DNA of 64,000 bases from Asterochloris sp. CNOR1 (Eukaryota > Chlorophyta > Trebouxiophyceae > Trebouxiales > Trebouxiaceae). Of this stretch, positions 1 to 64,000 are shown in pieces. The notes beneath the pieces are model-generated. The model made no database searches. It was given only the letters and a program-made list of their open reading frames with translations, and was not told the DNA's origin. The stretch lies in the NCBI GenBank assembly GCA_963969365.1, contig OZ017751.1:2852001-2916000 (forward strand), in the 5' to 3' direction. The position numbers and the translations under genes were made by a program. Numbering within the stretch: position 1 is the stretch's first letter; every line of letters begins with the position of its first letter.

Positions 1-1654
1 GAGGTGGACGTGTTGCGCCTTCTGGTCTTCACGGAGGCCTGGGAAGGGCTGCTGCCTGCCCAGAGCAGCCACGATGAGCCTGCAGGCATGCTCCGCCCAA
101 AACCGCTTCAACCTGCACCCCAGGTGTGACTGGAACATGCTCTTCTATCATGCTGCCAGATGGAGCAGAACAGGTCATGGCGGCACCTATGCCAGGTACC
201 CCTGCCACACATGTCACTGGTCCAACCGAATTTGTGCGTCTCAGAAGGGGTGGAAGCTGGGCGAAGGCCCTTTTCCACCTTGGCCAGGGAGGCTTGGTTG
301 CACAGGTCATGTCAGCGCCTGCGCCACTTAGCTCTCTGCCCACCTGTCAAGAGCCGCCTGTCAAGAGCCGCTGTCTCCTGCAACAGATGCCAGCTGAGCT
401 ATCGTCTCGGCACTGGCCTCTTCTCCTGGTGCATGCAGACCCTTTCCTGCCTGCCCAGCTAGAAGCTGTTTGGTGGCGTCAGGCTGCTCCAGCTGGCCAT
501 ATAGCTCAATACTCACACGTGCAGGATGCCACCCCTCCTACACAGCCCGAAACCAGCTCGTCCAATGGCAGTAGTGAAGGCAGCCCCAGGCTGCGTCAGC
601 TGGCGGCCAACCCTCTGTCCCAGCAGGAGCGTGTCAGGGCAGAGGCCCTGGCAGGGCAATGGAAGGTGCTGGACCTCACAGCAGTGCCTATTGAGGAGAA
701 GGATGTCCTCACAGGTGAGGTCGAGGGCACCTCTTTGCAGAGGAAGCGTTTGATGAGCTCTAATGCGTCTGTCAAGGCAAACCTACAAGTTGACTTGCGT
801 GCTCAAGCACCTGGCAGGCTCCGCTGATTTGCTGGCCCTTGTCTTTGGCAGCAGGAGCCTCAAGTGAGCAGTCTTCTTGGGCACTTACTGTCACCCTGTC
901 CAACCGTCCAACTTCCGCTTTCTGCAGGTGTGGTGCGCAAGGTGAACGTGTTCTTCAGCCAGCAGACCGAACAGACCTGGGACCCTCCAGCCAGCGCCTC
1001 TTTGTCCGAGGACGGTGCAGCCATCTGGCTGCCCCACAGGCTCATGGTAGAGCTGCGCATGGTGCCTGCGGTAGGTGAAGATGTGCCTGCACAATCTTCT
1101 GGCATATATGGACTTGCGTCAAGGCAGAGTGCAGCTTGTACATGCAAGCACGCAGCCTGCTGGCAGATCCAGGATGGAATTGCATGTGATGGTGCCTGCG
1201 GCTGGTGGCACTTTCTGCGCTTGAGTCTGATAAGTGGTGCGTGATGTATTTCCTTGAAAGCTTTTGGGGCTCAAGAGTGCAAGTTGGTCATGCATGCACT
1301 GAGTGTGCAGGCCTCCCAATACAGCTGCTGACTGATGATGCCTGGCAGGGGTTTCAGTCTGGCGCCTTGACTGGCCTGCTGTCAGAGTCAAGCATGTTGC
1401 GTCGTTGCTGCATCAATGCTGCTGTCGAGCTTCAGAGTGGCCTGCACTTGTCCCATGCACAGGTCAGCCGTGGAAATGATGGGGACAGTGAAGAGGGCAT
1501 GCAGGCCAGCAGCAGCCGGGGTCTCCTCATATCAACTGCTTTTCTGGCGCGTGACGGCATGCTGATCAGCATGCAGCGTGAGTACGACGCAGGAGGCAGC
1601 TTGACTGAGGTTCGTAGCCGCAGTGCTGTCAGGGGTGGCTGGGTGCCCATGTAG
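1..1654 (+). CDS. Unrecognised multi-exon gene, 5' end cut off by the window edge
   Basis: Four exons join in phase: up to 123, 525-714, 928-1070, and a last exon ending at the TAG at 1652-1654. The last exon starts at 1349, or at 1505 if a later in-phase TGCAG is used. The 714/928 junction restores a glycine codon in ...DVLTG-VVRKVNVFF, and every donor is GTG or GTA. The protein is soluble, with no membrane segment. It has a Ser/Thr/Pro-rich linker near residues 42-60, a helical Q/E/R-rich stretch ending in QWKVLDLTAV, and a C-terminus with REYDAGGSLTEVRS. That tail loosely recalls small beta-barrel proteins of the DUF3598/CpcS sort, but too weakly to name. The intron after exon 3 carries a decayed copy of the exon end at 1171-1206. 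Intron 124-524 shows nothing else. The splicing model is fairly secure; the function is unknown. Confidence 0.55.
1171..1206 (+). repeat. Decayed copy of an exon end inside the next intron
   Basis: The stretch ends in TGATGGTGCCTGCGGCTGGT. This repeats the end of the exon at 1043-1076, which reads GCATGGTGCCTGCGGTAGGT including the donor. In the copy the donor GTAGGT has become GCTGGT. It is one of several exon-derived relics in this window. Confidence 0.45.
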
Positions 1655-2717
1655 ACAGGCATGACAACCATTGTTGCTGTATTATTTTGAACTGTGACCT
1701 CGGTCCTTTATGAAGCTTCCCTGCTCTAAGCAAAGGTGTGAATTGACTAAAAGTACATCAGGACCAGCACATGCGGGCCACACTGCCATGACGAGACTTT
1801 CAGGCCTCTCTTTGCTTTTCTGCACCATCACCTGACAACCTGATTCATGGAAATGTGAGGTCCACTCAACCTGCACGATATGAGGTTTGACTGTCTGAGC
1901 TGAAGTGGCTTTCTAGAGGGACCTGAGACATGCTTGTCTCTTTGGAGGCTTGACGCAGGCATGCTGAGTAGGAAGCAATTCCCAGGAAAAATGTCTGGTC
2001 AAGTTGCACACTATCTCAGAGGTGTGAGCTGAAGTGGCTCTGCAGAGGGACTTGAGAAGGTGCAGGTGTTGTTGGAAGCTTGAAGCAGGCATGCTGAGTA
2101 TATGTGAGCTGCCCCTTATGCTTCAGAGAGCATAAGGCTGAAGGAAAGTGTGTTACAACAGCAGCCTCTCCACGCCAACCCCTCAAGCTGCTGAGGCCAG
2201 TGGAGGACAGACACAAGAACCTGTCCTCCTGCGACTTGAGCCCGTTTACCTCTATGAGACCTGTTGTCAGTGAGATGCCCTTGGTGTGCCGTACAGCGCA
2301 GCCATATGATTGTCTGACTTGACTGCGCTCCATTAACTACACCAGGAATGTCCATCGCAGGCGTCACTAACTGTCCTTCCAGATCCATTCTGAAGTCTCT
2401 GAACTGGACATTTCAATTGCAGATGCCGGGGAACAACTGACGCGCAGTTGCGTAATGTGGTCCTCAGCCAGCCCCAGGGCTGGTGCAGTTGTTGATGTAG
2501 CTGCTGTGCTGAGCGGATGCCACCTGCATGGAGGTCAATCTGGGGCACCAAGCGCTAGGAAGACCTGATTGACTACATTTGACTAGGTCTTAGGGTTTGG
2601 AAGGCACCACGGAAGGCGAGGCCGCTTTGACCATCTCACCACTACATATTATGACACATCAGTTGATTGACCATGCCCCGCACGGCGCAGACCGGTCGCA
2701 AGCAGGTCGCCATACAA
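1655..2717. other. Intergenic region between gene 1 and the methyltransferase pair
   Basis: I see no convincing coding exon here. It holds the direct repeat at 1897-2103. From about 2470 it also contains the left end of the tandem duplication that carries the methyltransferases, so the 5' flank of copy 1 (about 2490-2717) resembles 5985-6190. Any promoter of copy 1 should lie here; no recognisable core promoter motif was seen. Confidence 0.5.
1897..2103 (+). repeat. Direct repeat of about 76 bp, two copies
   Basis: Copies at about 1897-1972 and 2028-2103 share GAGCTGAAGTGGCT, then AGAGGGAC.TGAGA, then GAGGCTTGA or GAAGCTTGA followed by the block GCAGGCATGCTGAGTA. The spacing is 131 bp. Neither copy is coding. 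Confidence 0.75.
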
Positions 2718-5466
2718 ATGGCGTCACGCACCATTTTAGCAGCCGTGCTGGCTGCGATCGCTGCACTGTTGATGTTCGTCTCAGGTGAGCTGTTCTGTAA
2801 ATCACCGCAGGAGTGGGCAACTAGGGGCGAGAGCACATGCTGCAGGCAAGCAGGGCAAGGAGCACTTTGCGGCACAGCTTTTCAAGTAAGCCACAAGCAG
2901 GATTGTGACTATTTCCTTGGCTTGTAGCTGGGCCCAGGACTCACCAGGAGGCTTCTGCTCTGCTCAATCACCTGCAGCCTGCACGGGAAGCTGACAGAAG
3001 ACGCATCAGTCACAGAGCTGGAGGAACGTGGCTCCTAAGCTTCTCGTGCAGCTCCTGCAACGCCAAACTCATGCTCACTGCTATGATGTGGCCTGCAGGG
3101 ACTGCAGCGCCGCCCCGCCGTGGTTCATCTTCAGGGCTGCCACGTCTTTCAGCAGATGGCTGCGCATGTTGCCCCGCAAGCTTGAGCCTGCTCCCATCGC
3201 CTTGCTGGCTGAGCTGAATGGCATGATGAGCACGCATGTGGTGAGGGTCCTGTCTCCTGCCCTTGCAACAAGACCTTCCAGCAAAGGTCGTGTGGTTGTG
3301 TTGCACGGCAGTGAGCCCGGCAGTGAGAGGCGGCCTCTCCTCGGGATTGGTGAGGCATGTCAGGGCAAACACAGTGCTCAGCTGCTGGACCCTCCCAGCA
3401 ATATGGCTGCGGTTTTCTGCTGTAGGTGTTTGCTGTGGCTGAGCTGAATGTGGCAGGACACCTAGACGCGGGCTGGAAGACGTCGAAAGAGCTGACAAAG
3501 TTGACAGGTGATCCAGTCGTATCTCATGAAACTGCCTGCACGTGCCCAGCTGCAGCAGCAGCTCGAGGCTTGGCTTGTAGCGTCCACCACTGCCTCTTGC
3601 TACATGGCTGCCGTACATGCGTCCTCTTCATGCAAGTGCTGAGGTATGCCCAGGCTGTGGTCGAACATCAACAGCTCTGCAAACTGTTCTGCCCCTGCTC
3701 TGCCATGCAGGAGCTGCCGACTCAGAGACCACTGAGCGCATGATGAGGGCAGCCCACTACTTGTGTGGCCTCTTTGAGATCAAGAAGGGTCCAGATGGCC
3801 ACCCCATGTACCAAAACAATGCATTTTCAGCCGTGCTGAGCGACAGGCACCCCAATAGCATGAGGGCTGCGGCCATGCACTTCAACTGGGACTGCTGGAG
3901 GTGTGCTCCTGCAGGGGACTCAGCTTTGTGCTGTCAACTTCTGCTGTGGCCCATGCGCATGCTGGGGGTGTGGAGGAGTGATGTATGTTGATTGCTGCTG
4001 AGTCCTGCCCGGCATACAAGGCCAGCAGTATGCTGCAACCGGACCCCTTGTGCCCTGCTGCAGGACCTGGGGACGCTATGCTGACGTGGCACGGACTGGG
4101 ACCAGCAAGTTTGCTGAGGAGAATGTAGGCCTAGAGGCCTGGGCTTACTTCCGCGCTAACCCTAAGCACGAGGAAAACTTCAGTCAGGCCATGCGCAGCA
4201 TTGATGCTCTTGGTGTGTCTGCTCTGCAGAGCAGTCAGCTGACTGCTGCAGTCCAATCTTCCATGATGTGCTGCCACCATGCACCTGGCAGCAGGGCAAT
4301 GCAGTCCCATCATGCCCTGGTTGTGCTGGCAGTTATGACCACAGCTTTCATGGGCCTATGGGGTTTGGGGTGCTGAGTTGCGCAACACTATTTTCCTCCA
4401 AGACTTGCTGATGCGTGACGCAGGTGCTGTGCCAGCCGTTCATGATTACCCTTGGGAAAGATTTAGGCGTGTGCTTGACATCGGCGGAGCTAACGGGTGA
4501 GCCTAGGGACACCTATTACCTGACAGGATTTTGGTCTAGAGGCGCACAAATGTCTTTGCAGTCTCCCTCAGATCCTGCTCTGCCAAGCACATCATTGCCC
4601 AGCTGCCAGCTGGCCAGCTGCATGAAGCTGACAGCAAGCTGCCCTCAAGGCTGCTGGCTGTTGCAGATCTTTCCATGTCACCATCCTAAAACACCACCCC
4701 CAGTTGGTGGGGGTCCTCTTTGACCAGCTACAAGTCATCGACAAGGCCAAGGGCCTCTGGGCCAAGGACCCCTTCTACACGGCAGTGGCTGACAGGGTTG
4801 AGCTTGTGGGAGGCACCTTCTTTGATGTGGGTATGGCTCATCGATCCAGCTCTCAAAGACTCGGGGCACACCGTGCTGAGCAACATGTCCGTGGCTCTAG
4901 AGATCAGACCTGCTCTGTGCTGCTTGCCTTGTCGGCGGGCCCTGAATGTTTCGATCACTCTTGATCCTCACGGTGCAGGGACCATCCCAAAGGCCAAAGA
5001 CAAGACAATGTGTTTGTTATGAGAGTGGTATGTCCTCAACTTAGATGTGAGGCTGCAAGATGACTGCTGGCACTGCTCCCGTCCTGAAGCAACTAGCCTG
5101 AATGCAGGTGCTGCATGACTGGAGCGATGTCAAGTCACGGAAGATATTGACAGAAATGCGCAAAGCCATTGGCCACAGTGGGGCCACTCTTGTCATCATG
5201 GAGACATCTTTCACAGATGTGCTGTGCACGATTGGTGCCATCACCTGCTGCTCATATATTCACACGCAGCTCACCATGCTGCAGACAAGATGGATGCCAT
5301 AGCAGGCACGCGCTGCGCGCTGGACCTGCACATGCAAGTCCTCTTGGATGGGAAGGAGCGCACTGCAAACCAGTGGCGAAAGCTCCTCCAGCAGGCCAGG
5401 TTCCAAATGACAAAACAGTACCTCACCAGAAGCCTGTTCATTGCCACGGAGGCAGTTGTGGCATGA
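2718..5466 (+). CDS. Class II SAM-dependent O-methyltransferase (COMT/ASMT-type), copy 1, probably broken
   Basis: Exons: 2718-2784, an unresolved exon 2 ending 3240, 3426-3507, 3711-3900, 4064-4212, 4424-4496, 4667-4830, 4979-5027, 5108-5216 and 5285-5466 (TGA). They encode an N-terminal dimerisation region (LLAELNGMMS, VAELNVAGHL), the SAM loop VLDIGGANG, and the motif VLHDWSDV, whose His is the catalytic base in plant homologues. The C-terminus is FIATEAVVA. Copy 2 supports the ATG at 2718: both first exons then encode a short hydrophobic segment, an apparent signal or anchor that is unusual for this family. Lesions relative to copy 2: exon 8 lacks one base near 5007-5008, giving a TGA at 5020-5022 in the shifted frame, and the donor after 5216 reads AT instead of GT. 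No p≡correct acceptor without a stop was found for exon 2. The substrate cannot be read from sequence. Family call is firm; intactness is doubtful. Confidence 0.85.
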
Positions 5467-6190
5467 CTGCTGCCAGCCGGTCACAGCACAGGATCTCAGA
5501 TCTAACGTTGGCACATGCATGCTAGCAGAGACATGTCTACAACTACTGCAACCTGCACTGCATGTGGGGGTGTTCACCACAATCCACAGGGGAGCCATCT
5601 CAAAAGTGGGGACTGTACAAAGCTGGGCAATGTTGGCAGTGGCCACAGGTCTGTGGGGTTCTACCACTGGGGTTGATTGTGCTCTGTGGTCTGGCCACAC
5701 CATAATGGGCATGGCCAGTCTGGTTGTACAGCAGACTTCATGCTTCCTCCTGAGGAGTGACAGGGATTGCGGCTCCCCCGTCAACTGTTGCAGTCAGTGC
5801 CTCACACTCATGGCCCAAGGTCCAAGCTTGAGCTGGCCACTTTTAACGCAGAAGCCGGAGATCATACTTTGTGCCAGACAGGTGTTTCCATCGCATCTGC
5901 TCCTACCTTCCCTCAGAGCGGCCATCAATCACACCTGCAGACTGTGCCAAAGTCTCCAGCCGGCCCCAGAATGATTGACCTGGTGAGGTAGCTGCTGTAT
6001 TGAGCAGATGGCACCTGCTAGTGCATGAAGGTCGGTTCAAGTCATTCGACCCAGGTCTCACCCAGCGCGCCAAAGTGCCTTAGGTCTTAGCTCGAAGCAC
6101 CCCTATCGCTTGTGTCAATCATGACACATCCCAACAGTTGCTTGTCAGTTCCTACCCCGCACGGTGTTAGACTGGTCGCCAGCTGGCCCC

Positions 6191-8930
6191 ATGGCGTTAC
6201 TCACCGTGCTAGCAGCGGCCCTGGCAGCGATCGCTGCACTGGTGATGTTCCTCCTCTCAGGTGAGCTGATCACTGCAGGGGGATCCGCTGAGCGATAAAT
6301 TGAAGGCGAGAGCACATGCTGCAGGCCAGCAGGGCAAGGAGCACTCTGCGGCACAGCTCTTCAAGTGAGCCAGACAAGCAGGAGTGTGACTAATTTCTTG
6401 GCTTCTGGTTGAGCGCAGCAGGCTTCTGCTCTGCTCAATCACTTGTAGGCAGTAGGCAGCGGGACATGGCTCCTCAGCTTCTCGTGCAGCTTCTGCAATG
6501 CCAAACTCATGGTTGCTGCTATGATGTGGCCTGCAGGGACTGCAGCGCGACCCCACCGTGGTTCATCTTCAGAGCTGCCACGTCCCTCAGCACATGGCTG
6601 CGCATGTTGCCCCGCAAGCTGGAGCCTGCTCCCATTGCCATACTGGCCGAGCTCAATGGCATGATGAGCTCACAAGTGGTGAGGGCCTTGTCTCCTGCCC
6701 TTGCAACAATACCTTCCAGCAAAGGTCGTTTGGTTGTGTTGCACAGCAATGAGCCTCACCTCGGAGTGACAAGGCATGTCAGGCAGACACAGCTCTTCAG
6801 CTGACCCCTCCAAGCAACAACACTGCGGGTGAACCAGCTGCCGCTGGCATGGCTTGAGTTGGCGAGGAAGTCGCGTCTGCCAGTGGTCGCCAAAGTCTCT
6901 CATTCTGCTGCAGGTGTTCACTGTGGCCGAGCTGAATGTGGCAGGACACCTAGACGTGGGCTGGAAGACGGCAAAAGAGCTGACAAAGTTCACAGGTGAC
7001 TCCAATTGTATCTCATGGAGCTGCATGCACGTGTTCAGCAGCAGCTTGAGGCTTGTCTTGCTACATGGCCGCCGCTTGTGCAATGCTGAGATATGACTAG
7101 GCTGTGCTGGGATCCTGAATGACTTCACCTGGCTGCCGTCAACATGAGGCTGTAGTAGAAAGCCCATGATGTGCTCTAGCGCAGTCATCGAGAGCTCTGC
7201 ACATTGATCTGCCATGCAGGAGCTGCCGACACAGAGACTCTAGAGCGAATGATGAGGGCAGCCCACTACTTGTGTGGCCTCTTTGAGATCAAGAAGGGTC
7301 CAGATGGCAGCCCCATGTACCAGAACAATGCACTTTCAGCCGTTCTGAGCGACAGGCACCCCAATAGCGTGAGGGCTGCGGCCATACACTTCAACTGGGA
7401 TTGCTGGAGGTGGGCTCCTGCAGGGGACTCACCTTTGCTGTACTCCAGGCTGATTGCTGCTGAGTCAGCCTGCCTGGCATACAAGCCCAGCAGAATGATG
7501 CAACAGGACTCCAAGCCCAGGTGATGATCCCTTGTACCACTCCCAGCCCTGCTGCAGGCCCTGGGGCCGCTATGCTGACGTGGTACGGACCGGAACCACC
7601 AAGTTTGCTGAGGAGAATGGAGGCCTGGAGCCCTGGGCTTACTTCCGTGCCAACCCTAAGCACGAGGAAAACTTCAGTCAGGCCATGCGCAACGTTGATT
7701 CTCTTGGTGTGTCTGCTCAACGGCTCATGATGTGCCGCCACCATGCACCTGACAGCAGGGCAATTCAACCCCATCATGCTTCATGTGCTGGCATCTACGA
7801 GCACAGCTCATGCGCCTATGGGGACTTGAGGTGCTGGAGTGCATAATGTGGCTTTCTTCAAGACATGCTGACGTGTGACGCAGGTGCGGTGCCGGCTGTT
7901 CAGGATTACCCCTGGGAAAGATTCAGGCGTGTGCTTGACATTGGCGGAGCTACCGGGTGAGCCTGGGGAATCCTGACTGATTGGAACTTGGTCTGGAGGC
8001 CCGAAGACGTCATTGCAGCCTCCCTCGTATGCTGCTCTGCCAAGGCGCATCATTGCCTGGCTGCCAGCTGGCCTCTTCTGCTGCATGAGGCTGTTAGCTG
8101 ACAGCAAAGCTGCTGGCTGTCGCAGATCTTTCCTGGTCACCATCCTCAAGCACCACCCCCGTTTGACAGGGGTTCTCTTTGACCAACACAGGTCATTGAC
8201 AATGCCAGGGGCCTCTGGGCAAAGGACTCCTTCTACACAGCAGTGGCTGACAGGGTCGAGCTTGTGGGAGGCACTTTCTTCAATGCAGGTAGGGCCTTCC
8301 CAGCCGTCACAGAACTGGGACACCGTGCTGAGCAACTGGCCGCTCTATAGATCAGACCTGCTCTGTGCTGCTTGCCATGCTGACGGGCTCAACCTGCTTT
8401 ATGCTGCTTTGACCCTCGGTGCAGGTACCATCCCAAAGGCCAAGGACACGACAGATGTGTTTGTGATGAGAGTGGTAGGTCCTCAATGTTGGACGTGAGG
8501 CTGCAAGATGACTGCTGACACTGCCCCCAGCCTGAAGCATCTTTGATGCTTGGCCTTGATGCAGGTGCTGCATGACTGGAACGATGTCAAGGCACGTGAG
8601 ATCCTGACGGAAGTGCGCAATGCATTGGCCACAGTGGGCCACTCTTGTCATCATGGAGACCTCCTTCACAGGTGCACTTTCAGTGCTGTGCACGACGGGT
8701 GCCACCATCTGCTGCTCATATACTCACAAGCAGCTCACCATGCTGCAGACAAGATGGATGCCCTAGCAGGCACACGCTGCGCTGTGGACCTGCACATGCA
8801 CGTCCTCCAGGATGGGAAGGAGCGCACTGCAGACCAGTGGCAAAAGCTCCTCCAGCAGGCCGGATTCCAAATGACAAAGCAATACCTCACCAGAAGCCTA
8901 TTCATTGCCACAGAGGCAGTTGGGGCATGA
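6191..8930 (+). CDS. Class II SAM-dependent O-methyltransferase (COMT/ASMT-type), copy 2, frameshifted
   Basis: Exons: 6191-6260, about 6449-6678, 6914-6995, 7220-7409, 7558-7706, 7884-7956, 8126-8288, 8425-8474, 8565-8671 and 8749-8930 (TGA). Exon 1 encodes MALLTVLAAALAAIAALVM, a hydrophobic signal or anchor segment. The SAM loop VLDIGGATG is canonical and VLHDWNDV keeps the catalytic His. Exon 8 is intact here (TTDVFVMRV), unlike in copy 1. Exon 7 is 163 bases against 164 in copy 1: one base is missing near 8188, where copy 1 reads LFDQLQVIDKAKG without a break. In the shifted frame a TGA follows in exon 8. Exon 9 is two bases shorter than in copy 1 (GCC-ATT to GCA-TT, and GGGG to GGG), which would restore the frame too late. 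The copy therefore looks like a pseudogene, unless these are assembly errors. Confidence 0.83.
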
Positions 8931-8962
8931 TGCTGCCAGCCTGTCACAGCACAGAATCTCTT

Positions 8963-9736
8963 CTGTGCAAATCTCATGCGTGCTGGCAATCCTGCAGTGC
9001 TGATATCAGTATCGATATAGCTGACATAGGGTTGCATGCCTTTTCTGATGCTGTGCTGCTCTTTCAAGGGATGCAGTGCACTGGCTGTCAACATTGACTG
9101 GCGGCAACTTTCGCTTCATCAGCACCATGCTGTTAATGTTGACTGTTGGCAACTTTTGTTTCATCAGCACTAGGCAGACCTGCCTTGCCGTATCATTGAG
9201 GTTGATGACTGCTTTGCCAACAAAGTGTGCCGGCTTTCACAGCAGGGAGACGTGTCTGGCCTTTGGCCAAGTCCTTTGCAGAGCAATGGATTCCGTTACA
9301 ATGTTCACCTCCAAGTCTTTGCCTCTCAGGCAAGAAATGTTTACTATGTCGATTGCAAGGCAGCCAGTTGAAGCCCAGAGCCAACTCAGTCTCTCAGCCA
9401 AACATCCAGAGTCAGTGTCGCAATGCTGAATGCATCTCAAGGCTAAATACCTGCTGCACATGGGCTGGGCATGCTGGAACATCAGATAGGGCTGTCTCAG
9501 ACCTCAACATGCCGCCCGCCAGGAGCTCGCTGATCCATCATGTTGGCAATGAGCAGCAGTGTCTGAACCACCTTCAACTGGCTCCAGCGTCAACATGCAG
9601 CCCTCACTGCAGCTCAGATCATATTGGAGCATCTGCCATGCATTGAGGAACCTGAGGAAGCAAACATGCCAGGTACCTGCGCAATCGAGACATGCCAGAC
9701 TCAAATCCTGTGCTTGACGTGTGGTCTGCACTACAG
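8963..9736. other. Intergenic region after the methyltransferase pair
   Basis: I see no supported exon. It contains a short direct repeat at 9089-9170 and ends where the first recognisable exon of the next gene begins. A 5' non-coding or first exon of the 9.7-13.4 kb gene may lie here but cannot be pinned down. Confidence 0.45.
9089..9170 (+). repeat. Direct repeat of 37 bp, spacing 45 bp
   Basis: Copies at 9089-9125 and 9134-9170 share TTGACTG.TGGCAACTTT followed by GTTTCATCAGCAC or GCTTCATCAGCAC. They differ at a handful of positions and lie in intergenic DNA. Confidence 0.8.
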
Positions 9737-12700
9737 AACAGATCAAGGACGCTTGGGAGGCTCTGGCCATGCGATTCCGGGCGCTGCGCAACTCATTGCA
9801 CTCTGAGGGGAATCACAGCCGCAATCCTGTGCTGTCAAGGGCCGTGCATGAGGTGTCAGTCGATGTGGGCATGCGGGCAGACAGGAGCGAGGAGTGGCAC
9901 AAAGCTTTGACCATCCTCAGCCGCAATGTGTTGCCCAGGTTGTGCAAGGTGAGGCTCTTGACACCAAAACATTGGGTACTCACTTCCTATGCGACGCAGC
10001 AGATGGCTTGCAAGCTGTGAGCCAGCCTGTCACTGCTGCTGACATGCGTTCCGCAGCTGCATGCCTCAGCCCACCCCACGGAGATGCTCATGTGCCTGTC
10101 AAACTGCACATCCACCACTGGCAGGGTCCTAGCCATGAACCGGTTGGGCCCTGTGAGCGACGTGTGACACCTGAACCTGAACGGCATCTGCCTCACCACA
10201 GGTGCAGAGCTTTAAGTGCCTTGGTGCAGGCGGCAGCCCGCAAACCTTCCTGATGGCTGCTTGCATGACACCAGATCCAGTATGGTATCTGCCTCATCAC
10301 AGGTGCGAGCTTTTGATGCCTCAGTGCAAGCGGCAGCCTGCTCTCCCTGATGACTGCTTGTAGGACAGAGGGGCAGAGGACGACGGTAAACCCCGCTGGC
10401 CTGCTGTGAGCAAACCTGCCAACACCCTTGGTCTCTGGAATGGTCATTGCAGCCATGTGCCTGAGCGCAAGTGGCAGTCTTGAACAGTACCATTGCAGCT
10501 CTGGCTGTGTTCTGCCTGCAGGACAGAAATGCAGATGCCTGCAGAGCACCCCTGTCAGCTCCCCCGCCCTCGCCTGAAGAGGCTGACAGGCAGTCAAATG
10601 CTGCCCTGCACGCGGTCTACAGCTGCCGCCGGTGGCACCTGGATGCCCTGGGGACGCTCACAGAGGCTGAGGATGCCTCTACTGGATGGATGGTGCAGGA
10701 GTTTGGCAGCTCCAGGGTGCATGGCCCCCACAGCCAAGCAGACCTTCTTGCATGGTGGGTCTGAAACGCAAGCTGCGCCCCATCGGATGCGTGCTGGTGC
10801 ACTTTACCGGGCAGCAAGCATTTCAGAAGGCCTATCCCTGCAGCGCTTTGGCACCATCGCCTCCAACATGCACTGTACATCCCATAAAAGGCTTGTGGGG
10901 CGTCATTCAGTTGCCGCTTGGCAACAGGAGGTGCCCTTGTACGGAGGGCACCTCCAGATTGCTGTCAGCTTGTCAACCCCGCTTTCCATGTGCTGTGTTC
11001 AGGGATGCTCGGCCCAGTGGTGGCAGATCCTCAACGCTTCACTTCTGCAGCTGCCTGTTGTAGGTATGTCAGCGGCGCCCCAGCTGTTGGCCAGCCTGGC
11101 AAACGCCTCCTCGCAGACAGCCCGGTGGCACAGCAGCAGCATGGAAGGACGCCTCTGGTGTGGCGTGCCATGGGCGCACAAGCAAGGCTGTGGAGGGTCT
11201 ACCATGCTGCTGTGCGTGCAGCAGCGCAGATCCAGATACCTGCAGGTGACCTAGGCACGCAGCCTCAGCAGCATGCTGCCTGCCGAGCTCCCTCTGTCAA
11301 CCTGCCTCTTTGTTGAAGCTGACATGGGTGCTGTATGTCCTACTCAGGTTGCTCATGCAGCACATGCGGTGCTGCTCCTGACATCTTAAGCAGAGGCTCC
11401 CGCGCCACATACATCTCCAGGTTCGGGATGCATGCTGAGTGTCTGCTGCTGCACCGTGCAGGTGACGAGGAGCAGAGAGCCCAGGACAGTGACCCACCAA
11501 CCTCTGGCACAGGACGTGGGAGCCCCGCAGTACCATCGATGTCTTTCATGGAGGCTTGGCGGGCGCTGAGTGCCACCTCTCTGGCTCCTGACCCTCTGCC
11601 AGGCCTGCCGGCTGTTGAGGCCAGTGAACATACTCGTGCACGCGGCCATTCATTGCTTGTTGAGGGATGTGGGAGCCTGCCAGGCCCTGCAGAGCACAGA
11701 GACCGGTCAGACGCGGTGGGCCAGCAGGTGCTGCGGGGCTTTGCAGCAGCAGCTGCAGAAGCGGATCTCAGGAGCCCACTGGAGGCATGGGAATCCCACA
11801 CGGCGCTGCTGATGCTGGCCCTAAGCTGCAGCCGCAAGGTGGGTGCCTGCCGGTGCACAGGGCTGCCAGGGCCCTGCAACAGGGATGTCAGCTGACATAT
11901 GTGCTCCTCAAAGTGTGGGTGTCCATCAGCCTGGCAGCTCTCCAGTTGGTGTCACCAGGACCTTGCCAGCTCCTTGAAGCCAGACACTGCGATGCATGGT
12001 GAGAGTGGCAGCAAGGCTGGCTGCATGTGCCAGCATGAGCTGCATGCCTGGCTTGATGACACACCTGAACGGGTGCCAGCCAAGCTGCCTGCTGCTTGCA
12101 AGCGGCAGCACTGGCAGGTGCCTGCGGTGCTGCAGCAGCCACCCCTCAGCATTGCTCCTGACTTGCCTGCAGAGGCACAGCATGCGGGACCTCCTGCTGC
12201 TCTTGCGGGGCCTGCCACCGCTGTTGCTCAAGGCAGGCCCGCTGCGACAGGCGCTGCGTGTTTGCAGCGCTGTCCAACGGGGCGATGCTGGCACCTTTCT
12301 GCAGGCTTTTCACGCTTCTGGCTGGCGGCAGCAAATAGCCATGGCCCCCGTGGTGCGGCAGGTGGGCAGCACTGCGCAGCCAGCCCCCGCCTCTGCTGCA
12401 ACGTCACAGCTTGCGGCCTCTGGCTGGGCCGAGCCTTGAGCCATTGTAAGCTTGGCTAGGTTGCATTTGCAGCAGGGGCTTCCTGTAGATGTTTTCGGTC
12501 CTGCAGCCGTGACGCATCAAGCCATGTCCTTTGTGCTGCAGATGGAGCAGCTGTGCCTGCACCAAATGTTGCAGGCCTACCTGCAGCTCAGCCTGCGCGA
12601 CGTGGCCAGCATGTTGCACCTCACGACCGCACCATCCTCGCGGGAGCATGTGCTGGAGACGCTCTCAGCACTGGCAACGAGGTGCGCGAGGTGGAGCTTG

Positions 12701-13448
12701 ATCAGTGTTGGCAGCTCATGTCCCTTGCACACATTGACTTTTGGCATCAAGTGCATTTCAGCCCTTCATGTGGCATGCAGGGGGCATGCCGTTGCTAAGG
12801 CCGTACTTCAGAGGGCCACAGCAGCAGAGTCCATGGACGCACAGATCTCATTCAAGGCGTGAAGTGTTGAATGAAAGGCATCCTCTGTCTGAGAGGCACA
12901 GGCTGGCTGCCCACCCACCACCCCCTCCCTAGGTACGCTGTGAGATTGACCTTGGGCTGGCAACATATGCTGTTGGCCAAGTGTAGCAACTTCTGGATGA
13001 ACACAGCAGGCCGTTGCCCAGCCAGGAAGCGGCGTCAGCAGATGCAAACATGTTAACTACTACAAAAGGTGGGTGGCATTTGCTTGGATTGCCCCGCCGC
13101 CCTCAAAGGTGCCAGACATAGCTTCTGCTGATGTCATCTGCTGTACTGCTCATGATCATGACCCGTCTCTTGACAATGCTTGTCAAGGGTGATGTAGCAG
13201 CTCCATGCACACTTGTGCTGCCTGTGCACTGCCAGCTCAGACCTTTTGTTGCCTGTTGCTGCAGGCATAATGTCAGCAGAGTCCCAAGGTGGTTGCTGCC
13301 CCTCAGATCATTGATGGGCTGGAGACAGACCTGACATCTGTCTACCCCAGACCAGCAGGATTCCTTGGCATTGGCCAAGGAGGCTGGGGCAGCTGACAAG
13401 CTGCAAGAGGCTGTGCAAACACTCAAAACCAGCCTGGAGATGTCGTAA
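9737..13448 (+). CDS. Probable SAC3/PCI-domain protein, exon set incomplete
   Basis: Supported exons: 9737-9948 (EQIKDAWEALAMRFRALRN..., donor GTGAGG), 12173-12361, 12542-12681, and a last exon 13351-13448 ending TAA. Exons 12173-12361 and 12542-12681 are both phase 0 and join cleanly. The first reads LLLLLRGLPPLLLKAGPLRQ and then ALRVCSAVQRGDAGTFLQAF. The second reads MLQAYLQLSLRDVASMLHL. That order, a hydrophobic helix, then an A..RGD..TF stretch, then a winged-helix-like (L/I)SLRD(V/I)A, is what SAC3/THP3 or proteasome-lid/COP9-type PCI proteins show. The last exon encodes a coiled-coil tail, QQDSLALAKEAGAADKLQEA. CSN3 and RPN3 are alternatives. Exons between 9949 and 12172 could not be fixed; open stretches at 10523-10760 and 11460-11840 are candidates. 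The role would be mRNA export or a lid-like complex, by inference only. Confidence 0.4.
10186..10362 (+). repeat. Direct repeat of about 75 bp, period about 101
   Basis: Copies start at 10186 and 10287 with ATCTGCCTCA.CACAGGTGC and continue to CTGATGGCTGCTTGCA and CTGATGACTGCTTGTA. Each copy contains an AG/GTGC splice-like site followed by an open stretch (RALSALVQAAA and RAFDASVQAAA). One copy could therefore be a small exon and the other its decayed duplicate. Confidence 0.7.
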
Positions 13449-14159
13449 CACCGTTGACCCTCAGCCGCATCGCATTTGTGAGACGAACCAGCAGTCACAG
13501 AGTTTGAGCACACACTTGGATCTGAGCACACACTTGGAAGTACAGGAACAGCTGAGTCATAGCCCAAGGCAGGAAGCAGATGCTTTGCAAAGGAGAATTT
13601 GCAGCTTGAGTGCGCCTGTTGAGAAGGCTTGTCAGGCTCGCCAGAGGAGGGAGTCCTTGGGGAGGCCATCTATGCGCGGTTTGGTTGAGTGGACGCCATT
13701 GTCTTCCAAGGCGATTCCACCGACAGATCAGTGCCATTTTTTCTGCAGCCGTTGGCTGCCAAGCACTCCTGAGTTATAATATTGTCCTAACTGAAGCAAG
13801 GTACTGGTTCCTTGACGTGCCTCCTGTGACTCATGCCACAACAGTTGTGCATGATGCCATGATGCCAGGGAGAAAAGGTGCCTTCAAGCAGAGCTTGTTG
13901 TTGACCATGTGAGCTCCTGGAACCAGTCATCACCTCAGCGCTGGTCACTGATACCCGTGTGGTGAGCTTACGGCAACAGCCCAGCTGCTCCCGCTTACGA
14001 GTGAGATACGTCTTTGCGGCTCCAGAGCATGCGACAATGAAGCACTTTCCAAAATGCCATTACCACCGTGCTGGCATGCAATGGCCTGCAGAATGCGTTT
14101 CTCACTCAAAACTCTATCAACCTGGTGTTTGCTGTCTGCAGCATACCCTTTGCTTTTCA
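13449..14159. other. Intergenic region
   Basis: This lies between the TAA at 13446-13448 and the first candidate ATG of the next gene. It includes a 15-base tandem (GAGCACACACTTGGA, twice) at about 13504-13535. I see no reliable exon. Confidence 0.4.
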
Positions 14160-17100
14160 ATGGCCCAAAAAGAAACAAAACAAACTGGTCTACACCGACC
14201 GTTCAGGTGAGGCTCCATGGGCATGCCACAAGCTGGCAGCGGCCTGCTGCAATCTGAGCAGTCACAGGTTCCCAGTTGCTGCCACGTGGCAATCAATACT
14301 CTGCCATGGAGGCACTGTAGCTGTTCCATCCCTCTCAGCTCACAGACAGTCTGGTGGACTGCAGTAGCCTTGCCCTTGGATGGACACTGCCCCAGTTGCA
14401 AGGAGATCATAAAAACTGAACCCTGACTGCTCCACTTGTGGTGAGGTGAGCGGGGAGGCCGTGCCTGCAAGGTCCCTGTGTGCCGCCAGTGGCATCTCAC
14501 AAGCAGACATGCTGCTGATCACTGGCTGCATGTGCTGGCATAGTGACCCAAGGTCAGAGCACCTCTATGCCTGCAGCTGAGGCAGGGGATGGCGGAGGCA
14601 TTCTCTGCATGCTACAACCCTGACGCTGACAGGGGGATCTTGGAGCCCCAGGAGTCTGCAGACATGGCCGCCCTGCTGGCTGCGTTTGAATCCCTAGTAG
14701 AGGGTAGCCCCCAGGCCAGCTCGGTGAGCTCTCCCTGCCGCAGTGTTGAGGCTAGCAGTCTGCCCAGGGGTCCAGATCTGCTGCAACGAGCCAGCCAGAA
14801 GCCAGCAGGGCCCACACCAAGTGCCTGCCATCACCTCTTCCATGCTGCCACTCCCCCTCCGCCTGCCTAGATGAACATTTGCTGGCTGTCCCTGCGGGAT
14901 ACCCAGGCTCCCTACTGCTTGTGCACCCCTGCACCTCGCTCTGCTGAGCCACATTGGTGCACTGCTCCATTGAAATGGGGACCCAAACCCTGGTGCCTAT
15001 GCAGGAGGCTGACCCTGAGGCAGACAGGACTGGCACCTTCCAGCCCCTGCCCGAGGCCATGGGCTGGGAGGAAGAACACTCGGACCTCAGCGGTGAGGCT
15101 GAGGGCGAGGATATGCATGATGATGATGGCAGCCAGGGAGGGGCCCGCACTGCTGGAGCCCAGCGATGGTGTGGATGAAAGGGCAGTGCGACACCCTGGC
15201 TGCCCCCTCTGAGGAGGCCTTGGCGGCACAGCTGGATGCGCTCACTCAGGCCAGAGTGGCCCTGCAGCACAGCTGGATGCGTTCACTGAGGGCAGCGCGG
15301 CCCTGGTATCAGAGCTGGGGGCGACTGAGGCCCTGGCGGCACGGTTGGGTGCTGTGGGCAGCATGGCCCTGGTGAGGTGGGCCCACCCAGGGTGTGGCCG
15401 ATGCCACTCTTCTATAGCTGGCCTGCCCAGCGAAGCGGCACAGGTGTACCCACCATGCACATCAGCTGCTTCATGCCCCCATGTGGAGCTGTCTGCACAG
15501 CCCTGCAGCGCTGCCGGGCTTTCAGAGCCCTGTGCTTTGGCTGCTGAGGCGCCCGCCGCTGGCAGGCGCGATCTCCATGCTCTCAACACCTGAGACCTTG
15601 TTGGCTGACGTTATGGGCTCATTGCTGCAGGAGACTGACTCCACTGCCCACCTGTATGGCAGCACCATCCCTGTCCGCCACGTCAACAGCTCACATCTGG
15701 GAAGGTGCCCCAGCATACTGCAGTCGAGCAGACATTGGAGATAGGCTGGGGTCGCCATGCCCTGTGCATCAGTTGCCGGCCATGCAGCACGCGCACGAGT
15801 GCTTGTCGTGTGTTGCACCGCACTGCTGGCTTGCCGGCGTGCAGAGCGGCTGCACATGCGGCAAGGCGTGATGAGGTGACACCCAGGCCATGCGCTCTTC
15901 ACCCCAGCTGTGCCCCAGTTTGTAAGGCCAGACAGCCGCAGGCTGCTGTGGCTGCTTGTGAGCCAGCACGAGCTGCCCAGGCTGAAGCAGCTGCTGTTGT
16001 TGAGCAGGACCCGTGCTGACCTGGACTGCCCATGCTGCAGGACCACGCCTCCGGCTACCGCCCCATGCTGAGCAGCCCCATGGCGCCCCATCCTGACATG
16101 AGTGCACCTCCTGGTATGGGCTCACCAGAGGTGCTGGTAGGTCTGTCGAAGTAGACATCTGGGTGACCGCAAACCTGGCTGGCCCTGCCATGTGCTGCGA
16201 GCAGCCTTCAGGAGCAGCACTGCAGTGTTGCCCTGTCTGGCGCTTGCCGCTGTTGATGATGACAGTCTGTGACGGCTTTCTGTGACAACACATCAGTCAA
16301 GCTGGTGGCTGGCTGGTAGCCAGGATGGTCTGCGGACTGGGGGCCTGATGGGCTGCTCCAAACCTGTGCTGGCCATCTAGCGGCGCCCCCGTGCTTCACG
16401 TTGTGACTTCAGAGGCTGCTTTAGGTGGCAGGAACAGGAGGGGCGCTGAGGCAAGCGTCTGGGCCATGCTTGCAGACTGAGAAGAGCAGCCTGCACGTCA
16501 GCCCAAGGAGCAGCTCCAGCTACCCGGCCTCTGCCATCATGCACATCGGTGAGCCCTGCCTATCCCTTCCTCGACACCCTGCCTGCACATCCCGCCATCA
16601 GCACTGCAACAGCTTTGGTCAACCAGGCAGCAGGTGTTGCAGCCAGCAGCCAGCATGCAGCAGGCTCACTTGAGGGGCTGCAGTGCCTTGCCCATGCACT
16701 GGCTAGGTCTCAAGGGCTCAACTGCTGTCCTCACTTGCTTTCCTTTGGGTTCCAGCTGCATGCACATCCGACCCCGCACCACTCAGCCTGCCCTGCAGAC
16801 GGGGAACCAATGGGCAGCCCGTCAGCCTTCCAGAGCGCTTGCCCTTGGCTGCTCTCTGACTGTGTGCCCACGCAGCCAGAGCAGCCAGCCCTGCAGATTG
16901 CAGCTTTGCCCCCGCTGGCTGCAGCAGCACCCACGCCGATGCAGCACAATGGCACAGCTGGCATCAAGAACAGCACAGCCGCTGCAGCCCTCTCTCAGGG
17001 CATCCCTGCGCACTGGGGCTCCCAAGCAGAGCACGACACTGGCCCCGCAGACCTGGTGGGTATGCCCAACGCTTTTCTGTGACATGGACTTGCCTGTGAC

Positions 17101-18434
17101 TGTGCCCAGGTCATTCAGGGGGCTGCCCCGACTGCCAGGTGATCCTGGGGCGGCAATCTGACTGCTGCACAACTCGTATAGTGAGCTGGGAACGGGCCCG
17201 CATGGCATCCGCCTGCAGCTGATGGCACGGAGCAGGCCACAAGCAGACACTCCGCTGATCACCGCCTGCCTGCGCTGGCATGTGATCAAGGTCGGGTTGC
17301 CTCTCTGCCTGCAGTTTGAGGAGGTGCTGACGGAGGTGTTCTTAGCATGCTATGACCGCGAACCTGACAGTGGGACCCTGGGCCCCGGCACTCTGCACAG
17401 GTGGCCGCCCTGCTGGCTGCAGATACCAGACTCCGCGACTCCAAGGTGGAGATGGCCATTCATGCCAGCACAGTGAACCCTGACTCCCGCAGTTTTGGAA
17501 GTGTAGCCTGCCCAGGGCAGATATTTGCTGCGAATCACAGCTGCCTACGCGTCCCTGCACCTCGCTGTGCCAAGCCAGACTGGTGCACTGCTCCGTCAGA
17601 CATGGGACCCACACATGGTGCCTGTGCAGGAGGCCGACCTTGAGGCAGCCATCAAGGGCGCTGGCCCCTGGCAGCCTCTTGACGGCAGCCTAGTTGTGCC
17701 CACACAGCCTGAGCAGCCAGCCCTGCAGACAGCAATGCTGCCCCCGCACATTGCTGCAGCAGCCTCAAAGACGATGCAGCAAATCGGCACAGCTGGCATC
17801 CAGAAGAGCACGGCCGCTGCAGCCTTCCTTCAGGGCATCCCTGCGCAATGGGGCTCCCAGACAGAGCAGGACACCGGCGCCACAGACCCGGTAGGTGCTG
17901 CAATTGACCTTCTTGTGACATTGGCAAGGGTGTACTAGGCAAGCCACCCCGCCTTGCCGGTGCACGTGTTGCATCCGGTAGGTACCCACTCCAGAAATTC
18001 AAGATAGCAACGTGCAAGCCGCCCCAACTGCAGCCTGTGGCCTGCATACTGCGCTGGACTGCTGCAGGGAACCATCTTGACCAGGCAGGCGATTGCTTCT
18101 GCACACCCTGAGGTGAGGACCGCCAAGGTGGGCGCCTGTTGAGCATCATAGATTGTTGCAGAGCTGCTAGTCATGTGCTTGCTGTGCGTTTGAGAGCAGC
18201 GACGTCAGACCCCTGCATCTTTTGCTGCAGGCTGTCAGCCTCTCACAGGTGTGGTCTACCATGAAGCAGGACAGCTCAGGAGATGAGGCCACCGGCAGCA
18301 CAAGGCCCGCCAAGCGCATCAAGTGGCGCAGCAGCACCTTCAGCAGCTGCATTGCGTTCAAATGGACGTCGAATGCCCATTCCCCTGATGATGAGCCAGA
18401 CAGCAAGGCTCAGCCAGCATACATGGATGTATGA
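14160..18434 (+). CDS. Unrecognised Ala/Pro/Ser-rich protein with duplicated exons
   Basis: Several exons are well supported: one starting 14577 (MAEAFSACYNPDADRG), 16041-16136 (32 codons, ASGYRPMLSSPMAP), one ending 17058, one starting 17315 (EVFLACYDREPDSG), one ending 17890, and the last, 18231-18434, ending TGA. The 17890/18231 junction is phase 0 and GT-AG. The last exon carries a basic cluster, RPAKRIKWR, that looks like a nuclear localisation signal, and an acidic tail. A possible first exon is 14160-14206 (MAQKETKQTG, donor GTGAGG), but its phase does not obviously fit the exon at 14577. The protein is low-complexity, with acidic patches near 15060-15130 (EEEHSDLSGEAEGED) and repeats of PTQPEQPALQ. 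It may be a transcriptional regulator, by composition only. The exact exon set is uncertain. Confidence 0.45.
14577..17906 (+). repeat. Internal duplication of exon blocks within one gene
   Basis: Block 14577-15070 resembles 17315-17690: both begin after CTGCAG in phase 0, share GCATGCTA..ACC at equivalent positions and the phrase GTGCCTATGCAGGAGGC / GTGCCTGTGCAGGAGGC. Block 16856-17077 resembles 17696-17906: both encode PTQPEQPALQ, then GTAGI and STAAAA, then QGIPA.WGSQ, and end at a GTGGGT or GTAGGT donor. In the downstream copy the two blocks are adjacent; in the upstream copy about 1.8 kb separates them. Confidence 0.8.
15227..15317 (+). repeat. 41-bp tandem duplication in a coding-like stretch
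   Basis: The phrase CACAGCTGGATGCG recurs at 15227 and 15268, each followed by TTCACT or CTCACT and then GCCCTG. The 41-base period is not a multiple of three, so the second copy is in another frame (QLDAFTEGSAALVSELG). This fits an exon that starts after the internal CCCTGCAG. Confidence 0.65.
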
Positions 18435-18800
18435 CTTTCAATGCAGACCATGCCTGCATGACGTGAACTTTGCCTTTGTTCAAGCATAGTTGTACAGCAT
18501 ATAACCAGGAGATGAGATAAAGCGGTGTATGGAAAAGGGCTTTGGGGGGCTAACTGTGCAGTATGAGGGGAATGGCGAATAAGCATGACTTCAGGCAAGG
18601 ATCCTGCCATTGTAACATCTGCAGACCAGCTGGCGCAGTCTCTTATCAGCAAGGGGCGCCAGGCAACAGTATGGGGCCTCAGCAGGTGTGTGACCACCCC
18701 AAGGGCCGATTGACATCAGTAGAGATTGAGACTGGTGTTGCGAGGTACGACTACTTCATGCTGGCGCCCTGCCCACCCCTTGGCTATGTCATTGGCTGGC
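18435..18800. other. Intergenic gap between convergent genes
   Basis: The plus-strand gene ends at 18434 and the minus-strand gene's stop is at 18801-18803, so this 366-base gap holds both 3' ends. No clear polyadenylation signal of the volvocalean TGTAA type was identified. Confidence 0.5.
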
Positions 18801-21800
18801 TCAGCCACCAGCCCTATGCCGCTTGTTGGGTCGAGGCTCTGCCTCAGCAGTGGTGGCTGCCATGCTAGCCATGGCTGCCTCTGCTGCCTGCCTGGGCCTC
18901 TTGAGGCTGCAGCGGCCCTGGCTCTCAGCCTGGGCAGCCGCAGGGGCGCTGGGGCCAGCTGCTGCAGGCCACCCATGGGGAGCTGCACAAGCTGCCACAG
19001 CAGCCGGGTGTCCAGCAGGCAGGCCCTGGAGGTCTGTGGCGGTTGGGGAGGTCGCCCAGGCGTGTGCTGCAGCTCTGTTTGCCTGGACAGCTGCCTCTGG
19101 CGCAGCAGCCGCATGCGATGCCGCAGCACCTGCATCTGTGGTGTCCCCGCAGATCCCATGAGTGCAACTGGCAATGGCCGCCGCCTCTGTAGCTCTAATC
19201 TGCTGCAGCACAGCGCTGGCTGGGACTGCAACTTGCCACGCCTGAACTGCGGCTTCATCTGCCAGGGCAAGGGTGGCCTGCACTGTAGCCTTTGCAAAGG
19301 CTGTGGTGGCTGCCGACCACAGGGCGGAGTAGTCTTCATAGACGGGCAGCAAGTGAGCAGCAGCAGCAGCCCCACCTGGCTGCTGCTGATGCTGCTGCTT
19401 GGCGTCAGCTGCACCGGCTTCAGTAAATTCCACCTGCTCATCGATGTCCATGGCCTCAGCCTGCGCTGCAGCCCCAGCACCACCCTCCAGTGGGGGCACA
19501 GCCTGCCCTGCAGCCCCAGACTGCTGCGTTGCCTGCTCGGCGCCAGCAGTCGCGGTGCCTTTGTTGGCGGTCGATGGATCAATTCCGACTGCAGCCTGTA
19601 GGCTGGGTGCCGCTTGTGCAGCAGCAGCAGCAGCTGAGTGGGACTGCTGCTGCTGCTCGGCAGGGGCTGGTGCGCTTCGGGTCAAGCACAGAAGCAGATC
19701 CACTCCCTGAGTCTCCTCCTGTGTGGGCACAGCCTGCCCTGCAGCTCTAGACTGTTGAGGTGCCAGAGCGGCGCCAGCTGTTGCGGTGCCTGGGGTGTTG
19801 GAGGCACCTGTGGCGGTCGCAGCCTGCACGCTGGGTGCCACGCAAGCAGCAGCAGCAGAGTGGGACTGCTCAGCATTGGCTGCGTCAGCCACGCTGGAGG
19901 CCGCCACTGATGGCAGCTGCTGGGCTGCTTTGAACAGGCCTATCAGCCCTGCCAGGGCATGCGCCTCATCATCTGTCATGCCTGCAGGGAGGCAGAGGGG
20001 TGGGTCACAAGTGTGCACGCTGATACGTGTGCTGGCCGGACTGCTACAAGCTCAGTGGACAGGTTCCTGCACACCATCACTTGATTTCGCATACAGGCCG
20101 ATGCATGACAGCATTTTTGCCGGCAAGTCAAGCGGCGGCACAGAACAGCAGCGCAGTGCAGGTCAAGGTGCTCAATGCCTACGATGGGCCCTGACAGGCT
20201 CTGGCTGTCAACTAACTGAAGCTAAGAAGGCAGGCAGCAGGCGTCATAGATCCCTCCTCCCCCACCATAACCCTTGCTAAACTTATCATGACTATCGCTC
20301 TTATTGGCAGATCGCTAAGGCGTTGGGGGGCAGGAGACAGGCAACAGTTGGCATGCAACCCTGCGCATCCACCCTGAAGCATGCAAGTCAGGGGCCGCAG
20401 TGCCAAGCCTGAAGGCTGCAGCTGTGCCAGCCATCTCACCTGCCGCACTCGGCTGCTGCGCTCGTCGGTCATTGCCGCATGTCTCTATGAAGCGCCTGAT
20501 GACGCCCCTGCCGGCCCTGGTGGAGCGCCGCAGCGCTGGCTCTGCCAGAGGCTGAGGAGCAGGCTGCGCAGCTGCCTGGGGTGCAGGCTGAGAAGGCACA
20601 GCCAGGGGCAGAGCTAGAGGCTGGGCAGCAACAGGCTGGGGCTGCTGCTGCCTAGTGGAGGCAGCTGCGGCACTAGCCGAGGCAGGAGCGCATGGGCCTG
20701 CACCACAATGACAGGCAGACCTGTGAGTGACCGCCACTAGGGACAAGTGCGTGTCGGTGGTCTGGCGGGGTAGGGTGTGCACCCAGCATGGCAGGGAAAG
20801 CGTCATTGCTATCGAAATACAAGTGAGTGTCAGCGAGCAGTGCACGGGCCTGCTGTCATCATGGCAGGTAGAGCAGTAGGTGCTGTAACAGCTTATAATT
20901 GCAATTGGGTGCGTAGTTGGCTCGTGGGCTGCCTGTTGGGCGCACCAGCCCTGCCCTGGCAGAGTAAGCTGAGGGAGCGTGGCTCCAGAGACCAACTACC
21001 GCCCTTTTCAGGGTGTGGCGCAAGGCTGTCAAGCAGCGACATGAAGAGAAGCCCATCAAAGGCAAAGTCACATACCAGATCGTGCATGCAAATTGGCCTC
21101 ACAGACTCAGCGCTATATAACCCATCAAACAGCAGGAGCAAGCAGCATTGGCCTGCATGACAACAGCTTGCCACCCCCAAGTTAGACCCACCTGCGCGCA
21201 TGGGCTGCGCTGCACCAGGGGCAGCTGGGCGTTGGGCAGCAGGCTGAGAATGCTGCGGGGCGACAGCTGCTGGCTGCACAGCTGGGGCTGCAGAGGTTTT
21301 GGTAGCCCCAATCCTGCCTTTGGCTGCCTTCCTAGGGCGCATACGTGAAACCCCAGTGACAGGCTGCTGAGCAGCACTAGTTGCCTGGGTCTGCTGCTGC
21401 TGCTGCTGGTCTGAGGAGGCCACGGTGCCAGTGCCTGCACACACAGACCGACGTGAGGCAAACCAATTTTTGGAAGTGCAGCAGCACCTCCACGGGTTGC
21501 GATGTCTGCTGTCAGGCATGCACAGCTCTCCCCCCTTTGTCCCCGGGGGTCATAGCAAGGCAACGCGGGAACGGCAAGGCAGAGCTACATGCACAGTCCT
21601 GCTGCTCAACAATGTAAGACCGCAGTCAACACTTCCATCGACACAGTACCACTTGCTGTGTGCTGCTCTCACACAAGACCTAGAACTGCACACCCCCAAG
21701 TGAGGGCACAACACCCGCATACTCCACCACCCACCTGGTGCAGACGGCTGCTGGTGGCCCAGGGCACCAGAGCCAGGTGCAACAGGGGCCGGGGCAGCCT

Positions 21801-24800
21801 CCCCCATGGCTGCCCTGTCCTTGGCAGTGGCAGGCATGCTGGCAACAGGCTGGACGCCAGCAGGCTGGGGCTGCTGCTGCTGCTCAGAGGGAGCCAGCAC
21901 GCCACCAGAGATGCCTGCACTGGGTTGCTGGCGTGTTGTGCCACGCCTCCGCTTGGCCGCACCAGCAGCTGCCGAAGGGTGTGCTGCTCCACCGCTGGCA
22001 TGGCCTGCATCACAACAAGACTGGTTTATTACAGGGCGGCTGAATCTAGCAGATCATCAATCAGCCTGCGCAGCTGGAAAGCAACAGGAGCGCAAGGTAA
22101 AGCGCAAAAAGTTGCGTTTGTTGGCAGCAAAGCAGGAATGTTTCACTGGTCACCGGAGAAGACTGAGTGCCTGCCCCATTTTGCGCTGAGGGCAGGCAGA
22201 GTGGCAGGCAAGCCATGCCTTCAAATGCGCACGCACTGCTGTCGGCACGCCCCACAGGAGCACAGTTGGGGTTGCTGTAGTCAAGATGAGGGCGCAAAAG
22301 CCCTGCCTGCTTGCACACCTGAGGTGGGGGGCTTCTCAGCACAGGGGCCAGCCATGTCTGCGCCAGCTGGAGCTTTTCTCTTGATGGCTCAGACCTTGGC
22401 GCTGGCGCTGGCGCTGGCGGCATTGCTGCCGGCGGGCTGAGCAGCAGCAGTGTGAGGCTGCTGCTTCTGCTCCACAGGGGCTGAAGCGCCATGGGCAATG
22501 GCTGTACCAAGTGCCTGCGCCACGCCGCGCCTCCACTTTGCCGCGCCAGCGGAGGCTGAAGCGCCAGCTGGTGCAGTCTTGTCAACAATCTCCAGGCCTG
22601 CAGCAGCAGATGCTGTTGTTACAGGAAGGCTGGAGCCAGCAGTGTGTTATACAGCGTTTCTGGTGCAGCATTTTGGCTCAAACATGAAGAAGCAGTCATC
22701 CCCAGGCCATGAGCAGGCTGAGCAGTTGTCGGCTAGGCTGACCATGCGCACTGAAGAGCTGGAGCGCTGGCCTGCAGCTCCTGGCACTTTGCAAAGACAC
22801 TCAGGGGATGCCCGGCCAGCAGACACACACAGGATTGGTGGCCATATGCAGGCCAGCATATGACTCTCACAGCATATGACTCACCTGCAGGGACACCCTG
22901 CAGCAGCGCATCTCATGAGCGCAGACCTGAAAGACGATGCCTCACGTGCCGGCCGCTGACGCTCACCTGAGTGGGCAGGCTTCTTGGTTGAGGCCGCTGA
23001 GCCTGTGGCACCAGCGACCAGGGCGCGTTTTGCCCTGCAGGTCATCATGCAGGTGGGGCCGGCGGCCTGGCTTGTAGCAGCCTCAGCAGCAGCCGCCCCA
23101 GACTGCTGCTGGGGCTGCTGCTGCTGCTTGGCAGCGGCCTGGGTTCCTGAGGGTGCATCAGCAGTTGGCGGCTTGGCGTGGGACTTGAGGGCACATAGCT
23201 GGGCACGGGCCGCAGGCGCAGTAGCATGGCTGGCGGCATGCTGAGCAGCAGCAGCAGCAGCACCGCCTTGGGTTGCCCAACTTGGACCAGCAGAGGACAG
23301 GCTCTCTGCAGGGGCACTGTTGCCAGCCAGGCCTGCATCAGAGGGAGAGAGTGGTCAAGATCTGGTCTCACAACACATGGCTTGGTGCAGGCTGCCAGGG
23401 CTGCAGATTTAGGCAGGCAGAGAGACTTGGTGCAGGACCTGGTGGGGGGCCACTACAGCTTCAGCTGGCAACAGGCATGTTGACTGCCAGGCGACGCAAA
23501 AGCCAGAAACATGCAAGATATCGCACCACCTGACACAACACAGGCTAAATGCCTGCAGCAGTAGGTCCGAGCCAGCATGGTGGCTGACAACTTCTGCAGT
23601 TAACGGGCAGCGCAGCGGCTGTGCACGTTGTCAAGAAGGCATGTCAAGTCTACACTCAGCTCAGGGGATATGATCAGGCTCTCCTCTGCAGCACAGTGGT
23701 CACAAACAGAGCCTGGGCAGTGGAGCATACCAGCACGCCAGCCATGGCTGTGAAATGCCATCTGACACCACATGCCTACCCTGCAAGAGCACAGGCCCAT
23801 CGGGTGCAAGCCTGGACTGCAGCTGCTGCCCCCCTTTGTCCATATGCTGCCTGCCGCCATTTGAAGTGAGGGACACAGCTGGGCTGTGTTGAATTCTCTT
23901 AGCCACCGGCACCTCCTCTGCAGCAGGTCGGGCAGCCCCCTGGGTCTTGCCAGCAGGCTGCTGCTGGCCCATGCGGGTGCGCATGCGCCCCACCGCCACC
24001 TGCTTGCCAACCAGGCCCAGTGGCATGGCGCTAGCCTGGGATGGGCCTGCAGGAAAAGAGGAACATGTTGGCACAGCCTGTGGCAGCAAGCAGGTGTACC
24101 TGGACACCTGGCAAGGAGCGTCTTGCCTGGGACTGGCCTGCAGGACAATGGCAAAATGAGCACATAGCAGGAGGGTCTCCTTGTGCCCCTGCAGAGCAGT
24201 GCTCCATGTGTGAGTGGCCCACAGGAAGTAAGCAAGCATTGAGCAAAGCCTGTGGCAGCAGCGGGTCCTGCTGTTGCCTGCAAATGTGAGCTCAGCCTGT
24301 GACAACGGGAAGACGATCTGTTAATGGGCTGGCTGGTAGGAGGTGGGTACCTTCATGTGTACACGTGTGGCAGAACAGCACTTCATATGTACCCGCCACA
24401 GATGCACTGTTTTGCGCATGCCTGGATGGCAAGGACATCACTGTTGCACATTCTGCAGCAGGTGCAGGCCTCAAGGAGTCAGACATTGCTGCGCAGGGAT
24501 GGCCATTGCTCAAGTTGTTGGCTGGTGCTGCTTGACCCAGAGCTGGGCGTCACATCAGGTCTTTTGTGGCAGCTTGCTTCGCAGACGCAAAAGCTGAATG
24601 TTATGCTTTGTCCAAACTGAAATGTGCATGCTATTGTCAGCAGCCACTGCCAGCACTGTCTGCTCAAAATCGTCTGCAACAATCACATCTGCACACATCA
24701 TGGCTGCTTACACTTCCCTGCAGTTGGCGCTCAGGATTGCCCAAACAACAATTAACAATGCAGCAGAATGGTGCATGCACCTGCTGCAGAGCCACTAGAG

Positions 24801-25723
24801 CCAACCGAGTCCACGCTGCTGCGGGGCTCAAGGGCTGCTGCAACGCTGGCAGCCAGCTCAGCTGAGCCAGGATGAGCAGCTGCTTCATGCTCAGGCCTTG
24901 GAGGGTAGCTTGGCCCCCCCCCGCCCCCACTGACTCCTTCTTTATGGGATTCTCCTGCAAGCAGCACCATGGAACAATCAGCGCCTCACTCCTGGCATGC
25001 TGATCAGATCAAGGGTGTTGCCAGGTCTTTGCACTTTGTCTTCTTAGCTGCTTATGTCATGACAGAGTGACCACCAAGCCATTGCTGGCCCCATCAAGGA
25101 GCTGTACCACGTATTTGTTTCCCAGAATTGGGTGCCCAGTATGTGTGTGCCAGCAAGGTGTCGCGGAATGGTCTGGCAAAGGAAGAGGCTCTTGTTGTGC
25201 CTGCCATGACTGTGTTGTGTGATGCTGCTGTCACTAGCAGCTTTGTGGACACTCTCCACCTCAAAAGTTGCCTGAGAGGCGATCTGCTCCCTGACAGCAT
25301 TGCGCCTAGCACGCCTCTGCTCCCTGGCAGTGAGTGCGGCCTGCTGGGGCTTTTGCTGGCGTGGTGACACCTTGGGGGCTGCAGCTGGCGCAGCTGTTTG
25401 GACTGGGGCGCTGGGTCCGCCAGGCGCAGCGACTCAAGAATGCATGGAACCCATTCATTGGGGCGCCTCACCTCTGAGGAGAGCATGCGTGTAATCCTGG
25501 GAAGCCTGGGATGCAAACAGCCCAACACGGAATGCTCCACCTCCAGCCCTGCCTTGTTTGCTGCCTTCTCAAGGTCTTCCATGGACAGCGTTGACACCAC
25601 TGAGTCCACTGCGCTGTTCTCAGCACAGCCAAACTCCTTCATCACAGCGGCTTGCTCTCACTGATTCTCATATGAATCCTCCAAATGTTCATCAAGAAGT
25701 CTTCCGGTGGGCATGAGCACCAT
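18801..25723 (-). CDS. Ala/Gln-rich basic modular protein, all internal exons phase 1-1
   Basis: Transcribed leftwards. Exons (window coordinates): 25235-25723, 24781-24954, 24393-24488, 23780-24046, 22967-23332, 22319-22597, 21735-22004, 21192-21434, 20440-20697, 18801-19981. Each internal exon is a multiple of three, starts with two bases completing a glycine or arginine codon and ends with one base, so all are phase 1-1 and could be skipped or duplicated freely. Modules repeat a pattern: an Ala-rich run, a basic motif (GAAKRRRG, GAAKWRRG, RAKRALVAG), then a Gln/Pro block such as EQQQQPQPA. The tail holds ALRRSTRAGRG, SLKRPRQAAE and RPNKRHRAG, and looks nuclear. The first exon is the least repetitive: LLDEHLEDSYENQ, then AVMKEFGCAENSAVDS. 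I recognise no family. Lesions: TGA in frame at 25658-25660 and 22389-22391, and a one-base loss near 25410. An alternative start at 25642 avoids the first TGA. Confidence 0.65.
24085..24150 (-). repeat. Decayed copy of the start of exon 23780-24046 in its upstream intron
   Basis: On the minus strand the intron reads CCTGCAG-GCCAGTCCCAGGCAA. The real exon boundary reads CCTGCAG-GCCCATCCCAGGCTA. The acceptor is kept and the frame reads GQSQARRSLPG against GPSQASAMPLG. The copy lies immediately 5' of the real exon in transcript order. Confidence 0.6.
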
Positions 25724-25923
25724 GACTAGGCTCTGCCGCGGAGCCGGCCTCTAAGCTTCACGCTGTGTGCAGGGGGTTACATAGCATAGATATAGGTCAA
25801 CAAAAAACTTGTTGAACAATAGGCAAGCCTCTTTCTGCTTCTCAGGTCATCTGCAGAGGAGGCGAGGCGGTGTCTTACCAGATCTTGGCAGGCGCGGGCA
25901 ACCTTTGTTGAGGAGCTGCCCGG

Positions 25924-25927
25924 ATGG
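25924..25927 (+). other. Candidate XRN1 initiator exon: ATG plus one base before a consensus donor
   Basis: The first recognisable XRN1 exon starts at 27055 with two bases that need a preceding G to give Gly in M-G-I-P-K-F-Y, and no in-frame ATG exists just upstream. At 25924 the sequence reads ATGG-GTGAGC, which supplies exactly Met plus one base followed by an excellent donor. It is a candidate only: ATGG-GTCAAA at 26424 also fits the phase but has a poor donor. Confidence 0.35.
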
Positions 25928-26510
25928 GTGAGCTCTCTGCACGGCCTCTGCATGACACTGTCATGCCTACCTGCGCCCATCTCGCAATACCGAAGATGGA
26001 CACAGATCAGCATTGGGGCCTGTCACAGGCATGTCTGTGCTTCAAGAGCTCAACATGCTGCATTCCCATCTGCACAGATAAAGTAGCTTTGATGCCAGAT
26101 GCATCTTGGGTGCACATGCTGTGTTTGTCACACAGGATTGCCTCCTGCATAAACACTGCACTCGGCCGGCAGCAGGGGCCCACAGCTTAGCATGCCCGCC
26201 AGACAAAGCATGGTAGGCTGACAGAGCCACCTGTGCCTGAGAGGCCCACAACTGCTGAGATGAATGGCTTGCTCCTCTGCTGGGGAACCCGCCGCTGCAG
26301 ACATGCCCACTTCTCCTGTGCTGCATGCCTGCAGCGCAATGCAGGGGTCCTCCTGCTGAACCCATTTGGGCTGATGATATCTGTGTCCCCTGACAGTGCG
26401 CTGCAGGCACCGAACTGGTCAAACATGGGTCAAAGGGCCTGCGTCTGGATTTCTCCTTGGCTTCTGCTGACTGGCCTGTCTGCGGCAGACCCATAGACAG
26501 CTTAGCTCAG

Positions 26511-26815
26511 TGGCTAGGCAAGCAGCATCCCCTTGGACCCAACTGGGCTTTGGCTCATTGCGCCCACTGTCATTTTCACTGCAGGCATGCCCACCTTGGT
26601 CAGAAGCTCACAGGCTCAGCCCACCTCCAGAGGAGGCACAGCCCACTTCTGGGCCAGCCTGTGTACTGCAGATCCATGACCAAAACACGGATGGCTCGGC
26701 GAGCAGCATCCCCTTTGACCCACCTTGGCTTCGGCTTACTGCATCCTCTATCTGTGTGCTGCAGGCATGGCTGCCGTCGTCAAAGGCTCATTCTGGAGGA
26801 GGCACAGTTGTCACA
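26511..26815 (+). repeat. Imperfect direct repeat of about 130 bp, two copies
   Basis: Copies begin at 26511 and 26692. Shared blocks: GCAAGCAGCATCCCCTT / GCGAGCAGCATCCCCTT, then GGACCCA / TGACCCA, a TGCAGGCATG stretch, and AGAGGAGGCACAG / TGGAGGAGGCACAG. Both copies are non-coding. The first contains a phrase like a tRNA D-arm, but no T-arm follows. Confidence 0.7.
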
Positions 26816-27054
26816 GAAGCAAAACCCTTTTGCTGCAGGCATGCGCAACTCCCACTGGTTGCTCAGCAGTTGGCTAATCCGCCTGTACTGTCTGCTTGCC
26901 CTCTGGCACCTGGCTGCAAGCAGCCCCACAGACCCAGATCTTGCCAGAGTCCCACAACTCACCCCTGGCCCTGTGCTGCAGTCCTGAGGCGGCTCCACAC
27001 TTGCTGAACGCAGGCTGTTGCTGAGTTATGAGCCGCCAACTGTTCCTGATGCAG

Positions 27055-30000
27055 GCATCCCCAAGTTTTACAGATGGCTCAGCGAGCGGTACCCCCTATT
27101 GAATCAGCCCGCAGACAGTGCGCAGATCCCAGTGATAGACAATCTGTACCTGGACATGAATGGCATCATCCACAACTGCACCCACGGAAACGACCCCGAT
27201 ACCAAGCTCACAGAGACAGAGATGGTTGTACGCATCTTCAATTACCTGGACCGCCTGTTTCAGATCGTCAAGCCCCAGAAGCTGCTGTTCATGGCAGTCG
27301 ATGGTAAGCTTCCACGACATCAATGCTGTACTGGGCTGTTGTGTGAGCCAGGCTGAGCATGCTAGGCAATGGCCCAGGCCATGCGTGACCACGACTGGAT
27401 CGGCGTAAATCAGAAGCTTCTCATCATGCAGCCCAGTGGTGAGTCTGGGGTCCCGTGCATGTTTGCCAGCATGGGGTTTGCCCAAAAGCTGTCCTCCAAG
27501 GCTGTGGTGTGCTTGCCAAGTGGCACGCAGGGGTACTTGCAACCCAACGGCTGTGGAAAGCATGCGGTGGGCCTCCACTGCACCACCACGGCTTTGTCAT
27601 GCTTCCTGGCGGGCTGTGCTGCAGAACAATGTCTGTGATGCAACCAGCTTTCAAGCTAAGCTCCTGCATGTCTGCTTCTCAAGGTTGCTGCTGGGCAGGT
27701 ATGCAGCCATGGCGGCAGCATCTACTTATAAAATTGATATATCTGGGTTGCAGCACTGTGCTTGCTAAGCTGCAGGTCAACTGGCCTCGAAACATGTGCC
27801 CTCAGTGTGAGGCATAGCCGAGGAGGCCTTGAGCTGTTGCATAATTTCACGTGCTGTGCATATAGCAGGCAGCAGGACTCAGGCTGTGGGCGGGCATCTA
27901 AATGTTTTTGGCCACCTCACGCCCCAGCCCGCCTGCATGCTGTCATACCCGCCGTAACGGTCAGCCTCAAGGCAGCCTCAGGTCAAGTTCTCTGCCTGCC
28001 TGCAGGGGTGGCGCCGCGAGCCAAGATGAACCAGCAGCGCTCACGTCGCTTCAGGAAAGCCAGAGATGACCAGGAGGTGGGTTGCACCATCTGGAGCCCA
28101 CTCGCAGACCATCGCATGCCAGAACGTAGAGGTCGCCATTTGCTCGATCGGTCGCTGAACCCTTTCTTGCTCTGCAAAAGGGCACCCTGTGGTCTGCTGT
28201 GAGCAAGGCCTGCTGCGGCTCTCATATCTGCCACAGTATGCTCACAGCAGCCCCACCACTGAAGCACCCCCTTCAGCATCAGGCATACACAGGGCATGCA
28301 TGCATGCTGTGCATCTGCTCCTGTCTGCTCACAGCGAAGCATACCTGCCCACAGCCAACCCACTTACCCACTGGTGAGGCGTGTCGCTCCCCTGCTGCAG
28401 AACGCTGCGCAGGCTGAGCGGAAGGGAGAGGCTGTGGACCCAAACGCGTTTGACTCGAACTGCATCACCCCAGGCACAGCCTTCATGGCACGCCTCAGTG
28501 ACCACCTCTGTTTCTTTGTGCGCATGAAGATTGCAGAGGACCCCGCCTGGCAACGACCCCACATCATCTTCTCAGGTGGGTCTCCCTGTGTGTGCATATG
28601 GTATACACACCCCCATTAGAGCTTGTCCAATGCAGGGCTTATATTTTGTGGCAGCTGCGCTCACTCCTCAACTGCTTGCCTGTAGGACCACGCGACCACC
28701 ACCAGTGCTTGCATGTTGCATCTCAGCTCATGCTATCCCGTACTGCCATCGTCCATTACAGCTTACCCATGTCCATACTGCCATCTTGCATCTCAGCTCA
28801 CCCAATCACATGTGCCATCTTGCATCTCAGCTCACCCCATCCCATGATGCCCTCCAGGGCACGATGTGCCAGGGGAGGGGGAGCACAAGGTCATGGAGTT
28901 CATCCGGCTTGAGAAGCGCAAGCCCACCTGGGGCCCCAACCAGCGGCACTGCCTCTACGGGCTGGACGCTGATCTAATCATGCTGTCGCTGGTGAGATGG
29001 TATAAGACTCCATTTGGGGTGTTGTGCAATCACTGACTGCCCTTTCACAGTGATCAGCCTGCCGCCAGCTGCTGGTGCTGGTCGGAAAAAGAGTTGGTGT
29101 GGACTCAACTGTCTGGAAAGGTTTTGCAGGTCATTTTGGGGGCTGCTGCAGATGAGCCCCTGTCCAGATGTTTGTGGAAAGTGGCTGAGAGGGCAGGCCA
29201 TGCTTCACCCATGAGACATGTCTGCCCTGGGCCTGACAGCTCTGGCCTTCGTCAGTCAGCTTGTGGCAGGGCCTGTGTATTGTGTGGGCTGCCTGATGCT
29301 GAACACCTTACACATTCTCTGAATGTCATCGACATCTCCCGCTGCTTGCTCCTGGTAGCGCATAGCTGCTGCAATGTCTTTCCTGCTGGACTTCAACCAC
29401 TGGTCTCACATCCGCCTGCGCAAAGCAGTGCGCTGCTGCAGGAGCCGGGCTTGCATGCCATAGAGTTTACTGTCTGCCTTTCTGCATGACATGCTGCCCA
29501 CACCAGAACTTCTGCCTGCTGTTCGAGGTTGTGAGCTTCAGCAGCGGCTCCATGGGGAGCTCCTCACACAGTCGCCCGCACCGTGGTCCACTAGATCCAT
29601 CATCTGGTTCAGATCCATCATCTGGTTCACCCACCTGCTGCAGGTCACCCATGAGCCCCACTTCTGCCTGCTGCGCGAGGTCGTTAATTTCAGCGGGGGG
29701 TCCCGCGGGCGCCCCTCCCGCGAAGCCCTAGACAACCCCTGCGCCGAGCACTTCATCCTCTTCCAGATCTGCCTCCTGCGGGACTACCTGGACGCTGAGT
29801 TTGCCGGCAGCGTGCAGGGCTTCCCTTACAGCGCGGAGCGCGTCATCGACGATTTTGTGCTGTTCTGCATGCTGGTGGGCAACGACTTCCTGCCAGGTGA
29901 GGGGCAGGGTCAGCTCACGCACAAGTAGCACGTCTGAGGTAGTAGGAACTGCCCCAACAGATGCCACCAAACACTGATGGTGCGGCGTGTCTTTGCCTTT

Positions 30001-33000
30001 GACTCTCCCATGGCGTGTCAAGTCCATCAACCATGGCTGATACCAGTCTACATGTGATGAACCTGTTGGGCCATGGGAGACCAGAACATGTGGAACAGAC
30101 ACCATGCATGTATACACCCACCGTCCAAATTCTGGGGATTGGACTGACAGCCTACACCGACGGGCTGCATACTGTTTTGCCACATGACCTGCTGCTCTGC
30201 AGCATGCAAAGTTTCACTGGAGCATGCAGCCAGTGTGGCCAGCTGGGTGGATTCCAAGTGCTGGACTGGGCCATCAGTGGACTTTACTTTGCTTCGTACA
30301 CTACATGCAGACTGGTGGGCATCCACTCCTGCTGCAAGGATGTGCATGCTGCCCTGTCCAGTGCAGCACGTGCATCCAGTGCAGAAGCGCAGCCCTTGTC
30401 AGCAGGTTGTTTGGCACCTGGTTCCACGTTCAGCTGCACTGCCCACAGGGGATATTCGACGGTGGTGTCATGGAGGGGCTGCACTCTGCTGAAAGCAGCA
30501 TCTGCGCCAGTGCAGACACAAAACAAGATGCCAGCATGGTTTTAGTGACTGCACTGGTGCAGAAACGCTCACCATGACGGTGCCTTGTCCTGCACCGTGC
30601 TCCTCGCTGCTGCACTGCCTATGGCAATTGCTTAAGAGCCTCACTGTGGTCGTGGGGCCAGGTGCACACCTGCTGAGAGCAGCACTGCTCCAGGGCAGAG
30701 ATGTTGGCCCTGCTTGTGAATCCAACACCTATTATCCTGTTGTCCTACTCTGCGGACTAGAAGCGGGCCAGATGCTTTGCTTCTGCACCTTGATTGTGGG
30801 TCATCATCACTGTCACAGCAGCAGCAAGTGTGCGGCATCGTGAAGGGTTGCAGCCAAGTGCAGGAGTACAGGCACAGGTTTTCATGCTTACAAAGCCAGT
30901 GGTGCAACCTTGTGATCCATGAGCTGCAGAATGTCAGGTGGTTTGCATCTGCACCTTGGTTGTTACTTTCCTCTCTGTCAGCAGCAGCAAATGTACTGAT
31001 GTGGCAGGGTGAGGAGTTGCAACCTTGTACAGGAGCCTGGCATGCCAGCAAGGTGCACGTTTACATTCTCATGATGCCAGTGGTCCAACCCTTGCAATCC
31101 ATTGCAGGCTGCAGTATGCCAAACTGGTGTGCTACTGCACCTTGATTGCACCTCCTGGTCTGTCCGAGCAGCAGCACGTGTGCTAATCTGGCAGGGTGGG
31201 GAATTGCAGCCAACTGCAGGAGCATGGCATGCCAGCAAAGCGCACATCTGCATGCTCACATTGCCACTTGTCCACCCCGGTAACTCATTGCAGGTTACAT
31301 GATGCCAGGTGCTCTGATGTTGCACCCTCTTCGCAGATTGCATGTTCTGCATACTGTCAGAGCAGCAGCAAGCATGCTGATCTGGCAGGGTGTAGGCTTG
31401 CAACCAATTGCAGGAGCCATGGCCAGCGAGAAGCACCTCACGATGCTCGTGGTGACAGTGGTCCAAAATTGTACCTCATTGCACAATACATTTGGCCAAG
31501 TGCTTGGCTTCTGCACCTTGAACGTGATGCTGCATGCTTGTCAGAGCAGCAGCAAGCATGCTGATCTGGCAGGGTGAGGGATTGCCACCAAGTACAGAAG
31601 TATAGGCTGCCAGGCTGGGTGACGATCCTGCAGCTGTCAGGCTGGTAAACAGTCCTGCAGCTGTCAGCCTGGATCATAGTATTGCAGCTGCCAGCCAGGG
31701 TGACAACCCTGAGTCTGCATGGCAATGACTCTCTCATTGGCGTCATCAACAAGGGACAAATGGTCACAACTATTGAGCATGTGTCCCTAATTATTGACGC
31801 CAATGCTGGTCTTTTGAAATGCCACGCTTGCATCATCCATAGGAGCACATGTTCCCAGCAGCTGAGGCTGCCAGCACAGGTTGCTCATCAAAATAATGGC
31901 TGCTTTGGCTGAGGAACTTGCGTTGAGCTTGGCAATCCTGGTTGGGGTGGCAGCCAGCACACTGACTGCTGGCATGTCATCCAAGTGGATGGTGTGCATG
32001 TGCTGCCCTGGTGGAGGACAGCAGGTGCCTTAGGCTTTCTGTACATGCCTCCAAGTCTACCTGCATTCATCAGGTGGTCTGCCATAAGCCTGCCGAGGAG
32101 CGCTGTTGCAGTGCACAGTGCAGAGCCTTCCTGCCTGGCTGCTCTGCATTGAACACTGTGGATAGCCCTGCTTTGATGGCCATGACCACCTGGGACACCA
32201 GCTGGTCTCAGAACAAGGCTGTGGGCTGTCATCGTTCATCATGCTGGATACTCTGCAGGGCCTTGACAGCTGTGTCTGGCACCTTTGCAGCACTCGTCAA
32301 CATGTTAAAGTGCTGCTGAACGTGGTCACACCGCATTCAGATTGCTCTCAAGACGTCAGCAGTTGCAGTACAGGGCACAACTGTTCTGCAAGCAGCCACA
32401 ACAAGCTGCCGGTCTTGAGCACCATTCCCAGCAAGACAGCTTTCTTGAGCTTGTCAGACAAGCATGCTGTTTGCTGGTTGCGCCCAGGGGTGCTGCCCCC
32501 ACCCATGAGGGGGCACTGCCTGCTGGTGGGCGGGGGCATGGGGAATGGACCCTGACGACCAGCAGGCAGTGCCCCTCATGGGTGGGCGGCTGCTGAGCTA
32601 TTGGCGGCGTTGGGGATCCATCAGGCTGCCCCCACCCTTGAGGGGCGCTGCCTGCTGATGGGCTGGGGCAGGGGGGATAGGCGCCGAGCCTGGCCCGCTT
32701 AGCAGCTGCCCAGGCTCAGGGGCCATCTCATCTGCCCCAGTTCCTCAGCAGGAAGTAGGTCCCCTGGGTACAGAGCAAGCATTGCTATGAGAAACTGAGA
32801 ATGCAACAGCAGCGGCGTGAGGGGACGTTGAACTTGACACGTCCCCTGACGTTGTTGCCTGTGCACAACAAGTGCTCTATCAATTCTCTCAGAGATTTAT
32901 GTGTGATGCTTGCAAGAAAGGGGGCCAGACCTGAATGAACAATGTCGTCCCTTGCTGAGTCCTCTGTCATCACTCCAAGTGCTGCCATGGCTGCACTCGG

Positions 33001-36000
33001 TGTGCTCACTGAGACTCAGCAAGGATGTGGGCGGGGGCTCACCTGGGGAGCAGGCTGTCTGCCATCAAGCTCTACCTGATGTGCGCCAAACAAATGTCAG
33101 CAGCTGAGTCACTGCTTGTGTTTCCTGAAGCTTGTCAGTGGTGCTGCCTTCTTACAGCAGTGTCAAGTGTTCTGCTCTGAGCAGGCCAGCATCTGCAGTC
33201 AAGGGCAGGCACACATGTTGATCCAGGCTGCACCCCAGGGTCAGCACCAGTGCAGCTTAGTGCACAACTTCATGTGAGGCAGTCGGCATGCAAGACAGAG
33301 GCAGTTGCTGAGTGTTGGTGGTGTGACACCAGGTAGGGCTTGGCTCTTGAGTGCAGCCTGTTCGTTAGCATCAGCATCAACTGCCATTGCTGTCGGATGG
33401 CGACTGATATGTCGGTTACATGCTGCCGGATGCAATGCCTTTCCCCAAAGGTTGACTGCTTTGACTACACAAGTAAGGTTGCATCCAGACTTGTGACCTT
33501 CAAGCGTCAGTCTCTGGATGCATCCACCTGCTCTACACAAAGCAGCTGGATGCACGTTCTTGAACTGACTGCGTCGATTTCCAAAGAGTGTTCTCCTTGC
33601 TGGTGCAAAGCAGGCTCAAGCATCCTGCTCTGCACTGGCTATAGCTAGCGATAAAGGGCAGAAGTAGAGATCTGAGCTGGGCTAGCCATCAGAGCAACCC
33701 CCTGAGCATGGACAGATGGCATTGGGTGCTTGTCTGGATTGCAATGAGGATTTTCTGGCATGCTGTTGCGGGGTGTGTGCTGCTGGCCTGTCCTAGTGTC
33801 CCACAGCCTGTGGTAACCTCTGTTGTCAGTGTATCATTGTCTGTGTGATCATCTGGATAGACCACACAGACCCTGGCATAGACCTTCTTCATGACCATGT
33901 GGTCCTGTGCGCTGAGAGAGCTGGAGCGTTCTGGGGCGCCCTTGCTGGGGGCAGTCATCTATTCAAGAGCTGTGTCTGGTCTGCATGCCACCCGTCCAAG
34001 GGATACCATGCTTGCCCTTCACCCTTCTCCCCCACCTGCAATATTGAGTGTCACGCTCTTGGGTCGCGTGGCACACTGGCCCCAAGATTGTGACACACCT
34101 GTCACAGGTGAGAGAGAGGGCTGGGAGGCGCCCATTGTCGCCTTTGCATGTGACAGGAGCGATATTCAAGCGGCTGGCACATTCTCATCTGGCACGTTGC
34201 CTTCCTTGGCTGCTTTCTGTCCCCATGGGGGGTCTGGTGCCCTGTTGGACAGCTACAGCCTGCCCAACCTTGTACATTGCTGAGCTACCTAGGCATAAGT
34301 TTCCCAGCCTCAACACCTTTCTCTGCTATCTGCAGCCCTGCCAGACCTGGACGTTGTTGAGGGTGCCTCATAACAGGCGCGAGACATATGCTGGCTTTGC
34401 TGCAGGACCTGACCATGTCCATCTCGCTGGCCTGCCCACAGCAGACGCTGCTCAAGAAGCCCCAGACCAAACCCCTCGTCTGCTGTTGCGAATGCTATCC
34501 CTGCCTCCCCTGCTGCCTGTAGGCCTAGCCCATATTGGCTGGGCCGGTAGAAATTAGGTTCTAGAGTCTGGGGTGTAGCCTGTCATTGCAGGCACCTCAG
34601 GCATGATGCTGTCTTGCCAGACTTCCTGCTTACACTCTTCCAGCTGCTGCCTGCAGCCCTGCCCACTCTGGACATCGCTGAGGGCGCCCTGGACTCAATT
34701 TTCCGCCTGTACAAGCAGCTGCTGCCCAAGATGGGGGGCTACCTGACCCATGCTGGGGAGCTCAATCGCCCACGCCTGGAGCTGCTGCTGGCAGAACTGG
34801 CAGCCCTGGAGCAGCAGACGCTGGAGCAGCGGGCTCAGGTGAGACCTGGAGTCACATTCCTGATGATCAGCCGGGCCCCACACAGATGTGGCTAGGCAAT
34901 GGCTGCAGCCCAAAAGCCTGCAGTGTGCATGCTGGTTGCTGCTGTGGTGTGTGTACTTTGATGCAGACTGCATGTCGTCACGTAAGCTTGCTTGCAGTGA
35001 GGTAAGGCCACCCAGTACGTTCTGTAGAAGAGGGGCTGCCTGCCAGTCTGCAATCTCCCCACTTATTGTCTGGATCTGAGGGTCAATAGTTCGTCCTGTG
35101 AAGATTGGCTTGGGAGCTGCATCAGGAAACTGGAGCGGCTGCGTCCTGATCAAGATATGTAGAGATGCTTTCACAGGGTGACGGGACTCATTATGCAGCA
35201 CTGAGGACACTACAGATGAGCAGCTTTTGCCGTGTGAAACCTGCTCCATGGCTGTAGGCAGCTAAAGAGTTACTGCATCCCTGAAATGAGATGCTCACTT
35301 CAGAGGTTGTGCCCTTGCAGGATGCTGAGTATATGGAGAACAAGCGCAGCAAGCGCGGCGGTGAAGACCCTGCCTGGATGTCACAGCGTCAACAGAATGA
35401 GCTAGATGAGGCTGACAGGTTTCAGGTGAGGCCCAGTGCTGCTGTGGACTTGGAAGCCTGTAAAATGCCCTCAGAAGAAAAGCTGACTGCTGACAGCTGA
35501 ATTGCAAGCGGGCAACAGGTGGAGAGTGCGCCTACCTGTTGCAGTCTTGGCTGAATGAGCACCATTTCCACTCATCAGGGCGTCTCTGCTCTTGAATGAT
35601 CACCACCATCTGCAATCTTGTAAGCAAACTTGCAGCATTTGTGGTTCCACAGCTGTCTTTACAGCCTTGAAGCCTCCTTGCTGCACTTGCCTCAAATTGT
35701 TGCTCTGCAGGGTACAAAAAGTCATGGCCATCATAACTCCAAGAAGCCTTCTTCTGCATGAGCATCATGCTGAAGGTCTAGAGCTTGCTGGCAACATGTG
35801 AGGAGGCAGATGCTGCATCACTGCTCTCTGCGCACTGCACTGCATACCAGGTTGTGATCCACGACTCTGGAAAAGGAAACAAGCAGCCAACCTGATGCTG
35901 CACCTGGCAGATGCGTACAGACAATGCTGACTGTCTTCCTGCAGGCTGAGTTGGAGGCCCTCTCCCTGGAAGGCACTGTGGATGAACTGGCCCTGCTGGC

Positions 36001-39000
36001 TCGGCTGGAGGGGGATGATGAGGACCCCACCCAGGCAGTGAAGCCAACCATGATGGGCAAGGACATGCGCCAGCTCATCATGTCAGGACAGGGGCCCCAG
36101 GCGCTGCAGCTGTGGAAGGTGGGGCCATGTCAGACAGCTGTCAGGTTCTTGGGCAGCAGCTTGTCCTTCGGTGATAGGGACCGCCAATGTGGCAGATCAT
36201 GCTCACACAAAGGTGCCTTGGCTCATTACTGTGCTGCCTCCATGTGCAGGGGTGTGCAGGCTGTCCATGTGCTTTTTTGTGCTGGGGCGCTTAGGCATGC
36301 TAAGAGAGCAGGGCCACAAGGCGTCGCGCTGCTTGTGGGTATTTTGCTACCTACGAGAGAGAAGCCACAGAACAGGGCTTGTCTTTTAGGGACCTGCTGC
36401 AGGTCTGGAGCTGGCTGTAGCATTTGCATAATGCCTTGGCTGTCTCTGCTGGTCGTCTGCAGCCTTTAGAGATGAGTTTCAAGTGTTGCACCTTGTTGAC
36501 CACCACCTGATGACTGGTCACCCACTGCAGGCATACACAAAGCCCTGCAAGGTGCACATGCATCATTGCTCAAGGGTGGCCAACTACTGGTCAGCTTTCA
36601 GTGGTTGCCTACCACTGCCTGCCCCTTAGTTGCAGGCCTGCTACCCACGATACCGTGCTTAGCTTGAGGGTGGCTGCTGTCGCCCCAGCACTCAGTGGCT
36701 GCTCCCCCCAGGCTGCCCCGTACCTGCAGACCTAAGACTGACACTGCAAGTTGGGCATGCATCACTGCTTGAGGTTGGCTGACACTGCCCCAGCATCTGG
36801 TGGCTGCCCACCTCTGCCTGCAGGCCTGCAATAAATGGGCATGCATCCTGCTTGGGAGGGGCTGCGGCTGTTTCAGCAGCAGTGGTAATTACACAGAAAA
36901 AGGTGCTTCATCCTGCCTCCGTCTGCAGGACCGCTACTACAGGGAGAAGCTGGGAATGCACCGCCTGCAGCCAGAATCCAAGCGGGCTGTGGTGCAGTCC
37001 TACATTGAGGGGCTGCACTGGGTGCTGGAGTACTACTACAGGTAGGGCCAGCTGTGATACTGGGGAAAGAGTGTATCATTCTTTGCTGGCAAATCTTGCT
37101 GTCGAAGCTGACATGCTGACCCTGGCTTTACCTTGTCTCACCATGTTGGCAAGCCATGTGTAACAACACAATCTTCATCAACTGTATGACAGTTGTCAGG
37201 CTGGGCAACCACTTGCTCATGCCAGCAATGGCAGGCTATATTGCTGTATGGCAGGAGCAGTGTGCTTGTGTCATTCAGTGGTGTGGTCTGTCACTCAGCG
37301 CTGAAGCCAGCGGTTGCCGGTCCAAGAAGTGGTGTACCGAAATCCGCCCATTGACTCAACTGTGCGATACATGGTGCCAGGGGTTGAGGGTAGCTGAACA
37401 TTGGTGTGCAGGCTTAGTCATGCAGGTGCATGGCCTCAAGCCGTCCTGAAGTTGTTCTTGTGCTGTTTCATCCGTGCTATCAGGCCTCAGCAAGGACTCA
37501 ACACCCCTTGCAGCACTGTGCAATTCAGCATGGCGTACTCAAGGGGCAGGCAGGTGCAGCAGCCTGAGCATGCTAGTCTCAGGCGTGTAGCCACTCTGTT
37601 GGAGAACTCTGCCGTTTGCAGCCGTCTGCAACAAAGGGTTACACTGTCGTATGATGTTGCTGTGCAGGCTGCAAAGCAGTTGCAGGCTTTGCCGACTATG
37701 AATCCACGCATGGCTTTGTCCATGCGATACAGAATTATGCGGCTCTGCTGGGACAGAGTCAGCTACGGATCTCACCTGGCACTGTGCACAATGTGAGCAG
37801 GAGGTCTTTCACAGCAAACTGTCGATACCAACCTTGCAGCCATGTGGTCTGCAAATGGTTTGAGGCTTAGCAGTGCATGTTGTGGATTTGCTGCCTGGCC
37901 GTCATCACTGCAATGCAGATATGCTGCTTGGCCGGGAATCAGGCTGGCATCACGCTCACTCACTTTGCAGCCAGTGCAATATATGGTCAGGCAGTCATTT
38001 TGGGCAAAGATGGTGTAGGCTTTGCTGTGCATGTGGATGTGTCTCAGGCTGGCCCAACTGCTGCAGAAATCATGCTGCTACACCGTGTCTGAGCCACCCC
38101 TGGCAGCTGCATGCTGGCTCAACTGCATGGCCGTGCATATTGCTCTGTGATGGGGTTCTCTGGGGGCAGGGTGCTCCAGCAAATGATAAATATGATGGCA
38201 TTGCATGGCAGGAGCATTGGGATCCAAAGTCGGCTGTGGACTGCCTGTAGAAGCAAATGCTGTACAGAACCTGCTTGTTGTTTGGCACAACGAGCTTGGA
38301 CTGTCAGCATGCTTGACAGCCGTTGGAGTTATGTGCTGCAGCTGCAAGCCCTGCAAAGCATTAGAGGATATTCACACTCACCTGGGTGCTGTGGGAGGAA
38401 CGTCGCTGCAGTGGGGTTCTGCCTCAGCTCCTGTTTTAGTGCAAACGTCCATTCTGGTGGCTTTGGAGTCTGCTTGATGGGTCCTGTCTCTTGTTGTGCC
38501 GTCTAGACACACCACAGCATGTCACATGTAGGGTGACTGGCACATTCCTTGAAGGCGTGCGAGCCACATGCCTGAATCAAAATTGTGAGGCTGCGTAGGC
38601 ACCCAAAGTCTTGGCAAGGCAGCGCACCTAGCTAGGGCCACTGAGGCGGCGCATGCTCAGCAGAGGCATGTTCCAGCTGGAGCACTGCATGCATGTTTGG
38701 GCCAGCAATGCAGTTTGTGTCAGCCCTTGAGCTGGCCTCCAGCTGACTTCCCAAGCACTCTGGCACATGAGATGATGACAGGCAGATGTTCTGGCCAAGC
38801 TGGAGACTTCCTACAGCTGGTGTGCAACCTGATTCTTGGTTACACCAGTCTTGCAATCATGCTGTGCTTCTTCCTCATGCACCTGTTTTTGAAGTGCAGC
38901 GTATTTGCAAGACGAGTTCAACCAAAATATAGCAAACTGTGCATGGTGAATGTCAAACCTGCGTCTTTCAACTAGTCAGCAGCATCTGAAGGCTGCAAGC

Positions 39001-42000
39001 ACATAGTCAGGCAGAAAGGAGTCTTCAGCTTCCTCCTGCCAGACTATAAGGTTTCAGCTGTCAGGAGCTGGCTACATCAGTTGAGAGAAGCAGGTTTGAG
39101 AAACGCCGCCTCACCAAACATTTCTTTTCCTTGATGACATGAGGAAGGAGCGTGCACCTGTCTTCTATGCATGCTTACTTGGGCCGGCATTGCTGTACAT
39201 GTCAGTCATCAAGCTTGCCTCCAGCTGACTTCACAAGCAGTATGGTACATGAGATAGTGACAGGCAGAGGGTGGGAAGCTTCGGCTGTGCTGGGGGCTAA
39301 TCATTTCTGAAGCGCGTACAACCATCTATCTGCCTCATGCACATGTCTTTAGAGTGCAGGATGTCTGCAAGTCTAGTCTCACTTGCAGTGAACGCAAATT
39401 GTGCCTGGTGGCTCTCAGAGCTGCGTCTCTCAAACAGAGTGAGCAACAGCTGACAGCTTACAACCGCAATCTCACTGTCAGGCACAAAGCAGCTTCCAGC
39501 TGAGCAGGTTGGTGCCAGCTGCAAGCTGTCTCTGCTGAGTCTGTCATTGCAGTGCAGCATCATTGCTCTGAAGCAAAGGGATTGCGCTTCATCAGTGCGG
39601 GACGCGCAAGCACTACCAAAGCCGTCACGTGCATATTTTGGTGGGCGACAAATCTTTGTGACCCTCTCTGGTCAGCATCATCCCTCCTGATGAGAGAACA
39701 ATGTGACCATGAGAGAATCACCAATGTGTGTCATCTGCCCTGACGCTCATTATGTCTGGTATCAAGCCAGGTTCGCCCAGATTCTTGCTGGGCAATACAA
39801 TGTTGCTGAGAGACCATACACCCGACCATACCTTTACCATAGCCTGGTGCAAGACTAGTGCATTGCAGAGGTGCCTTTTCTGCTGTCACTCTTAGATTGG
39901 CTGGTGGCAAGTCCACCTGGCTGGCTGCCACATGTGGACCGTACCTTTGCACGGCTCCTGTTCGTCATTGCAACCCAGGCCTGCTGTGTTGAGAGCAGCT
40001 GTCTGCAAGTGTCACAGTGGCTGTGTGGCATGCCAGTCTGGCAGTCACTCTCTTAGCTCCCAGGATCTGCAAATGTCTTGCTGCTCTTGACCCTCTTTGA
40101 CCAAGAGTGACTGTCTGTTCATGATCAACACCCATAATGCTGGCTGCAGGGGTGTGGCATCCTGGACCTGGTTCTACCCCTACCATTATGCCCCCATGGC
40201 TTCTGACATGACTGACATCAGCAGCTTTGACATCAGGCAAGGCATGCCAGTCAGAGACGCTCTGCAGCTTCAATTGATGCACACGCTTGTGTATGTCTCA
40301 CTGCAAAGTGATTGCTTGCTTCTGCCTGTTGAAGGGAAGCTGACTGCTGCTTAGTCTGCTGCAGATTTGATTACGGCAGCCCCTTCCTTCCCTTTGAGCA
40401 GCTGCTTGCTGTGCTACCCAGCGCGTCGCACAAGCTCCTGCCGCAGCCCTTTGAGGTGAGGCTGGCCCCCACAAGTGATGTTCAGAGCATTGTATCACCT
40501 GCTATGACACATGGAGATCGGCTGGCTGCCTGCACGTGACTGCACCTGCTACAGATGCTTGACCTCATGGACCACTACTGATTGCTTGCTGACTGCACTC
40601 CTGCTCATTGCAGAGGCTGATGTGCGACCCTGCCTCACCCATAGTGGACTTCTACCCTAGGGACTTCCGGGTGGACCTGGAGGGCAAGCGCAACGACTGG
40701 GAGGGGGTGGTGCTGGTGCCGTTCATTGAGGAGCAGCGCCTGCTGACTGCCGCCCAGTCTGTGACGCCAGCCCAGCTGCACAAGGTCAGCTGGCGTGCCT
40801 CCTCAAGGGTCTGCTGGGGTTTGGGGGGCCTGCAGGTTGGGCAAATGGTCTGACAGTGTCACCCAAGCATGGTTGCCATGCGGCCCGTTCCAGGCATCAA
40901 GAACGAGCCGAGCACATCAGCAAGCAGCGCCTGCTGACCGAGCCCAGCTCGTGATGCCAACTCAGCTGAAACTGTGCTCCTCTTCCATGCATCCAAGGGC
41001 GGCACAGGTGCTGATCGCTGCCAGATATGGGCAGCTCAGCAGGCTGCCAGCTCAGCTAGTTCTCACCTCATGTGGGGTGCTTCACCACTCTGCTGACTCT
41101 GGTGACTGAACATCATCCAGCTTTGCTTTAGCCAGCCAGCCGGCCAGAGGGACATGGGACCAAGGCCCGGCTATGTATGGGGAGGGATAATGGGATTGAG
41201 TGCTTGCTGGCCGGGTGGCCCTGCATCGATCGTGTCTACACAGGGATACTTAGGCTCTATGCACACTCAGATGCAAAGACAATGTCTGGCATGGGAACAC
41301 ATGTTTGACAATTGGGATTTACACCTCTGATTGAAGCGAGATGTTGCCAGCCAGCTGTTGGAGCAGGATGCCACTGCCAATCTTCATCTGAGCTGACAGA
41401 GTCACCATTCGGCGTTGTTGCACGCCACTGGCAATCTGCCTTGACGTTCATGGAACATTGTCCAGATTTGGCAGACATCTCCTTGACTGCCCTGCTACAG
41501 CTTGGGAGGAAGGGTCTGCAGCTCCAGCCAAGCGCTGCAGCTGCATATTCTTTTCCTGCTGAACTGAAGTGAGTGCATGCCAATGCCAATGAGGATGCTC
41601 TACTTAATATCAAGGATGATTCATACTAGATGATTGGTGTATGTTGATTGAGGTGGGGGCGGTCATCCCAGCACACGGCACTCAAGGGAACCCATTGATT
41701 GCATGAGATTTGAATTTTTCTATGCTTGTCTGCACATCAGCTGCTGTGGTGACCTTTACCCTGCAGGATGAGGCCAAGCGCAACCTGCCAGGCCATGTCC
41801 TGACCTTCCTGCAAGACACCAGTGCCCCAGACCAGTCAGGGTACTGCGCTTCCACACTGCCCTCCCACTTTGCCAGCGTGACGCACTGCAACAGCCGGTG
41901 CATCAAGGCTCCGCCGCCGGGGCCCCTGCCGCTGGGGGAGAGGGGCTTCCTGCCTCAGGTGAGGCGCTAGGCAGAGCGTAGCGCGGACATATGCCCATGC

Positions 42001-45000
42001 TGTGCTTCTAAAGTTGGTGTCTGCCCTGTGCTGGGTACCTTCAAATCAATGCCATGTCAAGGTTGCAGTGTAAGTCTTATCTCACAGTGGATATGTAATA
42101 TCCTGTTCTAGCCTGTGCTGGTCACCCAAGCAGTGCTTGTGCTCCTGATGCCTGCTTCTTGACTCCCCTTGTAGCTCCTTTGCATGGGTACTGTGCTGCA
42201 GGTGGTGCCTGGCACACGCGTCGGGGCTGGAGGCCCGGCAGGCTTCCCTACCCTGAAGACCCTGGCCCTGGATTCTGCTGTCAGGATGGCGGGAGTGGAG
42301 GTGTTTGGGCAGCCCAGCAAGAAGGAGAGCCTCATCCTGCTGGTCAAGGTGAGGTTTTTAAGTGGTGTACTCAACCGTGTGAACCCAACAGCCTCCAGCG
42401 GCTGGCTGCGTGCTGCTGATCAGGTAGTGTGAGTTCCCACTGGCAAGTCTGGCGCTTGCTGCAGAAGCAGGGGTTTGTGCATTTTTGGTGGCCAGGCATG
42501 CAGAGAAAACCTCACACCACTGCACGGGCTATGCAATCCGCAAGAAGGACAAATGCAGATTTCCTTTGACACCCCGCACATGAGCTGTAGCCAAGCAAAG
42601 TCATACCCGGCTAGGGTGCTGGCTATGGGGTTGTCATGCCCTCTGCTCAGCGTACTAATGCCCGGCTTGCAGGACAAGCTGAGCCGCCACCTGGAGTCAG
42701 GCGAGATCACGGCCAAGGAGGTGGCTGCTGGCATCCTGGGGGAGCGCTGCTGGATCAAGTGGCCCTACCTGCAGGAGGCAGTGGTGGTGGCTGTGTCAGA
42801 TGGCAAGCAGACGGTGAGCCGCCAGATGCTGAGCTTGCGCGAAATTGACCAACCAACATCTGCTGCTGGGTGCTGCTGCGTTGGCAGTGCCAAAAAGGTT
42901 GCTGCTTCCCTGGATGGCAGGTGCAGGGTTGGGCGCTCTGTGCTTTAGATGAGCCACTTCTATAGTAAACTAGTGCACTTGTTATGCCTCAAGCCTGCAG
43001 AACATTGTTTGCCCAGTGACTGCTGCACTGGCCCCATAGGTTGACAAGGAGGGCGCCAAGGCCCACGACAAGGCGGCCATGGAGCAGTGGCATGGGGAGT
43101 CCTCCAACCTCAGCAGAGAGTTCGTGGTCAAGCATGTGAGTGGCAGTTGACTCTGCGTGAGAGGCTGCAGTACTGCCGGTGGGCCGCTGCACAATGTGCA
43201 GGCTGCAAGTGCCCATCCTCACAGACAGCATACCCATCTGCCGGCAGCGGGCCTCAGTTCTGCTCAGTTTGCTTGGCAGGTTACACAATCTGTTCCGCAG
43301 GGTCTGTGTCACGGTCAGTGTGCGCTGCTGCCGCATGTGCGCTGCTGTGAGGGGTGATGATGCAGTCTGTTGAGACAAAACCTGAGAGGGCTCGTCTCCT
43401 GCCTTATTGTATCAATGCGCAGCATATGTACTGTAGGGCCTGGGTGAGGCCCAGTCTGTGCGGCTTCTGCATGTGTGCCTTCCTTGGTGTCAGCCCTGCA
43501 CATCTGGTGTGCTGCAGGGTTTGGACGTGGGCCAGTGTGCGTTGCTGCTGCACGTGCGCCCTTGTGAGGGGCTGGTGCGCCAGGTGGACGGGTCCATCGA
43601 GAAGCGCTTCAGCCCCAAGCACCTGATGTACCCCATTCAGGTGAACGCAATGCTAAGGCACTTGAGCTTCCAGCGCAAGCCCCCATCCCTGCCAGTGTGG
43701 CTGCTAGTGGCTCAGATCTGGTGGCTCAGGCAACTTTGGCAGTGATGAGACCCATTCACTTCTTTCATGCCTTCTTCCCTACGTCATCAACGGTGCTGCC
43801 CATCATGCCCCGTAAGCTGCTTGTTCTACAAACTGGCAGCAGTTCCATTGCATCCTGGAGTGCTGCTCTGACAGTTTCATGTGTAGTCAGTTATATCTTT
43901 TGTGCCTTTTTCATGTGCTGCTGCGCTGATAGGCTGCATCTCAAGCGCAGAGCAACCCTAGGCACATGCATGTCTTCTGTGCAGGCCACCTTGAGGCGCA
44001 ACCCTGCGCCAGACCTTCGCCAGGATGCGACCGCCATGGCACAACTGCGTGGGGGGCTGAGCTTTGAGGAGGGGCAGCACGTCCTCTTCTTGGGGACTGC
44101 CCACTATGGCTGCTTGGCCAGGATACTGCCAGCACAGTATGCAGGCCTCAATCAGCAGGTGGGTGGCTGGTGTTGAGCAGGGTGCCCCCTGCAATACAGC
44201 AGGCAGGGCACACAGGTCTTCTTGCTTTCTGTTTGGCAAGGGAAGATGGGTGGCAAGGCAGTCAAAGCTGAAGGTCAAGGTAAGCTTGCTGCCCATTCAG
44301 AGACGGCTCTTCAGCCGCTTAGCCGAGACTGATGGTGGTTGGGGGTGGCACTGGTATGCCCATCACTGACATGGATGCAATAAGGAGGCCATCAAGAAGA
44401 GCACTGCCCTTTGTGCCGGTGTACTCAAGCTTGCTGGCTATGGCTACAATGCTCGCTCAAAACATGACAGCTGGGTTGAGCCATTGTGGACAGTGGCGGT
44501 CCTGACAAGTTGTGGCATGCAGCCTTTGCTCTTCAGTGACATCACTGGCAGCAACATGATACAACCCCGCTAGTTCAACCTATATCTATGCGCATGAATT
44601 GCAAGAGATGTACAGGCATGGTCCATACAGCCCTGCACAGCACACGCTTTGTATGCTGACTGCAGCTGCAGGTTACTTGGCAACATTCAGCTAGGTAGAG
44701 TCTTAGTCTGGGGGACAGAGCTTTCAGCAAGTATGTGTCTGGGTCTGGCCCCTGTGCAGGCCGTCTGTTTGAGCGATTACATGCACAGTGGCTGTCCCTG
44801 CTGTCTGCAGACACCTGGAGTGTGACTGTGGTGCTCGTGTGCATGACATCATACCCCAGTTTGCTCTTCAACCTTCTGGATTGAAGAGCAGATGTTTGCT
44901 CTTCGATCTCCTGGATGGTTGAGCACATGGGGGATGAGTGCCATGCACACAAGCACCACAACCACACCGGGTGTTGCACACAGCATGGCCATCCAGGCAG

Positions 45001-48000
45001 CTGCTAAGGAGACTGCACAGCGGCCACACCCAGTTCATTCAAGAGTGTGTCTTGGAGGAGGTGCCTTGTAAGAAGAGGTGAGACAGCATCTCGCCTCTAT
45101 GAATAGGGCTTGCTGCTGAGCACATTAGGCATCTGGAGCTTAGTTTCTTGCAGGACATGATAACTGGACCTGTCTGCATCAGCATAGGAGCTAGCGGCGT
45201 TTTGCGACTTGGCAGGGCAGCCTGGCGCCTACCTCTTATGCATGTCCCTGATGTCAGAGCATGGCAGCGACTAGATCATATCCACATAGGCTGCTGCCCT
45301 TGATGATGAGTATCCCTCAGTGTGGAATGGCAAAGTCGTGTGCCTGGCATGGGCCAGACAGCATTTGACATCCCTTACTGTGCAATACTCTGCTGACAGT
45401 GGTCATGTGGCACCACTATTCCCAGCACAGCCTGTGAGCAACAGATGATCTGCCAATTGTCCATGATTCTGCATTAACAACAAGGCAGATAAGGGCCTTG
45501 TTGTGTTGTCACTGGTCAACATTGCACAATTGGTGCCTTTCCAAGGCCTTGCTGCACAAGTGCTAGACCTTGGACAGGCGTCAATTGTGCAGCACCTACC
45601 CATGACAGCACAAGGGAGTGATGAGGACGGCAGTACACTGCCTCCTTTGCTTTCTGTGAGCTTGGCTGCTTGAGTAGTCCATTGGACTACTAGCCGCCAA
45701 CCTGCCGCATCCAGAGTGAGGCTGCAGCATTGCCAACCCCTCACCCCCCCCCCCCCCCCCCCCCCCCCTCCCCCCCCCCCCATCAACTGTATATTCATCG
45801 GAGTGAGAAGGTCCCCATTGACAGTCTAGTAAGCTGCAGCTGGCTGCATTGCACCTTTGCTACATTTCTGGCTTATTGTGCCTGGGCTTTCTGCATTCAC
45901 CCACGACAGGTCAGGACACCTGGCAGGCTGCTGCACGCGCCAGAGCCAGTGAATGTTCAGCTGAGCTGGCAAGACAGTTGCTGGTCATGAGATTTGTGGT
46001 CTTGCGGCAGCCTCCTCGTTATCAGTGATGCGAGAGCAGACACATGCCATTATTCACACTACTAGCAGCGCCCTGGCAGCCATTAGTGACACTCTTCATA
46101 CTCCTCCCCTCTTCAGGACTGTGTTCCCCAGCTCAGATCTCGGTTGTGAGTCTCTGAGCCTGCACAGAGCTGCCTTCTGGCAAACCTGCACAACAGGCTG
46201 TCACCAGATGGCATGTTGGTAAGCAGTATCACCAGAAGGCAAGCACACGGCAGGCAGGAGCCAGACAGCCTGAAGACAGGTGTGAAGAGTTGATCTTCTG
46301 TGGAATGACAGCATGCTGCCTGCATTGTCATCAATGACGCACCTTGCACACATTTGAGGTCGCCATTTGCTCTGCGCTGAAGCATATGGCTTGCTTCCTG
46401 GAACTGGCCTGAGATGTGGTGCCCTGGGCCCTTATCGCTCCAGCACGAGGTGCTGCCAAACCACTTGCAACACTGCTGAAAGGCAGGCCCAGGCTGACAA
46501 GCATGGCCGTTACAGGAGCTGTCAACTTCTGCTCTCAGAATCAGGTGGTGGCCATACGCCAGCACTCAGATCACGATGCCAGCAAGAGAGCCCACTGGAG
46601 GTGCCCAGTGCTGCTTGTGCTGGTCGTTCCAATCTCATATCTGTCAGGTTGTTACCACCTGAGGAGCTTTCGCTGTTGGGCTCGCCTGCATTGCTGTGAA
46701 GTGCATGGGATGGGGTATAACTTGATTGGCTCTAGTCATGGTCACTACCTGACAGGCCGCAGTCTGGCCAATTGGATAATCTTCTGTTGCGCGTCCCTCG
46801 GTCTGTGTGACGGCAGTCTGCCTGCACACTCACTGTGGCACCCCCTCAGATGTCAAGGTTGGCTGGGCAGGGCTGCTGTCAACCTATCGCCTTGTGCAGC
46901 CTGTACAATGAAGGGGTCATTGAGCACCACATGTGCGTGCGTAGACAGCTGTTACCTGTGGGAACTCCACCGCGCAGCTGCAGGCTGCATGGCCGGGCGC
47001 TGCCTACTCCTTAAGGCAGCAATCAATTCTCAACTTAAAAACAGAAGTGCACTCCATCTCATGTCTCCTAGAGTTCATCTACCTTCCTGCTGCCTGCAGG
47101 GCCAGAAGCTGCCTGCCAGCAACCCTGGCGGCATGCTGCACATTGAGCTGCACCCTGCCAGTCCTGCGGGAGTCGCAGTGCAGGCCGCTGCGAAGCGCAT
47201 CCTGATGGGTGTCCTGGTTCAGTACCAGCCGAGCGGGCTGGTGGCGCGCAAGCTGCAAATGCAGCCACGCACTCTGGGCAGGGTGACAGGTGGGCTTAGA
47301 GAGCCTTGGTGATGTACTCATGGTCTTGCCATGAACATCATAGACATTTCCACTGGTCTGCAAGCACCGCCAAGACAGTTCAGTGCGCACTACACCTATG
47401 CAACCTGGCAGTGGTCGGTCAGACACCTCTGTGTGGTGCAGCTGCATGTCTTGGCATTTGGTGAGCTCTGCCTGCCTGCAACTGGCAGCCAGGCACATAG
47501 ACCATTGCAGCTGAAAGCTATGAACCATGCAACTGTCTGAATGAATGAGTCCCCTTACATGACCTGTGTGTAGCCAAAAACCCCCTTGCAAACCCTGGCA
47601 GTCCACCGCGCACTGCGCTTGCTTGGACGGCCTACAGTTGCAGGCCTCAAGTGATCCTGTGCCCTGCAGGCAGCCTGTGGGTAAGGACGGAGGAGGAGCG
47701 CATCGACCTGGGCCTGTGTGTGAAGCATGCAGCCAAGGACATGTGCGTGCCAGATTACGTGCAGCCCATGTCCGAGCGGGCAGGGTGGGCCTACTCACAG
47801 GCGCTGGTGGCTGTCCTGGAGCAGTACAAGGTGTGTGCGGATTGAGGGTGGATCGGCCTTCTTTTAGATCTTGAGGCAGGCATTGCTGGCACATCAGGCA
47901 GTGCTGATCTGCATGCTCCCCAGCAGCACACACCCCTGACGCTGCTGGGCAGGCCCCTTGAACCATCGTCGGCCTGCCTGCAGGGAAAGCATGCACAGTG

Positions 48001-51000
48001 CAGCTGATGCGCGTCTGGCCCTTCTACAGCGGAACTAACTTCCTGTGCCTCAATGTCTCTTGACAGGTTGCTCCTTACAGAAGGACACACACCCTGCAAC
48101 TGCTTACTGTGTGCTGCCTGCAGAGACGCTTCCCCTGGGTGTTTGCCATGGTTGAGCACCAGCAGGAGACCTCAGACTTTGAGCTGGGAGAGGTGCTTCC
48201 AGGTGTTGAGGCGGAAGCTGCGCTCCAGAAGGTCAGGGAGGCTAAGAAGTGGATCAGCACGCTGCCGCTCTCCAAGCGGCCCCTGGTGAAGGTGAGAGTT
48301 AGGTCCCCTGGTGCTTTCGCTCTCCTCTGGCACAAGTGCTTGCGAGCCAGCTTGTGCATCACGCAGTACCATGCTGCTGCACAGGGCACCTGCTCTGTCA
48401 CTTGATGAGGATGTCAGCTGCAGGATCAAAGCTACTGTTGGTCAACTGTGTTCCTGGCTTGGCAGCGGTAGCTTGCTGCTGGCGGTATGACCTCTATGGC
48501 ACATCAATACTGCTGCTGAGGTTTTGCTTGTTGCTGCCTGCCCGCCGATGTCCTCTCTTAAGGACGTTGCGCAAATGCGTCAGCGTAACCTGACACTGGT
48601 CTACCTGTGCTGAACCTGCCTGCAGACGTCTTCGCGAGTTGCGCCAGAAGACGCCATCAGGGCGCTGCAGGCCTCCTTGCCCCCAAACCTGGCCAAACCC
48701 CAACAGCCGCTGGAGCTGGAGAATGTGTCGCCCCAGCTGCTGGTGGCCCCTGTGGAGCGCGGCATGCTCACCCTGGCAGTGGCTGGTGGGAATCTGGAGC
48801 TGGGCGACCGTGTGGCTTGCCTCAGGAACACAGGCAAGCTGTCGTGTGCTAGCTCTGCTGGCTGCCATCTCATAGGACAGGGCTGATGGAGCACGAGTCT
48901 TGCATTTGGAAGCTGGACCTGCCATCAGTTGACACGAACACAAGGACTGGCTCCCAGGGTTGCTCGGGGGTTGACCTCGTGGTGTGCCTGCGCCATCATT
49001 GCCGGACCTGTGAGTCCCGGGTGCAATGCCTCCAGCCCAGCACATCTTACATGCTATGTTGCTGCAGGCACCCCAACTTTTGGGGCACGAGGGACTGTGG
49101 TGGGCGTGCACGACGATGCGATTGAGGTCCTGTGCGACGCCACCTTCATCGGCGGCACAACGCTACATGGGCGGTGCAATGGCAACTGTGGTACCATGCT
49201 CCTGCGGGAGCACCTGCTCAACCTGTCAAAGCCCCAGCCTGTGGCGCTGCCAGGCGAGTGGCTTGTGCAGCTTTTCAGCAAGGGGGGGTTGGCACTTGCT
49301 CGGCAGCAGTGTCTTCAGAGAGTCCTCTGACAGCAGTCCGCCAACTCTTGACCTGGACATCTCACCTGATGCCAGGCCCCTGTGGCTGCCATTCTGCTAT
49401 GCAACGTGAGGACTCACCTGTTGAGGGCAGCACGCCTAATGAAAAGGACACAGATCTTGTCAAGCCTTCGCTTGCTACATATTGCTCAGCTTGCCATGGC
49501 CTGATACACACAATCGGCCTGAGATGAGCGTGCACTGGGCTGGCTGCACCAAGCTCCGTGCTGCCCTGCTTCAGGCGGCTCTGTGCCGCGCCAGGTCCGG
49601 CAGATGCCGCGCCAGCCTAGCGCCAACGCCCCCATCGTGAACGGTGCTGGGAGTCCCCAGGACAGAGGTGAGAAGACACTGCATGCAGCAGTCTGCCGGT
49701 CATGCGCCTGTGCACTGCATGGCACGTGCTGCTTGAGGCTCGTGTTGAAACCATGGGCAAATCCAGGTCAGCATCTGGTGTGCTCTGGCATGCGCAAGAG
49801 TTGGGGGACCGTCTGTGCATTTGCCTGAGCTTTTATGTGTCCCTGCAGCTCCCCCTGGAGGACGAGCAGCCACTCCTGCAGGCAACTCTGGGAGACCTCT
49901 GCAGGTGAGCAGGGGGCTTGTGCTGAGGAAGTTTGTGCAAGTGCAAGGGATGCACAGCATTGGAGGACATCTCACTGTTAGGCTGGGCTTGGGAGCAGGC
50001 AACCCCTTTGTGATCAGTTGGACAGAGGCATGTCATGCTGGTGTAATGCATCATGCGATCCCAGGCCTGGGGCCCAGTTGTGTCTGAGGATACAAAATCA
50101 GGGTCTTTGTAGGGGACCCAGGTGGTGGGACAATGACGTGGGAGGGCCCTCCTGGAGTTCAAGTGAAGGACAGCGATGCAGGGAGGGGTCTTCAGAACTC
50201 TCTGGACATTTCTTCCATTCTGATTTGCAAGCATCCCTCCATTCCAGCACAAGAGCTACGGTTTGTAATTGCTGCAATCCTACACTTGAACTGGGTGTTG
50301 TGGCCACAGGAGGTGGCCCTGAGCCTATTCAGGTGGTACAGGATTGCAGCCTTCTGTGGCTGGGGCAGCAACGGTCACGACAGCTGTGAGCAAGGCATGG
50401 AGTTGAAACATATGCCAGAGATGGCAATTGGCACGGCAGCTTGGTCAGCTGCCCTGGTCTCAGGGACTGTCACCATCTGCCTGTGTAGGATCCAATTCGA
50501 ATGCACTGCAAGGGTTGCGCTTGTGCAGGGGTCTGGACATACTGCATTGTTGTCGTGGCTGCCCCATGAGGCTACCAGGCCAGCCATGCAAGCAGAGACA
50601 CCGCCCATGCCACAGAAGAGATATGCCTTGTGGATAGCTGTGAGGGTGCAGCAGGTCCAGTTTGAGACCGCAGCAATGGTGTGGACTCAGTGTTATGCTG
50701 TCATGCACTGAGCCAGCTAACAACAACAACGTCTGGTTTTGGAAGTCTTGCTCAGCAAAAGTGTCATGTTTGCGAGCCGGTGGCATCCAAGCATTTGATA
50801 GCCAAGATCTGCCTGTGCTGCACATGCTGCAGCGCTGGTGTGTCACCTAGTTAGTTTAAAGTGCCACAGCAGAGCTGAACTGGGTCCAATCTGCCTTTCT
50901 TTGCCAACTGCTTGTTTTGCTATGGGGCATGGCGCTGTCCATGACAGGGCCTCTCCCTGAACCAATCAAGCAATTTGCAAAGTTTGGCAGGTGGGTCCCA

Positions 51001-54000
51001 GCATCCCCATGAAAGGCAGTGGACAGCGGTGGTGAGGTTGCGGAGGTCTGGGTCATTGTCAGGATGCAGGAGACTGGGTAGAAGGCCTCAAAGGTGTCCT
51101 TTCCCTGAGGCATGTGAACTCCAAGAGCCATACCGTTACTGTGAGGAGTCGTGTGGTTCATGCTGACAGCAGCCCACGCTTGGCAGTGCAACATGGCCAC
51201 CTGCTTCGTCATTGCTGCCTGAGTGCCCTGGGAGCTGCTGCTTTGTAGCATTACATCAGGTTTGGTGAAGCAGACGCCCTGGCGTGCAACATCTCAAAGG
51301 CATTGCTTGTGTAATAGCTTCCCTGTGCCAGCTGATGTTGAGACGCCTTGTGGCTCAGGGGTCCTAACATTGGCACTGGTAGCCTGTTCTGTCCATGTGC
51401 ACATTGTTGAGTGTGCCTGGTTGGGTCTTAAGGGCAACCATTTGGGATAGGATGTCAGCTGATCTGGCATGCTTTGGCCTCTGGGGCATTCTGAGTCCTT
51501 CATGCCCGACATCTACAAAAGTTTGCTCTTCTGAAAACTAACGTGACAGTGAAGGCTTCCGCAAGGGCTAAAGCTTTGCTGCTGAAGCCACCACCAACTT
51601 CCCTTCAGGCATTCTTGGACTTCTTTGCCAGTGACTGGTGCTGCACTCATGATTGTTTGGCTTCTATTTTGCGTCTCCATGGCAGTCATAAACAACGTGC
51701 AAGTGCGTGCTGAGCTGTGTGGGAGGTCTCGATGCATCCGCAGTGAGAGTCCAGGGCCACATTGCTGTCCTTGGACTGTTGCTGCGGAGCAGTGTGACCT
51801 AATGAATTCACCCAGAAAGCTGTTGCTTGCGATGGCCATTTGCTGCTGCAGTGACAAAGACAGTCCTTTGATCTCATGCATGCTTCTCAAGGAAGCCCAT
51901 GGCAATGTTAACAATCTGGTGCTGTGACTGCGTGTGGGATGGGTGAAAGCTGGCCCACAAGATCAGTCTAAGCGCTCGACTGTTGCTTGGGGACTCAGCT
52001 ACCCTGCATCTGCACAGCGCACATTCTTCTTGTACACCTGCTTCCACGTATCTGGGTGCTGCGAACAGATTCGCTCCTAAATCTGTCAGGCTAGGGGTCA
52101 CACGCCGCAGCCCAAGGAGATTGTGAGGGAGATTCAGCAGGTGTTAGGGACTCCCCCCAACACCTTGTGGACCGCTGCCCACGTAACCTCCTTCAAGAGC
52201 ATTGGCCTGGCATGCCCTAGCATGTAAGGACACAGTGTAACGCAATCAGTGCAACCCCCATTGGAACTGTGCTTTTCAGTCTAATTACAATGTGGAGTCC
52301 ATTGAATCATGTGACATCATGTTGTGTTCATGGATGTCTATGCTGTCAAGCAGGGGACAAGCAATTGGAGTCTTGCTTCGTGCACAGCTGACCAGATGTT
52401 GGGGGCTGACCTCATGGCCACAGAGGTGGGCTGGAGTCTGCGCCTCTTCCTCCTGTCAGTCAACCACAAAGCTGCACCCCATCTCTGTTGAGCTTGAATG
52501 CAATCTATACCCATGTATGTAGAGCTGTGGGGACTGTCGCAATGCATTGCGCACTGGCAGAGGACGATTATTTGGAGGTCATGGCAGAGGGTGGGTCACA
52601 TGTTGTTTGTCAGGTACAAGGCTGATTGCATCTAGAAGTTGTGATGGTGTGGCAGGCTGGTGTCCAGGTCAGGTCAGTGTCCTGGAGATGGCCCCTGCGC
52701 CGCATCCCAGGCACCTGCAACGACAGTACTCATAGTTTCTGCTCACCATGGGCTGGTAGCTCCCTTGCCTTGTGCTGCACGGTCTTGGCCACAGTGGCAG
52801 GATGTTGGGGGCTGAATCCAAGGCCACAGAGGTGGGCTTGGGGCTACTCCTCAATGTTCTGCTGGTCCCCCACAACGATGTGCTCTGTTGCATCTGTTTC
52901 TGGATGCAAGCTTTGCCAAGGGCACTGTGCTCTATCATGCCCTGTAAATTGGTTCCCATGGAGATGCACCAGGTGCAAGGCTGTGTCTGATTGGTAGCTG
53001 TGATGGTGCGGCACTGTCATTTCCAGGTCACCTCAGTGTCCTGGACACGATGGGGGCGTCAGCATCTCAGCCACTCACAGACTCAGCATGTGATGGGCTT
53101 GTGCTCACCATGTGGGATGCAGTCCCCTTTGTCCTGTGTTGCATGGTCTTGGCCATCATGCACACCAGGCCGTTGCAAGTCAGTCAGATGGGTCTCGTAG
53201 ACCTGCACCTGCCTCTGACTACACTGCCAAATTGCTTCTGTCAGTGGAGCCAGCGGCAGGTGGAGGTGTACAAGCCACAAGTGAGCGGCACCCTGCCACG
53301 CCCATCGTTGACAACAAGCCATGACCTGAGTGGTCACCCTGCCATGCATAAATGTCCACAACCGTGCTCTCACATGGCATGCCATCTGCCTCTGGCCTGG
53401 GATTAGCAGGGTAGTGCTTTGGCTGGTTTGACTTGTCAGAATGTTGCTCTGGTAGGTGATGTTGTGGCAAGATATGCACTCTCAAGAGCACCAAGATCAG
53501 GGGCAATCTAAGCAACACTTTGCATTGGAGCAACACAAAGGGTTTGGCTGCAATGGGGTCACATGGGACCAACCGAGTCATGTTGATGTTGAGGTGGGTG
53601 GCTGGATGGAGTTGCTTGGATCAGGGAAGAGGAGCGACGCGAAATCCGCGCGCGTCGGCTCAGATGCGCGATGCTCGCTTAGCGGAACAGGGTCCTTGCT
53701 GTCTTTGCTGCCTGATGCTTAGTGGTCCTGCTCAGATCTCTTTTTGCTGCTCGGCCATCTCGTCATTGACTTGATGCCCAAATGGCTGTGAAGGGATACA
53801 AGTCAATGGTGAGCTGTCAAAGCACAGGGTCAGGCAAATGAGACGGCTGGTGCACCTGGCTCACCTCTGTGCCTGCCTCCAGCATTCAAGGTTGAAGCTC
53901 AAATCGTGATGTATCACAGCTCTGCGCTGCTTTGTACTTACGCCCAAAAGCCAACTATGCGCCGTTCTGACTGGGGCATAGAAGCAACCCTGTGGGTGGC

Positions 54001-57000
54001 GTGCAATTCTGCTGACATGCAACATATAGCTTCTGGAGGGCACATCTGATGGACTGAGCAAGTTTACATACCAGAAGCTGCCTGATGCACGTTGCGTTGT
54101 CCACTGAGCGCATCACTACGCCGGTCTCTTGCTCCCTGCTCATGCCAAGTGGATGCCCACCTCCAGGACATAGTGCCCAAAGTAACACCCTGCTGTACCG
54201 CAGCCTTGCACAGCTTTGCACTTATGATCTGAAGCCGCTTATGCGCATGGCTGGTCTGAAGCATTGTTGGTGCCCATCCATCATGCCCTGGCCCTTCAGG
54301 TCCTTGGTCTGAAGCTTGGCCTCCTCTGTTGCCAGCTTTGCCAGAGCTGCAAGCCGTTGCCCATGCGCTGTGCTGGGGACAGGCAGCAGCTTGCTGCAGA
54401 GCAGGCAGAGCTGCCTGCTGATGCCGCAGTTGACTGTGCATAGAAGCAACTCTGTTGCTGGCAAGCACTTCTGCTGACGTGCACCATTCACCTGCTGCTT
54501 TGTAGTCTCGATGTTCTGTCGAACACAGCAGAACTGTGCTGCAGCAGCTGATTGATGCACGTTGCACCAGTCAGCTTCTGGGGTGCATGTTCAGCTGAGT
54601 TCAACAGATCTGCAGTTCTGCTGAGGTCTGCATACCACTGCACGCCAGCACTGCATCATGCAAGTTGCATCAGAAACTCGGGCACATCACCACACTGGTC
54701 TCTTGCTCCCTGCCCATGCCGTTTGTGGATGTTTACCCGCTTTTGTCGTGGGGGCCACCTGGGTATGTTCACACAAGCCGCAGCACGAGCAGGCGCTGTT
54801 GTGGCAGGGAGAGCAGTGTCCACAACTTTGTGGCTGCAGCTGTTTGTACCTGGCTGGACAGCAAGCTCTTTGAGGTTGCATGGCTTAGCGACATCCACTG
54901 CTAGGCTGAGTGCTGGTCGCTATTGGCCCCGGAAGCTGGGAAACTAGAGTTTGATGCCCAAACTGATTTCATCATGTTGGTCACAAGCCAATGTACAACT
55001 GGTCAATGTTTGCAATGAGGATATTGTTGTCATTTAGCTACCTCTGTTGAAGTTCCTAGAGGTTGGCTGTGAACTTTGGCTCTTGCGTAATCTCCTGCTG
55101 CTTGAGGTCAAGGTTGACTGGGCTACCAAGACCTTGCAGTCATATGCTGTGTCCAGCATAAAGCAATCTTACCGTGCCCGCCAAGAGATTGGAGATCTCG
55201 CCCGTGGAGGTCAGAATCCTGTGTCAGCACCATGTGCTGCCACAGATTTTTGGCTTCGCGCGCGTGATCTCAAAATCCTTGACTTGTGGAGGCCACATGC
55301 CTCACCATCATCACCTGTATTTATTGCATGTGCTTGTTTGAGGGTGAGCAGAGCTGATATGACAGATCCTGCTGGTGAGCCATGTCAAGCACGTGCGCAC
55401 CTGGCTATATGCCGCTCATGACTGGCACTACCTGTGCGACACTGCTGCCCGACACTGCTCACTGTGTCTGCCTGCAGCGGCCTGAGGGCAACACCACCCC
55501 AGCTAAGCCCAAGAAGCGCCAGCCCCTGTGCCCACCCGACAAGGAGTCCAAGGGTTTCACTATAGGTCGGGGTCGGGGTCTGGCCCCACCCGCCAGCGCA
55601 GTACAACCTGCAGCAGCCCCGGGTGCCTCAGCAGCCCCAGACGTGGCAGCTGATGGGGCTGCAGAGCTGCAGCCCGGCAACAACACACCTGACGGCTTGC
55701 CCGAGGACCCAGCCAGGTTTGATCTAGCCTCGGCCCAACAGCTGGGGTCTCAGGCAGGAGTCCATGCACAGAGTGGAGCAGCAGATGGTGAAGGGCCGCC
55801 TGGCTCTGGGCACGGCGCTGGGCAGGCACTGCTGCAGCAGCTGCGTAATGGATCAGGCGCCCTGGCAGATGGCGCTGCTGCAGGTGATGGGGCCAGTGGT
55901 GAGCAAACAGCCGGGGTACAAGGGGCCGCTGGTGGCCCCTCAAGTATGGGAGCCGGAGACGTGGGAGCTGCTGAGTCTGTCCCAGGCCCGCATGCAGCAG
56001 GAGGGTCAAGGTTCATTGGGTCCCCTCCAGGCGTGGAGGGGGCTTCTGGAGGGCTCCAAAGCTCGCAGGAAGCAGATGGAGCAGCGGCTACTGACCGCCC
56101 CATGCCACCAGGCAACCCTGTGGACCTGATGCAACGCAGCAGCGAGGCCTCCCCTGCGCCGCTCAGGGAGGCTGAGGCCGGGGATGGGGCGCTCCTGCCG
56201 GGGCGGGGCGGCTACGGTGGCGCCACTGCTGCTGGCGTCCAGGGCGATGGGGCCGACGGCATGCAGCCGCTGGGCAACACTGCAGTGGGGCAGATGCTCC
56301 TGCAACAGCTGCAGGCCCAACCTGACCAGGGTGGGCATCTCTGCAGTGCATGTCTGTGCAATATAGCGTGCTGTCCTGCCCTTGCTTTGTCTACAAAGCA
56401 AAGACATACAGTCTCTAGAATTTCACCTTCTGGCTTTGCATGTGTAGCAACAGTCCAGGAGGGGTTCAAACCCGCAGTGTAATTGCACATCATGCTCTGT
56501 AAGGTTGATCAGGTTGTTAGGCTGACACAAGGGCTGCTGAGGAACATGAGCACCAGGTGTATCTGCTGTGCTGTGGCGTGCCAACCAGTTCATCTGAGTG
56601 AATCAAGCTGACCACCTTGTTACTTCACCTGCCTGTAGGTCGCTCGTTCCTGCAGCAGCTGCAGAGGGGAGGGTTGCCACAGGGGCAGGGCGCTGGAGGT
56701 GAGCCAGCGTTGCAAAACTGATGTGCAAAGCAGCACAATGCAGGCTTCTGTTTGCATGGCCGGCTGCCAAGCTGCTGGAAGGTGCAGAGCCTGCCTGACC
56801 CTGGCCCCGAAGCTGCCAGCTCGTCCAGGGTGCTGCTGCTGCTTGCACAGCTGCCTAAGCTGTGGAGGCCCCGCTGCCTGCCTGTGGCACCTGAAGCCAG
56901 CTTCTGTCTGCAAATGGTGCTTGATAGCTTTTCCGCTGCCACTGACATCCGCCAGACAGCGGAACAGAGCCCAAAATCAGGTCGCATGTCAAGCTGATCA

Positions 57001-59493
57001 CACTTTCTTTTCGCTGGTTGCTGCTGCACTAGAGGCAATCCTCTGCAGGCCGCCTTCAGCAACTGGATCCCCATGACACACCTCTCACGACAGGCTGCTC
57101 ACTGCAGGCCTGGGGTCTCAGCAGGGCAGCTCTGGCGAGGCCCTGCTGAGCATGCTCCAGAAGGCCGGAGCTCAGGCACAGGGCGGCAGCATCAACCCCA
57201 TACTTGAGGGCCAGGGACCAGCCAGCCAGCTGCAGCTGGCCGTGCCAGGGCAGCAGGGTGACATAGGGCTCACCTCTGCTGGCAACGGGCAGATTCAGGG
57301 GGCAGGCCTAGGGCCTGGAGTGGGGCCAGTGGTGGCACCACAGCTGAGTCCAGGCTCAGGGTTCATCCTGCAGCAGCACGCGAGCCAGCAGCAGATGCAT
57401 GGCCCCCAGCAGCACCAGCTGAACCAGCAGGCTGGGCAGTTCCTACTGAACCAGCTGCAGAGGGGCGTGCCCCAGGGTGGACCCCAGCAGCAGCAGGCGC
57501 CGCAGCAGCAGCTGATGCAGGGGTGGCCGCAGCAGGGACAGCAGCAAGGTGCGGTCAGGATTCAAAACAGTGGATTTGAACTGCCTTCATAACCTTCCAC
57601 GCATGCAAGATGTGCCCTGGCGTGCTACCCAGCAGACAGCTAATATCAGTGTGCGTGCACAGCTGGGGCTTGCTGTCTTGACTACCCGTGGCCTCCTGGC
57701 ATTGTGCGTGCACCCAGTGCTGTCCAGTCCCAACCTGGCGAAATCCCTCCGCAGTGCAGCAAGACACCAGACAAGGGTTGCTGCCCTGCCACGGGCTTCT
57801 GGCCACCGCCAGACCCTGGATCTCCCATGCATGCAGGCCTGCCGTCCCAACAACAGGGCAGTCTGCTGCTGCAACGCCTGCAGCAACAGCAGCAGCAGCA
57901 GCAGCAGCCACCCCAGCAGGCCCCCTCGCAGCAGCAGGCCGCACACCAGCAGCAGCAGAGGGCCCTGCTGCTGCACCACCTCCAGCAGCAGCAGCAGCTG
58001 CAGCAGCAGAGCCACCAGTACCAGCAGCACCCGCAGCAGGGGGGCCTGCGCCCGACCCTGGCCCCAGGAGAGGCCCTGCTGCAGCAGCTGCGGCAGGCGC
58101 AGCAGCAGCAGGGCCAGCAGGGGCACCAGGCGGTAGGGCAGCTGTCCCCCGAACAGCAGTTCCTGCTGCAGCTGCAGGGCGGGCAGAGGAGTGGGCAGCC
58201 GCCGCAGTCCCCGCAGCTGCCAGGGCAGCAGGCATTCCAGGCACTTCCTGCTGGGGCGGGAGCTGGCAGGGGTGAGCAAGCGTTCGTCCCTGCTGTGCAT
58301 GGGGCGAGCCTCATTCTGGAATGTGTTCTACACCTCAGGTTGTGTTTGGTTGCTTTTCCCAGCCACAGAAAACCCTTGGCGTCATCATCTGGGCCACACT
58401 CTGCATTTTACAAGACTGTCACTGCAATACTTTTGCGAGACTGTCACTCCAGAGCTGCTGGGGTGGCGCACTATTCCTCAAAGCAGCCTTGCTGAGGATC
58501 AGCCATCCTGCCTGCAGGACTGGATCAGACCGGAGCTGCTCTCCTGCAGCAGCTGCAGGGAGCAGCGGCTGCATCTCCTCAGCAGCAGCGCCCTGTGGGG
58601 CAGTGGGCAGGCACCCCTCAGGCCTCCCCGCAGGCTGCCAGGCAGCAGCCGCGACTGCCGTACAGCCCAGACCTGCCGCCCGGCTTCCAAAGCGCAGGCA
58701 AGCGCGGCCTTCCCTCACCACTGCCTGCCTCAGCTACCTGCAGGGACCGCTGTGCTGAAGCTTTGCATTGGATTTGCGGGTTGTTGGGCAACACATGCAA
58801 GTCTGTGGCCCCCCTGCGGTCGATCTGTGTCCCCCTGCATCACACATGCAGAGGCCTGGTGATGACCGGTGCTGACACTGGGGCTGTCTGCTGCAGGCAC
58901 GCCTGTGCAAAGGGGCTTGGGCGGCCCACTGCCAAATTTCACAGCCCTCAGCCCCACCCAGCTGCATGGACTCACTCAGCAGGTGTCACCGGGCTTTCAG
59001 CAGCAGCACCAGATGTTTGGGCACCAGCAGACTGCTGAGCTGCCTTCCCAAAGTGAGCGGTATGCTGCCATCATTGTCAGGAATCGGCCTTGCAGGTTGT
59101 GTCTGATGGTTCCTGCACAGAGGTGCTGACAGGAGGTCAACATGGTGTAATGGCGCCAAGAGAGACAGTGGAATGCTGTGGCATGATGTGACATTTGAGT
59201 CTGATATGATATTCAAGGTATTGACAATGCAAGCGCTCTGACATCATGGGTTTGCATATGCAGGTCCCTCCCATGGGCTCGGGGGAGTGCCTGCCCAGGC
59301 GCAGCCGCCTCAGGGGGGAGGGCAGCCCCTGGGAGCTCTGTGGACCCGCCTGATGGAGCAGCACAGTCAAGAGGCTGCAGCAGGGCGTCAGGGACAACTA
59401 CCGCAGCAGCAGCAGCAGCAACTGCCTCAGCAGCGGCCATCAGGTGCAGCCCCAGAGGCTGACTTCTGGGCCATGCTGCAGGGCAGGAAGTAG
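27055..59493 (+). CDS. XRN1: XRN1, cytoplasmic 5'-3' exoribonuclease
   Basis: Degrades decapped, 5'-monophosphorylated mRNA in the cytoplasm. Exons, each checked for phase: 27055-27303, 28006-28076, 28401-28575, 28858-28991, 29644-29896, 34657-34838, 35321-35425, 35945-36118, 36929-37041, 40150-40236, 40365-40455, 40614-40784, 41767-41958, 42175-42348, 42673-42813, 43040-43135, 43518-43640, 43985-44158, 47100-47289, 47670-47830, 48124-48291, 48626-48833, 49068-49253, 49575-49667, 49849-49904, 52111-52223, then 55478-56330, 56639-56698, 57108-57548, 57837-58271, 58518-58697, 58897-59052 and 59264-59493 (TAG). About 2,080 residues. The phase change between 52223 and 55478 shows that at least one exon is missing there. 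[14 protein letters not shown] and [14 protein letters not shown] mark XRN1 rather than the nuclear XRN2/land-plant XRN4 type. The 5' initiator exon is not certain. Confidence 0.95.
27385..27437 (+). repeat. Decayed copy of an XRN1 exon end with donor, in the following intron
   Basis: CAGAAGCTTCTCATCATGCAG followed by CCCAGTGGTGAG (shared register) parallels CAGAAGCTGCTGTTCATGGC followed by AGTCGATGGTAAG at the end of exon 27055-27303. The copy keeps a GT donor (GTGAGT). Confidence 0.5.
28710..28850 (+). repeat. Tandem repeat, about 34-bp unit, three copies
   Basis: Units start at about 28714, 28780 and 28814. Core: GCCATCTTGCATCTCAGCTC followed by ACCC. It lies just upstream of the XRN1 exon that starts at 28858. 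Confidence 0.8.
29503..29600 (+). repeat. Decayed copy of the XRN1 exon at 29644, in the upstream intron
   Basis: AACTTCTGCCTGCTGTTCGA, then GGTTGTGAGCTTCAGCAGCGG, parallels CACTTCTGCCTGCTGCGCGA, then GGTCGTTAATTTCAGCGGGGG. It reads [14 protein letters not shown] against [14 protein letters not shown]. The stretch stays open but is out of frame with the real exon. It is followed directly by a perfect 18-bp tandem at 29593-29628. Confidence 0.75.
29593..29628 (+). repeat. Perfect tandem duplication of 18 bp
   Basis: AGATCCATCATCTGGTTC occurs twice without a gap, immediately upstream of the acceptor of the XRN1 exon that starts at 29644. Confidence 0.9.
30785..31610 (+). repeat. Tandem array, about 185-bp unit, five copies
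   Basis: Units begin at about 30785, 30951, 31138, 31322 and 31512 with GCACCTTG or GCACCCTC, giving periods of 166, 187, 184 and 190. Each has a GTCAGAGCAGCAGCAAG-like block, then CTGAT.TGGCAGGGTG, then a TTGCA.CCAA.TGCAGGAG block. Copies are clearly diverged, so the array is not very recent. Confidence 0.85.
31620..31705 (+). repeat. Short tandem array, about 30-bp unit, three copies
   Basis: The phrase TCCTGCAGCTGTCAGGCTGG recurs with small changes: GATCCTGCAGCTGTCAGGCT, then AGTCCTGCAGCTGTCAGCCT, then GTATTGCAGCTGCCAGCCAG. It directly follows the 185-bp array. Confidence 0.8.
32492..32590 (+). repeat. Near-perfect inverted repeat, stem about 32 bp, loop about 30
   Basis: The left arm, 32492-32527, contains CCCACCCATGAGGGGGCACT and then GCCTGCTGGT. 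The right arm, 32558-32590, is its complement: ACCAGCAGGCAGTGCCCCTC and then ATGGGTGGG, with one extra G in the left arm. A third, less perfect copy of the left arm lies at about 32624-32660 (CCCCACCCTTGAGGGGCGCT). Transcribed within XRN1 pre-mRNA it would fold into a long hairpin. Confidence 0.85.
34332..34376 (+). repeat. Decayed copy of an XRN1 exon start with acceptor and stop (poison-exon-like)
   Basis: CTGCAG-CCCTGCCAGACCTGGAC repeats CTGCAG-CCCTGCCCACTCTGGAC of the real exon 300 bases downstream. Spliced at the retained TGCAG in phase, it reads [12 protein letters not shown] and then TAA (34371-34373), where the real exon reads [12 protein letters not shown]. Confidence 0.75.
36557..36830 (+). 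repeat. Tandem array, about 100-bp unit, three copies
   Basis: Units begin at about 36557, 36651 and 36756. Shared phrases are GCTTGAGG.TGGCTG, GCCCCAGCA.CT..TGGCTGC and CCTGCAGGCCTG. It lies in the XRN1 intron 36119-36928, in which I see nothing else. Confidence 0.75.
37042..40149 (+). other. Large XRN1 intron (3.1 kb)
   Basis: Donor GTAGGG, acceptor CTGCAG. It splits the conserved Tyr-rich stretch [12 protein letters not shown]. It contains a dispersed direct repeat: 38731-38945 matches 39213-39415 (GCCTCCAGCTGACTTC, then CACATGAGAT / TACATGAGAT, GTGACAGGCAGA, and CCTCATGCAC.TGT). No coding exon is supported. Confidence 0.65.
40236..40237 (+). other. GC donor splice site in XRN1
   Basis: The exon ends GACATCAG at 40236 and the intron starts GCAAGG. 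The next exon, 40365-40455, restores [10 protein letters not shown] in phase, matching the family. AG-GCAAG is the usual strong context for GC-AG introns. Confidence 0.85.
40887..40972 (+). repeat. Decayed copy of an XRN1 exon end in the following intron
   Basis: AGCAGCGCCTGCTGACCGAG, then CCCAGCTCGTGATGCCAACT and CAGCTGAA, parallels AGCAGCGCCTGCTGACTGCC, then GCCCAGTCTGTGACGCCAGC and CCAGCTGCACAAG at the end of exon 40614-40784. The donor is lost in the copy. Confidence 0.75.
43301..43368 (+). repeat. Decayed copy of an XRN1 exon start with acceptor and stop (poison-exon-like)
   Basis: After CCGCAG at 43300 the copy aligns without gaps to the first 18 codons of exon 43518-43640, 40 of 54 bases identical by my count. 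It reads [18 protein letters not shown] against [21 protein letters not shown] follows in frame at 43355-43357. Acceptor and phase are both kept. Confidence 0.8.
44159..47099 (+). other. Large XRN1 intron (2.9 kb)
   Basis: Donor GTGGGT, acceptor CTGCAG. It contains a 9-bp perfect inverted repeat with a one-base loop at 45673-45691, a 9-bp hairpin around 44870-44896 (GCTCTTCAA...TTGAAGAGC) and the poly-C tract. Open frames of up to about 300 codons near 46416-47312 overlap the next exon in another frame and look fortuitous. No nested gene is supported. Confidence 0.6.
45744..45781 (+). repeat. Poly-C tract
   Basis: Twenty-five C, one T, then twelve C, in a non-coding intron. The length is likely to be unreliable in any assembly. 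Confidence 0.95.
48833..48834 (+). other. GC donor splice site in XRN1
   Basis: The exon ends AGGAACACAG and the intron begins GCAAGC. The next exon at 49068 (acceptor GCTGCAG) restores [12 protein letters not shown] in phase, inside the SH3-like region. Confidence 0.85.
49253..49254 (+). other. Probable GC donor splice site in XRN1
   Basis: The exon ends GCGCTGCCAG and the intron begins GCGAGT. The next exon, 49575-49667, joins in phase, but family conservation is weak here, so this is less certain than the other GC donors. Confidence 0.55.
49905..52110 (+). other. XRN1 intron (2.2 kb)
   Basis: Between exons 49849-49904 and 52111-52223, both phase 0. Open frames such as the one at 50133-50711 have no resemblance to known proteins and no consistent splice context. 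I see no other feature. Confidence 0.5.
52224..55477 (+). other. XRN1 intron(s) with a tandem array; at least one exon not found
   Basis: Incoming phase is 2 and outgoing phase 0, so one or more exons with a total length of 1 modulo 3 must lie here; I could not identify them. The 52380-53170 stretch is a tandem array. No other feature is clear. Confidence 0.5.
52380..53170 (+). repeat. Tandem array, about 360-bp unit, two to three copies
   Basis: GATGTTGGGGGCTGA recurs at about 52393 and 52801, followed by GGCCACAGAGGTGGGCT. TGTGATGGTG.GGCA recurs at about 52640 and 53000, followed by CCAGGTCA and CAGTGTCCTGGA. TGCTCACCATG.G recurs at about 52740 and 53102, followed by TGGTCTTGGCCA or CGGTCTTGGCCA. 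Spacing is about 360-400 bp. Confidence 0.7.
58697..58698 (+). other. GC donor splice site in XRN1
   Basis: The exon ends AAAGCGCAG and the intron begins GCAAGC. The next exon, 58897-59052, joins in phase as [13 protein letters not shown]. Confidence 0.75.
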
Positions 59494-60456
59494 ACAGTCC
59501 AATTTGGGTACACACAGCACCACCCCATATTCTTTCCCATGACAAAAGCCTGTCCAGCTGGTGACGCTTGGCTATGTGTTCAAATTTGCTCAAACATCAT
59601 GTCCTATTTATTTCAGCAGCAACACTTCCACTATGACAAAGCTTGGGCCCTAGATGCATCCCTCTTCCATACTACCTGGTGCCAAGCATCATAATTGCAG
59701 GGTGGTCCAGTTGACTCATGCTACATGAAGTTGGAGGCTTGCTAGGCTCCTCAAGCAATCTTGTGAAAAGGGAAGGTCCGTAGAAGGACAAGGAGGGCAG
59801 TGTGGCATTTTGGATCAAGTCCGCAATCAACCTGCCAAGATTAGACTTTGCATCAATGCATGCTGCTCATGGAAATCCTTTGAAGCATGATGGAAGGCAT
59901 ACTGTCATGGGCGCAACCAGCATGATGAAAGGCATACTGTTTTGGGCGCAACCAGCATCAATTCATGATACTGTCCAGATGCCTGCTGTCGACAGCGATG
60001 ACATTTTTTTGTGAATTTATTGCGCGAACTCAGCTGGCCACTTATGGTTGTAAGTTTGTGTAGGCATGCCTCATTGGGGAAGACTTCATGCAATGTCAGA
60101 ATGGTGCACATCAACATCTTGATGCAAGTCATTGTTGTGGGCTCAATGCAAGCTGGCACTGCATCTACACAGTGGAAACTTCTCTGCAAAACGACTACTC
60201 TTTCTACATGGGTCAGCTTGAGTGCGCACTCATGCTCCTCTACTTGATTGCTTGCGCATTCAGCATCACCACCTATACACAACAGACACAGACACAGCTC
60301 AGCCTTTGAGCGTGCACTGGCGCCTTGAAGGATGCCTGTACTTGCAAAACTGGCGGCACGGCAAACCTTGCAGGGCAAGCCCTGTCCAGTCCAGCAAACA
60401 CACACCTCCTGCTGCACAGGTACCTGCCCATAGCTAAGCTTGGTACACATGCCCAC
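59494..60456. other. Intergenic gap between convergent XRN1 and type II NAD(P)H dehydrogenase genes
   Basis: This holds the 3' ends of both genes. The dehydrogenase may have a further tiny last exon here, or read on to about 60273. A 34-bp direct repeat lies at 59889-59958. Nothing else is supported. Confidence 0.5.
59889..59958 (+). repeat. Direct repeat of about 34 bp
   Basis: GATGGAAGGCATACTGTCAT then GGGCGCAACCAGCAT, and GATGAAAGGCATACTGTTTT then GGGCGCAACCAGCAT, at 59889 and 59925. Spacing is 36 bp. Confidence 0.85.
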
Positions 60457-63400
60457 CTGCTCATATCTCGCCCAAACAGGATTGTGGTAAGCCAATTCAG
60501 CATGACATAGATCCTGTTGTTGATGGATCCCAGACGAGTGAGGTAGGCACTGCGCCAGGCTACCCAGCTCCAAAATCCCGACAGGTTGAGCCAGGGGCGC
60601 TTTGCATCGCCAAGAGCCAGCACCGCGCCGTGGCTGCCTGCAAATAAGTGCTTGAGCCATTCTATGTGCTGCATATGCTTGGAAGGTTGAGAATCAGACG
60701 CAGGCGCCTGGCATTGCATGAGGCCAGCACCGCGCAGAGGTGCAGACAAAGCAGTGCCTGCCATATGCCTTGGGGCAGCTATGTGCCGCACAAGCCCACA
60801 GACAGAAGTGTGGCTGCCTCCTGATGCTGCAGGTGTTTGAAAGGTGTAGGCAGGGGCTCCTGAGTTTGCTTGGGGCGAGCATTGCGCAACGGCCACCTGC
60901 AGGCACAGCAAAAGCAATGCCTACAGGTACGCTCCCTGTTGCAGCTGAGTGCTCTACGAGCCGGTTGTGCTGCAGGCATTGCAAGATGCATGAGATGCTG
61001 AGGGCTGGGCATCCACCTGCGTCCTGACAGACTTCAGCCATACTGGCCTTTCACAAATGTATATGTGCTTGTCTTGCAGCAGGCAAGGCAACACTGCCTG
61101 CTAATGGCAGATGGTGTGTGGGCCCTGGCCGTGGCGCCATGTGGACTGTAGCAGTGTCGTCTTGAGAATTTGGCGGCAGGCTCGCAAACTTGCTGGGAGT
61201 CATGCTGCTTGGAAGCCGACTGAGTTGCTGGCAATCGAGGGGCAGGGTGGCCCCCACAGAGTAAGTCCACAAAGACTGGAGGCCAGTCTACCAACGGCTT
61301 GCCCCCAGCAAGCTCCTCCCCTTGATAGCGTTGTGCTGATGCACTGCTGCAGCCCACCAGCTGCCATGCCGCCAGGTCATCATCGCACTACATATGGGCT
61401 TAAGCCGCTTGATTTCCAAGGGCAGTGTGGCACCCACAGCGTGGACCTGCTATGAAGCGGCTTGCTTAGAAGGGCAGTTTGGCCTTCTCAGAGTGGGCTT
61501 GCACCGATGGGAGGCCATCTGCCTTAAGCACACTCTTCCCCTGTACAAGGCAGATCCGGGCTCTGCAGTCTGTGCAACGCCAAAAAGACTGCCAGCTCAC
61601 TCAAACTGTTTGAGCTACGTAGAGTGGCATGGCACCCTGTAAACTCCATGCTCAAGGGCTGTGCTGCAGCACCCTGGCTGTGAGGCCGCCCAGCTCACCG
61701 ACTTGCGCCATGGAGCCCAGCTGCTTAAACTCAAAGGGCGGCATGGCGGCTGCCTGGCTCTTTCCCTGGGCCAGCTTGTTCAGTTCCTTTGCCAGGTAGG
61801 CGCCCTGCTGCTCAGCCACCTGCACAGCGGATTGTTGCCAGGTGATTTCAAGCAGTTTGTGGGGGCTGGCCTGCTGCTCGGCGCCCCGCAGGGCGCACAC
61901 AGCAGAGCCTATGTTTCAGCACGTCTGGCCTGTTTATCAAGATTCTCCCCAGGTATTCGGCCACCTTCTGTAAGCAAGAAAATAAGGTGTACTCGGTGTC
62001 AGGAAGCGTCTTGTGCCAAGGCACTCTTGCCCTGCTGCTCAGGCATCTCCACTGAAACTGCCATGCAGGATTGCCTGCTCTCACTGCTATGCCTGTGTTG
62101 TGTTGTACAATGCTGAGAAATGAGTACAGTGGCGTATGGCTGCAACACATGCTGCCCTTGAGTTCAGCAAGCCCAGCCACGGTGCACGCAGCACCACATG
62201 GGATGCAGTGTCATGATGCTGTGTGTCTTGCCGACGAAGCAGACTCTCAGGCCTCACCTGGGCTAGCGCTGGGAGGGGCTTGTCAGGATTTGCACTGCAG
62301 CCAGCAGGACACAAGCATGAGCAGTGTGGCACGGCAGCATAAGCAGTGTGGCACGGCACGCAGCAATCTGAGTATGGACTGGCTAGCAGCAAGTTAACCT
62401 GCATTCGCAGAGCCAAAGAGCCAGCTGGGCACATCATAGCTCTGGGGCTCATTTGGGAATGCCATGCCATGGTGCCAGGGCCTGGACACAGCAATGAGGT
62501 CTCACCAACAGTCTCCCAGGGCATAGATGCGAGACACAGGTGTGAGCTGTTCTGGTGCAGCCTCTCCCGGCTCTCGGGTCTCAGACCTCCCATCTGTCTC
62601 GACCTGCACAATGTCCAAGACACTGTTGCACACCTGCTGTGGCAAGCGCAGATCCTGCACAGGCTTCTTGCCAACCTGCCTCCCTTGCAGAATGTGTCAT
62701 CACAACTCTGACTATACCAAGGCAAAGTAACTACAGATTTGCTTTCTGCATGGCAGAGCCCAGTCAGCCCTTCAGCAAGGCGTGCAGAACAGCAGCCTTG
62801 GGAGTCTAGTGGCAGCTTGGATCCCACAGCAACACTTGTTTTGCAACAGGCAGCATCACGTCCCAGAGATGCTCACGTCCTCAGGCCTGCGTGGCTGCTC
62901 CTCAGCGCCAGGCGAGCGTGCCGCCTGCAGGACGCGCAGGCTTGAGTCCACCGCGATGCGCCCCTTTGCCGTCTTCGCAAAGTTGAGGGAGGTTGTGAAC
63001 TTTGTTGGCCCCACTCCTGCAATGAGAGATCTGCTCAGACCAGCAGTGACTACAGCAGGCTGCAGGTGCAGCTTGATTGTAATTGCATCCTTGAGGGGTC
63101 CGTGCCTGCGTTGCAGTCCGTCAAGCACTATTGTCACTGTGCAATGGTCGCCCCACCAGCATCAGCAATGTTGGCACAGCCACAAGTCATTGTGGTCACA
63201 GCAGGCAAGCTGGGGGTAAGGGAGGCTCACTTGACATGCCTCGCCGTCACAGAAGCTGCCCGGCAAAGTCTTTTGTGGATGGCTCATGCAGCTGATGCAG
63301 GGCACCCCAGTCCTGGGCAACCTGGCAGCACTTGCGCCGCCAACCTGCCTCAGGCATGCAGGCACACATACAACAGTCCCAACCCACCTGTGCTCCAGAC

Positions 63401-64000
63401 GGCCAGGCCAAAGTCCATCTCCTCGCCGTTGGTTAGTTTGCAGTGCTTGGGGTGAACCTCTTTCACCATGCCCTGCAGCACATACGGAAGCCTGTGCTGC
63501 ACTGTACTTGGTGTGAGATAGTAAAGTAGGAGCTTGCAAGACAGCACAGGAGCGAGCCGACCCCTGCATCTAGCCTCCGCGCAGGACAGCTTCTCACATG
63601 CATGAAGGCGCTGCAGTGTAAGGCAGTGTGGCACTGCGTGCTGACCTGCAGTGAAGCCATGATGCCAGTCTACTGGCAAAGCACCTGCCAAAGCAGACTG
63701 GCAAGCAGCCAGCCAGGCCCACACGCACCAGATGGGCTTCTTTGGGGGGTCTTAGTGCGAGCAGCGTACTGCCGCCACTGTCCATCAAAGTTCGCAATGA
63801 GCAAGTTCCACCACTTTGCTGCTCCATTCAAATGGCAGCCAAGTGGACCCAAAAGGGAGGCCGGACCCACCTGCACCAGGTGGACCCCTGCACGGGTCAG
63901 CTTGCGGGCAGCATACTGCCTGAGGCGCCCGTCAAAGCTGCCCAGCAGCTCCTGCGCCTCCACCAGGGTGACCCTGCACAGGCACTGGTGGGTGACTCCC
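60457..64000 (-). CDS. Type II NAD(P)H dehydrogenase (alternative NADH:quinone oxidoreductase), C-terminal half
   Basis: Oxidises NAD(P)H and reduces quinone without pumping protons, normally on a mitochondrial (or plastid) membrane. Exons, in transcript order: 63973-63871, 63472-63388, 63016-62877, 62546-62506, 62294-62258, 61819-61699, 60637-60457, all joining in phase. They give VTLVEAQELLGSFD and YAARKLTRAGVHLVQ (end of the NADH domain), MVKEVHPKHCKLTNGEEMD then LAVWSTG, GPTKFTTSL, the FAD-site signature RIYALGDCCANPDKPLPALAQ (split by two introns), VAEQQGAYLAKELN, FEFKQLGSMAQVG, and the amphipathic membrane-binding tail SGFWSWVAWRSAYLTRLGS with ILFGRDMSR. No EF-hand insert appears between the domains in this part, so it resembles the NDA/NDC class rather than NDB. 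The N-terminus and targeting peptide lie beyond the right edge. The last codons after GRDMSR are unresolved. Confidence 0.92.
61190..61500 (-). repeat. Three decayed copies of an NAD(P)H dehydrogenase exon segment in the following intron
   Basis: On the minus strand, GCCACACTGCCCTTGGAAAT then CAAGCGGCTTA (about 61405-61437), GCCAAACTGCCCTTCTAAGC (about 61462-61485), and GGCCACCCTGCCCCTCGATT (about 61230-61250) echo GCCATGCCGCCCTTTGAGTT then TAAGCAGCTGG in exon 61699-61819. The first copy matches at about two thirds of positions; the others are weaker. Confidence 0.45.
63712..63830 (-). repeat. Decayed copy of an NAD(P)H dehydrogenase exon with donor, in the following intron
   Basis: On the minus strand the copy reads AACTTTGATGGACAGTGGCG then GCAGTACGCTGCTCGCACTA. 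The real exon, 63871-63973, reads AGCTTTGACGGGCGCCTCAG then GCAGTATGCTGCCCGCAAGC. The translation NLLIANFDGQWRQYAARTK mirrors ELLGSFDGRLRQYAARKL. The boundary CATCTGGTGC.. then GTGGG. is kept as well, so the copy includes the donor. Confidence 0.8.

What the first reader, a model, noticed from the sequence alone, without database searches (positions are those of the whole stretch)
1171..63830. Decayed exon copies lie in neighbouring introns of five different genes
Seen directly: intron stretches that resemble an adjacent exon, often with its splice site, at 1171, 24085, 27385, 29503, 34332, 40887, 43301, 61190 and 63712. They sit upstream or downstream of the source exon at a distance of roughly 100-450 bases, in genes on both strands. 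Some encode nearly the same peptide as the source exon, for example FDGQWRQYAAR against FDGRLRQYAAR. Inference: introns here grow by repeated short tandem duplications that include exon edges and then decay. I know of exon duplication as a general process, but not of relics this dense.
Basis: partly seen in the sequence, partly recalled or inferred. Interest (0 to 1): 0.78.

Follow-up and report, generated by a model that had tools for sequence, protein, structure and literature searches.

The report
Ancient exon-edge copies in algal introns
Introns of what looks like a lichen alga hold worn-out copies of the edges of neighbouring exons, apparently left by old short tandem duplications that splicing hid inside introns; such duplications are known elsewhere, but these seem mostly ancient.

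Summary
Of nine sites, five copy an adjacent exon better than every control (29503, 34332, 40887, 43301, 63712). A sixth (24085) copies a predicted exon edge. 1171 is borderline, 27385 fails, and 61190 matches only non-exonic sequence. The host genes number at most four: five sites lie in one XRN1 gene.

The process is genome-wide: in 18 sampled 10-kb stretches, 46 of 502 predicted splice edges have a local direct match, against 0 of 502 controls. Intron interiors are hit about as often (31 of 389), so exons are not targeted. In the sample nearly all matches are direct.

Two rules favour tandem duplication: acceptor-edge copies lie upstream and donor-edge copies downstream (37 of 39), and no intron-intron pair straddles an exon (0 of 34; 5.5 expected). 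Against this, matched stretches are short for their spacing.

Few pairs are young: of 76 with at least 30 compared bases, none differs by under 5%.

Best reading: mostly old tandem duplications of roughly 75-300 bp, perhaps from repair of staggered breaks, kept out of the mRNA because splicing still uses the original exon boundary. This is a known kind of event; whether its density is unusual is untested.

The parts
27055..49667 (+). XRN1 5'-3' exoribonuclease gene (recognised exons lie between these bounds), host of five of the nine sites
   Evidence: Pfam XRN_N 9.5e-95, XRN_M 4.5e-95, XRN1_D1 2.7e-35, XRN1_D2_D3 4.8e-23, SH3_12 3.2e-13 on joined exon translations
29508..29565 (+). relic of the start of exon 29644-29896, 152 bp upstream of its source; 76% identical
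29644..29896 (+). XRN1 exon, source copy 29660-29717
34323..34367 (+). relic of acceptor site plus start of exon 34657-34838, 321 bp upstream; relic AG intact
34657..34838 (+). XRN1 exon, source copy 34644-34688
40923..40968 (+). relic of the end of exon 40614-40784, 191 bp downstream; donor GT aligns to CT, just outside the match
40614..40784 (+). XRN1 exon, source copy 40732-40778
43291..43354 (+). relic of acceptor region plus start of exon 43518-43640, 217 bp upstream
43518..43640 (+). XRN1 exon, source copy 43508-43571
26687..26718 (+). unlisted relic matching 27070-27102 in the first recognised XRN1 exon, upstream of it
   Evidence: score 34 against control max 26
63712..63773 (-). relic of the donor side of exon 63871-63973 of the NDH2-type dehydrogenase gene; encodes FDGQWRQYAAR against FDGRLRQYAAR
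   Evidence: gene by Pfam Pyr_redox_2 and NDH2_C
60703..60760 (-). unlisted relic of the acceptor edge of NDH2 exon 60457-60637 (source 60596-60654)
   Evidence: score 39 against control max 27
24109..24148 (-). relic of the acceptor edge of predicted exon 23907-24046 (source 24021-24057); pair also alignable in a paralog about 0.15 Mb away
10165..10367 (.). pair in a predicted intron: complete adjacent tandem duplication, offset 101 bp, length/offset 1.05, 78% identical
38686..39501 (.). pair in an XRN1 intron: two matched islands at offsets 482 and 460, read as one decayed duplication (inference)

Best explanation
These are remains of short tandem duplications (offsets mostly about 75-300 bp) that struck this genome without regard to exons. 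A duplication inside an intron simply lengthens it. A duplication that crosses one splice site makes a second acceptor (or donor) with a piece of exon. The cell goes on using the acceptor that adjoins the rest of the exon, or the donor at the original exon end, so the extra copy is spliced out with the intron and decays. This gives a rule: acceptor-edge copies lie upstream of their exon, donor-edge copies downstream, and copies do not jump across an exon. Exon-edge relics stay recognisable because one of the two copies is held by selection. Most of the longer duplications are old, from a process that has stopped or slowed. Shown: excess, mostly direct orientation, geometry, lack of exon targeting, scarcity of young pairs. 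Inferred: the molecular cause (most likely fill-in and end joining at staggered breaks), the choice of splice site, and the slowing.
For: Excess and orientation: 150-bp tiles against the next 800 bp, score >=36. Window: 39 of 421 direct, 8 inverted; other-locus control 0 same-strand, 1 reverse. Sample: 53 of 1098 direct, 2 inverted; control 1 and 0. Ungapped scan of the 18 sample loci: 91 local pairs (offset 10-1500) against 2 at offsets 3000-4490, a control with roughly a third less area. No targeting. Geometry: 37 of 39 edge relics obey the side rule, 25 of 27 that span the splice site; 15 of 17 where the mirror position was also exon-free, p=0.0023; 0 of 34 intron-intron pairs straddle an exon, 5.5 expected, sd 1.7. 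Dead copies: exon-relic mismatches 13.8, 15.8 and 23.2% at codon positions 1, 2, 3. Age: of 76 pairs with >=30 compared bases, difference 0-5%: 0; 5-10%: 4; 10-15%: 13; 15-20%: 33; 20-25%: 24; 25-30%: 2. Ungapped segments of >=35 bp at >=90% identity: 5 of 15 at offsets 10-60, 3 of 76 at offsets 60-700. Not visibly transposons: the genome search reported only two short matches elsewhere for window 30000-46000. Precedent for tandem duplication by break repair: PMC5730883, passages.
Against: Matched stretches cover a median of only 0.25 of their offset, and similarity hardly continues outside them (flank at 40-80 bp that could lie in the unit: excess 0.61, p=0.022, n=108; the other five in-unit bins not significant). 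A uniformly decayed tandem unit would not predict that. A first side test at matched offsets, which did not exclude other exons as targets, gave 18 expected-side to 11 other-side hits among 260 + 260 edges at >=34 (10 to 4 at >=40), not significant at >=34 by my hand estimate. A first extension test with a weaker control showed excess beyond the unit too. The age counts leave out 13 of 89 pairs with under 30 compared bases; several of these are 95-100% identical over 17-22 bases. In the window, offsets do not drop beyond 300 bp as they do in the sample, and inverted matches are not rare. Exons are mostly from a home-made predictor without RNA evidence; only the XRN1 and NDH2 models have homology support. 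Two edges are counted twice in the 39, one of them also in the 17 (my reading of the rows).
Confidence: 0.68

Rival explanations
1. Spaced, not adjacent, copies: break repair copies 30-100 bp of nearby sequence (synthesis-dependent strand annealing) and pastes it 100-400 bp away, like the repair-mediated duplications and doublets of vertebrates.
For: Matched stretches are short for their offset, and similarity stops near their ends. Human proximal repair-mediated duplications have median length 147 bp; 824 of 1,136 donors lie within 5 kb, and a few include exons (PMC2671141, passages).
Against: Pasting should jump over exons and use both sides; instead 37 of 39 edge copies obey the side rule, 15 of 17 with a free mirror position, and 0 of 34 intron-intron pairs straddle an exon. 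Some pairs are nearly full-length tandem (10165-10367; L017 4454-4846, length/offset 0.80).
Confidence: 0.2
2. The copies are live alternative (mutually exclusive or extended) exons kept by selection.
For: Relic acceptor AG is intact in 12 of 13 cases where it lies inside the match; some relics keep a similar peptide.
Against: The copies examined are mostly exon edges; mismatches are only mildly concentrated at third codon positions; donors are intact in 9 of 14.
Confidence: 0.06
3. Chance or low-complexity similarity, strengthened by shared splice motifs.
For: Of the nine listed sites one fails, one is borderline and one is not exonic; CAG-rich stretches at 19.3-23.3 kb and 57-59.5 kb give many weak pairs.
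Against: Other-locus, inverted-strand and distant-offset controls give almost nothing in the sample.
Confidence: 0.03
4. Introner-like or other transposable elements carrying exon-like ends.
For: A dispersed repeat of about 260 bp sits nearby at 25541-25805.
Against: The genome search reported only two short matches elsewhere for window 30000-46000 (the tool skips very common words, so this is not proof of single copy); each relic resembles its own neighbour exon.
Confidence: 0.03

Closest known systems
Small tandem duplications from repair of staggered breaks (cNHEJ fill-in; PMC5730883, passages seen)
   Same: Direct, local duplication; [quoted passage not shown]
   Different: Here the copies are old and partial, so junctions cannot be read, and offsets reach a few hundred bp
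Repair-mediated duplications / doublets in vertebrates (PMC2671141, passages seen; Thomas et al. as cited there)
   Same: Short local copies, some with exon edges or splice sites; decreasing intensity during primate evolution
   Different: Those were found as insertions inside transposons, on average 1.2 kb from the source (partly an effect of that method); here copies lie closer and do not cross exons
Exon duplications and degenerate exons in introns (Exonize, PMC12343006, passages seen)
   Same: Exon-like matches in introns of the same gene
   Different: Exonize requires a set fraction of the exon to be covered; these relics are mostly exon edges
Intron gain by tandem genomic duplication (PMC4974935, seen only in a search listing)
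   Same: Tandem duplication plus splice-site choice
   Different: Here no new intron is inferred; an existing intron absorbs the copy

Membership tests
Short local tandem duplications | Copies in direct orientation | tested here: met
   53 direct to 2 inverted tiles in the sample, 39 to 8 in the window
Short local tandem duplications | Copies close together, density falling with distance | tested here: met
   Clear in the sample, with a drop beyond 300 bp; less clear in the window
Short local tandem duplications | Copies adjacent: matched length about equal to offset | tested here: inconclusive
   Met by some pairs (10165-10367), but median length/offset 0.25; geometry supports adjacency
Short local tandem duplications | Microhomology or clean junctions at breakpoints | not testable with these tools
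   Pairs too diverged; no related eukaryote genome held
Repair-mediated duplications by proximal capture | Copy pasted at a distance, free to land on either side of an exon | tested here: not met
   0 of 34 intron-intron pairs straddle an exon; 15 of 17 on the expected side; but one search was not significant
Mutually exclusive or alternative exons | Both copies under coding constraint | tested here: not met
   Codon-position mismatch 13.8/15.8/23.2%; no RNA data
Introner elements | Similar introns dispersed across the genome | tested here: not met
   Only two short matches reported for window 30000-46000; other regions not tested for this

The most novel reading that the evidence does not exclude
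This algal genome carries the fossil of a past episode of roughly 75-300-bp tandem duplication that has since ended, as if a duplicating repair route was gained and then lost or curbed. Introns acted as sinks because the spliceosome kept the splice site that preserves the exon, so splice-site duplication mostly lengthened introns instead of changing proteins. The side rule would let past duplications and splice-site choice be read genome-wide.
Probability: 0.35. Interest if true: 0.62.

Novelty: new member of a known kind. Interest (0 to 1): 0.42.

Why it matters
It gives a concrete picture of one source of intron length in an intron-rich alga. It also gives a simple test, the side of the exon on which a copied edge lies, that helps to separate tandem duplication from pasted copies and shows which splice site survived. 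The scarcity of young pairs makes it testable, with other Asterochloris genomes, when and why the process slowed. Gene predictors should expect decoy acceptors just upstream of real ones.

Tried and rejected
Exon targeting: rejected, since edge and intron-interior rates are similar in the sample. Transposon or introner origin of the XRN1 relics: no support. Live alternative exons: disfavoured. Hypermutation as a cause of fast divergence: mismatches are 410 transitions to 423 transversions; 183 of 833 lie in a CpG context in either copy (about 6% of single positions do; not a matched expectation), so CpG decay may contribute but was not pursued. Seeing duplications in the act by comparing paralogs: in the tandem gene pair at 2.6-9.1 kb, 0 of 8 indels of 14 bases or more had a significant local source; in the pair with C6:3.02 Mb, 1 of 9, a CAG-type repeat. 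Too little sequence to conclude.

What misled or failed: Pfam on ten long open frames gave 0 families. Self-trained codon usage locked on low-complexity sequence. The first gene-finder training took seed codons of the XRN search loci in the wrong orientation; the seeds were corrected, but its splice matrices were typed in from the result. blastn lists no pair closer than about 60 bp, so an ungapped scan was added. The first matched side test was not significant and the first flank test had a weak control; both are told above. In some searches, pairs starting at 19.3-23.3 kb, 57-59.5 kb and 30.7-31.7 kb of the window were left out as repeats. Structure prediction was not used.
Full report
SETTING. 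The window is G000:C6:2852001-2916000 of a 56.38-Mb genome in 21 contigs. Eighteen contigs measure 2.0-4.5 Mb and one 110,056 bases; GC is 57.7% over the window plus sample. This fits the lichen alga Asterochloris: A. glomerata 56 Mb, GC 56-62% in 98% of the nuclear genome, 9 introns per gene, mitochondrion 110,932 bp (PMC6652019, passages); A. mediterranea 57 Mb in 18 chromosomes (PMC12542154, passages and section 7). The identification is an inference from size, number and GC, not a sequence match.

GENES. A small gene finder, seeded with XRN and kinase exons found by Pfam searches of the genome and run on the window, 18 sampled stretches of 10 kb and four kinase loci, gave exons with donor CAG|GTGAG and acceptor CTGCAG|G. 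Joined exon translations gave XRN_N, XRN_M, XRN1_D1, XRN1_D2_D3 and SH3_12 hits, all on the plus strand between 27055 and 49667: one XRN1 gene of over 22 kb. The minus-strand gene at 60.4-64 kb hits Pyr_redox_2 and NDH2_C and solved type II NADH dehydrogenases (best E 6.4e-07). Gene pieces at 1-1.1 kb and 23.9-25.6 kb had no Pfam hit at E 0.01.

THE NINE SITES. Each site was aligned to 1 kb either side, with 100 dinucleotide shuffles. Six hold (24085, 29503, 34332, 40887, 43301, 63712), one is borderline (1171), two are not supported (27385; 61190 as an exon copy). Testing the 25 exons of the XRN1 and NDH2 models against adjacent introns and 60 non-adjacent controls each, 9 of 25 had no control as good; under one would be expected by chance. 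These 9 include five listed sites, two unlisted relics (26687-26718; 60703-60760) and two weaker ones: exon 28401-28575 (score 25, control max 24) and exon 47670-47830 (29, max 27), the partner of the latter falling in another predicted exon.

GENOME-WIDE. The same excess exists in 18 stretches on 18 contigs. Tiles with a direct match of score >=36 in the next 800 bp: 53 of 1098, against 2 inverted, and 1 (same strand) and 0 (reverse) in other-locus controls. The window is about twice as dense (39 of 421; 8 inverted; controls 0 and 1). Its inverted matches are probably the self-complementary stretches listed, many of them in XRN1 introns. Splice-edge, exon-middle and intron-middle windows in the sample score 46 of 502, 8 of 196 and 31 of 389 at >=34, against controls of 0, 0 and 2 and inverted 2, 0 and 1. 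In the window the figures are 12 of 160, 6 of 58 and 32 of 263, controls 1, 0 and 0, inverted 1, 0 and 13. So the process does not aim at exon edges. Fewer matches in exon middles of the sample is what selection would give; the window does not show this.

GEOMETRY. Of 44 exon-intron pairs, 39 touch or come within 25 bp of an exon edge. In 37 the copy of an acceptor edge lies upstream or the copy of a donor edge lies downstream (35 of 37 if each edge is counted once, by my reading of the rows). Where the mirror position at the same offset was also free of exons, 15 of 17 obey (p=0.0023). The two exceptions involve predicted exons of 74 and 75 bp with offsets of 104 and 157 bp, where a whole-exon duplication is possible. 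Of 34 intron-intron pairs, none has an exon between its copies, against 5.5 expected from random placement. Tandem duplication within an intron or across one splice site predicts both rules; pasted copies do not. Against this, matched stretches are short islands (median 0.25 of the offset) with little similarity beyond them, and a cruder side test gave 18 to 11, not significant by my hand estimate. I read the islands as the best-kept parts of old units, but short pasted copies remain a rival. Offsets of the gapped pairs under 1000 bp have quartiles 115, 192 and 299.

STATE OF THE COPIES. Exon-relic mismatches are 84 of 609, 98 of 621 and 142 of 612 at codon positions 1, 2 and 3, as expected with one copy constrained and one free. 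Splice dinucleotides inside the match are intact in 21 of 27 relics against about 17 expected from overall identity; acceptors 12 of 13, donors 9 of 14. The high acceptor figure may be an alignment effect or may mean that some relic acceptors are still used; RNA would tell.

AGE. Of 89 pairs (offset 60-700, repeat regions left out), 76 have at least 30 compared bases: 0 differ by less than 5%, 4 by 5-10%, 13 by 10-15%, 33 by 15-20%, 24 by 20-25%, 2 by more. The 13 shorter ones left out are necessarily similar, several 95-100% over 17-22 bases, and could be islands or small recent copies. Long young pairs are the easiest to detect, so a steady process would show the reverse. Short-period duplications (offset 10-60) do not show the gap: 5 of 15 segments at 90% identity or more, against 3 of 76 for offsets 60-700. 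The 24085 pair can be aligned in both copies of a gene duplication of about 86% identity there, so it probably predates it. Thus most of the longer duplications are old. An episode, a falling rate, or a past time of weaker selection would each explain it.

MECHANISM. Direct, local, untargeted duplication fits fill-in and end joining at breaks with long overhangs, shown experimentally to give tandem duplications (PMC5730883, passages), or slippage or unequal exchange. Junctions here are too old to tell. The continued use of the original exon boundary is inferred from gene models, not shown.

NOVELTY. Local duplications including exons and splice sites are known in vertebrates (PMC2671141, passages), and exon-like matches in introns are catalogued by Exonize (PMC12343006, passages). 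I saw no paper on this in Asterochloris or Trebouxia among the listed results of searches, nor on the side rule among those of searches; the listings are capped and cover only the open library. Density could not be compared with another eukaryote.

Noticed in passing
44780-45005: A 226-nt imperfect hairpin in an XRN1 intron, RNA folding energy -127.1 kcal/mol, z -9.45 against 200 shuffles; could be a small-RNA precursor. One search reported no other copy in the genome.
   Followed up: partly
30501-33024, 38953-39099, 45523-45703, 53194-53274: Further imperfect palindromes, most of them in XRN1 introns; inverted local matches are commoner in the window than in the 18 sample loci.
   Followed up: no
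30766-31613: Decayed tandem array of period about 166 bp in an XRN1 intron.
   Followed up: no
25541-25805: Dispersed repeat in two parts; 38 of the 46 genome matches reported for window 18000-30000 fall here, 79-90% identical (a lower bound); MITE-like by size only.
   Followed up: partly
2465-5497 and 5957-8960: Tandemly duplicated gene, matching segments 75-78% identical, with exon positions largely kept; looks like an O-methyltransferase from recalled motifs, not tested.
   Followed up: partly
21454-25423: Paralogous inverted copy at C6:3021590-3025618, 79-87% identical.
   Followed up: partly
19300-23300 and 57000-59500: CAG/GCA-rich low-complexity stretches.
   Followed up: no
L021 (C2:3.975 Mb) and L024 (C15:44-47 kb): Two further XRN-family genes elsewhere in the genome.
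   Followed up: no
45744-45781: 38-base run of C, 94% matches.
   Followed up: no
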